Below are positions 1 to 44,533 of a stretch of 44,533 nt of DNA, piece by piece. The translations under genes and the position numbers were made by a program. Each line of letters starts with the position of its first letter. Position 1 is the stretch's first letter. Under the pieces are notes generated by a model. The model worked only from the letters and a program-made list of their open reading frames with translations, was not told the DNA's origin and made no database searches. The DNA is from Lachnospiraceae bacterium (GTDB taxonomy: Bacteria > Bacillota > Clostridia > Lachnospirales > Lachnospiraceae), in NCBI GenBank assembly GCA_017526985.1, contig JAFXQR010000201.1, forward strand, positions 1 to 44,533, given 5' to 3'.

Positions 1-2
1 CC

Positions 3-68
3 TTTATCAACGATTTTTATCTTGGTTTGCCAGAATATATGCAATCAGCTTTAGCAAAGACGGCATAA
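3..68 (+). CDS. Possible C-terminal end of an unknown gene
   Basis: An open frame enters from the left edge and ends with TAA at 66-68. It encodes 21 residues ending in PEYMQSALAKTA. The start lies outside the window. The family is not recognisable from so short a tail. The composition looks protein-like, but such a short frame could be chance. Confidence 0.3.
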   Translation, partial: FINDFYLGLPEYMQSALAKTA

Positions 69-118
69 ATCTATAATTTGTTGGTTAAAATATTGAATTT
101 TCAAGGTGCGTCCCCACT

Positions 119-445
119 TTAGATGTGGGAAGTTTTAGTTATTTTATTTAATATCTTTTTCTCTATATCTTCTGGCAGCCGTAAATTATATTTTTGAATA
201 TAATACGGAAGCGAACTATTCCACAATAGTTCATCATCGCTATATATTTTAGCCGGACCGATTGTTTCGCCGGTAAATACATCTTTATATGTTTTGAAAG
301 CGATTCCGGCGATATTATTATTTTTAAGATAATTAACGATCTGCTGCATACCAGGATAAGGAGCAGAACAAAAATCGTTTTTCATCGATCTGTCTGTTTT
401 TTCATTGAATTCCGTCCAGTTTTCCATGATATAAATTTTACTCAT
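119..445 (-). CDS. Unknown 108-residue protein, possible partner of the upstream toxin-like protein
   Basis: The start at 445 is chosen because AAAGGAG sits just upstream; an in-frame extension to 502 lacks this support. The protein (MSKIYIMENWTEFNEKTD...) has no signal peptide, membrane segment or motif I recognise. Its start overlaps the end of the gene at 438-1001 by 8 bases, so the two are translationally coupled and expressed from the promoter at 1038-1066. A small gene coupled behind a toxin-like gene is often its immunity or antitoxin partner; that is inference only. The stop codon lies in a small inverted repeat (CCCAC ATCTAAA GTGGG on the minus strand), so the C-terminus may have been altered by a past insertion. 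Confidence 0.7.
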   Translation of the reverse strand: MSKIYIMENWTEFNEKTDRSMKNDFCSAPYPGMQQIVNYLKNNNIAGIAFKTYKDVFTGETIGPAKIYSDDELLWNSSLPYYIQKYNLRLPEDIEKKILNKITKTSHI

Positions 446-1001
446 GTTTTTCTCCTTTGTCTTTGGGATGGAAGATCCGCCACTCTCCATCAGAGGTCTC
501 ATTTTGCATATCTAACCACCGGTCTATTTTTGCTTCATCGTTTGTGATCAATAGTTCACCCGTTTTATCCCTTACTACAAGATCCATTGTTGGTGCTAAA
601 ACATCAACTTCCATAAGTTGCGCTAATTGATATGCCGCTCCATTGTCTTTTTCACCGGTTCTACAAGATAATAAACGGATATTGCCTCCATGGTAACCAG
701 GATCTTCTTTTTCCATTTCTCTTTTTAGCATATTAGAAAGTTCTTCAGGAGATACAGAAATATAGCTGTTTTCATCAAAGTAAAATAGGAAATGATCTGC
801 ATTACCATGAATTGCAATACTTTCAAACCCATCCATTGGTTTTATCAGTTTGCAAATTTCTTTTGTTTCTTTATCAGAAAAATAAAATTTATCAAAAGCG
901 AAAGCATTACCAAGAATGAAAATATGGTTCTGATCATCATTTCTGTTTTCAAGCTCTTCATTTAATTCATTATCAAAAAATTCGTCGTCTAAATCTGGCA
1001 T
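438..1001 (-). CDS. Protein resembling RHS-associated peptidase-like toxin domains
   Basis: A 187-residue protein. The start at 1001 is chosen because a canonical promoter (1038-1066) overlaps the longer frame beginning at 1049. Residues about 65-150 have the pattern HGN...F..D......SPEELSNML ... IRLLSCRTG ... A.QLA......VLAPT. This resembles C-terminal domains of polymorphic (RHS-type) toxins and C80/DUF4347-like proteins, where a conserved His and a Cys in LLSC form the putative active site. Here the candidates are the His of IHGN and the Cys of LLSCRTG. The C-terminal part contains WRIFHPKDKG. It has no delivery domain or signal peptide, so it could be a detached toxin cassette, an inactive relative or a cytoplasmic peptidase. 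It is co-transcribed with the small gene at 119-445. Confidence 0.7.
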   Translation of the reverse strand: MPDLDDEFFDNELNEELENRNDDQNHIFILGNAFAFDKFYFSDKETKEICKLIKPMDGFESIAIHGNADHFLFYFDENSYISVSPEELSNMLKREMEKEDPGYHGGNIRLLSCRTGEKDNGAAYQLAQLMEVDVLAPTMDLVVRDKTGELLITNDEAKIDRWLDMQNETSDGEWRIFHPKDKGEKHE

Positions 1002-1037
1002 ATGGAGAACCGTCCTATTATATGATTGTGTAATAAT

Positions 1038-1066
1038 ATTATATGTCATCGACAGATAGATGTCAA
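1038..1066 (-). promoter_or_regulatory. Canonical sigma-A promoter for the 1001-119 unit
   Basis: On the minus strand TTGACA (1061-1066) and TATAAT (1038-1043) are separated by exactly 17 bases. Both boxes match consensus perfectly. It lies 37 bases upstream of the chosen start at 1001 and overlaps the longer alternative coding frame. Confidence 0.85.
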
Positions 1067-1071
1067 TGTTT

Positions 1072-1103
1072 AAAAAGCCTTTACCAATAAAGGCAAAGGC
1101 TTT
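1072..1103 (-). terminator. Intrinsic terminator after the 1431-1171 gene
   Basis: Inverted repeat AAAGCCTTT / AAAGGCTTT (1095-1103 and 1074-1082) with a 12-base loop and a short T-rich tail on the minus strand. It closes the unit beginning at 1834. Confidence 0.65.
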
Positions 1104-1170
1104 ATCATTCTGTAAAACACGCTGTGATCAGTAAGCCACCGTCCAATCCGGTGCTTTTTGAAACTCCAGC

Positions 1171-1431
1171 CTACTCCTCTTCGATACTCAAAGCAGCGGT
1201 TCCGTAGCGGGCGCTGCCAAAAGCGTGGATCTGCACACCATTGAAATGCAGTGTTCCCCACCAATCCATATCCCAATTACCTTCAACCTCATCGATCTCC
1301 ATATCAAACTCATCCTCCAGAAAAGATGGGGAAATATTACTGATCTCCAGTTCTTTAATGGACTTTTTGGCAACAAGCTCCAAAGCATTTTTGACGTCTT
1401 TTTTGGAACATTTATGATAATCCAGTTTCAT
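1171..1431 (-). CDS. Small acidic protein of unknown function
   Basis: 86 residues, strongly acidic (MKLDYHKCSKKDVKNALELV...), with a DEVEGNWDMDWWGTLHFNG segment. AAGGAAAT precedes the start at 1431. There is no membrane segment. It lies 28 bases behind the gene at 1460-1834 and is probably co-transcribed with it from the box at 1891-1912. It ends before a terminator at 1072-1103. I do not recognise a family. The basic first 28 residues and acidic remainder could suit a small binding or inhibitory protein, but nothing shows this. Confidence 0.75.
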   Translation of the reverse strand: MKLDYHKCSKKDVKNALELVAKKSIKELEISNISPSFLEDEFDMEIDEVEGNWDMDWWGTLHFNGVQIHAFGSARYGTAALSIEEE

Positions 1432-1459
1432 TAAGATTTCCTTTCTTTGTGATTGAATT

Positions 1460-1834
1460 TTAGAACCATCCTTCTGTTACACTGTATGTCTGTTCTATGG
1501 TTTCACCACCGATTGTCGCTTTTCTGATCAGGTAGTCATTACCTTTTGTCCTTGCGGTTTCGATCGCCTTGGCTTCATCCGTTGTCCGAAAGACATCGTA
1601 ATAAGAGGAATGGCCACTTGTGATATCACAATCTTCTTTGCCGGTCTCATACACCCATTTACCACCAAATTCAGCAGCCACCAATTTGGCAGAACGCTGG
1701 CACTTTATTACTGTAGCGCCCGAACAATCCCAATTTGCACAATATGTTGGACAATTACGGCATTGGTTTCTGAGATAATCGACGGCTTCTTTTTTCGTTT
1801 TAATATCGACTTCGTAGGGATAGGTCAGCTTCAT
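1460..1834 (-). CDS. Cysteine-rich small protein of unknown function
   Basis: 124 residues. The start at 1834 follows AAAAGGAGAAAAGG. The N-terminal third holds a cluster CRNCPTYCANWDC followed by KC at about residue 45, which could bind a metal or an iron-sulfur cluster. The remainder (SSYYDVFRTTDEAKAIETA...) looks like a small alpha/beta domain. There is no signal peptide. It is the first gene of a two-gene unit driven by the box at 1891-1912. The family is not recognised. Confidence 0.75.
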   Translation of the reverse strand: MKLTYPYEVDIKTKKEAVDYLRNQCRNCPTYCANWDCSGATVIKCQRSAKLVAAEFGGKWVYETGKEDCDITSGHSSYYDVFRTTDEAKAIETARTKGNDYLIRKATIGGETIEQTYSVTEGWF

Positions 1835-1890
1835 CCTTTTCTCCTTTTACCTATTACTATACGGGAGCTGTGATATTCTGCGTCCATAGT

Positions 1891-1912
1891 TATATGAAAA
1901 CTAATATTTCAC
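1891..1912 (-). promoter_or_regulatory. CATATA box, copy 1
   Basis: Minus-strand TTTTCATATA preceded by GTGAAATATTAG. It sits between the terminator at 1914-1941 and the start codon at 1834, 57 bases from it. Confidence 0.7.
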
Positions 1913-1913
1913 T

Positions 1914-1941
1914 AAAAAAGCAGGAGTTTTTACGCTCCTGC
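1914..1941 (-). terminator. Intrinsic terminator of the 3797-1987 operon
   Basis: Minus-strand GCAGGAG / CTCCTGC stem with an 8-base loop, followed by a run of six T. It lies 46 bases after the stop codon of the 1987-2544 gene and directly abuts CATATA box 1. Confidence 0.85.
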
Positions 1942-1986
1942 TCTCGTCTTATTCCAGATCCCGGTCATCCCATGCTGCGATCTGCA

Positions 1987-2544
1987 TTATCGCTCCTCCA
2001 TTTCCACTTCTTTTTCGCTATCTATGATCTCTTTGAGCCCTTCTCTGCCTTCGTTGATGATCTTTTCGATCTTTTGAAGATCCTCTTCCGGGATCGGCTG
2101 TGTCAGCCACCCGCATCCAAACTTGTACATCGTACCGTCTTCTAATTCTACCTCATACATACCGACTGATTTAAGGTACTCGCAGCATTTCTCATAATCC
2201 GATGCAAACTTGGTAAGACCGGCTTCTTTTAAAGCTGCTTCCTGTTCCGGCGTACCGGCGTGCATATCGTTTGAATGGTATGCTTTCCAGAGCCTTCCGA
2301 TCTCTTCCATTTCCTCCAGGACCCCTTTTTCCTTTAGCTGATTCCTTAATTCGTCTAACAGCGTATCAATGCACTGCCCGCCCATAATGATATCCGAATG
2401 CTTTCCGTTCCAAACCTTTGCAGAGGCCGAAAATACCTGCGTTCCGTTGTCTTTTGTTTTTAACTCCATATTGATATCCACGGCATTGATCGCACATCCT
2501 CTGTCTTCAGCGTCGATCTTGCCAAACTTAAGTGTTGTTTTCAT
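1987..2544 (-). CDS. Conserved-looking accessory protein of unknown function
   Basis: 185 residues. It is soluble and acidic at the C-terminus. Recognisable stretches are KVWNGKHSDIIMGGQCID (about residues 43-60) and the centre with SNDMHAGTPEQEAALKEAG. Proteins with the latter kind of segment occur in accessory elements of Firmicutes, but I know no function. The start at 2544 has AGAGGAG upstream. It is the last gene of the operon 3797-1987 that starts at the box at 3839-3860 and ends at the terminator at 1914-1941. Confidence 0.75.
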   Translation of the reverse strand: MKTTLKFGKIDAEDRGCAINAVDINMELKTKDNGTQVFSASAKVWNGKHSDIIMGGQCIDTLLDELRNQLKEKGVLEEMEEIGRLWKAYHSNDMHAGTPEQEAALKEAGLTKFASDYEKCCEYLKSVGMYEVELEDGTMYKFGCGWLTQPIPEEDLQKIEKIINEGREGLKEIIDSEKEVEMEER

Positions 2545-2582
2545 CTTTCCGAACTTCTCCTCTTCTTTTTTTTTCGCCTTTC

Positions 2583-3218
2583 TTATCTTTCCGGTTCTTC
2601 ACAGGCATACATCAGATCCTCTGCTACGGACACATGATAGGTATCCTCGATCCAGTGCCAGATCTCTTCACGGTGTGTTCCGGCCGGGAACTGCTTCCAG
2701 TCGGACTCGATACATTCGGTTTCCGGATCTATAGGCACATCGGCTAATTCGTCCCAGACCTGTCTGGCCTTGTTAAGATTATCCTCTCTGACCCTTTCTG
2801 TCTCCAATTTTTTGGTTCTGTCAAACCAGTTATCTACGAATACCTTTATATCGGATGCCCCATAATTATTGGTCCTATTGAGATCAGCGCAAAAAGGGCG
2901 TTTTTCGATAATCTCATCACACAGAGCGTATTTTTCGGAGATGACTGTAAAACTGTGATCCCCAAAAGAAAGCGTATCCCCGATCTGATAGATTGATGAT
3001 TCAAGGTTGGTAATTTTCAAAGCGGGGCGCACACCAAAGCTGAAAAACACAAAGAGGCCATCGTCGTTGACAAGGCCGCTAACGCCGTTCACGCACGCCG
3101 CAACGTAATCACTGTAGCCCGCCGAGCGGAGCCACCAATTGTCTGATGCTTTTAACATATCTCCATTCAACTGCTTTGCTTCTCCTACAGAGAGCAGTGT
3201 GGCTCCTGTAATTTTCAT
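2583..3218 (-). CDS. DUF6273-domain protein
   Basis: 211 residues. Residues about 26-72 contain DNWWLRSAG...VRPALKI, the hallmark of DUF6273, a domain common in Clostridia with a C-type-lectin-like appearance. The domain is followed by an unrelated region and a C-terminal WHWIEDTYHVSVAEDLMY segment, which also recurs in accessory genes of Firmicutes. Only three bases separate it from the upstream gene (stop at 3222), so expression is coupled. There is no signal peptide, so it is probably cytoplasmic. The function of DUF6273 is unknown. Confidence 0.8.
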   Translation of the reverse strand: MKITGATLLSVGEAKQLNGDMLKASDNWWLRSAGYSDYVAACVNGVSGLVNDDGLFVFFSFGVRPALKITNLESSIYQIGDTLSFGDHSFTVISEKYALCDEIIEKRPFCADLNRTNNYGASDIKVFVDNWFDRTKKLETERVREDNLNKARQVWDELADVPIDPETECIESDWKQFPAGTHREEIWHWIEDTYHVSVAEDLMYACEEPER

Positions 3219-3221
3219 AGT

Positions 3222-3797
3222 TTACACCTCCTTATCTTCTTCTTTGTCATAAATGAAGTCATCCGCAAGATTCTTGATAGGATCCAGGAAACAGTATCGG
3301 TTTTCTTTGATCTCTTTTGCCAGAGCCATTACAGCATCGTTGTCGAGTTCTCCATCATCCGTATGGGTAATATACTCCGGATATTCCGGATTAAGCAGCG
3401 ACATCTTGGCCAGCATGATACACAACTCGTCGAGTGCCGGGGTCTCCGGCAGAGGATCCCCATCCAGATCATAGAACCTACCCGGGATCAACTGCTGTTC
3501 CTTTCCAAAGAGCGCCCGCTCCGTAATGATTTCCGTTGTATCGTCTTCGTGATTGTAGTAGCAGACCTTAACGGACTCCATATTCTGGTATTCCGTATCC
3601 TCCGGCACCCCAAAAGAGATCCCTTCCCTACAGCCTTCCATAAGACCTTCCGCTTCTTCTTCTGCCGCTTTTACTGCAAATTCGAAGGCCTCCCGCTTAC
3701 TGTCAAACTCCTTCAAAAGTACACCCTTCTCCAGATAACTGTTGGAAGCCTGCATTCCGTTTGCATCCCTGCACAAAGTTACAATCGTATATTTCAT
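3222..3797 (-). CDS. Unknown acidic protein, first gene of a three-gene operon
   Basis: 191 residues. The start at 3797 follows AAGGAGG. It is acidic, especially at the end (YDKEEDKEV), with a helical segment KREAFEFAVKAAEEEAEGL at about residues 34-52. There are no membrane segments or known motifs. The gene is preceded at 42 bases by a CATATA box (3839-3860) and is followed within three bases by the DUF6273 gene. The family is not recognised. Confidence 0.75.
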   Translation of the reverse strand: MKYTIVTLCRDANGMQASNSYLEKGVLLKEFDSKREAFEFAVKAAEEEAEGLMEGCREGISFGVPEDTEYQNMESVKVCYYNHEDDTTEIITERALFGKEQQLIPGRFYDLDGDPLPETPALDELCIMLAKMSLLNPEYPEYITHTDDGELDNDAVMALAKEIKENRYCFLDPIKNLADDFIYDKEEDKEV

Positions 3798-3838
3798 ACT
3801 CGTTTTCCTCCTTCTCTTTTTACCACGCTTTCATATCA

Positions 3839-3860
3839 TATATGAAAAATAAAAACAGAA
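3839..3860 (-). promoter_or_regulatory. CATATA box, copy 2
   Basis: Minus-strand TTATTTTTCATATA, 42 bases upstream of the start at 3797. The upstream part (CTGTTTT) is less like the extended consensus. Confidence 0.65.
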
Positions 3861-3881
3861 AAGTTACCGTATGCGGCTGCG

Positions 3882-3910
3882 TTGACAGAAATACACCAAA
3901 TTGATACAAT
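3882..3910 (+). promoter_or_regulatory. Sigma-A promoter for the truncated DUF3990 gene
   Basis: TTGACA (3882-3887) and TACAAT (3905-3910) with a 17-base spacer, 27 bases before the start at 3937. It is divergent from CATATA box 2. Confidence 0.8.
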
Positions 3911-3936
3911 AATAAACACATAGGAAGGAGTTTGCT

Positions 3937-4119
3937 ATGATAACAGAGGAAATCCAGACATTGGAAGATTTCAAACATAAGATCTTAAATGAGCCGAAGA
4001 TAACGCTTTACCACGGATCCCGTGATGGAATCGATGGGAGGATAAAACCGATCAACCATAAGCGGAGAAACGGGGAATGTGTTTTTGGAACCGGTTTTTA
4101 TAAATCCGCTCTCGGCTGA
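3937..4119 (+). pseudogene. DUF3990 (ADP-ribosyltransferase-like) gene truncated by the TnpB element
   Basis: The start at 3937 follows AGGAAGGAG. The N-terminal 55 residues contain LYHGSRDGIDG...NGECVFGTGFY, matching the start of DUF3990 proteins (YHGS...FGxGFY), which have an ADP-ribosyltransferase-like fold. A full family member is usually well over 120 residues. Here the frame runs into the left end of the TnpB element shortly after GTGFY and stops at 4117-4119 with an element-encoded tail (KSALG). The C-terminal part is not found in the right flank. This is therefore a broken gene with an intact promoter. Confidence 0.75.
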
Positions 4120-4192
4120 AAACCCCTTAGCTTCAGCTGATGGGATGAAAGCCAATTACTTATCCAGCCTTCGCCTAAGCGAAGGAATTATC

Positions 4193-4221
4193 TTGAAAAG
4201 CAAACAAATGTTTGGTATAAT
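4193..4221 (+). promoter_or_regulatory. Promoter of tnpB 1, predicted leaderless
   Basis: TTGAAA (4193-4198), a 17-base spacer and TATAAT (4216-4221). The predicted transcription start falls at about 4228, the A of the tnpB start codon, and there is no Shine-Dalgarno sequence before the ATG. A hairpin CCTTCGC CTAA GCGAAGG lies just upstream at about 4168-4185. Confidence 0.75.
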
Positions 4222-4227
4222 TGGCCT

Positions 4228-5331
4228 ATGAATAAAGGTTTGAAATTTCGGATATATCCCAACAAAGAACAGAGCGTAATGATCCAAAAGACTTTCGGTT
4301 GCAGCAGATTCGTATACAACCAAGGTCTTTCTTTGCGTGTGAGCGAATACAAATCCGGCAATTCTGTTGGGTACAAAGAAACCAATGCTATGCTCTCCAG
4401 CCTGAAAAAATCTGAAGAATACTCGTGGCTTAAAGAAGTCGATTCCATTGCCCTGCAGCAATCACTCCGGGATTTGGATAAAGCGTACAAGAACTTCTTT
4501 GCAAAGAGAGCAGGATTTCCGAAGTTCAAATCAAAACACAATCATAACAAGAGCTACCGTACACAGAATGTCGGCGGCAATATAGCCGTAGCAGGAAATT
4601 ATATCAAACTTCCAAAACTGGGCTATGTAAAGGCCAGGATCTCTATGCCGGTTAACGGAAAGATCAATAATGCCACGATCGAACAGGCTCCAAGCGGTAA
4701 GTATTTCTGCGTTCTTAACGTAGATGTGTCGGATGTATTCTATCTCAATGGCGGTTGTATGATCGGTCTGGATGTAGGTATCAAGACTTTCTATACCGAC
4801 AGCAACAACTTCTCTCTGCAGAATCCGAAAAACCTTGCCCGGTACGAGAAGAAGCTCATCAAAGAACAGCGAAGGCTTTCTAAAAGAGTAAAAGGCTCGG
4901 TCAACTGGAATAGACAGCGTATCAAAGTTGCCAGGATCCATGAAAAGATCACTGATCAGCGCAATGACTTTTTGCATAAAGAATCAACAAAACTGGTGAA
5001 AGAAAACCAAATCATCTGCATTGAGGATCTTAATGTAAAAGGAATGGTTCGCAATCATAAACTTGCCAAAACGATCAGCGATGTATCCTGGTCAAAGTTT
5101 TTCGATATGCTGGAATATAAGGCATATTTCTATGGTACCGAGATCATCAAAGTTCCAAGATTCTATCCAAGCAGTCAGACGTGTAACTGTTGCGGATATC
5201 AGAATCCTAATATCAAAAAACTCAGTATCAGAGAATGGGCTTGTCCAGCTTGCGGTACATATCATGATCGTGATGGTAATGCAGCTAAAAATATCTTGCA
5301 AAAAGGTCTGTCACTTCGTAAGGCAGTATAA
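4228..5331 (+). CDS. tnpB: TnpB RNA-guided nuclease (copy 1)
   Basis: 367 residues, a normal length for compact TnpB. The N-terminal OrfB helix-turn-helix begins KFRIYPNKEQ..., followed by the RuvC-like nuclease. The catalytic residues appear intact: Asp in GLDVGIKTFY (about residue 183), Glu in CIEDLNVKG (about 265), and Asp in HDRDGNAAKNI (about 350). The zinc ribbon CNCC...CPAC lies between the last two. TnpB proteins of IS605 elements cut DNA guided by an RNA made from the right end of the element. No TnpA is nearby, so transposition would need one in trans. It shares most motifs with copy 2 at 36705-37889 but is clearly diverged. Confidence 0.95.
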   Translation: MNKGLKFRIYPNKEQSVMIQKTFGCSRFVYNQGLSLRVSEYKSGNSVGYKETNAMLSSLKKSEEYSWLKEVDSIALQQSLRDLDKAYKNFFAKRAGFPKFKSKHNHNKSYRTQNVGGNIAVAGNYIKLPKLGYVKARISMPVNGKINNATIEQAPSGKYFCVLNVDVSDVFYLNGGCMIGLDVGIKTFYTDSNNFSLQNPKNLARYEKKLIKEQRRLSKRVKGSVNWNRQRIKVARIHEKITDQRNDFLHKESTKLVKENQIICIEDLNVKGMVRNHKLAKTISDVSWSKFFDMLEYKAYFYGTEIIKVPRFYPSSQTCNCCGYQNPNIKKLSIREWACPACGTYHDRDGNAAKNILQKGLSLRKAV

Positions 5332-5493
5332 CGAATAATAAGGTAGGCATGGGCTATGCCGAACCAAACGCTTGTGGACATCGATGGGAAAACTGCTCTC
5401 TATGGAGAGTGTGACAATAACCGTGATGGTTGAAGCAAGAATCCCATTAAGCTTTAGCTTATGGGAGTGTCAATTCTGGTCTCTTTGTAGTTA
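5300..5493 (+). ncRNA. Putative omega RNA (reRNA) of tnpB 1 with guide
   Basis: In TnpB elements the guide RNA spans the tnpB 3' end and right end and runs into the flank. This stretch has small hairpins (CTCTCTATGGAGAG near 5397-5410) and the terminal hairpin at 5445-5467. If the scaffold ends at GTGTCAA (5473), the guide would be 5474-5493, starting TTCTGGTCTCTTTG, which lies inside the truncated gene at 5454-5603. The 5' end is a guess. Confidence 0.55.
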
Positions 5494-5603
5494 TCTTTTT
5501 CGCCGACGATCAATTCAACAATCGCTCGCTGCCGCAGTTTCAAAAGGTCACCTGTTTCGGCGATCAGATCGTCGCTTTTAAGGTTTGAATAGATGATCTT
5601 CAT
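5454..5603 (-). pseudogene. Small gene truncated by TnpB element 1
   Basis: The start at 5603 has GGAGGGG upstream and lies 19 bases after the HNH gene, so it is the last gene of that unit. It encodes MKIIYSNLKSDDLIAETGDL... (49 residues), but the last residues and stop come from the right end of the TnpB element. The original C-terminus is lost. The family cannot be recognised from what remains. Confidence 0.65.
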
Positions 5604-5622
5604 TGATATACCCCTCCGTTTG

Positions 5623-6333
5623 TTATTTCGTCCCTTTTGCCAGATTGCACTTATCGCAAAGCACCTGCAGATTTTCCGGAACACTCTTACCACCCTGCTT
5701 TATGGGAATAATATGATCGATATGCAGACCTACTTCATCAAGCATTACCTTTCCACATATCTGACAGGTATAATGGTCTCGCTCTTTTATCTGTTGACGC
5801 AGTTCTTTCGTCATCAGTTTTCGTTGGTTCTTGGAATGATATTTCTCTCTTGTGGTGGCATAATTGATGGATTCCAATTCCGCTAGAATGTCGAGCATTT
5901 CTCCGATCGTAATGTCCAATCTTTCGGCCTCTATAGGTTCAACATAAGAAGTTTTTACGTAATTCCGCTGATGATATTTCGTTATATTTCGATAAAAAGA
6001 GAATACAAAGTAAGGGTAGTCCTTGGAACACATTTTCTTAAGGCTTTTATCATATTGTTTCTTCCGATGTGAATGAAATAACAGGATACGATCCAGTTTT
6101 TTCTCACAATCTCTTTTAAAATCATCACAGGCGGAATCACAAATTCGATATATGCTGTCGTGATTTTCGCAAAGGTATTCATCAATCAAATTATCCATGG
6201 AGACCTTCTTTTTCCCGGAAATATCGATCTTTATTACCTTGGATGTAGGCTGAAAAGGGTTTTTGCAATATAGTATGATAAGAAAAAGCAATACCTCAAG
6301 AACTGCTAAAATGCCAAAAACAGAATAAATCAT
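5623..6333 (-). CDS. HNH endonuclease-domain protein with N-terminal membrane anchor
   Basis: 236 residues. Residues about 3-24 form a hydrophobic helix (VFGILAVLEVLLFLIILYC), a probable membrane anchor. The C-terminal 45 residues are a clear HNH nuclease: CQICG, HIDHIIPI, NLQVLCDKCNLAKG, with two CxxC pairs binding zinc and the His-Asp-His centre. Between them is a helical, basic region. HNH domains cleave DNA or RNA, and a membrane-anchored one is atypical. The start at 6333 follows GAGGATAT. It lies 112 bases behind the FliL-like gene and has no promoter of its own that I can see. It may be a defence or entry nuclease, but its role is unknown. Confidence 0.85.
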   Translation of the reverse strand: MIYSVFGILAVLEVLLFLIILYCKNPFQPTSKVIKIDISGKKKVSMDNLIDEYLCENHDSIYRICDSACDDFKRDCEKKLDRILLFHSHRKKQYDKSLKKMCSKDYPYFVFSFYRNITKYHQRNYVKTSYVEPIEAERLDITIGEMLDILAELESINYATTREKYHSKNQRKLMTKELRQQIKERDHYTCQICGKVMLDEVGLHIDHIIPIKQGGKSVPENLQVLCDKCNLAKGTK

Positions 6334-6445
6334 TTTTTATATCCTCGCAATATCTAACAATAATAGTTTACTTATCCAAATCGAATACTCCCTATCGTGA
6401 TCCGCAGTTCTTTGAACCTGAATATGGCAGAACCGCTCTCCAAGA

Positions 6446-7573
6446 TCAGCTAAACATTATATTTGAAATCGATACATCGAAGATCACTTCGGATCCGAAT
6501 TTCTGCTGGATGCGTTTTAAGATCTCGTCGCAGATCGCATCCTGACTCAGTTTGATCTCGTCTACGGTATACTGGGAGATAACGCCGATCACTTCACTCT
6601 TTATGTGATCTGTATATCCTACCATTGCCTCACCACCGTATTTTGCGTAGTCTTCATGCTCTTTGTTGATGCTGAGTGTGATACCTACGATACAGTAGCA
6701 GTCCTTGGTATCGCCATCTGCACGCTTCGTGGTGATGGTCAGATCCGGCAGTGTATAGGATTCGGTCTTATTCGTATCGTAAGAATATTCTTCTGGCTCA
6801 TCAGAAGATGATGAGTGATCCCATAAGATCTCGGCAGTTAGCTCATCAAAATGGAATTTATCACGGAGTTGTTTGGCAACGCCGTCACTGATCGCCTCGT
6901 GACCGAGTTTTATCTCATCCAAAGTATACTGGGAATAGATAGATATGAGTTCCGCTGTAACAAGATCGTCATATTCTCCGGATGATACACGAGATAAATA
7001 ATCGGGATCATCGTCAGTGATCTTCATCGTGATCTGCTTAATGATCACATATTGGTCTCCATTTTCATAAGGTGCTCGTATAAGGGGGATCATCAAACCG
7101 TGCGAATATCTACTATGCCATATATATTCTATTATATTTGGGACATCTTCTGCAGTTGAAGAAGGTATATCAGTTAGTTCTGACGAAATATCTGCCGCTT
7201 CTTTTGTATCATCCTGCATTTTGTGAACAAAAAGAATTCCGGCAGTTACAGTAGCAACAAGAACCAGGACCACACCGATCACATATAGATATATCCTCCT
7301 GTATCGATTATCCAGAGCCAGCGATATAAACATAAAGATCAGAGCCGGCAGTACAAGTATAGGGAGTAACAGTGTAAGGCAGCCACAAAGCAAACCGATT
7401 GAGCTGATCACGATCAGTCCGGTATTGTGGTCTTTTATTGCATGATAGAGTGATATTGCAGATCCAACGATAGGTGTCAAAGCAAATGCCAGTATGAAAG
7501 CATAGATCACAAATACCACTACCGTATACTGAGAGATATATTTCATAAGATCTTGTATAGTGGTATCGTACAT
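6446..7573 (-). CDS. Membrane protein with two FliL-like domains
   Basis: The start at 7573 (MYDTTIQDL) follows AAAGGAAAT; the longer frame to 7873 overlaps a terminator and a CATATA box and is rejected. 375 residues. Residues about 15-113 hold three or four membrane segments. The extracytoplasmic part contains two copies of a pattern seen in FliL C-terminal domains: repeat 1 ISIYSQYTLDEIKLGHEAI and repeat 2 GVISQYTVDEIKLSQDAICD, each followed by a helix and a beta-strand end (SEVIFDVSISNIMFS). FliL-like domains belong to the stomatin-related fold and form rings around membrane complexes. Here there is no flagellar context. A role around a transfer channel or in a membrane defence is possible but unproven. 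It is transcribed from the box at 7609-7630. Confidence 0.75.
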   Translation of the reverse strand: MYDTTIQDLMKYISQYTVVVFVIYAFILAFALTPIVGSAISLYHAIKDHNTGLIVISSIGLLCGCLTLLLPILVLPALIFMFISLALDNRYRRIYLYVIGVVLVLVATVTAGILFVHKMQDDTKEAADISSELTDIPSSTAEDVPNIIEYIWHSRYSHGLMIPLIRAPYENGDQYVIIKQITMKITDDDPDYLSRVSSGEYDDLVTAELISIYSQYTLDEIKLGHEAISDGVAKQLRDKFHFDELTAEILWDHSSSSDEPEEYSYDTNKTESYTLPDLTITTKRADGDTKDCYCIVGITLSINKEHEDYAKYGGEAMVGYTDHIKSEVIGVISQYTVDEIKLSQDAICDEILKRIQQKFGSEVIFDVSISNIMFS

Positions 7574-7608
7574 ACAAATTTCCTTTCTGCAAAGTAATAG
7601 TATAAACT

Positions 7609-7630
7609 TATATGAAAAATCAGAAAATCG
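7609..7630 (-). promoter_or_regulatory. CATATA box, copy 3
   Basis: Minus-strand GATTTTTCATATA, 36 bases upstream of the start at 7573 and directly behind the terminator at 7635-7670. Confidence 0.7.
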
Positions 7631-7634
7631 GACA

Positions 7635-7670
7635 CAAAAAAAAGAGGCCCTGCATCTCTGCAAGACCTCT
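7635..7670 (-). terminator. Intrinsic terminator of the lipoprotein gene
   Basis: Minus-strand stem AGAGGTCTTGCA / TGCAGGGCCTCT with loop GAGA and eight T. It lies 24 bases after the stop at 7695. Confidence 0.85.
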
Positions 7671-7694
7671 CGGAATGAACTATTTGCTGGTGGA

Positions 7695-8390
7695 TTACTG
7701 TACTTCCACGGTTGCTCCACATCTCTCTGCAAGAGCATTGAAGCAGTGACTATACTGACCATAAGGTGCTGACACATTTTCATGAAGAATTCCATAATCA
7801 TCCACATAAGTAAAGTTGTCAGGGCCGCTACTCTTAAAATAGGTGTGTGTCGTTTTTCCTGTAACCAGATCAATAATCATATGGTCCGAAATACCTTCTT
7901 TGGACTCATCGCTTTTGTATACTGTGCCTCCAATTTCCAGTTCACCGTTGCAAACAAATCCTAATGTTTCATTTACACCATCTGTAAAATAAGCCAAATG
8001 ATCGCTCTCAGCATAAACATAACCCGTTTCTTCATCTACCCAAACCGTACCCTCAAAGAAATAATCATCAAATGCTTTGGGGAATCCAGCTCCGGAGATA
8101 TTTACGATCTCACCTTCTTCCGGCTCATTCTCAAACAGTTCCTTTAATTCCGGGTTCAGTCCCGGATACACGATATCCGTCACAGCATCTTCTACCGCAT
8201 CACTGACAGTATCTGTTACAGTGACTTCGGCCTCGGTCGGAGTTGCTTCTGCTTCCGTCGGAGCAGATGCTTCTGTCGCTACCGGAGTGGATGTATTGGT
8301 ATCGGTGGTTGCGGTATCTTTCTCACCACAGCCAGCCAGCATACCGATTGCCAGTGCGGTTGTCATTGCCATCATCGTTTTCTTCTTCAT
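7695..8390 (-). CDS. Secreted lipoprotein of unknown function
   Basis: 231 residues. It has a typical lipoprotein signal: MKKK, a hydrophobic stretch and the lipobox LAGC with Cys at about residue 21. A Thr/Ala/Glu-rich linker of about 50 residues follows (TEAEATPTEAEVTVTDTV), then a globular domain (about 80-231) rich in aromatic and acidic residues. The linker suggests a surface-exposed domain held off the membrane. GAGGTAAAAAG precedes the start. Both a CATATA box (8455-8477) and a sigma-A promoter (8602-8630) lie upstream. It could be a surface or entry-exclusion factor of the element; this is a guess from context. Confidence 0.85.
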   Translation of the reverse strand: MKKKTMMAMTTALAIGMLAGCGEKDTATTDTNTSTPVATEASAPTEAEATPTEAEVTVTDTVSDAVEDAVTDIVYPGLNPELKELFENEPEEGEIVNISGAGFPKAFDDYFFEGTVWVDEETGYVYAESDHLAYFTDGVNETLGFVCNGELEIGGTVYKSDESKEGISDHMIIDLVTGKTTHTYFKSSGPDNFTYVDDYGILHENVSAPYGQYSHCFNALAERCGATVEVQ

Positions 8391-8454
8391 AACTTTTTAC
8401 CTCTTTTCTTGTGTGTGCCACATCTTGTGTGGACTTATTTTCGCTTTCTATAGA

Positions 8455-8477
8455 TATATGAAAAATAATATTTCACC
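8455..8477 (-). promoter_or_regulatory. CATATA box, copy 4 (near-consensus)
   Basis: Minus-strand GGTGAAATATTA immediately followed by TTTTTCATATA, identical through this stretch to copy 8. It is 65 bases upstream of the start at 8390. Confidence 0.75.
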
Positions 8478-8601
8478 GAAAACAAGATCTGGTATATTCC
8501 GTTTTTATACCCCCTATAGATGGAAATAATGAAACAAAGCAACTATTATCACATCTTTTGGCGAAAACTATATCTTGTAAGCAGTTACATCCAAAATCGA
8601 C

Positions 8602-8630
8602 ATTATACAGAAGAAAGAAGGGAATGTCAA
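8602..8630 (-). promoter_or_regulatory. Sigma-A promoter upstream of the lipoprotein gene
   Basis: Minus-strand TTGACA (8625-8630) and TATAAT (8602-8607) separated by 17 bases. Predicted start near 8595 would give a leader of about 200 bases running through CATATA box 4 to the lipoprotein gene. No open frame is seen in that leader. Confidence 0.7.
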
Positions 8631-8632
8631 AT

Positions 8633-8655
8633 GAAAAATCCCGTCTTACGACGAG
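8633..8655 (-). terminator. Weak terminator after the kinase fragment
   Basis: Minus-strand CTCGTC GTAA GACGGG (one G-T pair) followed by ATTTTT, starting 9 bases after the stop at 8664. Confidence 0.6.
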
Positions 8656-8663
8656 ATCTATAA

Positions 8664-9128
8664 TTAAAGCGATTTGTCTGATTTGTCCACTACAAGATCA
8701 AGATACCCCTTTTCCATGCCATATCCGGATAAGCGTTTAAATACGGATTCTGCCATTTCAAAACTGACTTCATCCTCTACGTCTAAGCTGCCAAGATTTT
8801 GCATATCGATCTCTGAAAGTTTTTTACCGGGACGGCACAGGTCTTTACATGCACAAACAATGCGTGTTCTTTTATCTTCACCGGTATATTCCGCAAGCAT
8901 TACTTCCTGAACCGGCAAACCGATTGACTTTGCTATCTTGCAGCCAATGTATTCTGAAAATGAATTATTGACATACGAAAAAATGTCTTTGCGATTTTGT
9001 TCTTTTGGATGATCTGGAAATTTCACAAGATATTTATAACCATCATCTAAAAAAACCTGGCGTTTTGTTTCAGATCCTCCATAGTTAAATAATCTGTTTT
9101 CTCTTACTATATGTTCGTTTAAATTCAT
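8664..9128 (-). pseudogene. Truncated HipA/CtkA-like kinase (N-terminal part only)
   Basis: 154 residues. The N-terminus aligns with the intact kinase at 9775-10827: NYGGSETKRQVFLDDGYKYL and F..YI...IA.SIGLPVQEVMLAEY versus NYGGSDRKFGI and ISSHIAEAIGISAHETLLGIY. It stops before the catalytic DRHxxNxG and metal-binding segments, so it cannot be an active kinase of this type. It could still bind a partner, but with its degenerate upstream gene it looks like the decaying copy of a toxin-antitoxin-like locus. Its start overlaps the 3' end of the antitoxin frame by four bases. Confidence 0.75.
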
Positions 9129-9647
9129 TGTGCGGCCTCCGATAACTCTTCTTTTAAACGATAAAAGTCCTGTTCTGAAATTCTACCAAGCCTCCATTGA
9201 TGTTTTAGACTGGTATATACAAGTTCATAACTGTTTTTTAGTTCTATGCTGCTTATCTGTTCTTTTTTATATTTATCAATATCCGTTAAATATTTTTCCA
9301 ACTCATCATATACATGTTTTTTTAGATGAAATTTTTTAAATTCATTCAACATTTTGCTCTCACTTTCCATTTTGTCATACTTTACAGCACGCATCATAAG
9401 CTCTTTAATATAATTCGGTGGATCATTATGTCCATATTCCCAATCTTCCATCGTTCTAACAGGGATCTTGTATTTCCTACAAAATTCCGCCCTTTTTAAT
9501 CCACTTATTTGTCGTATTCATCGTCAATGTTTTCAAGCATTTTGGGTATACTATGGTTATCTTCCTATTCTTTGTATTCTCTTCCAATGCTTTCTTCGCT
9601 AATATATCTAATTGGTCTGAGGATTGGAACGATTGATTTTTCATCAT
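9125..9647 (-). pseudogene. Frameshifted HTH antitoxin-like gene
   Basis: The frame ending at 9125 carries, from about 9506 downwards, ISGLKRAEFCRKYKIPVRT followed by MEDWEYG...PPNYIKELMMRAV, the classic helix-turn-helix of antitoxins paired with HipA/CtkA-like kinases. That frame has no start upstream of it. Just before it, another frame reads MLENIDDEYDK and stops, and before that a third frame starts at 9647 with GGGAGA upstream and reads MMKNQSFQSSDQLDILAKKALEEN. Joined, they would make one protein of about 170 residues. Two indels appear to have broken it. A short product starting at 9451 (108 residues) could still be made but would lack most of the HTH. Confidence 0.65.
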
Positions 9648-9656
9648 TTTTTCTCC

Positions 9657-9800
9657 CTAGTGACAGTAATCTATATCTCCATCAATCTGGAAGTCTGCAG
9701 ACATCCATAGTGATACCCCCATTTTCAGAGACATAGCAGGACGCATATATATATCCCAATCGTCTGCTTTAGCATCAATCTTTATCAAGGATACTGTCAT
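9657..9800 (-). CDS. Possible small protein overlapping the kinase 3' end
   Basis: 47 codons, MTVSLIKIDAKADDWDIY...QIDGDIDYCH, ending at 9657. It overlaps the last 26 bases of the kinase gene in another frame and ends 10 bases before the frameshifted antitoxin start. The composition looks protein-like, but no Shine-Dalgarno is visible, so translation would depend on coupling. An internal start at about 9746 is possible. Confidence 0.35.
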   Translation of the reverse strand: MTVSLIKIDAKADDWDIYMRPAMSLKMGVSLWMSADFQIDGDIDYCH

Positions 9801-10827
9801 CGCGATTCGACTGAATCATATCGTGAATATGATTCAGATCTAAAGCGATTTCACCGGAACGCATCTTTTCTTTTAATAATTCTTCCGAAAACTGTATTCC
9901 TTTCGCAATACGAAGGTATGCCTCATCGCTATACTTTTCATGAATGCATTTCTCATATGCGTTATCCAGGATCAGTTCCTTTCTGGCTGACAGTATGATC
10001 TTATAGAACTCTTTCTTTACATCCGTTATGATCGGTGTGTTGTCGATCATATCGTATATATCAGCAAGATTGATCTTTGGAAAAACACGGATCAGAGCTT
10101 TACAGCATTCTTTATCATAACCGGAAGACAAAAGATCATAATACCCAACTTTCCCCGTCTTCTCGTATGACAAATGCAGCGCAGGAGAAGGAAATACCAG
10201 GCATCGTTTAGCGATCTCATAAGGATCGTCCATGATCTCTTTCATGCCGTCATCCGCGATCTGTGGAAACAGCGTGCTTCCCAGATCATATACCGGAGCG
10301 CAGCGGATATTATCATCATCCGCAAGATAACCCCAGTTGCCGGTATGTCTGTCAAAATTTCCAACCAAAGCATCCAATACAAAAGTATTCCAATAATGCT
10401 CAATGGATGCCTGTTTTAGATCCACCGGAATCAGCGGACTGTTCTGGATAGTATAATAGATCTGATCCAGTTTCGGGATTTTTTTAACATCCTTTGCGTC
10501 ATATACGGAACGCATGATATCGTGAAATTCAATATTTCTATCTGTAGGAGAGCGAAAATCTTTGCAGGCAACCGCAATTTCACCCTCATATATGCCTAGT
10601 AATGTTTCATGAGCAGAAATGCCGATCGCTTCCGCGATATGAGAACTGATATACTCTGATGTGGGCTTGTTCAGATAACTGGTAGTAAAGTCGTCTCTTT
10701 TTTCATGACGCTCCGCAAATTTTAACATATATACTTCGTTATTATAAATGATTCCGAATTTTCTGTCAGATCCGCCGTAATTTCGATAGGAGATCCGGCT
10801 TCCGGTAAAATCATGCAGCTTATTCAT
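9775..10827 (-). CDS. HipA/CtkA-like serine/threonine kinase (intact)
   Basis: 350 residues. The start at 10827 (MNKLHDFTGSRIS) follows GGAGGCATTT, while the longer frame to 10845 lacks support. The N-terminal lobe is NYGGSDRKFGIIYNNEVYMLKFAE. The catalytic core GNFDRHTGNWGYLADDDN and the metal-binding YDLGSTLFPQ are present, so activity is plausible. HipA-type kinases phosphorylate translation-linked targets and act as toxins; CtkA is a single-chain relative. The start overlaps the end of the 82-residue gene upstream by 8 bases. The unit begins at the HAD gene and the box at 11695-11717. I cannot tell whether it is toxin, regulator or defence kinase. Confidence 0.85.
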   Translation of the reverse strand: MNKLHDFTGSRISYRNYGGSDRKFGIIYNNEVYMLKFAERHEKRDDFTTSYLNKPTSEYISSHIAEAIGISAHETLLGIYEGEIAVACKDFRSPTDRNIEFHDIMRSVYDAKDVKKIPKLDQIYYTIQNSPLIPVDLKQASIEHYWNTFVLDALVGNFDRHTGNWGYLADDDNIRCAPVYDLGSTLFPQIADDGMKEIMDDPYEIAKRCLVFPSPALHLSYEKTGKVGYYDLLSSGYDKECCKALIRVFPKINLADIYDMIDNTPIITDVKKEFYKIILSARKELILDNAYEKCIHEKYSDEAYLRIAKGIQFSEELLKEKMRSGEIALDLNHIHDMIQSNRDDSILDKD

Positions 10828-11068
10828 AAATGCCTCCATAAACATAATATTCTTTCAGTATCTTCGAAAACTCTTTGTCAATATACCCATTATTCGTATA
10901 CCAGTTGATATCACTGTCTAATTCTGCCCGGTAGCAGTCTTCTGACAATCCACTGTCTGTCGTATTCAGGTATTCTATGAAACGATCGATCGTTTCCTGT
11001 AACTCTTCCGGGCAGTTTGGAAAATCAAGTGGCTTATATGGGCGTTTTTCTTCTTTTAATCGATACAT
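10820..11068 (-). CDS. Small partner of the HipA-like kinase
   Basis: 82 residues, acidic (MYRLKEEKRPYKPLDFPNCPEELQ...). It is translationally coupled to the kinase start. Upstream in another frame lies a 24-residue frame (11073-11147) ending MRINVDEGRI. Deleting one A from the run at about 11080-11085 would join them into MSERMLLMHKDDPVMRINVD...YDTMYRLKEEKRPYKPLDFP. So this may be either a separate small gene or the C-terminal part of a frameshifted one. GAAGGAAG lies 10-17 bases before this start, so it can be translated alone. It is probably the kinase's cognate accessory or antitoxin. Confidence 0.7.
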   Translation of the reverse strand: MYRLKEEKRPYKPLDFPNCPEELQETIDRFIEYLNTTDSGLSEDCYRAELDSDINWYTNNGYIDKEFSKILKEYYVYGGIYE

Positions 11069-11072
11069 AGTG

Positions 11073-11147
11073 TCATATTCTTCCTTCGTCTACATTGATC
11101 CGCATCACCGGATCGTCTTTATGCATTAAAAGCATTCTTTCTGACAT
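11073..11147 (-). CDS. 24-codon frame, N-terminal half of a split partner gene or a leader peptide
   Basis: MSERMLLMHKDDPVMRINVDEGRI, with GAGG correctly spaced. It begins four bases after the HAD gene stop. Its end overlaps no other start but is five bases from the 82-residue gene. The sequence LLMHKDDPVMRI resembles the beginnings of HipA-associated small proteins, favouring a frameshifted gene over a leader peptide. Confidence 0.5.
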   Translation of the reverse strand: MSERMLLMHKDDPVMRINVDEGRI

Positions 11148-11151
11148 ACTA

Positions 11152-11631
11152 CTACCTCACAATCCTGGCTATCTTCTTTACATCTTTTTCCGTTAGCCCC
11201 ATCTGATAATCTGTGATATACAGTTTCATCTCCTCCGGTCGTTCAAACAGTGATATATCATCGTCCAGCACAAGATAATGTTCCGAATTCTCGCAGAAAC
11301 GCTTACGGTAGTATTCGATCTCACGCTGCCGGCCTTTATCCGATACCGGTGTGGATCCAAAGATCTCAATCCCATATTCTGACAGCTTCTTCAGCAGCAT
11401 ATTGTATTGCATGGCATTATTCTCTCCGTTTTGTCCTTTGCCAGCCCGCCAGGTGGATGTGATGATAAAGACCGGGATATACATTTTCTGAAGTTCCTGC
11501 TTCAAAACAGCAAAATTTCGTATACAGGTGCTGTTGACCGTAAATCTGGATGCCCAATCTGCTTTGCAGTTCAAAACACCATCTACATCGAAGAAAATAT
11601 AGAATTTTTCAGTCGTCTTCTGCTTTACCAT
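11152..11631 (-). CDS. HAD-like phosphatase domain protein
   Basis: 159 residues. Motif I FFDVDGVLN (about residues 13-21), a motif II-like IITSTWRAG (about 56-64), and an acidic motif LVLDDD (about 120-125) identify a compact HAD-like domain of the type attached to RNA-repair and kinase proteins (related to Swiss-Army-Knife RNA-repair HAD domains). Such domains are predicted to remove phosphates from nucleic acid ends or small molecules. The upstream ribosome site is weak (GAAGACGGAC). It is the first gene of the kinase unit, driven by the box at 11695-11717. Together with the Pnkp-like protein at 41174-42220 it hints at end-repair functions on the element. Confidence 0.8.
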   Translation of the reverse strand: MVKQKTTEKFYIFFDVDGVLNCKADWASRFTVNSTCIRNFAVLKQELQKMYIPVFIITSTWRAGKGQNGENNAMQYNMLLKKLSEYGIEIFGSTPVSDKGRQREIEYYRKRFCENSEHYLVLDDDISLFERPEEMKLYITDYQMGLTEKDVKKIARIVR

Positions 11632-11694
11632 ATAGTCCGTCTTCTTCTGTATCTGGCTTAAGATTCTATTGTACTATATTTGTCTCATCTTTAC

Positions 11695-11717
11695 TATATG
11701 GAAAATAATATTTTACG
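11695..11717 (-). promoter_or_regulatory. CATATA box, copy 5
   Basis: Minus-strand GTAAAATATTATTTTCCATATA, one base different in the core (TTTTCCATATA). It is 64 bases upstream of the start at 11631 and follows the terminator at 11723-11752. Confidence 0.65.
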
Positions 11718-11722
11718 ATACG

Positions 11723-11752
11723 AAAAAGAGGATCGCTAATCGCCATCCTCTT
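11723..11752 (-). terminator. Intrinsic terminator of the giant-gene operon
   Basis: Minus-strand AAGAGGAT / ATCCTCTT stem with an 11-base loop, then TTTTTC, 16 bases after the stop at 11769. Confidence 0.8.
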
Positions 11753-11768
11753 CTTTGCGTTATACTGT

Positions 11769-14700
11769 TTAGTTCACCCGGTATTTATCTTCCTGGCCGG
11801 TAAAGGCGTTGAATACCACGGCAGCTTTTCGGTAGGTCCAGGTGCCCGGATTATTCACGTCATTGGATACCGGGAAGGCGATACCATATGCCCCGTCAGT
11901 ATACTTCGGACACTCATCTTCGTATCCTCCGTAGATCAGCCGGATATCCGACCACTGATCGTAGACACCGGTATCCGGATCCTTGCCGGTTCCGAACATT
12001 ACTTCCATCATCGTAACACTTGGCTCATACCCTCCAACCGTTTTCGTCACCTGATGTAACCCGTCCGGTCCCATTACCAGTTCGGTCTCCGTATGCTGTT
12101 CTTCATACCAGCCAGTAAACGCAGGATACAGGTTATCGCTTGGATTACCCTCTTCGTCTGTACCACGGTAGTCACCTACAGTACGGTTGAATTCGTATTT
12201 TGTCTCTCCATCCCTTCCGATTACCGTTGTAGTTTCCAAAACAGTATCTTCTGGTTTTTCTCTACCGCCACTTTGTGTTGCCGATGCGGGTTTATCTAAC
12301 GCTCCTTCCAGTTCATCCATTACACCATCGATAGTTCCGTGGTAAGAAGATCCTCCGGCGATTTCCTCCTCACTGAAGAGTTCATCTGATCGATCGATAT
12401 AGGAAATACCGGTCGAGTTAGTCTCCGTTGAGTAAGCCTTCCAGGCATCACTGTTTAAGATCTTATTGTTCGAATTGTGGAATATGGAATCCCCTGTGAT
12501 GCTACCTGCGATCATATTACCAATCGGGTTATCCGTCAGTACCGTCGTCGGGAACGGCGTAAACCACTGCATTGCCTTACCCTTCCAGAGTGCCTGCCAC
12601 ATATCCAGGGATGGCAGATACTGGTCATAATGCAGGAGTGTTGTAAAGTCTGCCTCGGTCAGGAAATAGGTCATCTTGAAATTATCCAGAGCCATCAGTC
12701 CTTCCCAGTCATTTACTACAACGATATTCAGGCGTGCATCCAGATGTCCGCCGCAGTGCCCCTGGCATACCGCAATACCGGTCCAGCAGCCCATATTCGA
12801 ATCATCCACAAACGGAGAATGTGTATGCTCGCAAAGACCACAGCATTTATCGTTGCACGTATGGATCGGAACCAGCTTTGGAGGTCTGGGAACAGAAAAT
12901 TTCTTTCCAAATATTACGATTTCACCATCCGGTTGTGGTACGCTTTTGACATCGTTTTTCACTTCATGAATATGATAATCGGTATTCTTCACACATCCGC
13001 TGCCGTGTGTGTGCTCCAGCATACCACAGGTGGTCGCATACCAGGTTCCTCCGGTTGCACCCTGTGGCTTCAATTCCTGCACATCGCATTCGCTGCCACT
13101 ATCATTTACATTCCTTGTACGCTGGATAGGCTCACGACCCTGGAATGTGCAATTCTGATTTCCGATACTGTAGTTTTCGACACTTGACCACTGGAACACC
13201 TTCATATTATCACATGCGATCGTTCCGTCAGCTACAAAAGCAGAATAACTGTCTGTCACGGTTCCATCGTTTCCATTGATATGTTTTCGGCTGTACATAG
13301 CTCCATCATTTACGCCTTCTTCCTTCCAGTTTCCGGAGAAATACATTCCGGAAGACTTGCTTCCCATACAAAGCTCAGTACCAATAGGAAGAAAGCAGGT
13401 TTCATATGTTCCAACATTATCATTACCATCTATTTTGTCTGCGAAGCTTTTAATATCGGTCCACAGCTCGTTTACGGTCTTTGCAGCAAACATGCGCACA
13501 CCGCCGATCGTACCAAAGTTTTTCTGGTTGTATCCGTGAAAATACACATTGGAACAGTCAGAATATGTTGTGCAGCGATGCAGAGCATAATCGGAAGAAT
13601 TATCGTTGAGCCAGCTATATCCCTCTCTTACATGCTCAGTAGTCCAATAGGTGCTATAATCAAAGGAGTGCTCTGCTCCGTCCAGCATATCGTACGGGTC
13701 TTCCACTTCACCGTCACCGTCATCATCAGCGAATCTGGATTTATCGTGCGACATAATAAACATATAATATGCATAAGCTTCTGTCGTACGGAAGTTCTGC
13801 GGATGGATACTGCCGGTGATACGGAAGTTTGCCATTGCCATGATCGGTGCGATATTGATATTCACGCTGCCGAGTTCCTGGCGGTCTGCCGGCGCCTTAT
13901 AGGTATCTGCATAGATCAGAGCCTCATTTTCATCTGCATTCCAATGCGAAGTATTGTCGGCTTCTTCTCTTGCCCAGATGTGGCCGACTGACACATTATC
14001 GATGGACTTTGCCCAATAATAGTTCTTCCCATTGTAGGAGGTCTCTCCATTATATCCGTGATCCAGACAGGATGGATATTTTGCAAAGAGCTCATCTACA
14101 AGGAAGTGCCATTTTGCATCCGAAGAAGCCACCTTAAAGAAGGTAGATCCCATAGAGAATGCTGTCTTATCTACGATATACTGGTTTAAGTTAATATGTT
14201 CACCCGGGTTTCCGGCAACCTCAATACCATCTACGATGTTACCGAACATATGGGAATAAATATTTCCGAGGACGGTACCTATCATAGTGATGGCGATCAA
14301 ACGAATCACCAGAGCGATCGCAAGACCGATCACTGCCATCTTGAACTTCTTCAAAACGTCGAAGACCTCGGCGATTGCCTTGGCAACTTTTTGTGCAGCA
14401 GCCTTTATCTTTGCTGCAGCTTTTCCAAGCTTGCTCTCTGCAAGTCTCTTCTTTGCAGCATTGATCTTGCTGGTCATCTTATTCCAGCCTTTACCGAACT
14501 TGGAATGGTCGAATCTCTCTTTTCTGCGGTCTCTCTTTGCCTTGCTCTTCTGATCCTTTAAGGTCTTCTTATCTTCTTTTCTCTTGTCACGAGCATGAAT
14601 CCGCTCGTTCTTCGCACGCTTATGATCTGCTCTATGTTCCAGGCGCTCCTTTTTGTTTTTGAGTTTCTCGATCTTATCACTGCTCAAATTCGGGTTGGTC

Positions 14701-17117
14701 AGCTTCTGTGCGATCTTTTCTGCCTTATTATCGGCGATCGCAGCTTTTCTGGAATTCCGGCGCAGAGTCTCATTCTTCTTTAACTGGCGGATCTCTGCTT
14801 TGTTGCCGTTCATTCTTGCCTTGTGCAGACTCTCGCTGTAAGCTGCACGGCGGGCGCCCTCACTGGTCTTATCCTTGATCGCTCTGGTCAGGCTGTTGTC
14901 TGCATGCTTCTGCGCAAAACCGGCGAGCTTGTCTGCACCACGAATTGCGGAAGCTCCGGTATCACGGAAAGATTTGGTTACCAGATTGGCACCATTCTTT
15001 ACCACACTGCGGACGGCGCTGACCGTCTGTGAAGTACGGACATAGCCGCCGATCACATCATTCTGGGTGGCTCCGGAAAGGCGCAGGAGCGTCTGACTGC
15101 CTTTCTGCAGCTTCTGCATACCTTTGTTATCCGCCGAAAAGCTGGTCAGTTTTCCACCAAATTTCTCATAGGTTTTGATATCTCCGAGCAGTTCGGAATA
15201 TCTGGTTATCAGAGCATGATCCCCAAGCTGGGTCGCAAGTGAAAGCTTTCTGGTAAGATCACTCTTTGCTCTCTGGATCTCCGCCAGTCTTGCCTGGCCG
15301 GTTGCTTTTCCGGACAGTATGCTGCGCAGCTCTTTCTGGGAGCTTAAATACTCATAACCGCTGTTGTTGATCTGGCGAAGAGCTCTGCCTTTCGCATTCT
15401 CAGTCTTTGCGCTGGAGAAGTGCATTTCTTTGCTGGCGTTATAAACTTCCTGCTTGCCAAGAGCTTCTACACGGCGTTCTTTATAGGTATTCCAGTTTGC
15501 ACCATAAGAAAGCAGGTGTTCTGCGCTCTCGTTTGTTTCAAAGCCACGCTTATCCAGAACCTTTGCTTTTGAAAGGTCATACTGCTTCAATACCTCGTTA
15601 TGATCAACAGAGTTTTTGGAAACTACGATACCGACTTCCTTTGATATCAGTCCGCCGGTTTTCTGCGGATCAAAATCACGCATCGTAAAAGCGAAGGTCT
15701 TGCCTTCGTGATTAAAAGCTGCCTGTCCGCTCGCAAAATTGTTGGAATCTAAACGACCGAGGAGCTTGCCATCACTGTCTTTGATGTTATAATTCAGCTC
15801 AGCACGCTTACCTTCGGCTTTTGCTTTTGTCATGACATCCAGATCTTGCTGGAATCTGGCGATATCCTTGCGGGCATCACTGATCATTTCCTGCGCATCC
15901 GCTATTTTGCTTTCCAGTGTCTTTTCTGCGGCATTCTGTCCAAAACTGCCAATCGGTGCAGGGCCTGCCGGAGGTGTATTATGTCCAATATTTCCGCCGG
16001 AAGCCGGTGCGGCATTCTGTCCAAAGTTCTGCGCAAAATTATTTGCCGGAGATGCATTCTGTACAAAGCTGCTCGCCATATTGGATGGTGAAGCGTTCTG
16101 TACAAAGTTGTTCGCCGGATTTGAGCTCTGTACAAAGTTGTTCGCAGCACCGGATGGAGCTGCATTATGCATCAGATTATCTACCGACGCCTGTCCCATC
16201 TGGGAAGAGCCTGCCGGGCTCGTATTGATCGGCGTAGTATTTACCGGCACAGGATTTACAGATCCGGAGGGCTGAACAGGATTTACTCCTGCGGTTGGCT
16301 GGATATTTGCTGTCGGATTCGGCATAGCGTTTTGCGTATACTGATTTGGCAGCTGCTCCGGATGGTAGATCTCTGTGAGTTCCCGATCAAACTTCTGGAT
16401 CTGCTGCTCATAATTTCCGATCGCTTCAGTTCTGGAATCGATTTTGGACTGCAGTTCACTGATCGCCGCATCGATATTGTTCGTCTGCCGTACCGTATCG
16501 ATCACGGTATCGCCGACGGTCATTGTCTTCTCAATAATGAACTGCTCCGTCACAGCCTCCGCCATTGTCTGGCTATGTCCGGAGAAAGTGGCAAAGCCAT
16601 TCTCAGCCATCTGATCCAGATGATCCATAGTTACAGAAACACGGGAACCGTCTTCCAGTTTCATCTCAACGGAAGCAATCCCGGATTCATTAAAGTTTAC
16701 CAGGCCGGAACGCTCGATACGCTCGAATTCCGCATCGGAAGCATAACCGGTCTTTGACAGCCAATCGACGGCCTCTTTGGATTTAAAATCCACATTATCA
16801 TAGGTGCTGTTGATCTGGGATCCGTCGAAGACCGCAGTTGCCATATTCATAATAGACAGGGCATCATCCACTTTGTTCTTACCCTGTTTTATATCATTCT
16901 CTTCCTGGTTGTATGGCTCTTCCACAAGATGGGTGACCGACTTCGACAGCGCTTCCTTCGGCTGCTCCACCATCTCTTTCGCCATTGCAGCAACATCAAC
17001 CTGCGCCTGCTGGGTCACCACAGTACCATCTTCAACATTGTGGTCTGCATAAACCGTTGTCACAGACTCGGTTGCTTTTAGTTTTAATAATTCCTCTTCA
17101 GACAGTTCTTTTGCCAT
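11769..17117 (-). CDS. Giant 1782-residue membrane-anchored transfer protein
   Basis: Start at 17117 with AGGTAAAAG upstream. Region 1 (about 1-250) is acidic and helical. Region 2 (about 250-400) is Asn/Pro/Ala-rich with repeats of the form NNFVQNASPA. Region 3 (400-780) is helical and mixed. Region 4 (about 780-920) is very rich in Lys/Arg with coiled-coil character. One membrane helix (about 924-950, MAVIGLAIALVIRLIAITMI) follows, then about 830 extracytoplasmic residues containing Cys/His clusters such as HTCNDKCCGLCEHTH and VCQGHCGGH. A large basic-then-membrane-then-exported layout is known for accessory proteins of Tn1549/ICE-type transfer systems. No NlpC/P60 or lysozyme motif was recognised here, unlike many relatives. 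It shares an operon with 17145-17861 and probably forms part of the mating channel or an adhesin. Assignment is by context. Confidence 0.75.
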   Translation of the reverse strand: MAKELSEEELLKLKATESVTTVYADHNVEDGTVVTQQAQVDVAAMAKEMVEQPKEALSKSVTHLVEEPYNQEENDIKQGKNKVDDALSIMNMATAVFDGSQINSTYDNVDFKSKEAVDWLSKTGYASDAEFERIERSGLVNFNESGIASVEMKLEDGSRVSVTMDHLDQMAENGFATFSGHSQTMAEAVTEQFIIEKTMTVGDTVIDTVRQTNNIDAAISELQSKIDSRTEAIGNYEQQIQKFDRELTEIYHPEQLPNQYTQNAMPNPTANIQPTAGVNPVQPSGSVNPVPVNTTPINTSPAGSSQMGQASVDNLMHNAAPSGAANNFVQSSNPANNFVQNASPSNMASSFVQNASPANNFAQNFGQNAAPASGGNIGHNTPPAGPAPIGSFGQNAAEKTLESKIADAQEMISDARKDIARFQQDLDVMTKAKAEGKRAELNYNIKDSDGKLLGRLDSNNFASGQAAFNHEGKTFAFTMRDFDPQKTGGLISKEVGIVVSKNSVDHNEVLKQYDLSKAKVLDKRGFETNESAEHLLSYGANWNTYKERRVEALGKQEVYNASKEMHFSSAKTENAKGRALRQINNSGYEYLSSQKELRSILSGKATGQARLAEIQRAKSDLTRKLSLATQLGDHALITRYSELLGDIKTYEKFGGKLTSFSADNKGMQKLQKGSQTLLRLSGATQNDVIGGYVRTSQTVSAVRSVVKNGANLVTKSFRDTGASAIRGADKLAGFAQKHADNSLTRAIKDKTSEGARRAAYSESLHKARMNGNKAEIRQLKKNETLRRNSRKAAIADNKAEKIAQKLTNPNLSSDKIEKLKNKKERLEHRADHKRAKNERIHARDKRKEDKKTLKDQKSKAKRDRRKERFDHSKFGKGWNKMTSKINAAKKRLAESKLGKAAAKIKAAAQKVAKAIAEVFDVLKKFKMAVIGLAIALVIRLIAITMIGTVLGNIYSHMFGNIVDGIEVAGNPGEHINLNQYIVDKTAFSMGSTFFKVASSDAKWHFLVDELFAKYPSCLDHGYNGETSYNGKNYYWAKSIDNVSVGHIWAREEADNTSHWNADENEALIYADTYKAPADRQELGSVNINIAPIMAMANFRITGSIHPQNFRTTEAYAYYMFIMSHDKSRFADDDGDGEVEDPYDMLDGAEHSFDYSTYWTTEHVREGYSWLNDNSSDYALHRCTTYSDCSNVYFHGYNQKNFGTIGGVRMFAAKTVNELWTDIKSFADKIDGNDNVGTYETCFLPIGTELCMGSKSSGMYFSGNWKEEGVNDGAMYSRKHINGNDGTVTDSYSAFVADGTIACDNMKVFQWSSVENYSIGNQNCTFQGREPIQRTRNVNDSGSECDVQELKPQGATGGTWYATTCGMLEHTHGSGCVKNTDYHIHEVKNDVKSVPQPDGEIVIFGKKFSVPRPPKLVPIHTCNDKCCGLCEHTHSPFVDDSNMGCWTGIAVCQGHCGGHLDARLNIVVVNDWEGLMALDNFKMTYFLTEADFTTLLHYDQYLPSLDMWQALWKGKAMQWFTPFPTTVLTDNPIGNMIAGSITGDSIFHNSNNKILNSDAWKAYSTETNSTGISYIDRSDELFSEEEIAGGSSYHGTIDGVMDELEGALDKPASATQSGGREKPEDTVLETTTVIGRDGETKYEFNRTVGDYRGTDEEGNPSDNLYPAFTGWYEEQHTETELVMGPDGLHQVTKTVGGYEPSVTMMEVMFGTGKDPDTGVYDQWSDIRLIYGGYEDECPKYTDGAYGIAFPVSNDVNNPGTWTYRKAAVVFNAFTGQEDKYRVN
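15940..16200 (-). repeat. Tandem coding repeats in the giant gene
   Basis: Seven or so imperfect units of about 33-42 bases, each encoding a variant of NNFVQNASPA (plus strand: ...TGTACAAAGTTGTTCGC...). They form a low-complexity linker at about residues 305-390 of the giant protein. Units differ at several bases, so this is protein repetition and not a CRISPR array. Confidence 0.75.
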
Positions 17118-17144
17118 CTTCTTTTACCTCGTTTTTATTTTGGA

Positions 17145-17861
17145 TCACCACAGCTTGGTATCTTCCTGCGGAGCTTCGTAATTATCCACATATTCCTGCG
17201 CATAGGCCTCACGGTAAACTTCTGCCTTCAGGTCTGCGGTATTGTATTGATCGGAAAGCTCCAAGGATACAAATTCTGTCTTAAACAGCATCCGCACCAC
17301 ATTGCCGGCGATCTTCTCTCCGTTGACAATTCTTTCTTCTGCCAGATCTGTTGGGTTCTCTCTGGTCAGATAACTCATCACCGGATTGACCAGATGCGCT
17401 GTCAGAACTTCATCGTTCCTATCCGTCTCACTGGAGACTGTTCCGAGATCCAGAAGGATGAAGTGGAAGATCCAGGTCTTGTCCGGATCGTTATGCTCCG
17501 CTTCTTCCGCTTTTTTCAGTCTGGCCCACAAGAGCTTTAACTCAGTATCTTCAAAAGAATTGAACCGGATATCCATACGGATAAAGCCGGGGTGAACCTT
17601 GCTATGATGCAGCGTATAGGTCACCTTGCTGGAGATGTTGTATACGATCTGCTTATTCCTGGAGTCTTCCGGTTCCTCCGCAGCGAAATACTGGTAAGAA
17701 CAGATTGCTTTAGGTTCTCCAAGCGGATCCTTCCCGTTAAAACGGTTCAGATATTCCTGGAAAGTATCTTTGCTGATCGCATTTTCCGTCATCGTTATTT
17801 CATCCGGATCCACAACTGCTCCCAGCTGTGCATCGTTGCTCAGGTTCTTGATCAGATCCAT
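17145..17861 (-). CDS. Unknown protein co-transcribed with the giant transfer protein
   Basis: 238 residues. Start at 17861 follows AAGGAGGAG. Soluble and acidic, predicted mixed alpha/beta, with MDLIKNLSNDAQLGAVVDPDE at the N-terminus and VHPGFIRMDIRFNSFEDTEL near the middle. There is no signal peptide or membrane helix. It is the first gene after the box at 17909-17930, and only 27 bases separate it from the giant gene. A cytoplasmic partner or chaperone of the giant protein is a reasonable inference, but the family is unknown to me. Confidence 0.7.
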   Translation of the reverse strand: MDLIKNLSNDAQLGAVVDPDEITMTENAISKDTFQEYLNRFNGKDPLGEPKAICSYQYFAAEEPEDSRNKQIVYNISSKVTYTLHHSKVHPGFIRMDIRFNSFEDTELKLLWARLKKAEEAEHNDPDKTWIFHFILLDLGTVSSETDRNDEVLTAHLVNPVMSYLTRENPTDLAEERIVNGEKIAGNVVRMLFKTEFVSLELSDQYNTADLKAEVYREAYAQEYVDNYEAPQEDTKLW

Positions 17862-17908
17862 ATTGGCTTCTCCTCCTTAAATGGCACAGTATTTGTATGC
17901 GCTATACA

Positions 17909-17930
17909 TATATGAAAAATAAGAAAAATA
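17909..17930 (-). promoter_or_regulatory. CATATA box, copy 6
   Basis: Minus-strand TTCTTATTTTTCATATA, 48 bases upstream of the start at 17861. It lies back to back with the sigma-A promoter of the regulator gene (17960-17988). Confidence 0.7.
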
Positions 17931-17959
17931 ATTTCTCATAGACAAATTTGATTTAATCA

Positions 17960-17999
17960 TTGACAAAAATGATAAAAATTGATATTATCAAAATATCAA
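17960..17999 (+). promoter_or_regulatory. Sigma-A promoter with palindromic operator for the HTH regulator
   Basis: TTGACA (17960-17965), a 17-base spacer and TATTAT (17983-17988). A perfect inverted repeat TTGATATT-N5-AATATCAA (17979-17999) covers the -10 box. This is a typical place for a repressor, so autoregulation by the downstream HTH protein is likely. Confidence 0.8.
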
Positions 18000-18043
18000 G
18001 ATAAGAACTATTGGGCAAACAATGTGAAAAGGAGAAGAAAAAG

Positions 18044-19690
18044 ATGGGTGAAAACAAAAATGACCGCAAAGAAAAGTCGTTTGAAGAGAAAACCGGGACT
18101 TTTCCCACCTTTCGTGGGCTTTTGCGTGGAGCGATCTGCAACCGTTCTCAGGCGCAGTTCGCATCCGAGGCCGGGATCTCTGCAGAGCATCTGAACCGCA
18201 TGCTGAACGGGAAGTCGATCAATCGCCCGTCCAAAACCACTCTGCAAAAGCTGGCGTCCGCAGCGATGAACGGGATCCGCTACCAGGACTTCGTAAACGC
18301 CCTGGACAGCGACGAAGGTGTGGAGGAGACCTGTGAAAATGAACCGGTTTCTGCAGAAGCTATTCCGTTTGATATCTTTGCCGACAAGACCTATGCGGAC
18401 CTGGCGGAAGCATTTTCCAAAGAATCTCCGCAGCTGTATGATTCTGTGGATCAGTTCCTGGAGAAAGTCTTTCGCAGTATTGACGGCGGTAACCGGATCT
18501 GCTATGATCTCGGCCTGATCCGTCCGTATTTCGGAAACAAAGAAGATTTTGCAAAGATTCCGGGCATCTCCTATGCCCTGATCGATTTCTCCATTTCTGA
18601 TGAGAAACGCCTGCTTTCGGATCCGAAGGTTGCAGAAAGCGAAGGGATTATCTATCTGACAGAAAATGAGCTCTTTGCAGGAAAAGTGCTCGTGTATGGG
18701 GTTTCCATGGAGAACAGGGATCTGTTTGACATCACAGGGCTTACAGCGAAGATGTTTCGGGATGATGCCGAAAAAGAGCTTCTTTATGGAGAAGAAAGTG
18801 ATCCGGACGGTATGGTAAAAGGCCTGGAGGAAATCCTGAACCGTAAATACAATCTCCGTATCTCCGATCCTCTTCCGTCCAGAAGACAGCGCAGCGGCAG
18901 CGAGATGCTGGATCTGATCCTCTCCAAACACGGCCGGGAAAACTCCATGATCCAGGCAGTGCGGGGACAGGGATTTGAGACGAAAGAGATCAGTAACGAA
19001 TGCCTGCTCTTTTTCTTAAAATACCATCGCAAAACGATCCTTCGCCTGGCAGCTCAGAAAGGCAGCGATGTCGAGAAACTGGAAAAAGCGATCATGGAAG
19101 ACCGCAGCGTTGGGGTTGCTTTAACGGAGATCTCTGATCTGTGGCTTGGTGAAATCGGATATCAGAGTGTGCGGGATAATATCCTGGATCTGGTATGTGC
19201 TGTGATATCCGAAGAAACAGGATTCCAATTTGAGTTTTACTTAAATCCGATGCATTATGAAGAGAAAGAGCTGATCGAGATCTACAAAGATTTCCTGGAA
19301 GATATGGACTGGATCGTGGTGGACGAAGAAACGATCTCCTCACAGAAGATCCGCCAGAATACCTTGCTTAATGTCATCGCGAGATACTGCAGAGAGCTCG
19401 GTGTAAAAACCTTCGGCGAGATGCGCTTCTATATTGTGGACAGTCGTCTCGGCAAAAGGGTAACCTATCGGATCAACCAGAAGGATGTGATCACCGAGGA
19501 AGAATCTCCGGTGGACACCAAAGACTGGAAACCGTCGAGTGAACATCCGAAGCAGACCGGCCTTCACGAGATCCTCTTAAAAGATGGCCGCATTCTTCGG
19601 AGCCTGTTCGTAAACGGATCCTGGCTGGCAAGACACAAAGACTTCTCCAATATGGTTGATAAATGGAACCCGGAGGAACTGAAAGAATAA
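18044..19690 (+). CDS. Large HTH regulator, candidate master regulator of the element
   Basis: 548 residues. The start at 18044 (MGENKNDRKEK) follows AAAGGAG; a longer frame to 18011 is not supported. Residues about 24-75 form a helix-turn-helix of the Xre/Cro type (QAQFASEAGISAEHLNRMLNGK...). The remaining roughly 470 residues are a soluble region with no motif I know. It is one of few plus-strand genes, has its own sigma-A promoter with an operator palindrome, and ends at the bidirectional terminator at 19697-19732. Its place between the transfer operons and its size suggest a sensor-regulator that may control the CATATA-box units. That link is inference. Confidence 0.8.
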   Translation: MGENKNDRKEKSFEEKTGTFPTFRGLLRGAICNRSQAQFASEAGISAEHLNRMLNGKSINRPSKTTLQKLASAAMNGIRYQDFVNALDSDEGVEETCENEPVSAEAIPFDIFADKTYADLAEAFSKESPQLYDSVDQFLEKVFRSIDGGNRICYDLGLIRPYFGNKEDFAKIPGISYALIDFSISDEKRLLSDPKVAESEGIIYLTENELFAGKVLVYGVSMENRDLFDITGLTAKMFRDDAEKELLYGEESDPDGMVKGLEEILNRKYNLRISDPLPSRRQRSGSEMLDLILSKHGRENSMIQAVRGQGFETKEISNECLLFFLKYHRKTILRLAAQKGSDVEKLEKAIMEDRSVGVALTEISDLWLGEIGYQSVRDNILDLVCAVISEETGFQFEFYLNPMHYEEKELIEIYKDFLEDMDWIVVDEETISSQKIRQNTLLNVIARYCRELGVKTFGEMRFYIVDSRLGKRVTYRINQKDVITEEESPVDTKDWKPSSEHPKQTGLHEILLKDGRILRSLFVNGSWLARHKDFSNMVDKWNPEELKE

Positions 19691-19696
19691 GACAAT

Positions 19697-19732
19697 AAAA
19701 AAAGGAGAACAGCGGTTGTTCTCCTTTTTTTT
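19697..19732. terminator. Bidirectional intrinsic terminator
   Basis: AAAAAAAGGAGAAC / GTTCTCCTTTTTTTT with a short loop. T-runs exist on both strands, so it ends both the regulator (plus) and the small gene at 19753-19908 (minus). Confidence 0.9.
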
Positions 19733-19752
19733 AATGCTGTTTTCTTTGATTT

Positions 19753-19908
19753 TCAGGCATTCTTTTCGGAATTCTCCGTGTCTTCCGTTTCACAGCTTTT
19801 CTTTATCGGGGCGCCGCTTTCCTCCCCTTTGGATAAGCGGTCCAGAGCGCCGTCAAACTTACCGATATATTTATCCAGTAATGCCATCTTCTCTTCTGTT
19901 GTCATCAT
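19753..19908 (-). CDS. Small 51-residue acidic protein
   Basis: MMTTEEKMALLDKYIGKFDG... ending SEKNA. GAAGG lies upstream of the start at 19908 (or 19905). It has its own CATATA box (19965-19987) and shares the bidirectional terminator, so it is an independent transcription unit despite its size. The N-terminal 25 residues are a likely amphipathic helix, and the rest looks disordered. Function unknown. Confidence 0.7.
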   Translation of the reverse strand: MMTTEEKMALLDKYIGKFDGALDRLSKGEESGAPIKKSCETEDTENSEKNA

Positions 19909-19964
19909 AATGATCTACCTTCTTTCATCCGGTCTTTTTAAACAGGAATTCATCCCGTTTATCC

Positions 19965-19987
19965 TATATGAAAAATAATATTTCACC
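19965..19987 (-). promoter_or_regulatory. CATATA box, copy 7 (near-consensus)
   Basis: Minus-strand GGTGAAATATTA followed by TTTTTCATATA, the same sequence as copy 4. It is 57 bases upstream of the start at 19908, between it and the stop of the Doc-like gene. Confidence 0.75.
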
Positions 19988-20015
19988 ACAACAAGATATA
20001 GATGAAGTACACTAC

Positions 20016-20495
20016 CTATTGTAGGTCATATTCCGGTTCTCTGTCAATATCGATCAGAACGCAGCAATCGTGGATCTTCTGGCTGATCGAAGTGATATCA
20101 AAGTTGCGATTATTTGCGATCGCCATCGCCAGTTCATAGATATCTTCGTTTGTCATATTGATGTCATAGCCGTTGATCAGAAGTTCCGTCTGCATTGCCA
20201 GAACGCCGGTGCGTTTATTACCATCTGCAAAGATCTGATATCTGCAGAAATCCACCAGATATTTTGCTGCCTTATCAAAAACGGTCGGATACAGATCCTG
20301 CCCAAAACATCCCTGATGCGGAGCGACGCAAACTGACTCCAACAGTCTGTGATCCCGAACACCGTATTCCCCGCCGTACAGTTCCACCGCTTTATTATGA
20401 ATAGCGATCAGATCCTCTACACAGAGTTTCTCTTCTTCTGCATCTTGTCCAAGTTTCCGTAGTGCGGATTCAAATTTATGATAGTCTACCTGCAT
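20016..20495 (-). CDS. Doc-like (Fic-fold) protein with altered active-site His
   Basis: 159 residues, the usual size for Doc. IHNKAVELYGGEYGVRDHRLLES (about 32-54) is typical of the Doc N-terminus. The Fic motif region reads FCRYQIFADGNKRTG (about 83-97). The usual motif is HxFxDGNKR; here the His position holds Gln (Q87), while D91, G92, N93, K94 and R95 remain. Doc is a kinase that phosphorylates EF-Tu and is paired with Phd; no Phd-like gene is adjacent. Without the His, activity may be lost or changed. AAGGAGACAATG precedes the start. It has its own box (20567-20589). Confidence 0.85.
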   Translation of the reverse strand: MQVDYHKFESALRKLGQDAEEEKLCVEDLIAIHNKAVELYGGEYGVRDHRLLESVCVAPHQGCFGQDLYPTVFDKAAKYLVDFCRYQIFADGNKRTGVLAMQTELLINGYDINMTNEDIYELAMAIANNRNFDITSISQKIHDCCVLIDIDREPEYDLQ

Positions 20496-20566
20496 GTCAT
20501 TGTCTCCTTTTTTTTAAAGGACGCTGTTTTACAGCTCCCCTTTTTCTCTTGTATTTGCTCTGTTAC

Positions 20567-20589
20567 TATATGAAAAATCAGAAACGAAA
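20567..20589 (-). promoter_or_regulatory. CATATA box, copy 8
   Basis: Minus-strand TCTGATTTTTCATATA, 72 bases upstream of the start at 20495, directly behind the terminator at 20586-20619. Confidence 0.7.
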
Positions 20590-20619
20590 AATGCCGCTAT
20601 CGACAGCGATAACGGCATC
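20586..20619 (-). terminator. Intrinsic terminator downstream of virB4
   Basis: Minus-strand ATGCCGTTATCG CTGT CGATAGCGGCAT stem with TTTTTCG. It is about 210 bases after the VirB4 stop. Confidence 0.85.
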
Positions 20620-20622
20620 TTC

Positions 20623-20827
20623 TGACCCCTCTCTCACAGGAGAAAAAGTCGGTGACCTCTCGGCCACTAACACAAAGGAGACTAGGTGGTCCGCGACCAC
20701 CTTTTGACTACTCGGAGGAGACATGGGCCTCCGGAGCCTTGTATTGTCATACCGGAAAACCGGATCTGACACGGTATTATCAAAGATCTATCAGCATTGT
20801 GTCACCGATCGGATCGGATGTCAAACA
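20623..20827 (-). other. Structured 3' region between virB4 and its terminator
   Basis: 205 bases without a convincing gene. On the minus strand it holds several short strong hairpins: CCGGTTTTCCGG, GGCTCCGGAGGCC and GGTGGTC GCG GACCACC. Short open frames are present but lack ribosome sites or good composition. It would be transcribed as the 3' untranslated part of the virB4 message and could be a processed small RNA. Confidence 0.4.
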
Positions 20828-23296
20828 TTACTGCTCCTGTTCAGCATCCTTCGGTTTGGTCGTCATTACCTGGAACAGTTTGGTATCGGACGGGAACTTA
20901 TCCTCGAACGGTATCGTCTGGTTTCCGGCTTTGATCAGACCACGACCGGAGTCTACATTGGTGACAAACTCAATGTCGTTGTCAGACAGATGCAGCAGTT
21001 CTTTCAGCATCTGGCGGTCCATCAGAGACTGGTTCAGCATATATACAAAGCTGGAGTTGTTGATGATCGCACGGGCTGCTGGGCTGTTCAGCAAGTCTTC
21101 CACGTTCTGCGTAATACCCGTCGGAACACCCTGCCATTTTCTTGCACGCTTCCAAACAGTCTTTAAGAACTCCGAAGTGGAGTTGTTGGACAGCAGCAGG
21201 TGGAACTCGTCGATATAGAACCAGGTCCAGCGGCCCTTTCTGCGGTTCTCCATCATCTTATTCCAAACATCGTTCATGCAGACTTTTAAGCCCAGCTCCA
21301 TCAGATTGGTACCAATACCTTTGATATCGTATACCACAACCTTTGTATCCAAATCTACGTTCGTCCGGTGAGCGAAGGTGTCATAGGTACCGGTGGTATA
21401 GCTCTCCATGATCAGCGCCAGGTTCTGCGCTTCCGCCTGCGGCTGGGACAATAATGCGTCAAAAAGCGACTGCATTGTCGGGCAATACTGACGGTCGATG
21501 GTCGGCTTCTTTCCGGTTACCGGATCCGGCGGCAGCATCTGCAGATGCTCCAGATACGGCTTGTAGATCTGACGGATGCAGCGGTCAACGATCGAACGCT
21601 GGGTCGGTGTCAAACCGTAGGAAGCGGCGCCCATCATTGTTTCCAGCATACCGCAGATAAAGTCGATCTTCATAGCGATCGGGTTATAATCGCTGTCCAG
21701 AGAGGTATCGGTATCCAGGTCGAACGGGTTGATATAAATACCATTTCCCGGAGCAATCTTTACTACCGTACCGTCAAAAGCGTTGGCGATCGGTGAATAT
21801 TCGCCATCCGGATCGATGATGTAGACATCAGCATTCTGTCCCTGCAAAATAGCGGAAGACATCTCACGCTTTGCGGAGAATGATTTACCGGAACCGGATG
21901 CACCAAGTACCAGACCATTGTAGTTCTGTCCAAAGCAGCGGTTGTATACGATGATGGATTTATTAACGGAGTTAACGCCGTAGTAGAACCCGCCTTTATC
22001 CATCGTATTCGCTTCGTTGAACGGAACAAATACACCAAGCGCTTCCGTAGTCAGGATCTTTCTTGCGAAAGTATCGTCACGACCCATCAGAAGGGAAGAA
22101 CGAAGTCCACGCTCCTGCTGCATCATTAGCGGCTGTACACTGGACATATATTTCTCACCGATATCTTTGATCATCTTACCATTGATCTTCACCTGTTCCT
22201 CACTGTCTGCAAAATGCGTGATGACAAGCGAAGTATAAAACAGCTTTTGGTCACGGTTCATCAGGTCATCCTGCAGGGACTGCACCTGATCCATTGCGTT
22301 CTTCAGATTGATCGGGATCATATCGGCATTGTAGATACCTTCTTTTGCCAGATGCTGCTGCTTCTGCATTACCTCACCGGTGATACTTACCGATTTGTTA
22401 TGAACCATCTTCAAAGCCTGCGTCTGCGGCATTGCATTGATATGCAGCGTCACAACGGATTCGAAGTTTACTTCGGAAATATCCGACAGGAAGTTGGTGT
22501 TCATCCAGTTTGCCAGACGGTCCAGATACATAGACTGTCCAAAACGGTCTTCACCACACTGGAAAGTATTTGCCTTAAACTGCAGGCATTCCGGAGAAAT
22601 AATATCCTTTGTGGTATAGCCCTGCTTTGCAGCAGCTTCGAAATCACAGGTAGTTTTACCATCCAGTCCGTGCTCGAACCAGTAGTTGTTATCGCCACGC
22701 ATGATGTTGCTCATCACTTCCAGGCGCTCTGCCAGACTTACCGGTTCGATCGGCTGCTTGGTCAGCTTATGGATATTGTTCTCGATCTCACCGCCGATCT
22801 CCTGCAGTTTTTTCATCGCTCTTGCCACATCGTTTTCTTTGATTACGACTGTGATGTACTTGGAAGTAACAATATTGTTTCTTGCAGATTCGAACTTATT
22901 GCGGATCATATCCGCCATCTCATGGCGAAGTTCATCATACTTATCGCCCTGATCTGTAGGAAGAATGGATTCCACACCGGTCGTTTTATCACCCTTGGTG
23001 TTAACGATCGTAAAGAAGATATCCTCTTCCGGATTGACCGAGTTCAAGAACTTCTGGTACTGGTCGTAGATCATCTCCTGGTCTTCGTCCGACAGTGTTT
23101 TGAAGGAAATATCCTTAAACTTATAGCAAGCCGAAAACACTCCTGGAGCGATCTGGATCACGCCGTTCTTCGGATATGCTTCTACATATCCCAGTGTCTG
23201 CTGTACGGTTCTCGGAATGGAGGGTTTTTTCTTTGCGGTACCTTTACCATTCCCTTTCTTTTCCGAAGCAGCTTTTGCTTTCTTGTCTTTTCCCAT
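20828..23296 (-). CDS. VirB4-family conjugation ATPase
   Basis: 822 residues. The start at 23296 (MGKDKKAKAASEKKG) follows AAAGGAG; the longer frame to 23350 is not supported. Walker A GASGSGKSFSAK (about 460-471), Walker B WFYIDEFHLLL (about 685-695), and the later RKWQGVPTGITQNVEDLL match VirB4/TraE proteins, which energise type IV secretion and pilus assembly at the membrane. The Lys/Ala-rich start is an added linker. It lies downstream of pilin, VirB6 and PrgI-like genes and has its own CATATA box at 23358-23380. The long 3' region holds hairpins before a terminator. Confidence 0.95.
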   Translation of the reverse strand: MGKDKKAKAASEKKGNGKGTAKKKPSIPRTVQQTLGYVEAYPKNGVIQIAPGVFSACYKFKDISFKTLSDEDQEMIYDQYQKFLNSVNPEEDIFFTIVNTKGDKTTGVESILPTDQGDKYDELRHEMADMIRNKFESARNNIVTSKYITVVIKENDVARAMKKLQEIGGEIENNIHKLTKQPIEPVSLAERLEVMSNIMRGDNNYWFEHGLDGKTTCDFEAAAKQGYTTKDIISPECLQFKANTFQCGEDRFGQSMYLDRLANWMNTNFLSDISEVNFESVVTLHINAMPQTQALKMVHNKSVSITGEVMQKQQHLAKEGIYNADMIPINLKNAMDQVQSLQDDLMNRDQKLFYTSLVITHFADSEEQVKINGKMIKDIGEKYMSSVQPLMMQQERGLRSSLLMGRDDTFARKILTTEALGVFVPFNEANTMDKGGFYYGVNSVNKSIIVYNRCFGQNYNGLVLGASGSGKSFSAKREMSSAILQGQNADVYIIDPDGEYSPIANAFDGTVVKIAPGNGIYINPFDLDTDTSLDSDYNPIAMKIDFICGMLETMMGAASYGLTPTQRSIVDRCIRQIYKPYLEHLQMLPPDPVTGKKPTIDRQYCPTMQSLFDALLSQPQAEAQNLALIMESYTTGTYDTFAHRTNVDLDTKVVVYDIKGIGTNLMELGLKVCMNDVWNKMMENRRKGRWTWFYIDEFHLLLSNNSTSEFLKTVWKRARKWQGVPTGITQNVEDLLNSPAARAIINNSSFVYMLNQSLMDRQMLKELLHLSDNDIEFVTNVDSGRGLIKAGNQTIPFEDKFPSDTKLFQVMTTKPKDAEQEQ

Positions 23297-23357
23297 GTCT
23301 TTTCTCCTTTGTTTCTTTTGCAAAATCTTATCGGGATTTCCCGACAACACCTGTTTC

Positions 23358-23380
23358 TATATGAAAAATAGAAAAATTGG
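23358..23380 (-). promoter_or_regulatory. CATATA box, copy 9 (also a 19-base match to the TnpB 2 guide)
   Basis: Minus-strand TTTTCTATTTTTCATATAG, identical over 19 bases to the guide predicted for TnpB copy 2. It is 62 bases upstream of the VirB4 start and begins right after the PrgI-like stop codon. Confidence 0.75.
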
Positions 23381-23382
23381 TA

Positions 23383-23883
23383 TTATCGGATCCCCTTATA
23401 CTCTTCCGAACGCTTTACACGGAATTCCTTCTGCTTTTTCGGCTTCTGTTTCTTGCCTTTTTCGCTCTTCTCACGCTCTTCTTCTACCTGCTCATCCATT
23501 CCTTCACCGGCAGCAATCTTTGCGTTGAATTCCTGCAGTTCATCGTAGTTCATCTTGCAGTATTTCTCGTAATCCTTAAAATGGATCTCCTTTTTACGAA
23601 CCGCCGGAGCCCAGAAGTTGTCGATAAACAGCGGGATTGCCACCTTTTCCGCCGGCATACCCATAATCGGCATAAATCCGATAATCCACGCCGGAAGAGC
23701 CGGGATAGCAGAAAGGATAACTTTGAGCGGACCGCTCTGATCAATATTGTGGCCATAAGTTGCATAACCGATACCAACCAATATAACTGAAGCAAGTGTA
23801 GCTACACACTCTCTTGCGGAAAGGTTTCCGATCAGCTTTGCTTTGTATTTTAGTACGTCCTGCGGCATAGGTCTTTCAATCAT
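23383..23883 (-). CDS. PrgI-family transfer protein (VirB3-like)
   Basis: 166 residues. ATG at 23883 is chosen since AGGAGG is correctly spaced; a GTG at 23889 abuts it. The N-terminus IERPMPQDVLKYKAKLIGNLSARE and two hydrophobic segments (about residues 27-46 and 52-78) are characteristic of the PrgI family, small inner-membrane proteins encoded directly before VirB4 in Firmicutes transfer systems and equivalent to VirB3. The C-terminal half is charged and cytoplasmic. It lies 15 bases behind VirB6 and is the last gene of the pilin-VirB6-PrgI unit. Confidence 0.85.
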   Translation of the reverse strand: MIERPMPQDVLKYKAKLIGNLSARECVATLASVILVGIGYATYGHNIDQSGPLKVILSAIPALPAWIIGFMPIMGMPAEKVAIPLFIDNFWAPAVRKKEIHFKDYEKYCKMNYDELQEFNAKIAAGEGMDEQVEEEREKSEKGKKQKPKKQKEFRVKRSEEYKGIR

Positions 23884-23898
23884 AATCACACCTCCTCT

Positions 23899-24861
23899 TT
23901 ATGCACCGAAGACATCGTTTACATATCCCAGGGACTTAAACATGATACTGATACCTGCAAATGCAACACCAATGCAGGAAAAAATCGACGCCCAGTATGT
24001 CGGGATATTTTCCAGATCCAGTGATCCGCCGTGCAAAACACCAACTTCCAATACTGATAATTCGACCGTTGAAATTGCAGCCCCGATCAGTACGAGCACT
24101 GCTCCTTGGGCACATACTGCTACAAACTTCTTGATATAGCGTCCTCCGGCACCTTTCCAGCCATCATCTGCGATCAGTCCAAACGCAATACCCAAAAATG
24201 CTCCACGGATCGAGATCTCCAAAAGTCGGCTTACCTGGATGATGATGCCGCAGATACGGATTGCTGCAGTCGCAGCCAGCATAACAATCGAAATCATTAA
24301 GGCAGTCATGATCATTGAAAACCATAGTTTTGGATCGAGATTTTGGAATGAAACATCCGCCGGAAGATCCTCTTGCGGTATTAACCCATTCACTCCGGCT
24401 GTGATATCTTTTCCGAACTGGCGGAGCTTATCATAGATCACCTCGGTATTGCTGGTCAGAGCTACTACTAAGCCAAGTCTTGCAAGGCTCTTGATCAATG
24501 TTTCCGGTGTTAAACGATCCTGGATCAGTAACTCAATTACAGCAAATAACCAGCCAACAAAACCTATTATGGCCCCAAGAGATGCTGATCCATTCAGTAC
24601 CGGCTTCACAATATTTGTTTCCAGATTTTCCAAAGAGTTGTTTAACGCACTGATAATATCTACATCATCTGTACCAATCGGTGCGGACTCAGAGAACAGA
24701 TCGCACAAAAAGGTTGTAGATTTAGCAAACATCTGGACCATATCCACGATCTGCTCTGCTCCCCAGACACATACATCTTCCTCCCAGGCTGCGAACGATG
24801 GGATCACGGGGAGATGATATAGGATCAGCGTCAAAAGGCGCATCAAAAAATTAGTCTCCAT
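23899..24861 (-). CDS. VirB6/TrbL-like polytopic channel protein
   Basis: 320 residues. Start at 24861 follows AAAAAGGAGAAAC. The first 25 residues are hydrophobic. Then come a soluble loop and at least five membrane segments at about residues 92-115, 125-145, 185-210, 210-240 and 248-285. Position between pilin and PrgI genes and the topology match VirB6/TrbL proteins that form the inner-membrane part of the channel. It is preceded by a stable hairpin (24887-24912), which may reduce its expression relative to the pilin gene. Confidence 0.85.
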   Translation of the reverse strand: METNFLMRLLTLILYHLPVIPSFAAWEEDVCVWGAEQIVDMVQMFAKSTTFLCDLFSESAPIGTDDVDIISALNNSLENLETNIVKPVLNGSASLGAIIGFVGWLFAVIELLIQDRLTPETLIKSLARLGLVVALTSNTEVIYDKLRQFGKDITAGVNGLIPQEDLPADVSFQNLDPKLWFSMIMTALMISIVMLAATAAIRICGIIIQVSRLLEISIRGAFLGIAFGLIADDGWKGAGGRYIKKFVAVCAQGAVLVLIGAAISTVELSVLEVGVLHGGSLDLENIPTYWASIFSCIGVAFAGISIMFKSLGYVNDVFGA

Positions 24862-24886
24862 ACTTGTTTCTCCTTTTTATAAATTT

Positions 24887-24912
24887 GGGGGAACGTAAGA
24901 CTACGATCCCCC
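24887..24912 (-). promoter_or_regulatory. Stable hairpin between pilin and VirB6 genes
   Basis: GGGGGA-T-CGTA GTCT TACG-T-TCCCCC, a near-perfect stem of ten base pairs, not followed by a T-run. It may protect the pilin message end or partially terminate transcription, giving more pilin than channel protein. Confidence 0.6.
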
Positions 24913-24946
24913 GCATTTAAAAACTGTCTTTTCTTTGATCCGGCTT

Positions 24947-25294
24947 TTATTTCAAAGCGGTCAAAATGTTATCGCCGAATACAGAGATAAATGTAATGGC
25001 AATACCGATTGCCAGGTCTCTTGCCGCAGCAGGAACCGCATCACCCTGATCATTACGGAATGCCATAATCAGTTTGAAACCACCGACCAGAGCCATCGGG
25101 ATACCGATGATCGCGACATACGGCAGGATGGCAGTTACCAAATCAATCATCGTCTCGGTACCTTCCATCTTTTTGTCTGCAGCCAGAACTGCCGGGTTAG
25201 ATGCGATCGCCATTGCCAGCATACCTGCTACGGTAGCTGCTTTTACTGCTGCATTGCGTACTTTGGTGCTCGCCAGCACTTTGTTTTTCTCCAT
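24947..25294 (-). CDS. VirB2/TrbC-like pilin subunit
   Basis: 115 residues. Start at 25294 (MEKNKVLASTKV) follows AAAGGAG. A Sec-type signal peptide ends near SNPAVLA|ADKK (about residue 37). The mature part has two hydrophobic helices (about 50-72 and 88-108) with a charged loop RNDQGD, the usual VirB2/Maff2 layout. Such proteins polymerise into the conjugative pilus or channel. It is the first gene of the 25294-23383 unit, with its box at 25380-25402, followed by the hairpin at 24887-24912. Confidence 0.85.
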   Translation of the reverse strand: MEKNKVLASTKVRNAAVKAATVAGMLAMAIASNPAVLAADKKMEGTETMIDLVTAILPYVAIIGIPMALVGGFKLIMAFRNDQGDAVPAAARDLAIGIAITFISVFGDNILTALK

Positions 25295-25379
25295 AACTTT
25301 TGTCTCCTTTGTTTTTTTGCGTGTCTTTTTGTGCGACACATGTCCTTTGTGTTTTCCGGATTTTTACATCCGATATTCA

Positions 25380-25402
25380 TATATGAAAAAAACAAAAATT
25401 TG
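25380..25402 (-). promoter_or_regulatory. CATATA box, copy 10
   Basis: Minus-strand TTTGTTTTTTTCATATA, 86 bases upstream of the pilin start at 25294. Confidence 0.65.
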
Positions 25403-25423
25403 TTCACTTTTTCGTCTTTTTCA

Positions 25424-26854
25424 TTACGAATCAGAATCCTGTTCGTCGGAGAAATCCCACCCCGACATATCTCCTTCTGAGCTGTCACCGCACTCAAAGA
25501 AGCCGTCATTTTCTTCTTCTTTTTCTGCAGGGGTTTCTGCAAAAGCGGCCTCTGCTTCTTCTTCAGCACTCTGAAGATCCTCGTTCGGATCGTAACGGTA
25601 GATATTGACATACTTGTACTGTCCGTCCTCGTAGCCGGTGCATTCCAGGATCTCACGAATCTTATACCCCTCCATATAGACGATCGTATCGAAGGTTTTC
25701 AGCATTCGTCTCGCTTCTTCGAAGGAGTAGGAAGACCCGTACTTTACCAGGTCGGCCATCTTATCCAGCGTCTCATAGGCGTTTGTGGAGTGAACGGTGA
25801 TCGCTGCGTGTCCGCCGGCGTTAACCAGGGTCATCGCATAACGCATCTCGCCACCCTTTACCTCACCGATCACGAACTCATTACAGCCCTCTACCAGCGC
25901 CATCTTTGCCAGATCTTCCAAGGATACCGCCGGTTCTCCATGGAAACCGTGCGTCACATGCTTAAACATAAAGCCGCTCTGCTTGGTATGGAGCTCGTCG
26001 TTTTCCTGAATGACCAGCGTTTCACGAGTTTTCGGGATATACTCGATAAACGCATTAAGAGCAGTGGATTTTCCGGAGCCCGGAGGGCCGGCAAACACAA
26101 TACCGACAGATGCCTTTGCACGGTCTATCAGATACATTTTCACCTTTTCATTGAGCATTCCTACTTTGATCAGATCATCAAAAGTCGGTTTGGTCTTCGG
26201 AACCTTACGGATATGCAGGTATGGATAATCCACAGCGCATACCATTGGCGAAGATACTGTAAAACGCATGATATACGCCGGATCATGTGCGTCCGTAAAG
26301 GTAATGATCGGATAGGAAAAAATATTTACCTTATTACGGTATGCCAGACCTTCCACAAAACGGAATAAATCGCTTTCATCCATAAAGGTGGCGTCCGATT
26401 GATACGCCTTGCCTTTCACACGGACACGGATATCATAGGGTCCGCAGATTTTGATATCCGAAGTATTCGGGTTGTCAATAAGCGGTTGTATCACATCATA
26501 TCCGAACATTGCCAGATTCAGACGGTTCATCATCTTTTTGAAATCCCAGTCGTTTCTCATCGCCGGGAAGGTCTTTTTCAGATATTTTTCAGCTTCCTTG
26601 AAAAACTCTTCCGGTTCTTTGTCGCCCATCTGAAATTGCTTGAACATGTATTTTTCCTGTATGGTAAAATACTGCATCGTCTGGCTGTAGATTGTATGGA
26701 AGTCATCTCTGGAAATATGAGTGCGTTCCCGCAGAGTTGCTGCCGCCTCATAAACCATCGCGTTATCGTCTTCATCGGTACGCCCGGCGTCCGGAATATA
26801 AGGCTCATTACGGTTTAACAGCGGCACATCAAAAGTCGCAAGAGATCTGTCCAT
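25424..26854 (-). CDS. VirB11/CpaF-family secretion ATPase
   Basis: 476 residues. ATG at 26854 (MDRSLATFDVPL) follows GGGAGG; the longer frame overlaps the upstream gene. Walker A is GPPGSGKSTALNA (about 254-266). The Asp/His boxes are FVIGEVKGGEMRYAMTLVNAGGHAAITVHSTNAYETL (given here from about residue 322). These define the VirB11/CpaF/TadA ATPases that power pilus assembly or DNA transfer. Many Firmicutes transfer systems lack this ATPase, so its presence next to the pilin gene is notable. The C-terminal about 50 residues are strongly acidic. It is transcribed with the 64-residue gene upstream. Confidence 0.95.
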   Translation of the reverse strand: MDRSLATFDVPLLNRNEPYIPDAGRTDEDDNAMVYEAAATLRERTHISRDDFHTIYSQTMQYFTIQEKYMFKQFQMGDKEPEEFFKEAEKYLKKTFPAMRNDWDFKKMMNRLNLAMFGYDVIQPLIDNPNTSDIKICGPYDIRVRVKGKAYQSDATFMDESDLFRFVEGLAYRNKVNIFSYPIITFTDAHDPAYIMRFTVSSPMVCAVDYPYLHIRKVPKTKPTFDDLIKVGMLNEKVKMYLIDRAKASVGIVFAGPPGSGKSTALNAFIEYIPKTRETLVIQENDELHTKQSGFMFKHVTHGFHGEPAVSLEDLAKMALVEGCNEFVIGEVKGGEMRYAMTLVNAGGHAAITVHSTNAYETLDKMADLVKYGSSYSFEEARRMLKTFDTIVYMEGYKIREILECTGYEDGQYKYVNIYRYDPNEDLQSAEEEAEAAFAETPAEKEEENDGFFECGDSSEGDMSGWDFSDEQDSDS

Positions 26855-26865
26855 AGCTCCTCCCC

Positions 26866-27060
26866 TCACTCTCTTTCCGTAAACGGAACAGATGGTTCTT
26901 CGTTCCATGTTTTTTCTTTTACCGGGATAGCTTCAGGCTGGATCTCCGGCTCCGGATAAGCATCGAAAAACCGCTTCTCTTTCATCTTCTCTTTGTTTTT
27001 CATTGTGTACGGCAGCGGACTGTCATTCACAAACTGCCGCAGCTTTGTCATCTCGCTCAT
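26866..27060 (-). CDS. Small transfer-operon protein of unknown function
   Basis: 64 residues, mixed charge, Pro/Glu-rich (MSEMTKLRQFVNDSPLPYTM...). GGAGGCAAAAAATG marks the start at 27060. It is the first gene after the box at 27112-27134 and ends 11 bases before the VirB11 start. It has no membrane segment. It could be a small ATPase-associated factor, but nothing shows this. Confidence 0.7.
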   Translation of the reverse strand: MSEMTKLRQFVNDSPLPYTMKNKEKMKEKRFFDAYPEPEIQPEAIPVKEKTWNEEPSVPFTERE

Positions 27061-27111
27061 TTTTTGCCTCCAATAGGCGTTTTGTCTGAAAAATCATACG
27101 AAACCTGCTTA

Positions 27112-27134
27112 TATATGAAAAAAGAAAAAATTGT
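27112..27134 (-). promoter_or_regulatory. CATATA box, copy 11
   Basis: Minus-strand TTTTTTCTTTTTTCATATA, 52 bases upstream of the start at 27060, close behind the terminator at 27141-27166. Confidence 0.65.
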
Positions 27135-27140
27135 AAAAGA

Positions 27141-27166
27141 AAAAGACCTGCAAATGCAGATCTTTT
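27141..27166 (-). terminator. Intrinsic terminator of the 27435-27193 gene
   Basis: Minus-strand AGATCTGCATTTGCAGGTCT stem with TTTTTC following, 27 bases after the stop. Confidence 0.75.
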
Positions 27167-27192
27167 GAATGATTTTCTGATAAAAATGCTTT

Positions 27193-27435
27193 TTAAACAG
27201 CGATCGGAAGATGTGAGGTCTTCAAATCCTCCCGTATCTGGGAAAGTCCGGGGGCTACCGAACAGGCCCTTTCCATATTTTTTGGTATATCAAAAGAATG
27301 CGGCGCATAGATTGCTGACGCATAGATCACTTCATCTCCACAAAGCATACGGATCTCGATCGGAGTATAGCGGTCTCCGTTCTTCTCTTTCGCATACTGG
27401 ATCTCGATTTTTAATTCATCCTTTCCATTCATCAT
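27193..27435 (-). CDS. Small protein from a sigma-A promoter, unknown function
   Basis: 80 residues from ATG 27435 (MMNGKDELKIEIQYAKEKNG). The longer frame to 27567 overlaps the promoter at 27496-27524 and is rejected. The ribosome site is weak (ATGGG). The protein looks like a small beta-rich domain. The gene stands alone between terminator and a region with several palindromes, and it is read from a sigma-A promoter, not a CATATA box. Palindromes upstream suggest it is controlled by a DNA-binding protein, perhaps itself; it has no HTH that I can see. Confidence 0.6.
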   Translation of the reverse strand: MMNGKDELKIEIQYAKEKNGDRYTPIEIRMLCGDEVIYASAIYAPHSFDIPKNMERACSVAPGLSQIREDLKTSHLPIAV

Positions 27436-27495
27436 TTTATACCCATATTGATGTGTAAATAAGTATCTACACGCACATGTGTTTTGTTCAATTTG

Positions 27496-27524
27496 AATAT
27501 ACCATATCTTGTGTATTGTGTCAA
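27496..27524 (-). promoter_or_regulatory. Sigma-A promoter of the 27435-27193 gene
   Basis: Minus-strand TTGACA (27519-27524), 17-base spacer, TATATT (27496-27501), 61 bases upstream of the start codon. Confidence 0.8.
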
Positions 27525-27531
27525 ATTTTTT

Positions 27532-27547
27532 AACCAATATATTGGTT
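27532..27547. promoter_or_regulatory. Perfect 16-base palindrome, possible operator
   Basis: AACCAATATATTGGTT, eight bases upstream of the -35 box at 27519-27524. A second palindrome CATCTA-N4-TAGATG lies at 27565-27580, and GTGTA...TACAC-type symmetry occurs near 27451-27475. Their clustering in an AT-rich gap suggests protein binding. Confidence 0.6.
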
Positions 27548-27623
27548 ACAAAATGATGATAAATCATCTATGTATAGATGTTTTGTTGTTTAACTACGTT
27601 TAACTACGCAAACAGGCTTACAC

Positions 27624-27654
27624 AAAAAGAGGACTGCGATGTGCAATCCTCTTT
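27624..27654 (-). terminator. Intrinsic terminator of the 30054-27728 operon
   Basis: Minus-strand AAAGAGGA / TCCTCTTT stem with a 13-base loop containing a further GC pair, followed by TTG. The stop of the last gene is at 27728. An additional small hairpin (GCATAAGC GAAG CTTATG) lies between. Confidence 0.7.
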
Positions 27655-27727
27655 ACGATACTTGTTTTTGCGGAGCTTGTTTCACTCCCGCTCTGTCATA
27701 AGCTTCGCTTATGCCATACGGGACTTG

Positions 27728-28753
27728 TCAGTCCCTCTCAGCTTCCGGCTCGTTCATTACGGCCTCATCCGTTTTTTTTTCAAAGTCTTTGGCGATCACC
27801 TTAAGCTCTACTTCGCAGCCATAGGAAAGACCGTCTTTACCGCCAACCGTCTGCTTGAATTCAGCGCCGAAGTTCGGATCGCCGTATTTCTCATACATCT
27901 CGTCAACAATCGCCTGCGGAACATAACCCAGGATCTTCTTATCCCAGGAAATCTCCACGGATTTCAGATCCTTGCCGGTCTTCGGATCGTGAAAGATTCC
28001 TTTCTTGGTCGCCAGGATCTTTTCGCCGGCAGCTTTGGAGATCTCTGCGATATTCGCCTGTCTGGAAGACCCGTCTTCGTTGTTCTTGGTGGTACCGGCC
28101 AGACGAATCGTTCTGGACTCGTGGATCAGCTCTTTTAAGCCGAAATACTCCTGCAGGAACTGAATATTGCTCTCATACTTTGCAGAGCCGGTCAGACGCA
28201 GGCCGTTCAGATCATTCGCTGCCAGATATTTGGTCTGGATGATCATTTTAAGCCCATCCGGCGTCAGGTTTTCGATACAGGATTCCAGGAAAGAGTTGCG
28301 GAACGCCTTCTTCATCAGCTGCGGGTAATTCGGCAGCTTCTCCAGACACTCCTTTGCAATCTGTACCAGACGACCGTCGTCGTGGATCTTCAGATCGTTC
28401 GGCAGATACGGGCTCTCTTCTACAAAGTGGTTCAGCTCATTTGCCAGCTCGGACGCCTTTACGATCACCGCAGCATTCTCCAGGATCTCATCGCAGTTCT
28501 GACGCAGAGTGCAGACGCCACGGAAGAAAGTGATTGCCTCGTCCGCCCGGCGGAACTTAAACGGCGCACTGTCTTTGCAGTCCAGATCCTTGTACAGCTC
28601 AAGCGTTTCCGCCTTCTGTTTTGCATCCAGAAAAACAAACGGCATATCTTCACAGACACGAACATAATGCTCGTCCGATGTGATCTTGTCGTGCTCTTCC
28701 AGTAATTCCTTGTACCGGTCGAAATCCTTCTTGTAAGATTCTTTGTAACTCAT
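27728..28753 (-). CDS. Unknown 341-residue protein in the replication-type operon
   Basis: Start at 28753 follows AAAGGAAG. The protein is soluble, charged and mostly helical in the first half, with RRADEAITFFRGV (about 68-80) and a C-terminal half suggesting a beta-rich domain (VEISWDKKILGYVPQAIVD). No known motif. It lies 130 bases behind the CHC2 zinc-finger gene; that gap holds no gene or promoter I recognise. Context suggests a DNA metabolism or transfer role, but I cannot name a family. Confidence 0.7.
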   Translation of the reverse strand: MSYKESYKKDFDRYKELLEEHDKITSDEHYVRVCEDMPFVFLDAKQKAETLELYKDLDCKDSAPFKFRRADEAITFFRGVCTLRQNCDEILENAAVIVKASELANELNHFVEESPYLPNDLKIHDDGRLVQIAKECLEKLPNYPQLMKKAFRNSFLESCIENLTPDGLKMIIQTKYLAANDLNGLRLTGSAKYESNIQFLQEYFGLKELIHESRTIRLAGTTKNNEDGSSRQANIAEISKAAGEKILATKKGIFHDPKTGKDLKSVEISWDKKILGYVPQAIVDEMYEKYGDPNFGAEFKQTVGGKDGLSYGCEVELKVIAKDFEKKTDEAVMNEPEAERD

Positions 28754-28883
28754 AGCTTTACTTCCTTTCTTTTCTTTTATGTGGTCCCTATCGGGATACT
28801 TTACTCTTTACAGGCTTTTCGGATCATCGATGTCATCTTCGAAGGATACTATAGAGCAGATATCCTTCTCAATGGGCTCGATC

Positions 28884-29813
28884 CTACAGATCGATATCAT
28901 CTATCAGATAATCATCTGACAGGTTTTTCATACATTCCGCATCTTCCAAAGCGATCAAATAGGTACGATAGGCCTCTCTTACCGGCTCGATCTTCTCAAT
29001 CTTCTCCATTATGGTTCTATTGATCACGATCTCCGCCATAGCGTCCAGATCCGGAAAATCTCTTAAAATCTGGTCTTTATACTCGTTCAAGCGGCTGATC
29101 AGCTCATCCAGCTTTCCGTACATCAGGTTTGCGAACTCCAGATCGCTTAATCCCTCCACTCTTCTGGAAATCTCTTCCTTTGTCTTTCCGCCGTCTACGG
29201 CTTCCGGGTTCGGATAACGCAGCATGCGGGTCGGAAGCCCTGCGGATCGTGAAATACCCATCCATTTTCCCAGCTCTTTCCAGATCTCATTCGGAATTTC
29301 CGGGCGCTCCAGTGGATCTTTTTCGCTCTTTTCTGTCTTCTCGCCGATCTTACGGATCTCAATGTTTCCGGGACAGATCGTTTCGATATATCTGGCGGAA
29401 TCGTCTCGTACTTTACGCATTTTTGCGTGTTCCTGGGCAGTATATTTGCCGGTTTTGTCAAAGACCACATCCCGGTAAAGAGACGGTTTTACACCATACT
29501 TTACTGCCGCTACCAGCTCTAAAACGCCACCGTGCTCCCCGCAGCTCCAGCATTTGAAGGTATTCTCATACTTATCCTGTGCGGTGGACAGTCTTGCGGA
29601 CGGGTTATTGTCGTTATGATCCGGACACGGGCAATGCAGATAAAATGTTGTCCCGTCTTTTCTCAGATCCAGTCCCAAAGACTCTGCGATATCTTCGATC
29701 GGAATCACGGAATGGTCACGATAAATATCAAAACCGTTCTTATATACGACCCGTTCATCCGCCATCAGTCTTCTCATATTGTTGGATTTTCCCATCAGAA
29801 TTTCATCGGACAT
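28884..29813 (-). CDS. CHC2 zinc-finger primase-like protein without Toprim domain
   Basis: 309 residues. Start at 29813 follows GGTGGAAG and overlaps the end of the preceding gene by 11 bases. Residues 61-91 form a DnaG-type zinc finger: C61, C63, H66, then FKCWSCG with C88 and C91, followed by GVLELVA. In DnaG this domain recognises template DNA and precedes a catalytic Toprim domain. No Toprim acidic motifs are visible in the remaining 210 residues, which are helical and charged. It may be an initiation or regulatory factor working with a separate catalytic primase, or with the DnaE polymerase at 31618-36441. Confidence 0.85.
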   Translation of the reverse strand: MSDEILMGKSNNMRRLMADERVVYKNGFDIYRDHSVIPIEDIAESLGLDLRKDGTTFYLHCPCPDHNDNNPSARLSTAQDKYENTFKCWSCGEHGGVLELVAAVKYGVKPSLYRDVVFDKTGKYTAQEHAKMRKVRDDSARYIETICPGNIEIRKIGEKTEKSEKDPLERPEIPNEIWKELGKWMGISRSAGLPTRMLRYPNPEAVDGGKTKEEISRRVEGLSDLEFANLMYGKLDELISRLNEYKDQILRDFPDLDAMAEIVINRTIMEKIEKIEPVREAYRTYLIALEDAECMKNLSDDYLIDDIDL

Positions 29814-30054
29814 ATTCTTCCACCGCCTGTTTTACTGCCTTTTCGGATTTTACTGCTGCTACACGATACGCCACATCCAGCATATCGGCGATCTTCTGTG
29901 CGTCCTGCTTATTCAGATCATCTGAAAAATCCAGCCGGATGTGACGGATGCTGTCTTTTGGCATTGTGACATCGCTGGTATTGTAGGCATATCCTGCGTC
30001 TTTTAACGGATCTTTTACCTGCTGGTAAGCCTCTTCGGTTATCTCAACAAACAT
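29803..30054 (-). CDS. Small protein upstream of the zinc-finger gene
   Basis: 83 residues from ATG 30054 (MFVEITEEAYQQV), with AAAGG correctly spaced; a GTG at 30063 is the alternative. Acidic, helical, no known motif. It overlaps the zinc-finger gene by 11 bases, so the two are translationally coupled. First gene after the box at 30094-30116. Function unknown. Confidence 0.7.
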   Translation of the reverse strand: MFVEITEEAYQQVKDPLKDAGYAYNTSDVTMPKDSIRHIRLDFSDDLNKQDAQKIADMLDVAYRVAAVKSEKAVKQAVEEYVR

Positions 30055-30093
30055 AGCAGACACCTTTCTGATCGTAATGTTTTTTCCTACTTA

Positions 30094-30116
30094 TATATGA
30101 AAAATAAGAAAAAACT
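30094..30116 (-). promoter_or_regulatory. CATATA box, copy 12, part of a triple cluster
   Basis: Minus-strand TTCTTATTTTTCATATA, 40 bases upstream of the start at 30054. Two further CATATA cores follow at 30126-30131 and 30140-30145 within 50 bases, the only tight cluster in the window. Confidence 0.7.
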
Positions 30117-30154
30117 TTCTTAATTTATATGAGAAAAAATATATGAAATCGATG

Positions 30155-30181
30155 AAAAAGGGGTACCCGGCCTGGTACCCC
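30155..30181 (-). terminator. Intrinsic terminator of the NADAR gene
   Basis: Minus-strand GGGGTACC AGGCCG GGTACCCC with TTTTTC, ten bases after the stop at 30191. Confidence 0.9.
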
Positions 30182-30190
30182 AAAATCATC

Positions 30191-30631
30191 TCATTTTTCT
30201 GTATTTTTCTGCTTTTTTAATCGATCTCTGGTTTTCATCAGGATCTTCCCAAGAAGGTTTAGTCCCTCTCCGCCTACGGTTCCCCAGATGCGGTCATTCC
30301 AACAGTTGCCCTCTTCCAGATAGGCATCTTTCGTCTTTAGCAGCTGCTCCGCCAGGTCCGGATTTTGGTCGAATTTGGCATCCACAATCTCCTGCATCAG
30401 ACCTACCTTCACTTCTTCCCAGTCCGGCCGGAGGGCTACCCTCCGTCCACGACGCTTTGCTTCATACGGGTTTAATACAGAAAATGCCTGCTGCACTTTT
30501 TTGTCAGTCACTTTCTGGGCCTGAAAAGCAGCTTCCGCATTCTGGTAAGTGATCCCGCCAAAGGTAACGGGAACGCTCCAGAAGTTGGAAAGAAAATAGT
30601 ATTCTCCACGAAACTCATCAATCTTATCCAT
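30191..30631 (-). CDS. NADAR-domain protein (YbiA-like)
   Basis: 146 residues. Matches the NADAR/YbiA family throughout: FRGEYYFLSNFW near the N-terminus, YQNAEAAFQAQK (about 29-40), NPYEAKRRGRRV (about 54-65) and CWNDRIWGTVGGEGLNLLG (about 110-128). NADAR enzymes act on N-glycosidic bonds linked to ADP-ribose and are reported to remove ADP-ribose from nucleic acid bases, and some occur with phage or defence genes. It is coupled to the kinase-dead HipA-like gene, three bases upstream. With the macro-domain protein at 39838-40326 and the DUF3990 remnant it forms an ADP-ribose theme on the element. Confidence 0.9.
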   Translation of the reverse strand: MDKIDEFRGEYYFLSNFWSVPVTFGGITYQNAEAAFQAQKVTDKKVQQAFSVLNPYEAKRRGRRVALRPDWEEVKVGLMQEIVDAKFDQNPDLAEQLLKTKDAYLEEGNCWNDRIWGTVGGEGLNLLGKILMKTRDRLKKQKNTEK

Positions 30632-30634
30632 AGC

Positions 30635-31474
30635 TTAAATTCTGTCAAATCCCATGATCTCCAGCGTATCCGTCTTACGGAGCACACCGAGTTCACAGAG
30701 GTTGCGTTCTTTGTTGCCCAATGCTTCGTCCAGGCGCATTACAGAACTCATAAAGTCCTTCCAGTTCTTAAGATGATAGGTCTCGCAGCAGTTTCGCAGA
30801 TTATCAATCTTCTTTGCCCCTTCGACTGCCACAGAATCGTACAGAACATCAAACGGTATACGCTCTACCTGCTCCGAAGTCCCGGACGGATGGAAGGAAT
30901 AGATCGTTCCACGCAGCGGGATATAACTTCTCGGAGCCACATATTTTTCAAGCTGCATCTCCTTTGCCACTTTATACAGCTTCATATCCATCTGGGAAGC
31001 TTCGGTGATCAGACCGAGTTCTCCGTTATAGATATACCAGAAGCGGGGATCCAGGCCGGGAATAGTCAGATTCGGAGAAATATTATCCACCTCATAGGTA
31101 TTCTCCGGATCATGCAGCAGTTCAAAATAGCAGTCATCTTCATAGGACCAGTTACGGAACGGAGAAAGCTGCTCCCAGGTTTCCTCTTTCTCATTGCGGA
31201 TCCAATAGCAATCCTGCAGGGATACCATATTTTTGGATTCAAAGATCTCTGCGCCGTAAAACGCTTTGATCGGGGCAATATCTGCTCTGGTGCGGCCGAC
31301 CTGCCGGGATAACATCCAACGCTGCAGGCCGATCTTTAAATCTTCTTCTTTTTCGGAAAATACGCAAGGCAATAACGACTTGTCATAGATCTTTCCGACT
31401 TTGACAACAAACCGGCGCTGGTCCATCTCCACATCGATTACCGGCTTGTCGCAATGCATAATGGTCTTTGCCAT
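30635..31474 (-). CDS. HipA-like pseudokinase
   Basis: 279 residues. The N-terminal part aligns with the larger kinase at 38277-39755: EEDLKIGLQRWM, CYWIRNEKEETWEQLSPFR versus KEDINLGLSQWL, TFWVREETEKISWEEVSLYR. At the position of its catalytic LDALTFNRDRHLNNFGF it reads LDEALGNKERNLCELGV, losing the catalytic Asp and Asn, and it ends at LEIMGFDRI, just where the metal-binding FAPFFDQNKSLF should follow. So it keeps the fold but not the chemistry. A pseudokinase may act as antitoxin, decoy or scaffold. The start at 31474 is weakly supported by GGAGG. Transcribed from the box at 31531-31553. Confidence 0.75.
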   Translation of the reverse strand: MAKTIMHCDKPVIDVEMDQRRFVVKVGKIYDKSLLPCVFSEKEEDLKIGLQRWMLSRQVGRTRADIAPIKAFYGAEIFESKNMVSLQDCYWIRNEKEETWEQLSPFRNWSYEDDCYFELLHDPENTYEVDNISPNLTIPGLDPRFWYIYNGELGLITEASQMDMKLYKVAKEMQLEKYVAPRSYIPLRGTIYSFHPSGTSEQVERIPFDVLYDSVAVEGAKKIDNLRNCCETYHLKNWKDFMSSVMRLDEALGNKERNLCELGVLRKTDTLEIMGFDRI

Positions 31475-31530
31475 AGGAATACCTCCAAAATCTTATAAGG
31501 GCGTATAGGCCCGGTTCGATCATTCTATTT

Positions 31531-31553
31531 TATATGAAAAATAAGTTTTTCGA
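31531..31553 (-). promoter_or_regulatory. CATATA box, copy 13
   Basis: Minus-strand AAAACTTATTTTTCATATA, 57 bases upstream of the start at 31474, directly behind the dnaE terminator. Confidence 0.7.
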
Positions 31554-31558
31554 AAAAC

Positions 31559-31596
31559 AAAAAAAAACAGCAGTACCTGAATTCAGATACTGCTGC
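31559..31596 (-). terminator. Intrinsic terminator of dnaE
   Basis: Minus-strand CAGCAGTATCTGAATTCAGG-type stem (CAGCAGTA / TACTGCTG) with nine T, about 22 bases after the dnaE stop. Confidence 0.85.
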
Positions 31597-31617
31597 ACAA
31601 TATTATGGACTGTGTAA

Positions 31618-34600
31618 TTATTCTCTCTCGCCGAGATCGCTGTCTTTTTCGAGCATTGCTTCTCTGTTTATGTGGGCGATCCCGTTCTGATCCCGCTCCA
31701 TCCAGCTCCGGCTCTGCTCCATATTCGGCTTAAACGGTTCCACGCTCTGCAGACGATAGGATTCGCCAAATCCGTTCTTTGGCGGATTATAGGAGATCTT
31801 AAACATACCGGACTCCAGGTTCGGGCTGTCCGGACTAAAATACATCACAGTCAGGATCTTCTCATTCTGATCCATCAGCTGGAGCAGATGATAGTCTGTC
31901 ATATTTTTGGACATCTTTTTGGTATCCGATACGATGATTGCCGGGATGGAATACTCAACCGAAGTCAGTTCTTTTCCTTCCTTCAATATGGTTTCTTTGC
32001 GGTTCTCAAACATATCAAAGTTATAGGTCCATCCGGAACGCTTCAGTTCTTTGGATTCTTCCACAACTCCAAACGGGAAGCCAAGGCACTCGGTCTCGTA
32101 TTTGCGGTCTTCAATCTTCTCCTCGGTCGTACGCTCCCTGCCACGAACACCAACCTGCTCATCACGCTCTCTCTGGAGAGTTTCGTTCAGGCTTGCGATC
32201 TCTTCCCGGATCTCTGCGATCTCTTTACGCTTCTCCTGCAGATCCTCTTCCAGATCATTCGTCTCATCTCCGGATGCCTGTGCATACTGGATGTCGCCTT
32301 TGATCCGCTGAATATCGTCATAGGTTGCCGATCTTTTCCGGAAAGCTTCTCCAAGAGCTTTGATCTGTTCCAGGTGTCCGGGCTTTGAGTTCCCTTCCGC
32401 ATCCTTTTCCGTACCGTTTACCCATTCCATCATCAGCTTCTTATCACCGGCAACACGGTTGATCTCATCCTGCGGATTTTTGGTCGCCCAGCACTGATCG
32501 AACATTCCAAGCTTGATAAAGGCGTTGATCGCAGAAGCATTTGCCTCCGGATTGGTCCAGATGAATTCCATCAGGCTCATGCCTTCTTTGGTATTGTAGT
32601 CGATATAGGACTGCCCCTTGATGTTACCGTAGCCCATACGGATCGCATTTCCTTCGATCGTAAAGTCTGCCAGAGATTTACCAATCCTCGGAGGAAGGAT
32701 GGAGATGCCCATCTCGTGCATTTCCGCCATATATTTGGTCACCGGGTTCTCATTTCCTGCACCATCCTGCATCTCGTTGGAAAGTGTATGCTTATAGAAT
32801 GGCAGTGGATAGTACAGTTTCTGATATGCGGTAAACACCGACACCTGAGCATAAGCCGCAGCGTGGGATTTGTTGAACGCATACTTGGAAAACTCTACCA
32901 GTTTATCAAAGAGCAGCTCCGCTTCTGCTTCCGTAAGTCCGGCAGCCACACAGCCACGGATACCACGCTCCGGATCGCCGTGGATAAAGAACGGCTTTTC
33001 TTTCTTCAGAGGCTCTTCCTTCTTTTTAGACATAAAGCGGCGCACATTATCTGCGTCTGCCAGAGAGTATCCGGCCAGCTTCTGGAAGATGTGCATTACC
33101 TGCTCCTGATAGATCGACACACCGTAAGTCGGCGCCAGAATCTCCTGCAGGATCGGGTTATCGATATCCAGGCTCTTCTTCGGAGCTTTGTTGTTTACCG
33201 GGTCTTCCTGGTGACGCTTCTGCGCGATAATCTCCGGGATAAATGCCAGCGGCCCCGGACGGTAAGCAGCTACCAGAAGGATGATATCTTCAAAGCAGCT
33301 CGGCTTAAAGTCTTTCATCATCTTCGTCATACCCGGCGATTCTACCTGGAAGATACCAAGCGTGCGGCCTTTGGAATAGATCTCATCATAGATCCTGGGG
33401 TCTTTTAAGATCTTCTGTACTTCCTTCGGATCAGACAGCTTTGCATCTGCCGTCTCCTGCATCACTCTGGTGATCACGGAGAGGTTTTTGATGTTCAGAA
33501 GGTCCATCTTTAAAAGCCCAAGTTCTTCCGCCTGCGGATACAGACACTGGGTGGTCATCTTCTGGTTCTTCTCATTCCAGGCCAGCGGGATCACATCACG
33601 CAGCGGGTCACCGGAGATCAGGCAGGCACATGCGTGCATACCGAGTGTTGCGGGAACACCAGCCACTTCCACGGCACGCTTTGCCATCTCGGCCTGCGGC
33701 TCGTTGAACACACCATCCTTTAACATATCTTCCAGCGCTTTGGTACCACGCTCCGGATGGTTGGCAACCGAAATATCCTTTTCTTTTACATAAGCATCAA
33801 AGAGCTTTGAGATCTGGCTCTTGATCAGCAAAAGGTCTGCTTTTTTGGATGCTACACGGGCTTTCATATCCGCTTTTTCCGCTTTCTCAAAGGCGAGAAA
33901 ATCCTTCGGATCCATCTCATCCTTCTTCTCTTCCAGATATTTGGACAGTTTTTCCTTCTCCTGATCTTCGAATTCCGTCGTCATATACTGCTGCATCAGA
34001 AGTACCGCACCTTTTCCGTGCGTATAGGACTTGGTAGCTACTTTGGATACACACTCATCGCCGTAGCGGGTCTTGATATATTCGTAAACCTTCTCACGGA
34101 TGTCATCCTTAAAGTCGGAATCGATATCCGGCATGGTCTGTCTGGACGGATTTAAGAAACGCTCAAACAGAAGATCATACTGCAGAGGATCCAGTTCGGT
34201 AATACCAAGCAGATATCCGCACAGGGATCCGGTCGCAGAACCACGGCCAGGCCCGATACCCATACCGATTTTCGGAATATTATGGTCTTTGATATACTGC
34301 TCCATATCCTCGATGGAGAGTGGCGCATTATCAATCTCTTCCTTGGTGCGCATATAGCCGAGCAGTCGGCCGTACTTCAGATAATCCTGTACGATCAGAT
34401 GGTAGCCGGCAAATCCCATAGATTTGATGACTTCTTTCTCATAGTCGATACGCTCACGGTATCCTTCCGGAAGACCATCCGGAAAACGCCACGCAACACC
34501 TTTCTCCACTTCCTCTTCAAAGCGGGCATTTTCGTCGTCGCAGAACTTCGGATAATGGTTGATGCCGTCGATCGATATCTTCGGGAACTTTACTTCGCAC

Positions 34601-36441
34601 TGTTCCAGAACTTTGGGGATATTTCCGATCGCTTCATCGATGATCTCCTCCGCCGGATGGATCACTCCGTCCGGATCTATGTGTTCTTCGATGGACTGCA
34701 AAAGGATCTCTTTTAACTCAGCATCCGATTTGATACCGTATTCTTCCTGGTCTCCACGATCTTCTTCAATATTCTTGAAACGCTTAAAACGCTCTACGGA
34801 ACGCTTTAATACAGAGTTTTTCCAGGTATCCGTCCCTTTGTAGTCGCCGATATGCGTATCGTTGGAAGCCACAAACTTCGGATGATCGGTCACCTGATAA
34901 GCAAAATCGATCAGCCTGTTGTATGCCATCTTCTCAAACGGCAGTGTGTGGTTCTGGATCTCAAAGAAGAAGTTCTCTTCTCCAAAGATATCGATCAGCT
35001 GCTGATACTCTTCTTTTGCATCCGCCATACGCTCCGGCTCTGTTTCAATATAAGCCTCCAGATCGCTTTCTGCCTCGTGGATGCGGTTCATCTTCTTTTC
35101 TGCCTTGCCGATCTCTTTCTTTGCGAAGTCGTAAGCATCCTTATTCTCTGCCAGCCACTGCTGATTAGCGTTGTATATTCTTTCCTGTCCTTTGTATATG
35201 GTCCAGAGAGTCTCATCGCCCTCCTGCATTGCTTTTTCTGCTTTCTTCAGATCCGCAGCTTTTGGCTTCTTGAAATCCGGGCTGTTCTTACGCTCCTGGT
35301 ATTCCGCCACCAAAGCTTTCTGTTTCTCAAATGTCTCAAAGAACTTTTCTCCGCCGACCTTTTTCTTTTCCTTATCTACTTTCTCCCGCAGGGACCATTC
35401 GTTCATCGCCAGGTCGTAGCAGAATACACCGCCGGCGCAGGCCGTAGTGGCGATCACATTCCCTTTACGGATGTTTTCCCGCAGATTCTCCATAGTAACC
35501 AGCGGAGTCAGGTATTCGGAATCTTCGGTACGGTTTGCGGTAGAAATCTTGCTGTTTCTGGAAGATTCAGAGATCACACGGCACAGATCCACATAGCCTT
35601 CATAGTTTTTGGCGATCAGGACCATATGCTTGCTCTTCTGTTCATTACCTTCCTTGGTCAGGCCATTAAAATAGATCTCAACGCCGGGAATAATATCAAA
35701 CTGGTAATCCTCCGGCAGTTCTGCGCCCTTATCCTTCATCTTTTTCAGGATATCTTTCAGATCCTCATAGGCAAACATGGACCCATGGCCGGTTAAGGCA
35801 ACCTTCTTTGCACCACGCCTGATAAAATTCTTCACCCATTCCTTCAGATCATTTCCGGTGTCGAACATATCTTCTGCGTGAGTATGGACAGAACCATACA
35901 TCTCATTCTTTACTTCATCCACCAGCTGTTTTTTCGGCTCTTCCACGGCCGGGGCTGCGGCTTCTTTTTCTTTCTGCGCTTCTTCTTCCATTACCTGATC
36001 CCAGGTCTTTTCTCCGGAATACACCGCATAATACTTCTCATAATCATTGTCTTCTTTCTCAAAAGAAACTTTAGCGCCCATTCCTTTCAAAATGCCGCCG
36101 ACAATGCTGCGGTGACAGGTGTCTTCATTAACACAGAAGCATCCAAGAGCAACATTGTGCCCCTCTGCATCCATACCAACCAGATAGTCAAATGCTTTTT
36201 TTGCCGCCTCGGAAGAGCGAAGTTCCTCAATAAAACGGGGAACATAGACGGAATTAAAGGTGTCTTTATTCCACATCCCGTCTTTTTCCAGGGACTTTGC
36301 GGTATTCAAAAGGTCGTACGACGGAGAAAGCACATTCGCCTGTGCGATATGCTCGTTCTTGTTTTTCATATTCCGAACGATCGCAAAGATTTTGTCGTAA
36401 TCCTCGTAGTTGATATTCGAGATACTTTTAATACTGATCAT
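31618..36441 (-). CDS. dnaE: DNA polymerase III alpha subunit (DnaE) with N-terminal DUF488-like domain
   Basis: 1607 residues, several hundred more than the usual 1,000-1,200. Residues 1-130 resemble DUF488 (LSPSYDLLNTAK..., GCFCVNEDTCHRSIV). The PHP domain begins near 180 (YGSVHTHAEDM, LTGHGSMFAYEDL). An inserted coiled-coil stretch follows (about 345-480). The polymerase core has GIGPGRGSATGSLCGYLLGI (about 724-743) and catalytic MPDIDSDF (about 770-777). The C-terminus has an OB-fold-like part (SIPAIIVSDTKKMSK...) and a second coiled-coil insert (about 1360-1420). No 3'-5' exonuclease domain is seen. It is most likely the element's own replicative polymerase. Start at 36441 follows AGAAGG; its leader contains box 14. 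Confidence 0.93.
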   Translation of the reverse strand: MISIKSISNINYEDYDKIFAIVRNMKNKNEHIAQANVLSPSYDLLNTAKSLEKDGMWNKDTFNSVYVPRFIEELRSSEAAKKAFDYLVGMDAEGHNVALGCFCVNEDTCHRSIVGGILKGMGAKVSFEKEDNDYEKYYAVYSGEKTWDQVMEEEAQKEKEAAAPAVEEPKKQLVDEVKNEMYGSVHTHAEDMFDTGNDLKEWVKNFIRRGAKKVALTGHGSMFAYEDLKDILKKMKDKGAELPEDYQFDIIPGVEIYFNGLTKEGNEQKSKHMVLIAKNYEGYVDLCRVISESSRNSKISTANRTEDSEYLTPLVTMENLRENIRKGNVIATTACAGGVFCYDLAMNEWSLREKVDKEKKKVGGEKFFETFEKQKALVAEYQERKNSPDFKKPKAADLKKAEKAMQEGDETLWTIYKGQERIYNANQQWLAENKDAYDFAKKEIGKAEKKMNRIHEAESDLEAYIETEPERMADAKEEYQQLIDIFGEENFFFEIQNHTLPFEKMAYNRLIDFAYQVTDHPKFVASNDTHIGDYKGTDTWKNSVLKRSVERFKRFKNIEEDRGDQEEYGIKSDAELKEILLQSIEEHIDPDGVIHPAEEIIDEAIGNIPKVLEQCEVKFPKISIDGINHYPKFCDDENARFEEEVEKGVAWRFPDGLPEGYRERIDYEKEVIKSMGFAGYHLIVQDYLKYGRLLGYMRTKEEIDNAPLSIEDMEQYIKDHNIPKIGMGIGPGRGSATGSLCGYLLGITELDPLQYDLLFERFLNPSRQTMPDIDSDFKDDIREKVYEYIKTRYGDECVSKVATKSYTHGKGAVLLMQQYMTTEFEDQEKEKLSKYLEEKKDEMDPKDFLAFEKAEKADMKARVASKKADLLLIKSQISKLFDAYVKEKDISVANHPERGTKALEDMLKDGVFNEPQAEMAKRAVEVAGVPATLGMHACACLISGDPLRDVIPLAWNEKNQKMTTQCLYPQAEELGLLKMDLLNIKNLSVITRVMQETADAKLSDPKEVQKILKDPRIYDEIYSKGRTLGIFQVESPGMTKMMKDFKPSCFEDIILLVAAYRPGPLAFIPEIIAQKRHQEDPVNNKAPKKSLDIDNPILQEILAPTYGVSIYQEQVMHIFQKLAGYSLADADNVRRFMSKKKEEPLKKEKPFFIHGDPERGIRGCVAAGLTEAEAELLFDKLVEFSKYAFNKSHAAAYAQVSVFTAYQKLYYPLPFYKHTLSNEMQDGAGNENPVTKYMAEMHEMGISILPPRIGKSLADFTIEGNAIRMGYGNIKGQSYIDYNTKEGMSLMEFIWTNPEANASAINAFIKLGMFDQCWATKNPQDEINRVAGDKKLMMEWVNGTEKDAEGNSKPGHLEQIKALGEAFRKRSATYDDIQRIKGDIQYAQASGDETNDLEEDLQEKRKEIAEIREEIASLNETLQRERDEQVGVRGRERTTEEKIEDRKYETECLGFPFGVVEESKELKRSGWTYNFDMFENRKETILKEGKELTSVEYSIPAIIVSDTKKMSKNMTDYHLLQLMDQNEKILTVMYFSPDSPNLESGMFKISYNPPKNGFGESYRLQSVEPFKPNMEQSRSWMERDQNGIAHINREAMLEKDSDLGERE

Positions 36442-36540
36442 AACGCTTTACCTTCTTTCTTGAATTGTAAGCCGTCGGTTAGCTCCCCATGCATGGCATA
36501 AGGTTCCTATTTTTACCCGCCGGTCTTATGGATGTCTAAG

Positions 36541-36760
36541 ACTATATGAAAAATAGAAAATTGAACTACCCATCAGCTAAAGCTAATGAGATTCCTGCTT
36601 CTCCGTGCGGTTGCACTCCGAAGTCTGTCCTACGGACAGGAGAGCGACTTACATACACTCCACAGGCGTAACTTTCCGTAGTTCCTACGGTAGTTTATAA
36701 GAAATTAAGCAACCTTATTCCTAATTATCAAAGCCTTGTTTAATATGTTTATAGCAGCGT
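36541..36760 (-). ncRNA. Putative omega RNA (reRNA) of tnpB 2 with guide
   Basis: The right-end region after tnpB holds several hairpins on the minus strand: CTACCGTAGGAACTACGG, CTGTCC GTA GGACAG, GTGC AACC GCAC, then the terminal CTCATTAGCTTTAGCTGATGGG. The scaffold would end at TAGTTCAA (36561-36569), and 36541-36560 would be the guide TTTTCTATTTTTCATATAGT. The 5' end is a guess. Confidence 0.55.
36543..36564 (-). promoter_or_regulatory. CATATA box, copy 14 (dnaE leader, overlaps the TnpB 2 guide)
   Basis: Minus-strand TTTTCTATTTTTCATATAG, 102 bases upstream of the dnaE start. The right end of TnpB element 2 joins it at 36561, so these bases would be the guide of that TnpB. Confidence 0.75.
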
Positions 36761-37889
36761 TTACATCCCTATCGTGATAAGTACCGCAAGATGGACAAGT
36801 CCATTCTCTAACAAGAAGACTTTTAGTTTCCTTGTTTTGGTAGCCACAACAGTTGCAAAGCTGGCTACTTGCATAGAACTTTGGCACTTTAACAATCTCT
36901 GTATCGTACAAAGGTGCTTTGTATTCGAGCATGGATACAAACTTTGACCACGATACATCGGAGATGGATTTTGCTAACTTATGATTACGAATCATTCCTC
37001 TAATATTTAAGTCCTCTACACCTATGATTTGGTTTTCTCTCACAAGTTTAGTTGACTCTTTTTGTAGAAAATCGTTTCTTTGGTTAACAATATGTTCTTG
37101 TATCTTTGCTACCTTGATACGCTGTTTTTGGATATTTCTACATTCTGATAGCGGTTTATCATATATAGGGTGCCTATATCCTTTGATGATTTTGTAATCT
37201 ACAATATGGTTTTCTATCATTTTAGAAAGTTTCCGTTGTTCTTTACGAAGTTTAGTCATAGATTTAGCAATCCATTTGTGGTTAGGACATTTGTAACCAT
37301 TGCTGTCGGTATAGAAATCCTTAATACCAAGGTCAATACCTATCATACAGCCATCATTAGTATATGTGGGTGTCTTTACTTCGATATTAAGAACGCAGTA
37401 GTATTTATCACTTGGTAGTTGCTCTATCGTAGCATTATTGATTTTAGCAGAGGTGAGGTCGTATGAGCATTTAGCCTTTACATAGCCCAATTTTGGCAAC
37501 TTAATATGCTTGCCATCCAAAGTAACACAAATACTATTATTTACATTTTGAGTACGATAATTGCGTAAAGGATCATGCTTTGACTTAAATTTAGGAAACC
37601 CTGCCTTTGTACGGAAAAAGTTCTTATATGCTTTATCCAAATCCCGTAAGGATTGTTGTAAAGATATGGAGTCTACTTCCTTTAAAAAAGAAAAATCATC
37701 CTCTTTCTTTAAAGCCGTAAGCATAGCGTTGGTTTCCTTGTAGCCGAGAAATTCCTTTGTAGACTCATAAGTATCTTTACGCAAAGCAAGACATTTATTG
37801 TAGATAAGCCTACAACAGCCAAAAGTTTTCGATATTAACTTTTTCTGCGTTTTATTAGGATATATCCTAATACGAACACCTTTAAGCAT
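36561..37889 (-). mobile_element. IS200/IS605-family TnpB-only element 2
   Basis: The right end matches element 1 (GAAGCA.GAATC.CATTA...GCTTTAGCT.ATGGG). No left-end hairpin is seen upstream of tnpB, where a 16-residue stub gene lies within three bases of the start codon. It is probably an immobile relic that still holds tnpB and its RNA region. Confidence 0.7.
36705..37889 (-). CDS. tnpB: TnpB RNA-guided nuclease (copy 2)
   Basis: 394 residues. N-terminal [15 protein letters not shown], RuvC motifs [10 protein letters not shown] (Asp, about 195), GVEDLNIRG (Glu, about 289) and [11 protein letters not shown] (Asp, about 374), with the CNCC...CPSC zinc ribbon between. All three catalytic residues look intact, so this is not an evident TldR-type inactive repressor. 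It is longer than copy 1 by an insertion near residues 225-250 ([14 protein letters not shown]...). The base composition is more AT-rich than neighbouring genes, suggesting separate origin. Transcription may come from the box at 38254-38275 through the preceding gene. Confidence 0.95.
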
Positions 37890-37891
37890 AA

Positions 37892-37942
37892 TTATCCTTC
37901 GATTGCACGCAGATCGCTCCGTGTCAGCCCTCGTACTTCCAT
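37892..37942 (-). pseudogene. Stub of a gene cut by TnpB element 2
   Basis: AGGAGG and ATG at 37942 open a frame [16 protein letters not shown] that stops after 16 residues, two bases before the tnpB start. A good ribosome site for so short a frame suggests that a larger gene was interrupted here. Its remainder is not recognisable on the far side of the element. Confidence 0.5.
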
Positions 37943-37952
37943 AATATACCTC

Positions 37953-38216
37953 CTATACAAAACTCATCTGCCCGTCGTCTTCCATCTCGATCGACGGATC
38001 GGTACTCTCCGGATCTGCAGAAGCTTCTGTCTTTTCTTCCCTGGTAGCGGGAGAAGGAACAGACAGATCCGGAGTCCCGTTTGTCAACACCTGTTCTTTA
38101 TACTTCTCTGCCTGCTCTCTGGAATAGCAGATTGCTCCGGTTCCGGTATATTTCCCGTCTTCATATACCGAACAGTGATAGTTGTTCATCTGCTTGCTGA
38201 TCTTTACTGTTTTCAT
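37953..38216 (-). CDS. Small acidic protein of unknown function
   Basis: 87 residues. Start at 38216 follows AGGAGGAATT. The N-terminal half (MKTVKISKQMNNYHCSVYEDGKY...) looks like a small beta-rich domain, and the C-terminal half is Glu/Asp/Pro-rich and probably disordered. No family recognised. It is the first gene after the box at 38254-38275, followed by the stub gene whose ribosome site overlaps its stop codon. Confidence 0.7.
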   Translation of the reverse strand: MKTVKISKQMNNYHCSVYEDGKYTGTGAICYSREQAEKYKEQVLTNGTPDLSVPSPATREEKTEASADPESTDPSIEMEDDGQMSFV

Positions 38217-38253
38217 TCCAATTCCTCCTGCTGGTAAACTACGGTTGCATACT

Positions 38254-38275
38254 TATATGAAAAGCGGATGTAAAA
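38254..38275 (-). promoter_or_regulatory. CATATA box, copy 15 (weaker)
   Basis: Minus-strand ATCCGCTTTTCATATA, 38 bases upstream of the start at 38216. The upstream part deviates from the extended consensus. Confidence 0.6.
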
Positions 38276-38276
38276 A

Positions 38277-39755
38277 TTACTCTTCGCTGCCCTGGAAGGT
38301 CATGATCAGCTGGTAGATCTTATCCTGCAGTACCTGCTCAAACTCCTTCCCGGAAGAAACCGCTGTCCACGCCATTGTATCCACGATCATCTCCCCGCTG
38401 CCGTCATGTGCGGTAATCTTTGTAGAAGCCATATAAGCATCTGCATCCGTATGTACTATCGTATCATAATCTGTCAAGTCCGGCTCTGCAGCAAGGAAAG
38501 CATCCAGGATACGCTTTATGGTATTTGCTCTGAAAACCGCACGCTCGTACTTCTCCTTCATTAACTCTTCTTCGGTCTTCTTCTTTGCGAATACCTCATT
38601 TTCCGGGATCGTCAGGTCCAAAAGCCCCTCGATCTGTCTGCGGACCGTATTTTCAATCCCTTCTACCATCCAATCCGGCATCGTATCGTCGCCACGGAAG
38701 GTAAAGGAAAAGTCTCGCATAGTCTCCAGATCCCCGACAATCTCCTCGGTGATCGCCCATCGGCCAAGTCCGGTAAAATCCCTGCCAATCCTGGGCCTGC
38801 GGTAATAGATGTGCCGGCTTATATGCTCAAAATCTTCTTTTCTGAGATCACCGAATAAGGATTTATTCTGATCGAAAAACGGTGCAAAACCCTTGATCTC
38901 AAGGGTATCGTTATCCATAAGGAAGCCGAAATTGTTCAGATGCCGGTCACGATTAAAAGTCAGTGCGTCCAAAACCAGCATACGGCGGTACTGCGCTTCA
39001 CAGCCATACTTCTGTACCATCTCAAACACCTCTCCGATGGTCGGATAGCGTCCGTTTAACAGCGTATACGGTGTGACCAGGCCGGTACTTTCATCCGTAA
39101 ACCACTTACAATAGCAGAGGTCTTTGCCGAATTCCTGCGTAAAATCATAAGGCACATAATATGCGCCGTTATTCATCGCTTTGGAGATCTCTGCAGACAA
39201 AACTTCGCATCTGGCGCTCCTGCTTTCATCCGAGCCGGATTTGTAGAACAGGATCCCGTCATCTGTATTTCGAAACATCCGTGGGAAAGATCCGTTGTGC
39301 AGAAGCTCCGGACAGCAGCTTAGATCTGTCTCAGCCGTCTTGATCTGCTGCATTGCCTCTGCAACGCCTAAACACGCCTGCGATACCAGCGGATTATACT
39401 GCTTCCGATAGAGTGATACCTCCTCCCAGGAGATCTTTTCTGTTTCTTCCCGCACCCAGAAAGTATCATTTAAGGACGCAGCGTGGGTATGCCGGACGAA
39501 CTCCTTCGGATCGTACAGATGCTGCATCGAGATCACACGGTCGGCCAGACTGTTATGTTCTGCTGCGCTGCGGTTCGACAGCCACTGGGAAAGCCCAAGG
39601 TTGATATCTTCTTTTTCCTCGTGCAGCAGATACCCATATGGCAGGCTTTTTCTATCACATTTCTTTGCATTGCTTACCACATAGACGGATGCATAGGACG
39701 ACCCTACATCAAAAGAAGTGATCTCTTTGTTTTTGTTCATCAGTATATAACGCAT
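38277..39755 (-). CDS. HipA-like kinase (long form)
   Basis: 492 residues. ATG at 39755 (MRYILMNKNKE) follows GGAGG. The catalytic loop LDALTFNRDRHLNNFGF (about 288-304) and metal-binding FAPFFDQNKSLFGD (about 317-330) are intact. The N-terminal region before the core is unusual for HipA and is shared with the pseudokinase at 30635-31474. The C-terminal about 150 residues are helical and acidic. HipA-type kinases phosphorylate protein targets and cause growth arrest. No HTH antitoxin is adjacent, so control may come through the pseudokinase or the box at 39796-39818. It has a monocistronic unit. Confidence 0.85.
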   Translation of the reverse strand: MRYILMNKNKEITSFDVGSSYASVYVVSNAKKCDRKSLPYGYLLHEEKEDINLGLSQWLSNRSAAEHNSLADRVISMQHLYDPKEFVRHTHAASLNDTFWVREETEKISWEEVSLYRKQYNPLVSQACLGVAEAMQQIKTAETDLSCCPELLHNGSFPRMFRNTDDGILFYKSGSDESRSARCEVLSAEISKAMNNGAYYVPYDFTQEFGKDLCYCKWFTDESTGLVTPYTLLNGRYPTIGEVFEMVQKYGCEAQYRRMLVLDALTFNRDRHLNNFGFLMDNDTLEIKGFAPFFDQNKSLFGDLRKEDFEHISRHIYYRRPRIGRDFTGLGRWAITEEIVGDLETMRDFSFTFRGDDTMPDWMVEGIENTVRRQIEGLLDLTIPENEVFAKKKTEEELMKEKYERAVFRANTIKRILDAFLAAEPDLTDYDTIVHTDADAYMASTKITAHDGSGEMIVDTMAWTAVSSGKEFEQVLQDKIYQLIMTFQGSEE

Positions 39756-39795
39756 ACCATCCCTCCGTTTTACCATATACCCGGTATTCCACATT

Positions 39796-39818
39796 TATAT
39801 GAAAAATGAAATATTACA
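39796..39818 (-). promoter_or_regulatory. CATATA box, copy 16
   Basis: Minus-strand GTAATATTTCATTTTTCATATA, 41 bases upstream of the start at 39755. Confidence 0.7.
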
Positions 39819-39837
39819 AAAACTATGGATCCTGCTA

Positions 39838-40326
39838 TTACGGCAATTCCGGATCTTCGATCTTAGGCACGAATTCCCGACAGTTTCTGGTATCCCAAAT
39901 GACCAGTCGGTCTGTACGGTCAAGATTTAAAAGCCGGTCTTCAATATTTTTCCAATCTTCTCCGCCAAAACCGCAGCCGATCCCATAGGGTACATAAACC
40001 GGAGTCGTACCGAAATCCGGATTTCGCAGTATCCCACGAATTGCCAGAACCAGTTTATCCACATCTGTGTAGATCTTTCCGCTTTTGGCCGGGTTTCCGT
40101 AGGAAAACTGGGTAAACAGATTTGCCACCCACAGATCCGGTCCCACCTGCACCATCTGGATCCTGCCAAATAATTCCTCTTTGGCGTTCTTCTCAAATGC
40201 TTTATGATACATTTCTGCCACAATAGGGTACTCTTTCATAATCGCCTTTGCAAGCCCGGCTCCCATCACATTCTGGCAGTTGACCTGCTGACAGAAAATT
40301 CCTTTTTCAATCCCGAAAAGCATCAT
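39838..40326 (-). CDS. Macro-domain protein (ADP-ribose binding or hydrolysing)
   Basis: 162 residues. The N-terminal signature VNCQNVMGAGLAKAIMKEYP (about 15-34) and the phosphate-binding loop YGIGCGFGGEDW (about 113-125) define a macro domain of the stand-alone type. Such proteins bind ADP-ribose and often remove it from proteins or DNA (DarG-like) or process ADP-ribose-1''-phosphate. GGAGGTAAC precedes the start; ATG at 40326 or 40323. No DarT-like toxin is adjacent. It is a single-gene unit with the box at 40361-40383. Compare the NADAR gene at 30191-30631. Confidence 0.9.
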   Translation of the reverse strand: MMLFGIEKGIFCQQVNCQNVMGAGLAKAIMKEYPIVAEMYHKAFEKNAKEELFGRIQMVQVGPDLWVANLFTQFSYGNPAKSGKIYTDVDKLVLAIRGILRNPDFGTTPVYVPYGIGCGFGGEDWKNIEDRLLNLDRTDRLVIWDTRNCREFVPKIEDPELP

Positions 40327-40360
40327 GTTACCTCCGTTTTATAAAAAGATTTTCTAAATA

Positions 40361-40383
40361 TATATGAAAAAGCGGAAAAATGG
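40361..40383 (-). promoter_or_regulatory. CATATA box, copy 17
   Basis: Minus-strand TTTTTCCGCTTTTTCATATA, 35 bases upstream of the start at 40326. Confidence 0.65.
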
Positions 40384-40457
40384 ATGAATTCGGATACATT
40401 AACCATTGAGAACAGAAACAAATGGCAATAAAAGTTGCCATCCACTCATCCAAAACG

Positions 40458-40485
40458 AAAAAGGGCGGCCCCCAAAGCCGCTCTT
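40458..40485 (-). terminator. Intrinsic terminator of the 40824-40498 gene
   Basis: Minus-strand GAGCGGC TTTGGGG GCCGCCC-type stem followed by TTTTTC, 13 bases after the stop. A second small hairpin (TGGCAA/TTGCCA) lies between it and box 17. Confidence 0.75.
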
Positions 40486-40497
40486 CTTTGTTACTAT

Positions 40498-40824
40498 TTA
40501 TGCTGCATCCCGCAGGATCCGCATGGTATTCAGATCCACGATCACATCCACCGGATCTTTTTCTCGATAGCTGGGCTTCTGCAGGTGGATATATCCGTTC
40601 TTCCGTATCCCGTTGACGCAGTATTCCACCGGATAGGAATAAATGGTCTTATTGCGGAATGTGGTTTTCGTATGCTTCCCGTTGATCCTGCCCTTGCAGA
40701 AATAAATATTCTTTGTTCCCTCCTGTGTTGCCAGGTCTGCTTCCACAAAAAAGATGGCTGCAGCTACAAAGACCACAGCAGATATGATGAGCGGTGTCGC
40801 CTTTGATATCAAAATAAAAGTCAT
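40498..40824 (-). CDS. Single-span membrane protein (DUF3592-like)
   Basis: 108 residues from ATG 40824 (MTFILISKATPLII), with GGGAGG nine bases upstream; an ATG at 40833 abuts the site and the longer frame to 41013 runs through a terminator. Residues about 8-28 form one membrane helix. The rest (FCKGRINGKHTKTTFRNK..YPVEYCVNGIRKNGYIHL) is a small beta-rich domain resembling DUF3592, usually exposed at the membrane. Function unknown. Transcribed from the box at 40851-40873. Confidence 0.7.
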   Translation of the reverse strand: MTFILISKATPLIISAVVFVAAAIFFVEADLATQEGTKNIYFCKGRINGKHTKTTFRNKTIYSYPVEYCVNGIRKNGYIHLQKPSYREKDPVDVIVDLNTMRILRDAA

Positions 40825-40850
40825 AGTAATCATCCTCCCCTCTGCAAGAG

Positions 40851-40873
40851 TATATGAAAAATAATATCTAACG
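40851..40873 (-). promoter_or_regulatory. CATATA box, copy 18, closest to its gene
   Basis: Minus-strand TTAGATATTATTTTTCATATA, only 27 bases from the start at 40824. If the core were a -10 element the leader would be about 20 bases and just hold the ribosome site. This strongly favours a promoter over a leader-RNA element. Confidence 0.75.
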
Positions 40874-40903
40874 AAAAAGCACACCTCTTTGGAAGAAGCG
40901 TGC
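40873..40903 (-). terminator. Second terminator of the small-RNA unit
   Basis: Minus-strand GCACGCTTCTT CCA AAGAGGTGTGC (11 base pairs with two G-T) followed by TTTTTCG. It abuts box 18. A 13-codon GTG-started frame (40907-40948) lies before it. Confidence 0.8.
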
Positions 40904-40966
40904 CGATCATTCTCGGATTTTACCCCATTCTTTTGTCTCGGTATCCACCCTTTTTTACCTCTGAAG

Positions 40967-41150
40967 AAAAAAAAGGAGTCCCCGCTGCTGCTTTCATACC
41001 TACGGGGACGCACTGTGTTCTTATGTTCAGATAATGCAGCATTATCAGCTACAGTCCTGCTCTACCTATGATTGGCACAAAGACAAGCCGTTTTGCGCAA
41101 CAGGACTGCCATGGCGGATTTGCGCTATATGATCATGAGTTCATCATATC
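40967..41150 (-). ncRNA. Putative structured small RNA driven by a CATATA box
   Basis: About 184 nt with no credible coding frame. On the minus strand it starts a few bases after box 19. It contains an 8-base-pair stem CAGTCCTG/CAGGACTG (41101-41108 with 41052-41059) enclosing GCGCAAA/TTTGTGC (41092-41098 with 41075-41081), then GATAATG CTG CATTATC (41030-41046), then a terminator stem GTCCCCG/CGGGGAC (41003-41009 with 40978-40984) followed by eight T. An alternative pairing GCGCAA/TTGCGC near 41093-41123 could compete with the second stem. I know no RNA family that matches. Confidence 0.65.
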
Positions 41151-41155
41151 TCTAT

Positions 41156-41178
41156 TATATGAAAAATAAAATTTCACA
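41156..41178 (-). promoter_or_regulatory. CATATA box, copy 19 (in front of the small RNA)
   Basis: Minus-strand GTGAAATTTTATTTTTCATATA. It overlaps the stop codon of the Pnkp-like gene (41174-41176). No protein gene follows within 300 bases; only the putative small RNA does. Confidence 0.75.
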
Positions 41179-42220
41179 CCTTCTCAGGATCTTCGTTTTC
41201 CAAATCCTGCTCTTCCTCCATTGGAATGGACGCTCTTTTATCCGCCTCATGTAAAACATCAATGGCTTTTACCAGCTCCGGATCCAGATGCTCACGGTCA
41301 AATTTCTGCCGGCGTTCTGATTGTTTCCAAATGGTATGCGGAGCCATATGCCAGTTGATCGCATTTGCTACTGTAAGTGCTGTCTCAAAAGTCTCCCTCC
41401 GGAAGGAAACCGGAGTCTCTTTCAGCCACTTGAGCAGATACATATAGGCACCGACATTATCATGTCCATAAAAATGTGCCTCTTCCGACGGTTCCCCTTT
41501 GCTATTATGAAAATCTTTCGTGTGGAACTTACCGATATCATGATATTTAGCAATATAAGCAAGATTTTCCGGGTTGTAAACACTGTCCGGATCATAACGG
41601 TCCGGGGACCCCATGATCATATGCACATTCGCAGCAGCAAGACGCATGTGGTCTCCAAGACTCTCTGCGTGATGCGGATTATCCTGCGAAAAATCATCCA
41701 GACGATCGTAATCCGGAATGGAAAAATCACCTTCATAGGCAATGAAATCGATCGTATCGAACCCGTCATAATGTTTGTCTGGCACATTGAATGCTTTGAG
41801 CATACGGTTGTAAACGAAATCCGGCACTCTGGCAAAGCCCTCTCTGTGGCTGTTGCGCTCTTTGCAGACGCTGGCCGGTATCAAAAACAGCAATGCTTCT
41901 TTCTCGCACGGAATATGCGTCAGCTCTTCCAGAAACTGTCTGCGATTTTTCCGGCTCATATTTGTAGCATCATAGATACAGTTCTTTCCGGCCAAAAGAT
42001 CTTTTTTGATCCGCTCGCGCATGATCTGAAACGCTTTTTGGTCATTTTTATGCGGATCGTCCGCTGTCGTTCCAAGTTCCAGACGGATCTGGTCGGAAGA
42101 ATGGATCACATAATCTTCTTTTTCTACCATTTCTTTTGCCCAGGTGGACTTTCCACATCCGGGAAGCCCGATCGGCATGACCAATTTTGGTTTATTTGTT
42201 ATCGTTTCACCCTGTATCAT
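41174..42220 (-). CDS. Pnkp-like polynucleotide kinase fused to an HD phosphohydrolase
   Basis: 348 residues. The N-terminal P-loop kinase has Walker A GLPGCGKST (18-26), HSSDQIR (about 40-46) and YDATNMSRKNRR (83-94), typical of T4 polynucleotide-kinase relatives. The second half is an HD domain: DHMRLAA (H191), YHDIGKFH (H227, D228), FYGHDNVG (H253). Similar fusions phosphorylate 5' ends and act in RNA repair or nucleotide processing, and phages use such enzymes against tRNA-cleaving defences. AGAGGAATT precedes the start. It is the last gene of the unit 43385-41174. With the HAD protein at 11152-11631 it may form an end-repair set. Confidence 0.88.
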   Translation of the reverse strand: MIQGETITNKPKLVMPIGLPGCGKSTWAKEMVEKEDYVIHSSDQIRLELGTTADDPHKNDQKAFQIMRERIKKDLLAGKNCIYDATNMSRKNRRQFLEELTHIPCEKEALLFLIPASVCKERNSHREGFARVPDFVYNRMLKAFNVPDKHYDGFDTIDFIAYEGDFSIPDYDRLDDFSQDNPHHAESLGDHMRLAAANVHMIMGSPDRYDPDSVYNPENLAYIAKYHDIGKFHTKDFHNSKGEPSEEAHFYGHDNVGAYMYLLKWLKETPVSFRRETFETALTVANAINWHMAPHTIWKQSERRQKFDREHLDPELVKAIDVLHEADKRASIPMEEEQDLENEDPEKV

Positions 42221-42229
42221 AATTCCTCT

Positions 42230-42274
42230 TTAATGCACTTCTTTCTTGTATGCAACAGCATCCTGTCGCAGCAT
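42230..42274 (-). CDS. Possible 14-residue peptide between two genes
   Basis: MLRQDAVAYKKEVH. ATG at 42274 follows the stop of the DUF5710 gene by one base, with AGGAGAG correctly spaced. Its stop is nine bases before the Pnkp start. It may serve translational coupling rather than act as a protein. Confidence 0.35.
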   Translation of the reverse strand: MLRQDAVAYKKEVH

Positions 42275-42275
42275 A

Positions 42276-43385
42276 TTATTCTCTCTCCTCACTATAGTAT
42301 TCAGTAACAAACTGTTTTACTTCTTTCTTGGTAAACCGGTATTCGTCACGATACCGTCTCCATACCTGATCGATCAGAGCATCTTTTTCTTTCTGTGTCA
42401 CAAGGTTTTCGTATCCGGCTTTCTTTAAGCTGTCCATGATAAGGGATAAGCCGGTCTGCCGGCGCTCTTCGTGTTCTCTTGCCCGCTGTGCTTCTACTTC
42501 TTTCAGCTCTTCACAGCAGCGATTTCGGATATTTAAGCTGTCAAAATACCAGAGCTCCACATCCGCATCCCAGCGTGCGCCAAACTCCTTTACCAGGTCT
42601 TTATCACGAAAGTCGCTGTGGATGTAATAATGCCCACCGATCTCCATTGCCAGATCATCGTTGCTGTAGGTATCCAGGATATCTTTTTTGCGGTATTCCG
42701 TATACCAAGCCGTAATTCCATCTTTCATCCACAGGGTTGCTGCGGAGATTGTATGAAAACCGTCGTCCTTCGTATACCCGACTTTCTCGATCGATTTGTA
42801 GAACTCGTTCATAATATCCCCGTGAACATACAGTCCCCTCTGGCTTTTAGATATGGAGCTCTTTGCAAACAGAGCCTTTGTCCAGCCTTTCCTGGTTTTG
42901 TCTCCGGCTGCATATTCACAGATCAATATAGTATTCATCTCGTGCGGGTCTCCAAAAGCGACCAGAAGAGAAAATCCATCCACACCACGGACAAATTCGG
43001 AAGTCCGGTAGGATGCAGCTTTTTCTTTATCCTCCAGCTTAAAATAGCAGTCCATCTGCGGAAAATAGTAATCCGGCACAAAATCAGCCCCATTCACGGA
43101 GAACACCCTGGTGTTGTGCTCATAGGTTAGGCCGATACCGTCAAAAAACGATACCCACAAAGCCGGAAGGAATTTTCGGTTGTCCAGAATATACTTTTGC
43201 TTCATATCTTCGTACCTTGCAAGCAGGTCTTCCTTAATCTGCCGGTATGCAATATCTGCACCGAACAGCGTTTTGATGCAGGTATACCCTGCCACCAGAA
43301 CATCTTCTTCGTCATCCGCAAATAATGGCAGATTCTCTGTTGCTCCACTCTCATTTTGTATTTTTGTAAGCCATTCCGGTACCAT
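42276..43385 (-). CDS. DUF5710-domain protein
   Basis: 369 residues. Start at 43385 follows TAGGAGAAAAT. Residues about 255-282 (YYIHSDFRDKDLVKEFGARWDADVELWYF) match DUF5710, a small domain often present in conjugative-element proteins and thought to bind DNA or partner proteins. The first 240 residues are a mixed domain I do not recognise (LTYEHNTRVFSVNGADFVPDYYFP..., FVRGVDGFSLLVAFG). The C-terminal 70 residues are helical and charged. First gene of the unit with the Pnkp-HD protein; box at 43426-43448. Confidence 0.8.
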   Translation of the reverse strand: MVPEWLTKIQNESGATENLPLFADDEEDVLVAGYTCIKTLFGADIAYRQIKEDLLARYEDMKQKYILDNRKFLPALWVSFFDGIGLTYEHNTRVFSVNGADFVPDYYFPQMDCYFKLEDKEKAASYRTSEFVRGVDGFSLLVAFGDPHEMNTILICEYAAGDKTRKGWTKALFAKSSISKSQRGLYVHGDIMNEFYKSIEKVGYTKDDGFHTISAATLWMKDGITAWYTEYRKKDILDTYSNDDLAMEIGGHYYIHSDFRDKDLVKEFGARWDADVELWYFDSLNIRNRCCEELKEVEAQRAREHEERRQTGLSLIMDSLKKAGYENLVTQKEKDALIDQVWRRYRDEYRFTKKEVKQFVTEYYSEERE

Positions 43386-43425
43386 AATATTTTCTCCTAA
43401 AAAACAGAAAACTATTTGTTATGTT

Positions 43426-43448
43426 TATATGAAAAATATTATTTTACA
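43426..43448 (-). promoter_or_regulatory. CATATA box, copy 20 (last in the window)
   Basis: Minus-strand GTAAAATAATATTTTTCATATA, 41 bases upstream of the start at 43385. No further copy occurs in the remaining 1.1 kb. Confidence 0.7.
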
Positions 43449-43553
43449 CCAACTATAAATATATGCTGTTTTTGCAACAAGCGGAAGCGGAATAGAAAAA
43501 CCCAGGGGTAGCACCCTCAATGCTAATAAGTTAAGCCGATAGCAACCTAAATC

Positions 43554-43600
43554 AAAAAGCACCCAATTCTCAACCAAGAGAAAAGGGTGCTTTATTTTTT
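43554..43600. terminator. Bidirectional terminator after the nuclease unit
   Basis: AAAGCACCC / GGGTGCTTT with an inner TTCTC/GAGAA stem, T-runs on both strands. It closes the 44515-43600 unit. Between it and box 20 (43449-43553) I see only a small GGG...CCC symmetry and no gene. Confidence 0.85.
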
Positions 43601-43791
43601 TACTTCACATTCTTCAATGCCTTGTTCATCTTATCCATATACTGTCTGATGGCCTGCTCTGTCGCTCCAACCTTGCTCATGCCGTGAGCCTTGCAGAACG
43701 CTTCAAATTCCTCGTGGAGAGCCTTGTCCATACAGACATTCAGATATTTGATTTCCTTTTTATCGTTCTTTTTCTTCATGGTCTTAATCAT
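43600..43791 (-). CDS. Small RHH-like protein partnered with the nuclease
   Basis: 63 residues from ATG 43791 (MIKTMKKKND), GGAG six bases upstream; 43779 is an alternative start. A basic N-terminus, KEIKYLNVCMDKALHEEFEAFCKAHG (strand then helix) and a second helix suggest a ribbon-helix-helix DNA-binding protein. It overlaps the end of the nuclease gene by 8 bases, so it is coupled to it. It may be the controller of a restriction-modification locus. Confidence 0.65.
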   Translation of the reverse strand: MIKTMKKKNDKKEIKYLNVCMDKALHEEFEAFCKAHGMSKVGATEQAIRQYMDKMNKALKNVK

Positions 43792-44515
43792 CTTCCTCTC
43801 CGATACCATCTGTATCGTAGAAGTCGTTTTCAGGAATATGCTTACGCTGTTTCTGTGAAAACTGTGAACGAACTTCCTTAATTTCAAACATCTTCTCAAC
43901 AACATATTTGAAATTATCAGAGGTATCATCTCTACGCATCTTTACGATAGCGTCATAATCAATACCGAGAATATCACAGAACTCTTTACCTGTCATAACC
44001 TCGTCTATTGTGAAGACATTCTTGAAACCTGTAACAATCTTGTCTTTATCAGACTGATTAAAGCAACAGATATAAAACTTTGTTCTGAACGGAATCTTCG
44101 GAGCGAGATGATTAACAAACAGTTCCAACATCTCTTTTTCGGCTAATGATTTCTTTGTATCAAAAGCATCACCGTCCTTCAGTTCAACCACATAGCATAT
44201 ATTCTTTGCTTTGTTGACTGTAAACGCAATAAAATCAGGTTCGTGACCTGCGAGTTTATAACTGGAAGCCTTTACAACCTTTTTAGTGCAAAGATACGAA
44301 CCGTCTGCTACAGTACCGTTATCACAATTATCAATGAAAGCATCTAAATCGGTTATTGTATTGGAACGGTTACTGATAATCTTTTCCAGTTCAGTTCCGT
44401 TTGAGATGACAGTTGACTGTGCTTTTGTAAAAATAGAAGCCATATCTTTATCGCCAACAAGTCTCTCGTAGCCACCACCACTTTGTTTCGGGTTTGAATT
44501 TCTAATCTTCGCCAT
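43784..44515 (-). CDS. PD-(D/E)XK restriction-endonuclease-like protein
   Basis: 243 residues from ATG 44515 (MAKIRNSNPKQSGGG), GGAGG eleven bases upstream; a TTG at 44521 is an alternative. The core reads EPDFIAFTVNKAKNICYVVELKDGDAFDTKKS cut into strands: D94 and E111-x-K113 give the PD-X16-ExK nuclease motif. DFIAF and VVELKDGDAFDTKK are typical of type II restriction enzymes. A methyltransferase is expected upstream, beyond the window. No CATATA box precedes it here, and neighbouring sequence lacks the box, so this may be a separate cargo island. Confidence 0.8.
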   Translation of the reverse strand: MAKIRNSNPKQSGGGYERLVGDKDMASIFTKAQSTVISNGTELEKIISNRSNTITDLDAFIDNCDNGTVADGSYLCTKKVVKASSYKLAGHEPDFIAFTVNKAKNICYVVELKDGDAFDTKKSLAEKEMLELFVNHLAPKIPFRTKFYICCFNQSDKDKIVTGFKNVFTIDEVMTGKEFCDILGIDYDAIVKMRRDDTSDNFKYVVEKMFEIKEVRSQFSQKQRKHIPENDFYDTDGIGEEDD

Positions 44516-44533
44516 ACTCAATATCACCTCCGA

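Follow-up and report, generated by a model that had tools for sequence, protein, structure and literature searches.

The box TTTTTCATATA, which recurs ahead of genes on a large element in a Lachnospiraceae genome, is best explained as a self-encoded promoter class of a conjugative plasmid-like element that is probably read by the element's own divergent RpoD-type sigma factor, a reading to which we assign a probability of about 0.7. The sequence-only reading had proposed an element-specific promoter class needing a dedicated factor, and this proposal is supported by the density and placement of the box, the scarcity of host-type promoters, and a sigma factor with a matching substitution for position -12.

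The stretch analysed, hereafter the window, is the 44,533-nt contig JAFXQR010000201.1 (C72) of assembly GCA_017526985.1 from a Lachnospiraceae bacterium. Together with contigs C47, C105 and C174 it makes up a set of four contigs, 392 kb in total, that has conjugation and replication genes aboard. Most likely this is a large conjugative plasmid-like element of at least 392 kb, and we infer that the four contigs form a single replicon in this host. Since the assembly is a draft (4.09 Mb in 220 contigs, 92.5% complete), the host assignment rests on co-binning. Shared insertion sequences were tried as proof of host linkage and set aside as uninformative, the transposon DNA of the window matching element contigs only; the sole DDE transposase match, on C105, is likewise uninformative. 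Genes were called with a home-made caller, which placed some start codons wrongly.

Abundance of the box on the element and elsewhere

The exact box is found 169 times in the assembly, compared with 17 copies of the reversed pattern, and 150 of these copies lie on the four element contigs, with 19 across the other 3.69 Mb. The 13-mer TATTTTTCATATA likewise gave 88 copies genome-wide versus none for its reversed pattern. TTTTTCATATA ranked first among all 11-mers in the regions upstream of element genes, being present in 121 of 246, versus 2 of 191 on control contigs, and in the window matches with up to two mismatches on both strands numbered 81, versus 27.7 ± 5.1 in 100 shuffles. A matrix scan of the element and of control contigs, in line with a check that had been suggested, revealed a sharp difference in density: at 13 bits or more, the element gave 188 raw matches, compared with 5.8 for the length-scaled control and 0 in one shuffled copy. 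The matrix yields 184 sites on the element, while the control contigs stay near background. Chance repeats and terminator T-tracts were rejected as the origin of the box, on the grounds of its placement between genes and of the upstream-block analysis.

All 20 window copies first listed were found again on the minus strand; 17 of them are exact and three have one mismatch (1891, 11695 and 38254). The window features, with matrix scores, are as follows.

1038..1066, minus strand: match to a host-type promoter, TTGACA-17-TATAAT, ahead of gene 438-1001, which has no box (for contrast)
1891..1901, minus strand: box GTTTTCATATA, one mismatch, GTGAAATATTA upstream, 29.3 bits
3839..3849, minus strand: box TTTTTCATATA, 26.3 bits
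7609..7619, minus strand: box TTTTTCATATA, 21.3 bits
8455..8465, minus strand: box TTTTTCATATA, GTGAAATATTA upstream, top-scoring window copy, 39.4 bits
11695..11705, minus strand: box TTTTCCATATA, one mismatch, GTAAAATATTA upstream, 28.2 bits
17909..17919, minus strand: box TTTTTCATATA, T-rich upstream, 25.8 bits
17960..17988, plus strand: match to a host-type promoter, TTGACA-17-TATTAT, ahead of the HTH gene at 18044, which has no box (for contrast)
19965..19975, minus strand: box TTTTTCATATA with GTGAAATATTA, 33.3 bits
20567..20577, minus strand: box TTTTTCATATA, 23.2 bits
23358..23368, minus strand: box TTTTTCATATA before a VirB4-like gene, 23.3 bits
25380..25390, minus strand: box TTTTTCATATA, 20.3 bits
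27112..27122, minus strand: box TTTTTCATATA, 19.7 bits
30094..30104, minus strand: box TTTTTCATATA, 32.7 bits
30126..30136, minus strand: tandem box TTTCTCATATA, extra, absent from the first list of 20, 31.0 bits
31531..31541, minus strand: box TTTTTCATATA, 26.7 bits
36543..36553, minus strand: box TTTTTCATATA before a DNA polymerase III alpha-like gene, 24.5 bits
38254..38264, minus strand: box CTTTTCATATA, one mismatch, below the 13-bit matrix cut
39796..39806, minus strand: box TTTTTCATATA, 32.6 bits
40361..40371, minus strand: box TTTTTCATATA, 19.8 bits
40851..40861, minus strand: box TTTTTCATATA, 28.5 bits
41156..41166, minus strand: box TTTTTCATATA, no evident own gene start nearby, 32.2 bits
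43426..43436, minus strand: box TTTTTCATATA, 33.1 bits

The matrix also gives two doubtful window matches, at 192 and 872. The shared orientation of the 20 copies holds within the window but not as a strand rule: on C47, 29 of the 67 exact copies face the plus strand, and box orientation there follows gene direction. The plus-strand genes of the window are without a box.

In the overlapping order and family samples, TATTTTTCATATA reached at most 13 copies in any of 391 other genomes, versus 88 here, and ATTTTTCATATANNNNNR at most 12 in any of 396, versus 98 here. The consensus GTNAAATATTATTTTTCATATA gave two single matches in IMG/VR, each lying in DNA of about 31% G+C with no second strong box, and four in the genome_contigs set, which possibly does not include the window's own genome (two in Bacillus safensis, one in B. 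australimaris and one in a Heimdallarchaeota MAG). A literature text search with TTTTTCATATA gave no plasmid-promoter paper by title among the matches listed, and none on the element was found by title or abstract start, in a scope that leaves out preprints and most subscription papers.

Placement and architecture of the putative promoter

The box is not equally dense inside genes, as 180 of the 184 matrix sites lie outside called genes, at a median distance of 53 bases from the next start. The spacing of 26-101 bases to the start codon, initially given for all 20 window copies, holds for 19; the exception is the copy at 41156, where the next called start is 331 bases off and has a box of its own. 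For the copies at 7609 and 11695 the caller set the start 560 and 210 bases away, which is too far downstream, and upstream start codons are found at about 35 and 63 bases, respectively. The presence of the box depends on the upstream neighbour: it precedes none of 162 genes with a same-strand neighbour less than 40 bases upstream, 27 of 65 at 40-100 bases, 96 of 146 at 100 bases or more, and 24 of 35 genes with an opposite-strand neighbour. Twelve of 18 divergent gaps hold one box per direction, none of 15 convergent gaps holds any, and backward-facing boxes occur in 4 of 210 tandem gaps. About a third of the genes behind wide gaps or opposite-strand neighbours (61/181) are nevertheless box-less, as are 77 of 210 tandem gaps of at least 60 bases.

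Most likely, the box is a promoter core in which CATATA serves as the -10 element with C at -12. This C is nearly invariant, since a count of single-base variants, made independently of the matrix, found C in 121, T in 1 and A or G in none of the 246 element upstream regions. A pyrimidine-purine step falls at positions 15/16, 6 bp downstream of CATATA, in 124 of 170 sites, versus 35% or less for the other dinucleotide steps from positions 11 to 25, and among the 150 exact copies 92% have a purine at position 16; this purine is the predicted transcription start. Two other assignments were discarded, namely a -10 element formed by TATAWT at positions 7-12, where T at position 12 reaches only 44%, and GTnAAA as a -35 element with a -10 further downstream, where positions 12-17 are weak.

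No conserved -35 block was detected in 150-170 aligned element sites, and the initial observation that TTGACA is missing at 17 bases ahead of CATATA is borne out as a rule (n=170). Mean TTGACA matches at spacers of 15-19 were 1.56-1.82, compared with 1.45-1.78 in background windows (n=170), and only four hexamers across all these spacers and sites matched at five of six positions. Host-type promoters scoring at least 9 precede 31% of chromosomal units versus 3% when shuffled (n=142), 6% of boxed units versus 3% (n=115), and 13% of box-less units versus 2% (n=53); at a score of at least 8, boxed and shuffled sequences are equal at 31%.

The upstream extension noted for the better copies is present, but instead of two separate elements it proved to belong to a single uninterrupted block of about 28 bp. 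Within it, about 60% of sites (101/170) have GTnAAATATTA ahead of the core, and the core is nearly identical with or without this second block, partly by construction as the sites were picked by the core. A TTTTT run, joined by GTnAAATATTA in about 60% of copies, would occupy the usual spacer of a promoter lacking a -35 element. No base-specific contacts of the standard holoenzyme are known at the position of GTnAAATATTA.

The element sigma factor and candidate cofactors

The search for a sigma-like gene on the rest of the element, proposed in the sequence-only reading, indeed identified one outside the window.

C47:153869-155176, minus strand: RpoD-like sigma gene, regions 1.2, 2, 3 and 4

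Its product scores above the Pfam cut-offs for PF00140, PF04542, PF04539 and PF04545, with only a weak region 1.1 match below cut-off (E 0.022), and fails the RpoD equivalog cut-offs (TIGR02393, 292.0 vs 354; PRK05658, 343.8 vs 555). The host RpoD clears TIGR02393 (402.8) but falls just short of PRK09210 (569.3 vs 572) and PRK05658 (539.5 vs 555). The gene shares C47 with 67 exact boxes and has its own, slightly off consensus (CATATT), just before it at C47:155215 (33.1 bits).

In region 2.4, the element sigma reads RQSIIRG where the host RpoD reads RQAITRA, with Ile for Thr at position 440, and Thr440 is kept in 29 of 29 other RpoD-like loci examined. In the available part of PMC2613000 (citing Siegele 1989 and Waldburger 1990), the sigma-70 substitutions T440I and Q437H suppress T-to-C changes at -12, and such suppression is also described in the accessible text of PMC8321222. 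The latter text gives Ile or Leu at 440 in Carsonella sigma factors as well, so residue 440 alone is no proof of a private promoter class; the link between this residue and C at -12 was, moreover, noticed only once the motif had been established. Region 4.2 of the element sigma is still canonical (TRERIRQI), though the promoters it is supposed to use lack a -35 element.

From these sequence features, the element sigma is predicted to recognise the box. The RpoD-like protein would probably direct the host core RNA polymerase to it, the T440I-type substitution allowing acceptance of C at -12. Because the sigma gene sits behind its own box, positive feedback is expected, and the factor would switch on its own gene in a putative autoregulatory loop. 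The element encodes two sigma4-alphaCTD fusion proteins along with HTH proteins. Both fusions are candidate cofactors, and one of them might be an accessory factor that reads the upstream block, GTnAAATATTA. This role is a guess, because such proteins are not unique to the element: one is found in another genome, on a small contig beside relaxase-like frames. The fuller scheme of an orthogonal system, in which an RpoD-type sigma accepting C at -12 and a fusion protein reading the spacer block together achieve composite, -35-less initiation while host promoters are spared, is tentative, and we consider it rather improbable as a whole.

We also looked for relatives of the element. The fusion protein had no tblastn match among plasmids and phages, and no close relative was detected in plasmids, where all homologues of the polymerase (2000 records), sigma (505) and VirB4 (836) fall below 60% identity. 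IMG/VR scans with the fusion protein, polymerase and sigma, which as single-protein scans detect close relatives only, found none. The sigma of Alkaliphilus pB6464 (H22) keeps Thr440, and a 41-kb stretch of this plasmid (28% G+C) gave 25 scattered matrix matches of at least 9 bits with no evident promoter pattern; a stretch of Ruminococcus albus pRUMAL01 gave one match.

Alternative readings and comparison with known systems

The host RpoD polymerase might instead use CATATA as a poor -10, aided by an element activator on GTnAAATATTA or TTTTT, with the element sigma serving elsewhere. The conservation of the upstream block in a subset of sites (101/170) and outside the normal sigma contacts, the two fusions and HTH proteins, and the canonical region 4.2 of the element sigma all fit this possibility. 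However, the core is near-identical with or without the block (partly by construction), boxed units lack a -35, and T at -12, which a Thr440 sigma favours, occurs in just 1 of 246 upstream regions, and we regard this explanation as unlikely. A shared operator or silencer site for a repressor, nucleoid or partition protein over ordinary promoters, which the sequence-only reading had also raised, would suit the very large number of copies that a single element carries, the tandem copies and the weakly inverted character of TGAAA..TTTCA. It is disfavoured because boxed units, with host-type promoters near the shuffled level, leave an operator no ordinary promoter to control; the boxes also face genes, are absent from all 15 convergent gaps and carry a start-site-like pyrimidine-purine step, which makes an operator very improbable.

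Promoters of single-subunit polymerases are contiguous blocks with fixed spacing, and the box resembles them in this respect, so an element-encoded RNA polymerase, single-subunit or divergent multisubunit, might read the 28-bp block. A search for a T7-like polymerase gave no PF00940 match, although all 14 control genomes are silent too, and the only PF00623 (beta-prime) match above cut-off lies on C31, with three weaker ones also off the element; such a polymerase is lower still in our estimate. CATA opens the -10 elements of the sporulation sigma factors E and K, as it opens the box, but there is no conserved -35 block and most copies of the box lie on the element. No SigE or SigK was recognised by eye among the nine sigma region-2 matches (RpoD, the element sigma and, assigned by eye, one FliA-like, five ECF-like, of which one is cut short, and one long partial), though at 92.5% completeness their absence is not proof. 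Sporulation promoters are the least probable reading.

Returning to the self-encoded promoter class, about 180 promoter copies and a sigma whose substitution would accept the odd first base make it likely that the element runs its own gene-expression programme inside the host, as we think it probably does. Plasmids are generally assumed to use host promoters for most genes. If this reading is true, a replicon of about 390 kb has a private promoter for about two-thirds of its separable transcription units; such an element would be buffered against host regulatory differences, could be switched as a block and would serve as an orthogonal expression system that is ready to use. Its roughly 180 promoters would also allow a natural test of the 1989-1990 genetics in which residue 440 helps set the -12 base, and the reading raises the question of what reads a conserved spacer block where the -35 is absent.

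Among known systems, extended -10 promoters of the housekeeping sigma do not need a -35 hexamer, and the box is likewise without one. T4 middle promoters (MotA/AsiA) combine a -10 element with a factor site within the usual -35/-10 interval, a similar layout in which site and spacing differ from those of the box. Extended -10 promoters carry a TGn motif, according to the available part of PMC2613000; the box has no TG motif but a TTTTT and GTnAAATATTA block. SigN (ZpdN) of Bacillus subtilis pBS32 is described in the accessible portion of PMC6751061 as a plasmid-borne sigma that has largely plasmid-restricted promoters and activates its own gene. The element sigma would similarly send host polymerase to a largely element-restricted promoter set, its link to these targets being predicted. 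SigN is weakly ECF-like whereas the element sigma is RpoD-like, and in the available part of Table 2 (PMC6751061) its promoters show TTTACG/TTTACA-like and GATATAA/GATAAAA-like stretches, a pattern from which the box departs, having about 180 sites and no -35 block in 150-170 of them. According to the same portion of that paper, DNA damage lifts the repression of the SigN gene, and SigN kills the cell. The T440I substitution of E. coli sigma-70, as far as the available sources describe it, is the same change at the aligned region 2.4 position, and in either sigma it is predicted to let C at -12 be accepted; T440I and Q437H are, however, laboratory mutants of a housekeeping sigma, whereas the element carries a natural, second sigma. 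In Carsonella, Leu or Ile at 440 belongs to the cell's own sigma (accessible text of PMC8321222), while here it belongs to a second sigma that appears matched to its promoter set.

The box in the window and across the genome

The sequence-only reading had described 20 minus-strand copies of the 11-mer TTTTTCATATA, which contains CATATA, in the 44.5-kb window, each preceding the first gene of a transcription unit, and had proposed an element-specific promoter class. We indeed found all of them; 17 match exactly, the other three differ at one base, and in 19 of the 20 cases a start codon lies 26–101 bases beyond the box. The window corresponds to contig C72; the assembly, 92.5% complete, comprises 220 contigs with a total of 4,085,151 bases, and in it the exact 11-mer occurs 169 times, versus 17 for the reversed pattern, and the box lengthened by two bases (TATTTTTCATATA) occurs 88 times, versus 0. 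Box density is not equal across the assembly: four contigs, hereafter the element (combined 392 kb, 44–45% G+C), hold 150 of the 169 exact copies.

Exact boxes on the four contigs of the element
C47, 170 kb: 67
C105, 119 kb: 44
C174, 59 kb: 22
C72 (the window): 17

Control contigs, some of which were picked because they had a match, contained seven exact boxes in 473 kb (48% G+C). Among 391 other genomes sampled from the order the maximum was 13 copies, versus 88 in the own genome, and among 396 others from the family, counted with a different pattern in an overlapping sample, it was 12 versus 98. The own genome stands alone in box count among the sampled order and family genomes, and the box observation is confirmed and widened beyond the window.

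Alignment of the 150 exact copies yielded one contiguous block, GTnAAATATTA-TTTTTCATATA-nnnn-T-R, with no conserved element at the −35 distance. When the element and other contigs were scanned with a matrix, 188 element matches of at least 13 bits (184 non-redundant sites) were obtained, versus 5.8 in the length-scaled control and 0 in one shuffled copy. A mixture fit assigned 101 of 170 strong sites to a class with the GTnAAATATTA block; the other 69 have a T-rich stretch in its place, and the core is nearly identical in the two classes, partly by construction. Counted without the matrix, the exact box was present in 121 of 246 element upstream regions, and single-base variants were almost absent; the sole frequent one was C at the fourth position (11 regions), and T replaced the C of CATATA in one. 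A pyrimidine–purine step occurs at positions 15/16 in 124 of 170 sites, other steps from 11 to 25 reaching at most 35%, and position 16 is a purine in 92% of the exact copies, a set not selected on those positions. On a promoter reading, CATATA would be the −10 element, with transcription predicted to start 6 bp beyond it.

Placement of the box and host-type promoters

With genes called by a simple home-made caller, whose individual starts may be wrong, 180 of the 184 sites lie outside genes. The next start in the box direction is within 250 bases for 156 sites (median distance 53 bases for the 182 with such a start on their own contig), and a start in the opposite direction for 25. A box is never found before a gene whose upstream same-strand neighbour is closer than 40 bases (0/162), as compared with 27 of 65 at gaps of 40–100 bases, 96 of 146 at gaps of at least 100 bases, and 24 of 35 behind an opposite-strand neighbour; the last two groups together give 120 of 181, a high coverage of units. 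When gaps of 60 bases or more are considered, exactly one box per direction is present in 12 of 18 divergent ones, the 15 convergent ones contain none, and a box occurs in 133 of 210 tandem ones, four of these with a backward-facing box.

We scored host-type promoters (TTGACA, spacer 16–18, TATAAT) in front of genes preceded by gaps of 100 bases or more. At a score of at least 9, they were found in 31% of chromosome units (shuffled 3%, n=142), 6% of boxed element units (shuffled 3%, n=115) and 13% of box-less element units (shuffled 2%, n=53); at a score of at least 8, the values were 53% (shuffled 26%), 31% (31%) and 42% (26%), respectively. In the window, near-consensus host promoters precede box-less units such as those of the transposon-type gene at 4339 and of the HTH gene at 18044. 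The rarity of host-type promoters in boxed units therefore argues against an operator over ordinary promoters, and the reading of the box as a promoter has strong support from the sequence evidence.

A sigma factor encoded on the element

The search for a sigma-like gene, proposed in the sequence-only reading, gave nine region 2 matches in the genome, one of them on the element:

C47:153869-155176, minus strand, RpoD-like sigma factor

The protein has regions 1.2, 2, 3 and 4, plus a trace of 1.1, and scores under the RpoD equivalog cut-offs. A box of its own at C47:155215, which ends in CATATT, off CATATA, lies directly before the start of the gene. In a family sample of 397 genomes, where scoring covered no more than four candidates in each, the best other matches among those listed reached 42–51% identity, and hence no close relative is evident in this sample. 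Region 2.4 reads WWIRQSIIRG, versus WWIRQAITRA in the host RpoD, and Thr is kept at the position of the Ile in 29 of 29 other loci examined (best matches, element excluded). By alignment, we take this position to be residue 440 in E. coli numbering. The box base at −12 is C, and two papers describe T440I and Q437H as suppressing T-to-C at −12 (PMC2613000; PMC8321222). This match, although noticed post hoc, is specific, as it involves one position, one base and the predicted direction. Ile at 440 alone is not unique, since Leu or Ile is also reported there for Carsonella (PMC8321222). The predicted reading of the box by the element sigma factor is well supported.

Besides the CATATT of its own box, other features do not fit this assignment so far. 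The element sigma factor retains a canonical −35-reading helix, though box promoters lack a −35 element. With the C of CATATA set as −12, the GTnAAATATTA block spans about −28 to −18, a region in which the standard holoenzyme is not known to read bases. Attractive candidate readers of this block are two fusion proteins, paralogous at 29% identity, of a kind also encoded on other mobile DNA:

C47:157628-158317, minus strand, sigma region 4–alpha CTD fusion protein
C47:67088-67774, plus strand, sigma region 4–alpha CTD fusion protein

Outside the element, a partial sigma region 2 match (C219:3515-3688, minus strand) lies in an open frame of 557 aa whose long C-terminal remainder is unrelated, possibly a sigma-like fusion.

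The element and its nearest precedent

The four contigs encode conjugation-type proteins (CD1110-family VirB4, T2SSE-type ATPase, T4SS coupling protein, PrgI protein and MobV relaxase), an actin-like protein and a DNA polymerase III alpha-like protein. Because of this conjugation and replication gene set, we infer one conjugative megaplasmid-like element; the contigs would form a single replicon, and the binned host would be its true host. With the probes used, searches of plasmids, phages, IMG/VR and the species genomes found no close relative of the element. In the window, the 1607-aa polymerase-like protein (31618-36441, minus strand) carries DUF488-N3 N-terminal to its PHP domain, a fusion that looks unusual. 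Two related transposon-type genes (4228-5331 and 36705-37889), TnpB-like by eye, share 66–72% DNA identity over two stretches, the former with a host-type promoter match upstream. Also by eye, HipA-like kinase genes or fragments (8664-9128, 9775-10845 and 38277-39794) and a nearby macro-domain-like gene (39838-40326) form a cargo set. Genes similar to cargo of the element, phosphoesterase-like ones (by eye) among them, occupy one end of C10 (14499-20000), a contig that elsewhere looks chromosomal, with ABC transporter and GGDEF-type genes by eye. Its HipA-like protein is 36% identical to that at window 38277, and a 33.9-bit box lies at 19674, with no called gene beyond; this end is possibly a chromosomal insertion or remnant of the element.

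The nearest precedent is SigN of B. subtilis pBS32, described as a plasmid sigma factor with a plasmid-restricted and self-activated regulon (PMC6751061). SigN differs from the element sigma factor in type and in its promoter sequence. For a factor carried by a plasmid, a set of about 180 promoters seems large.
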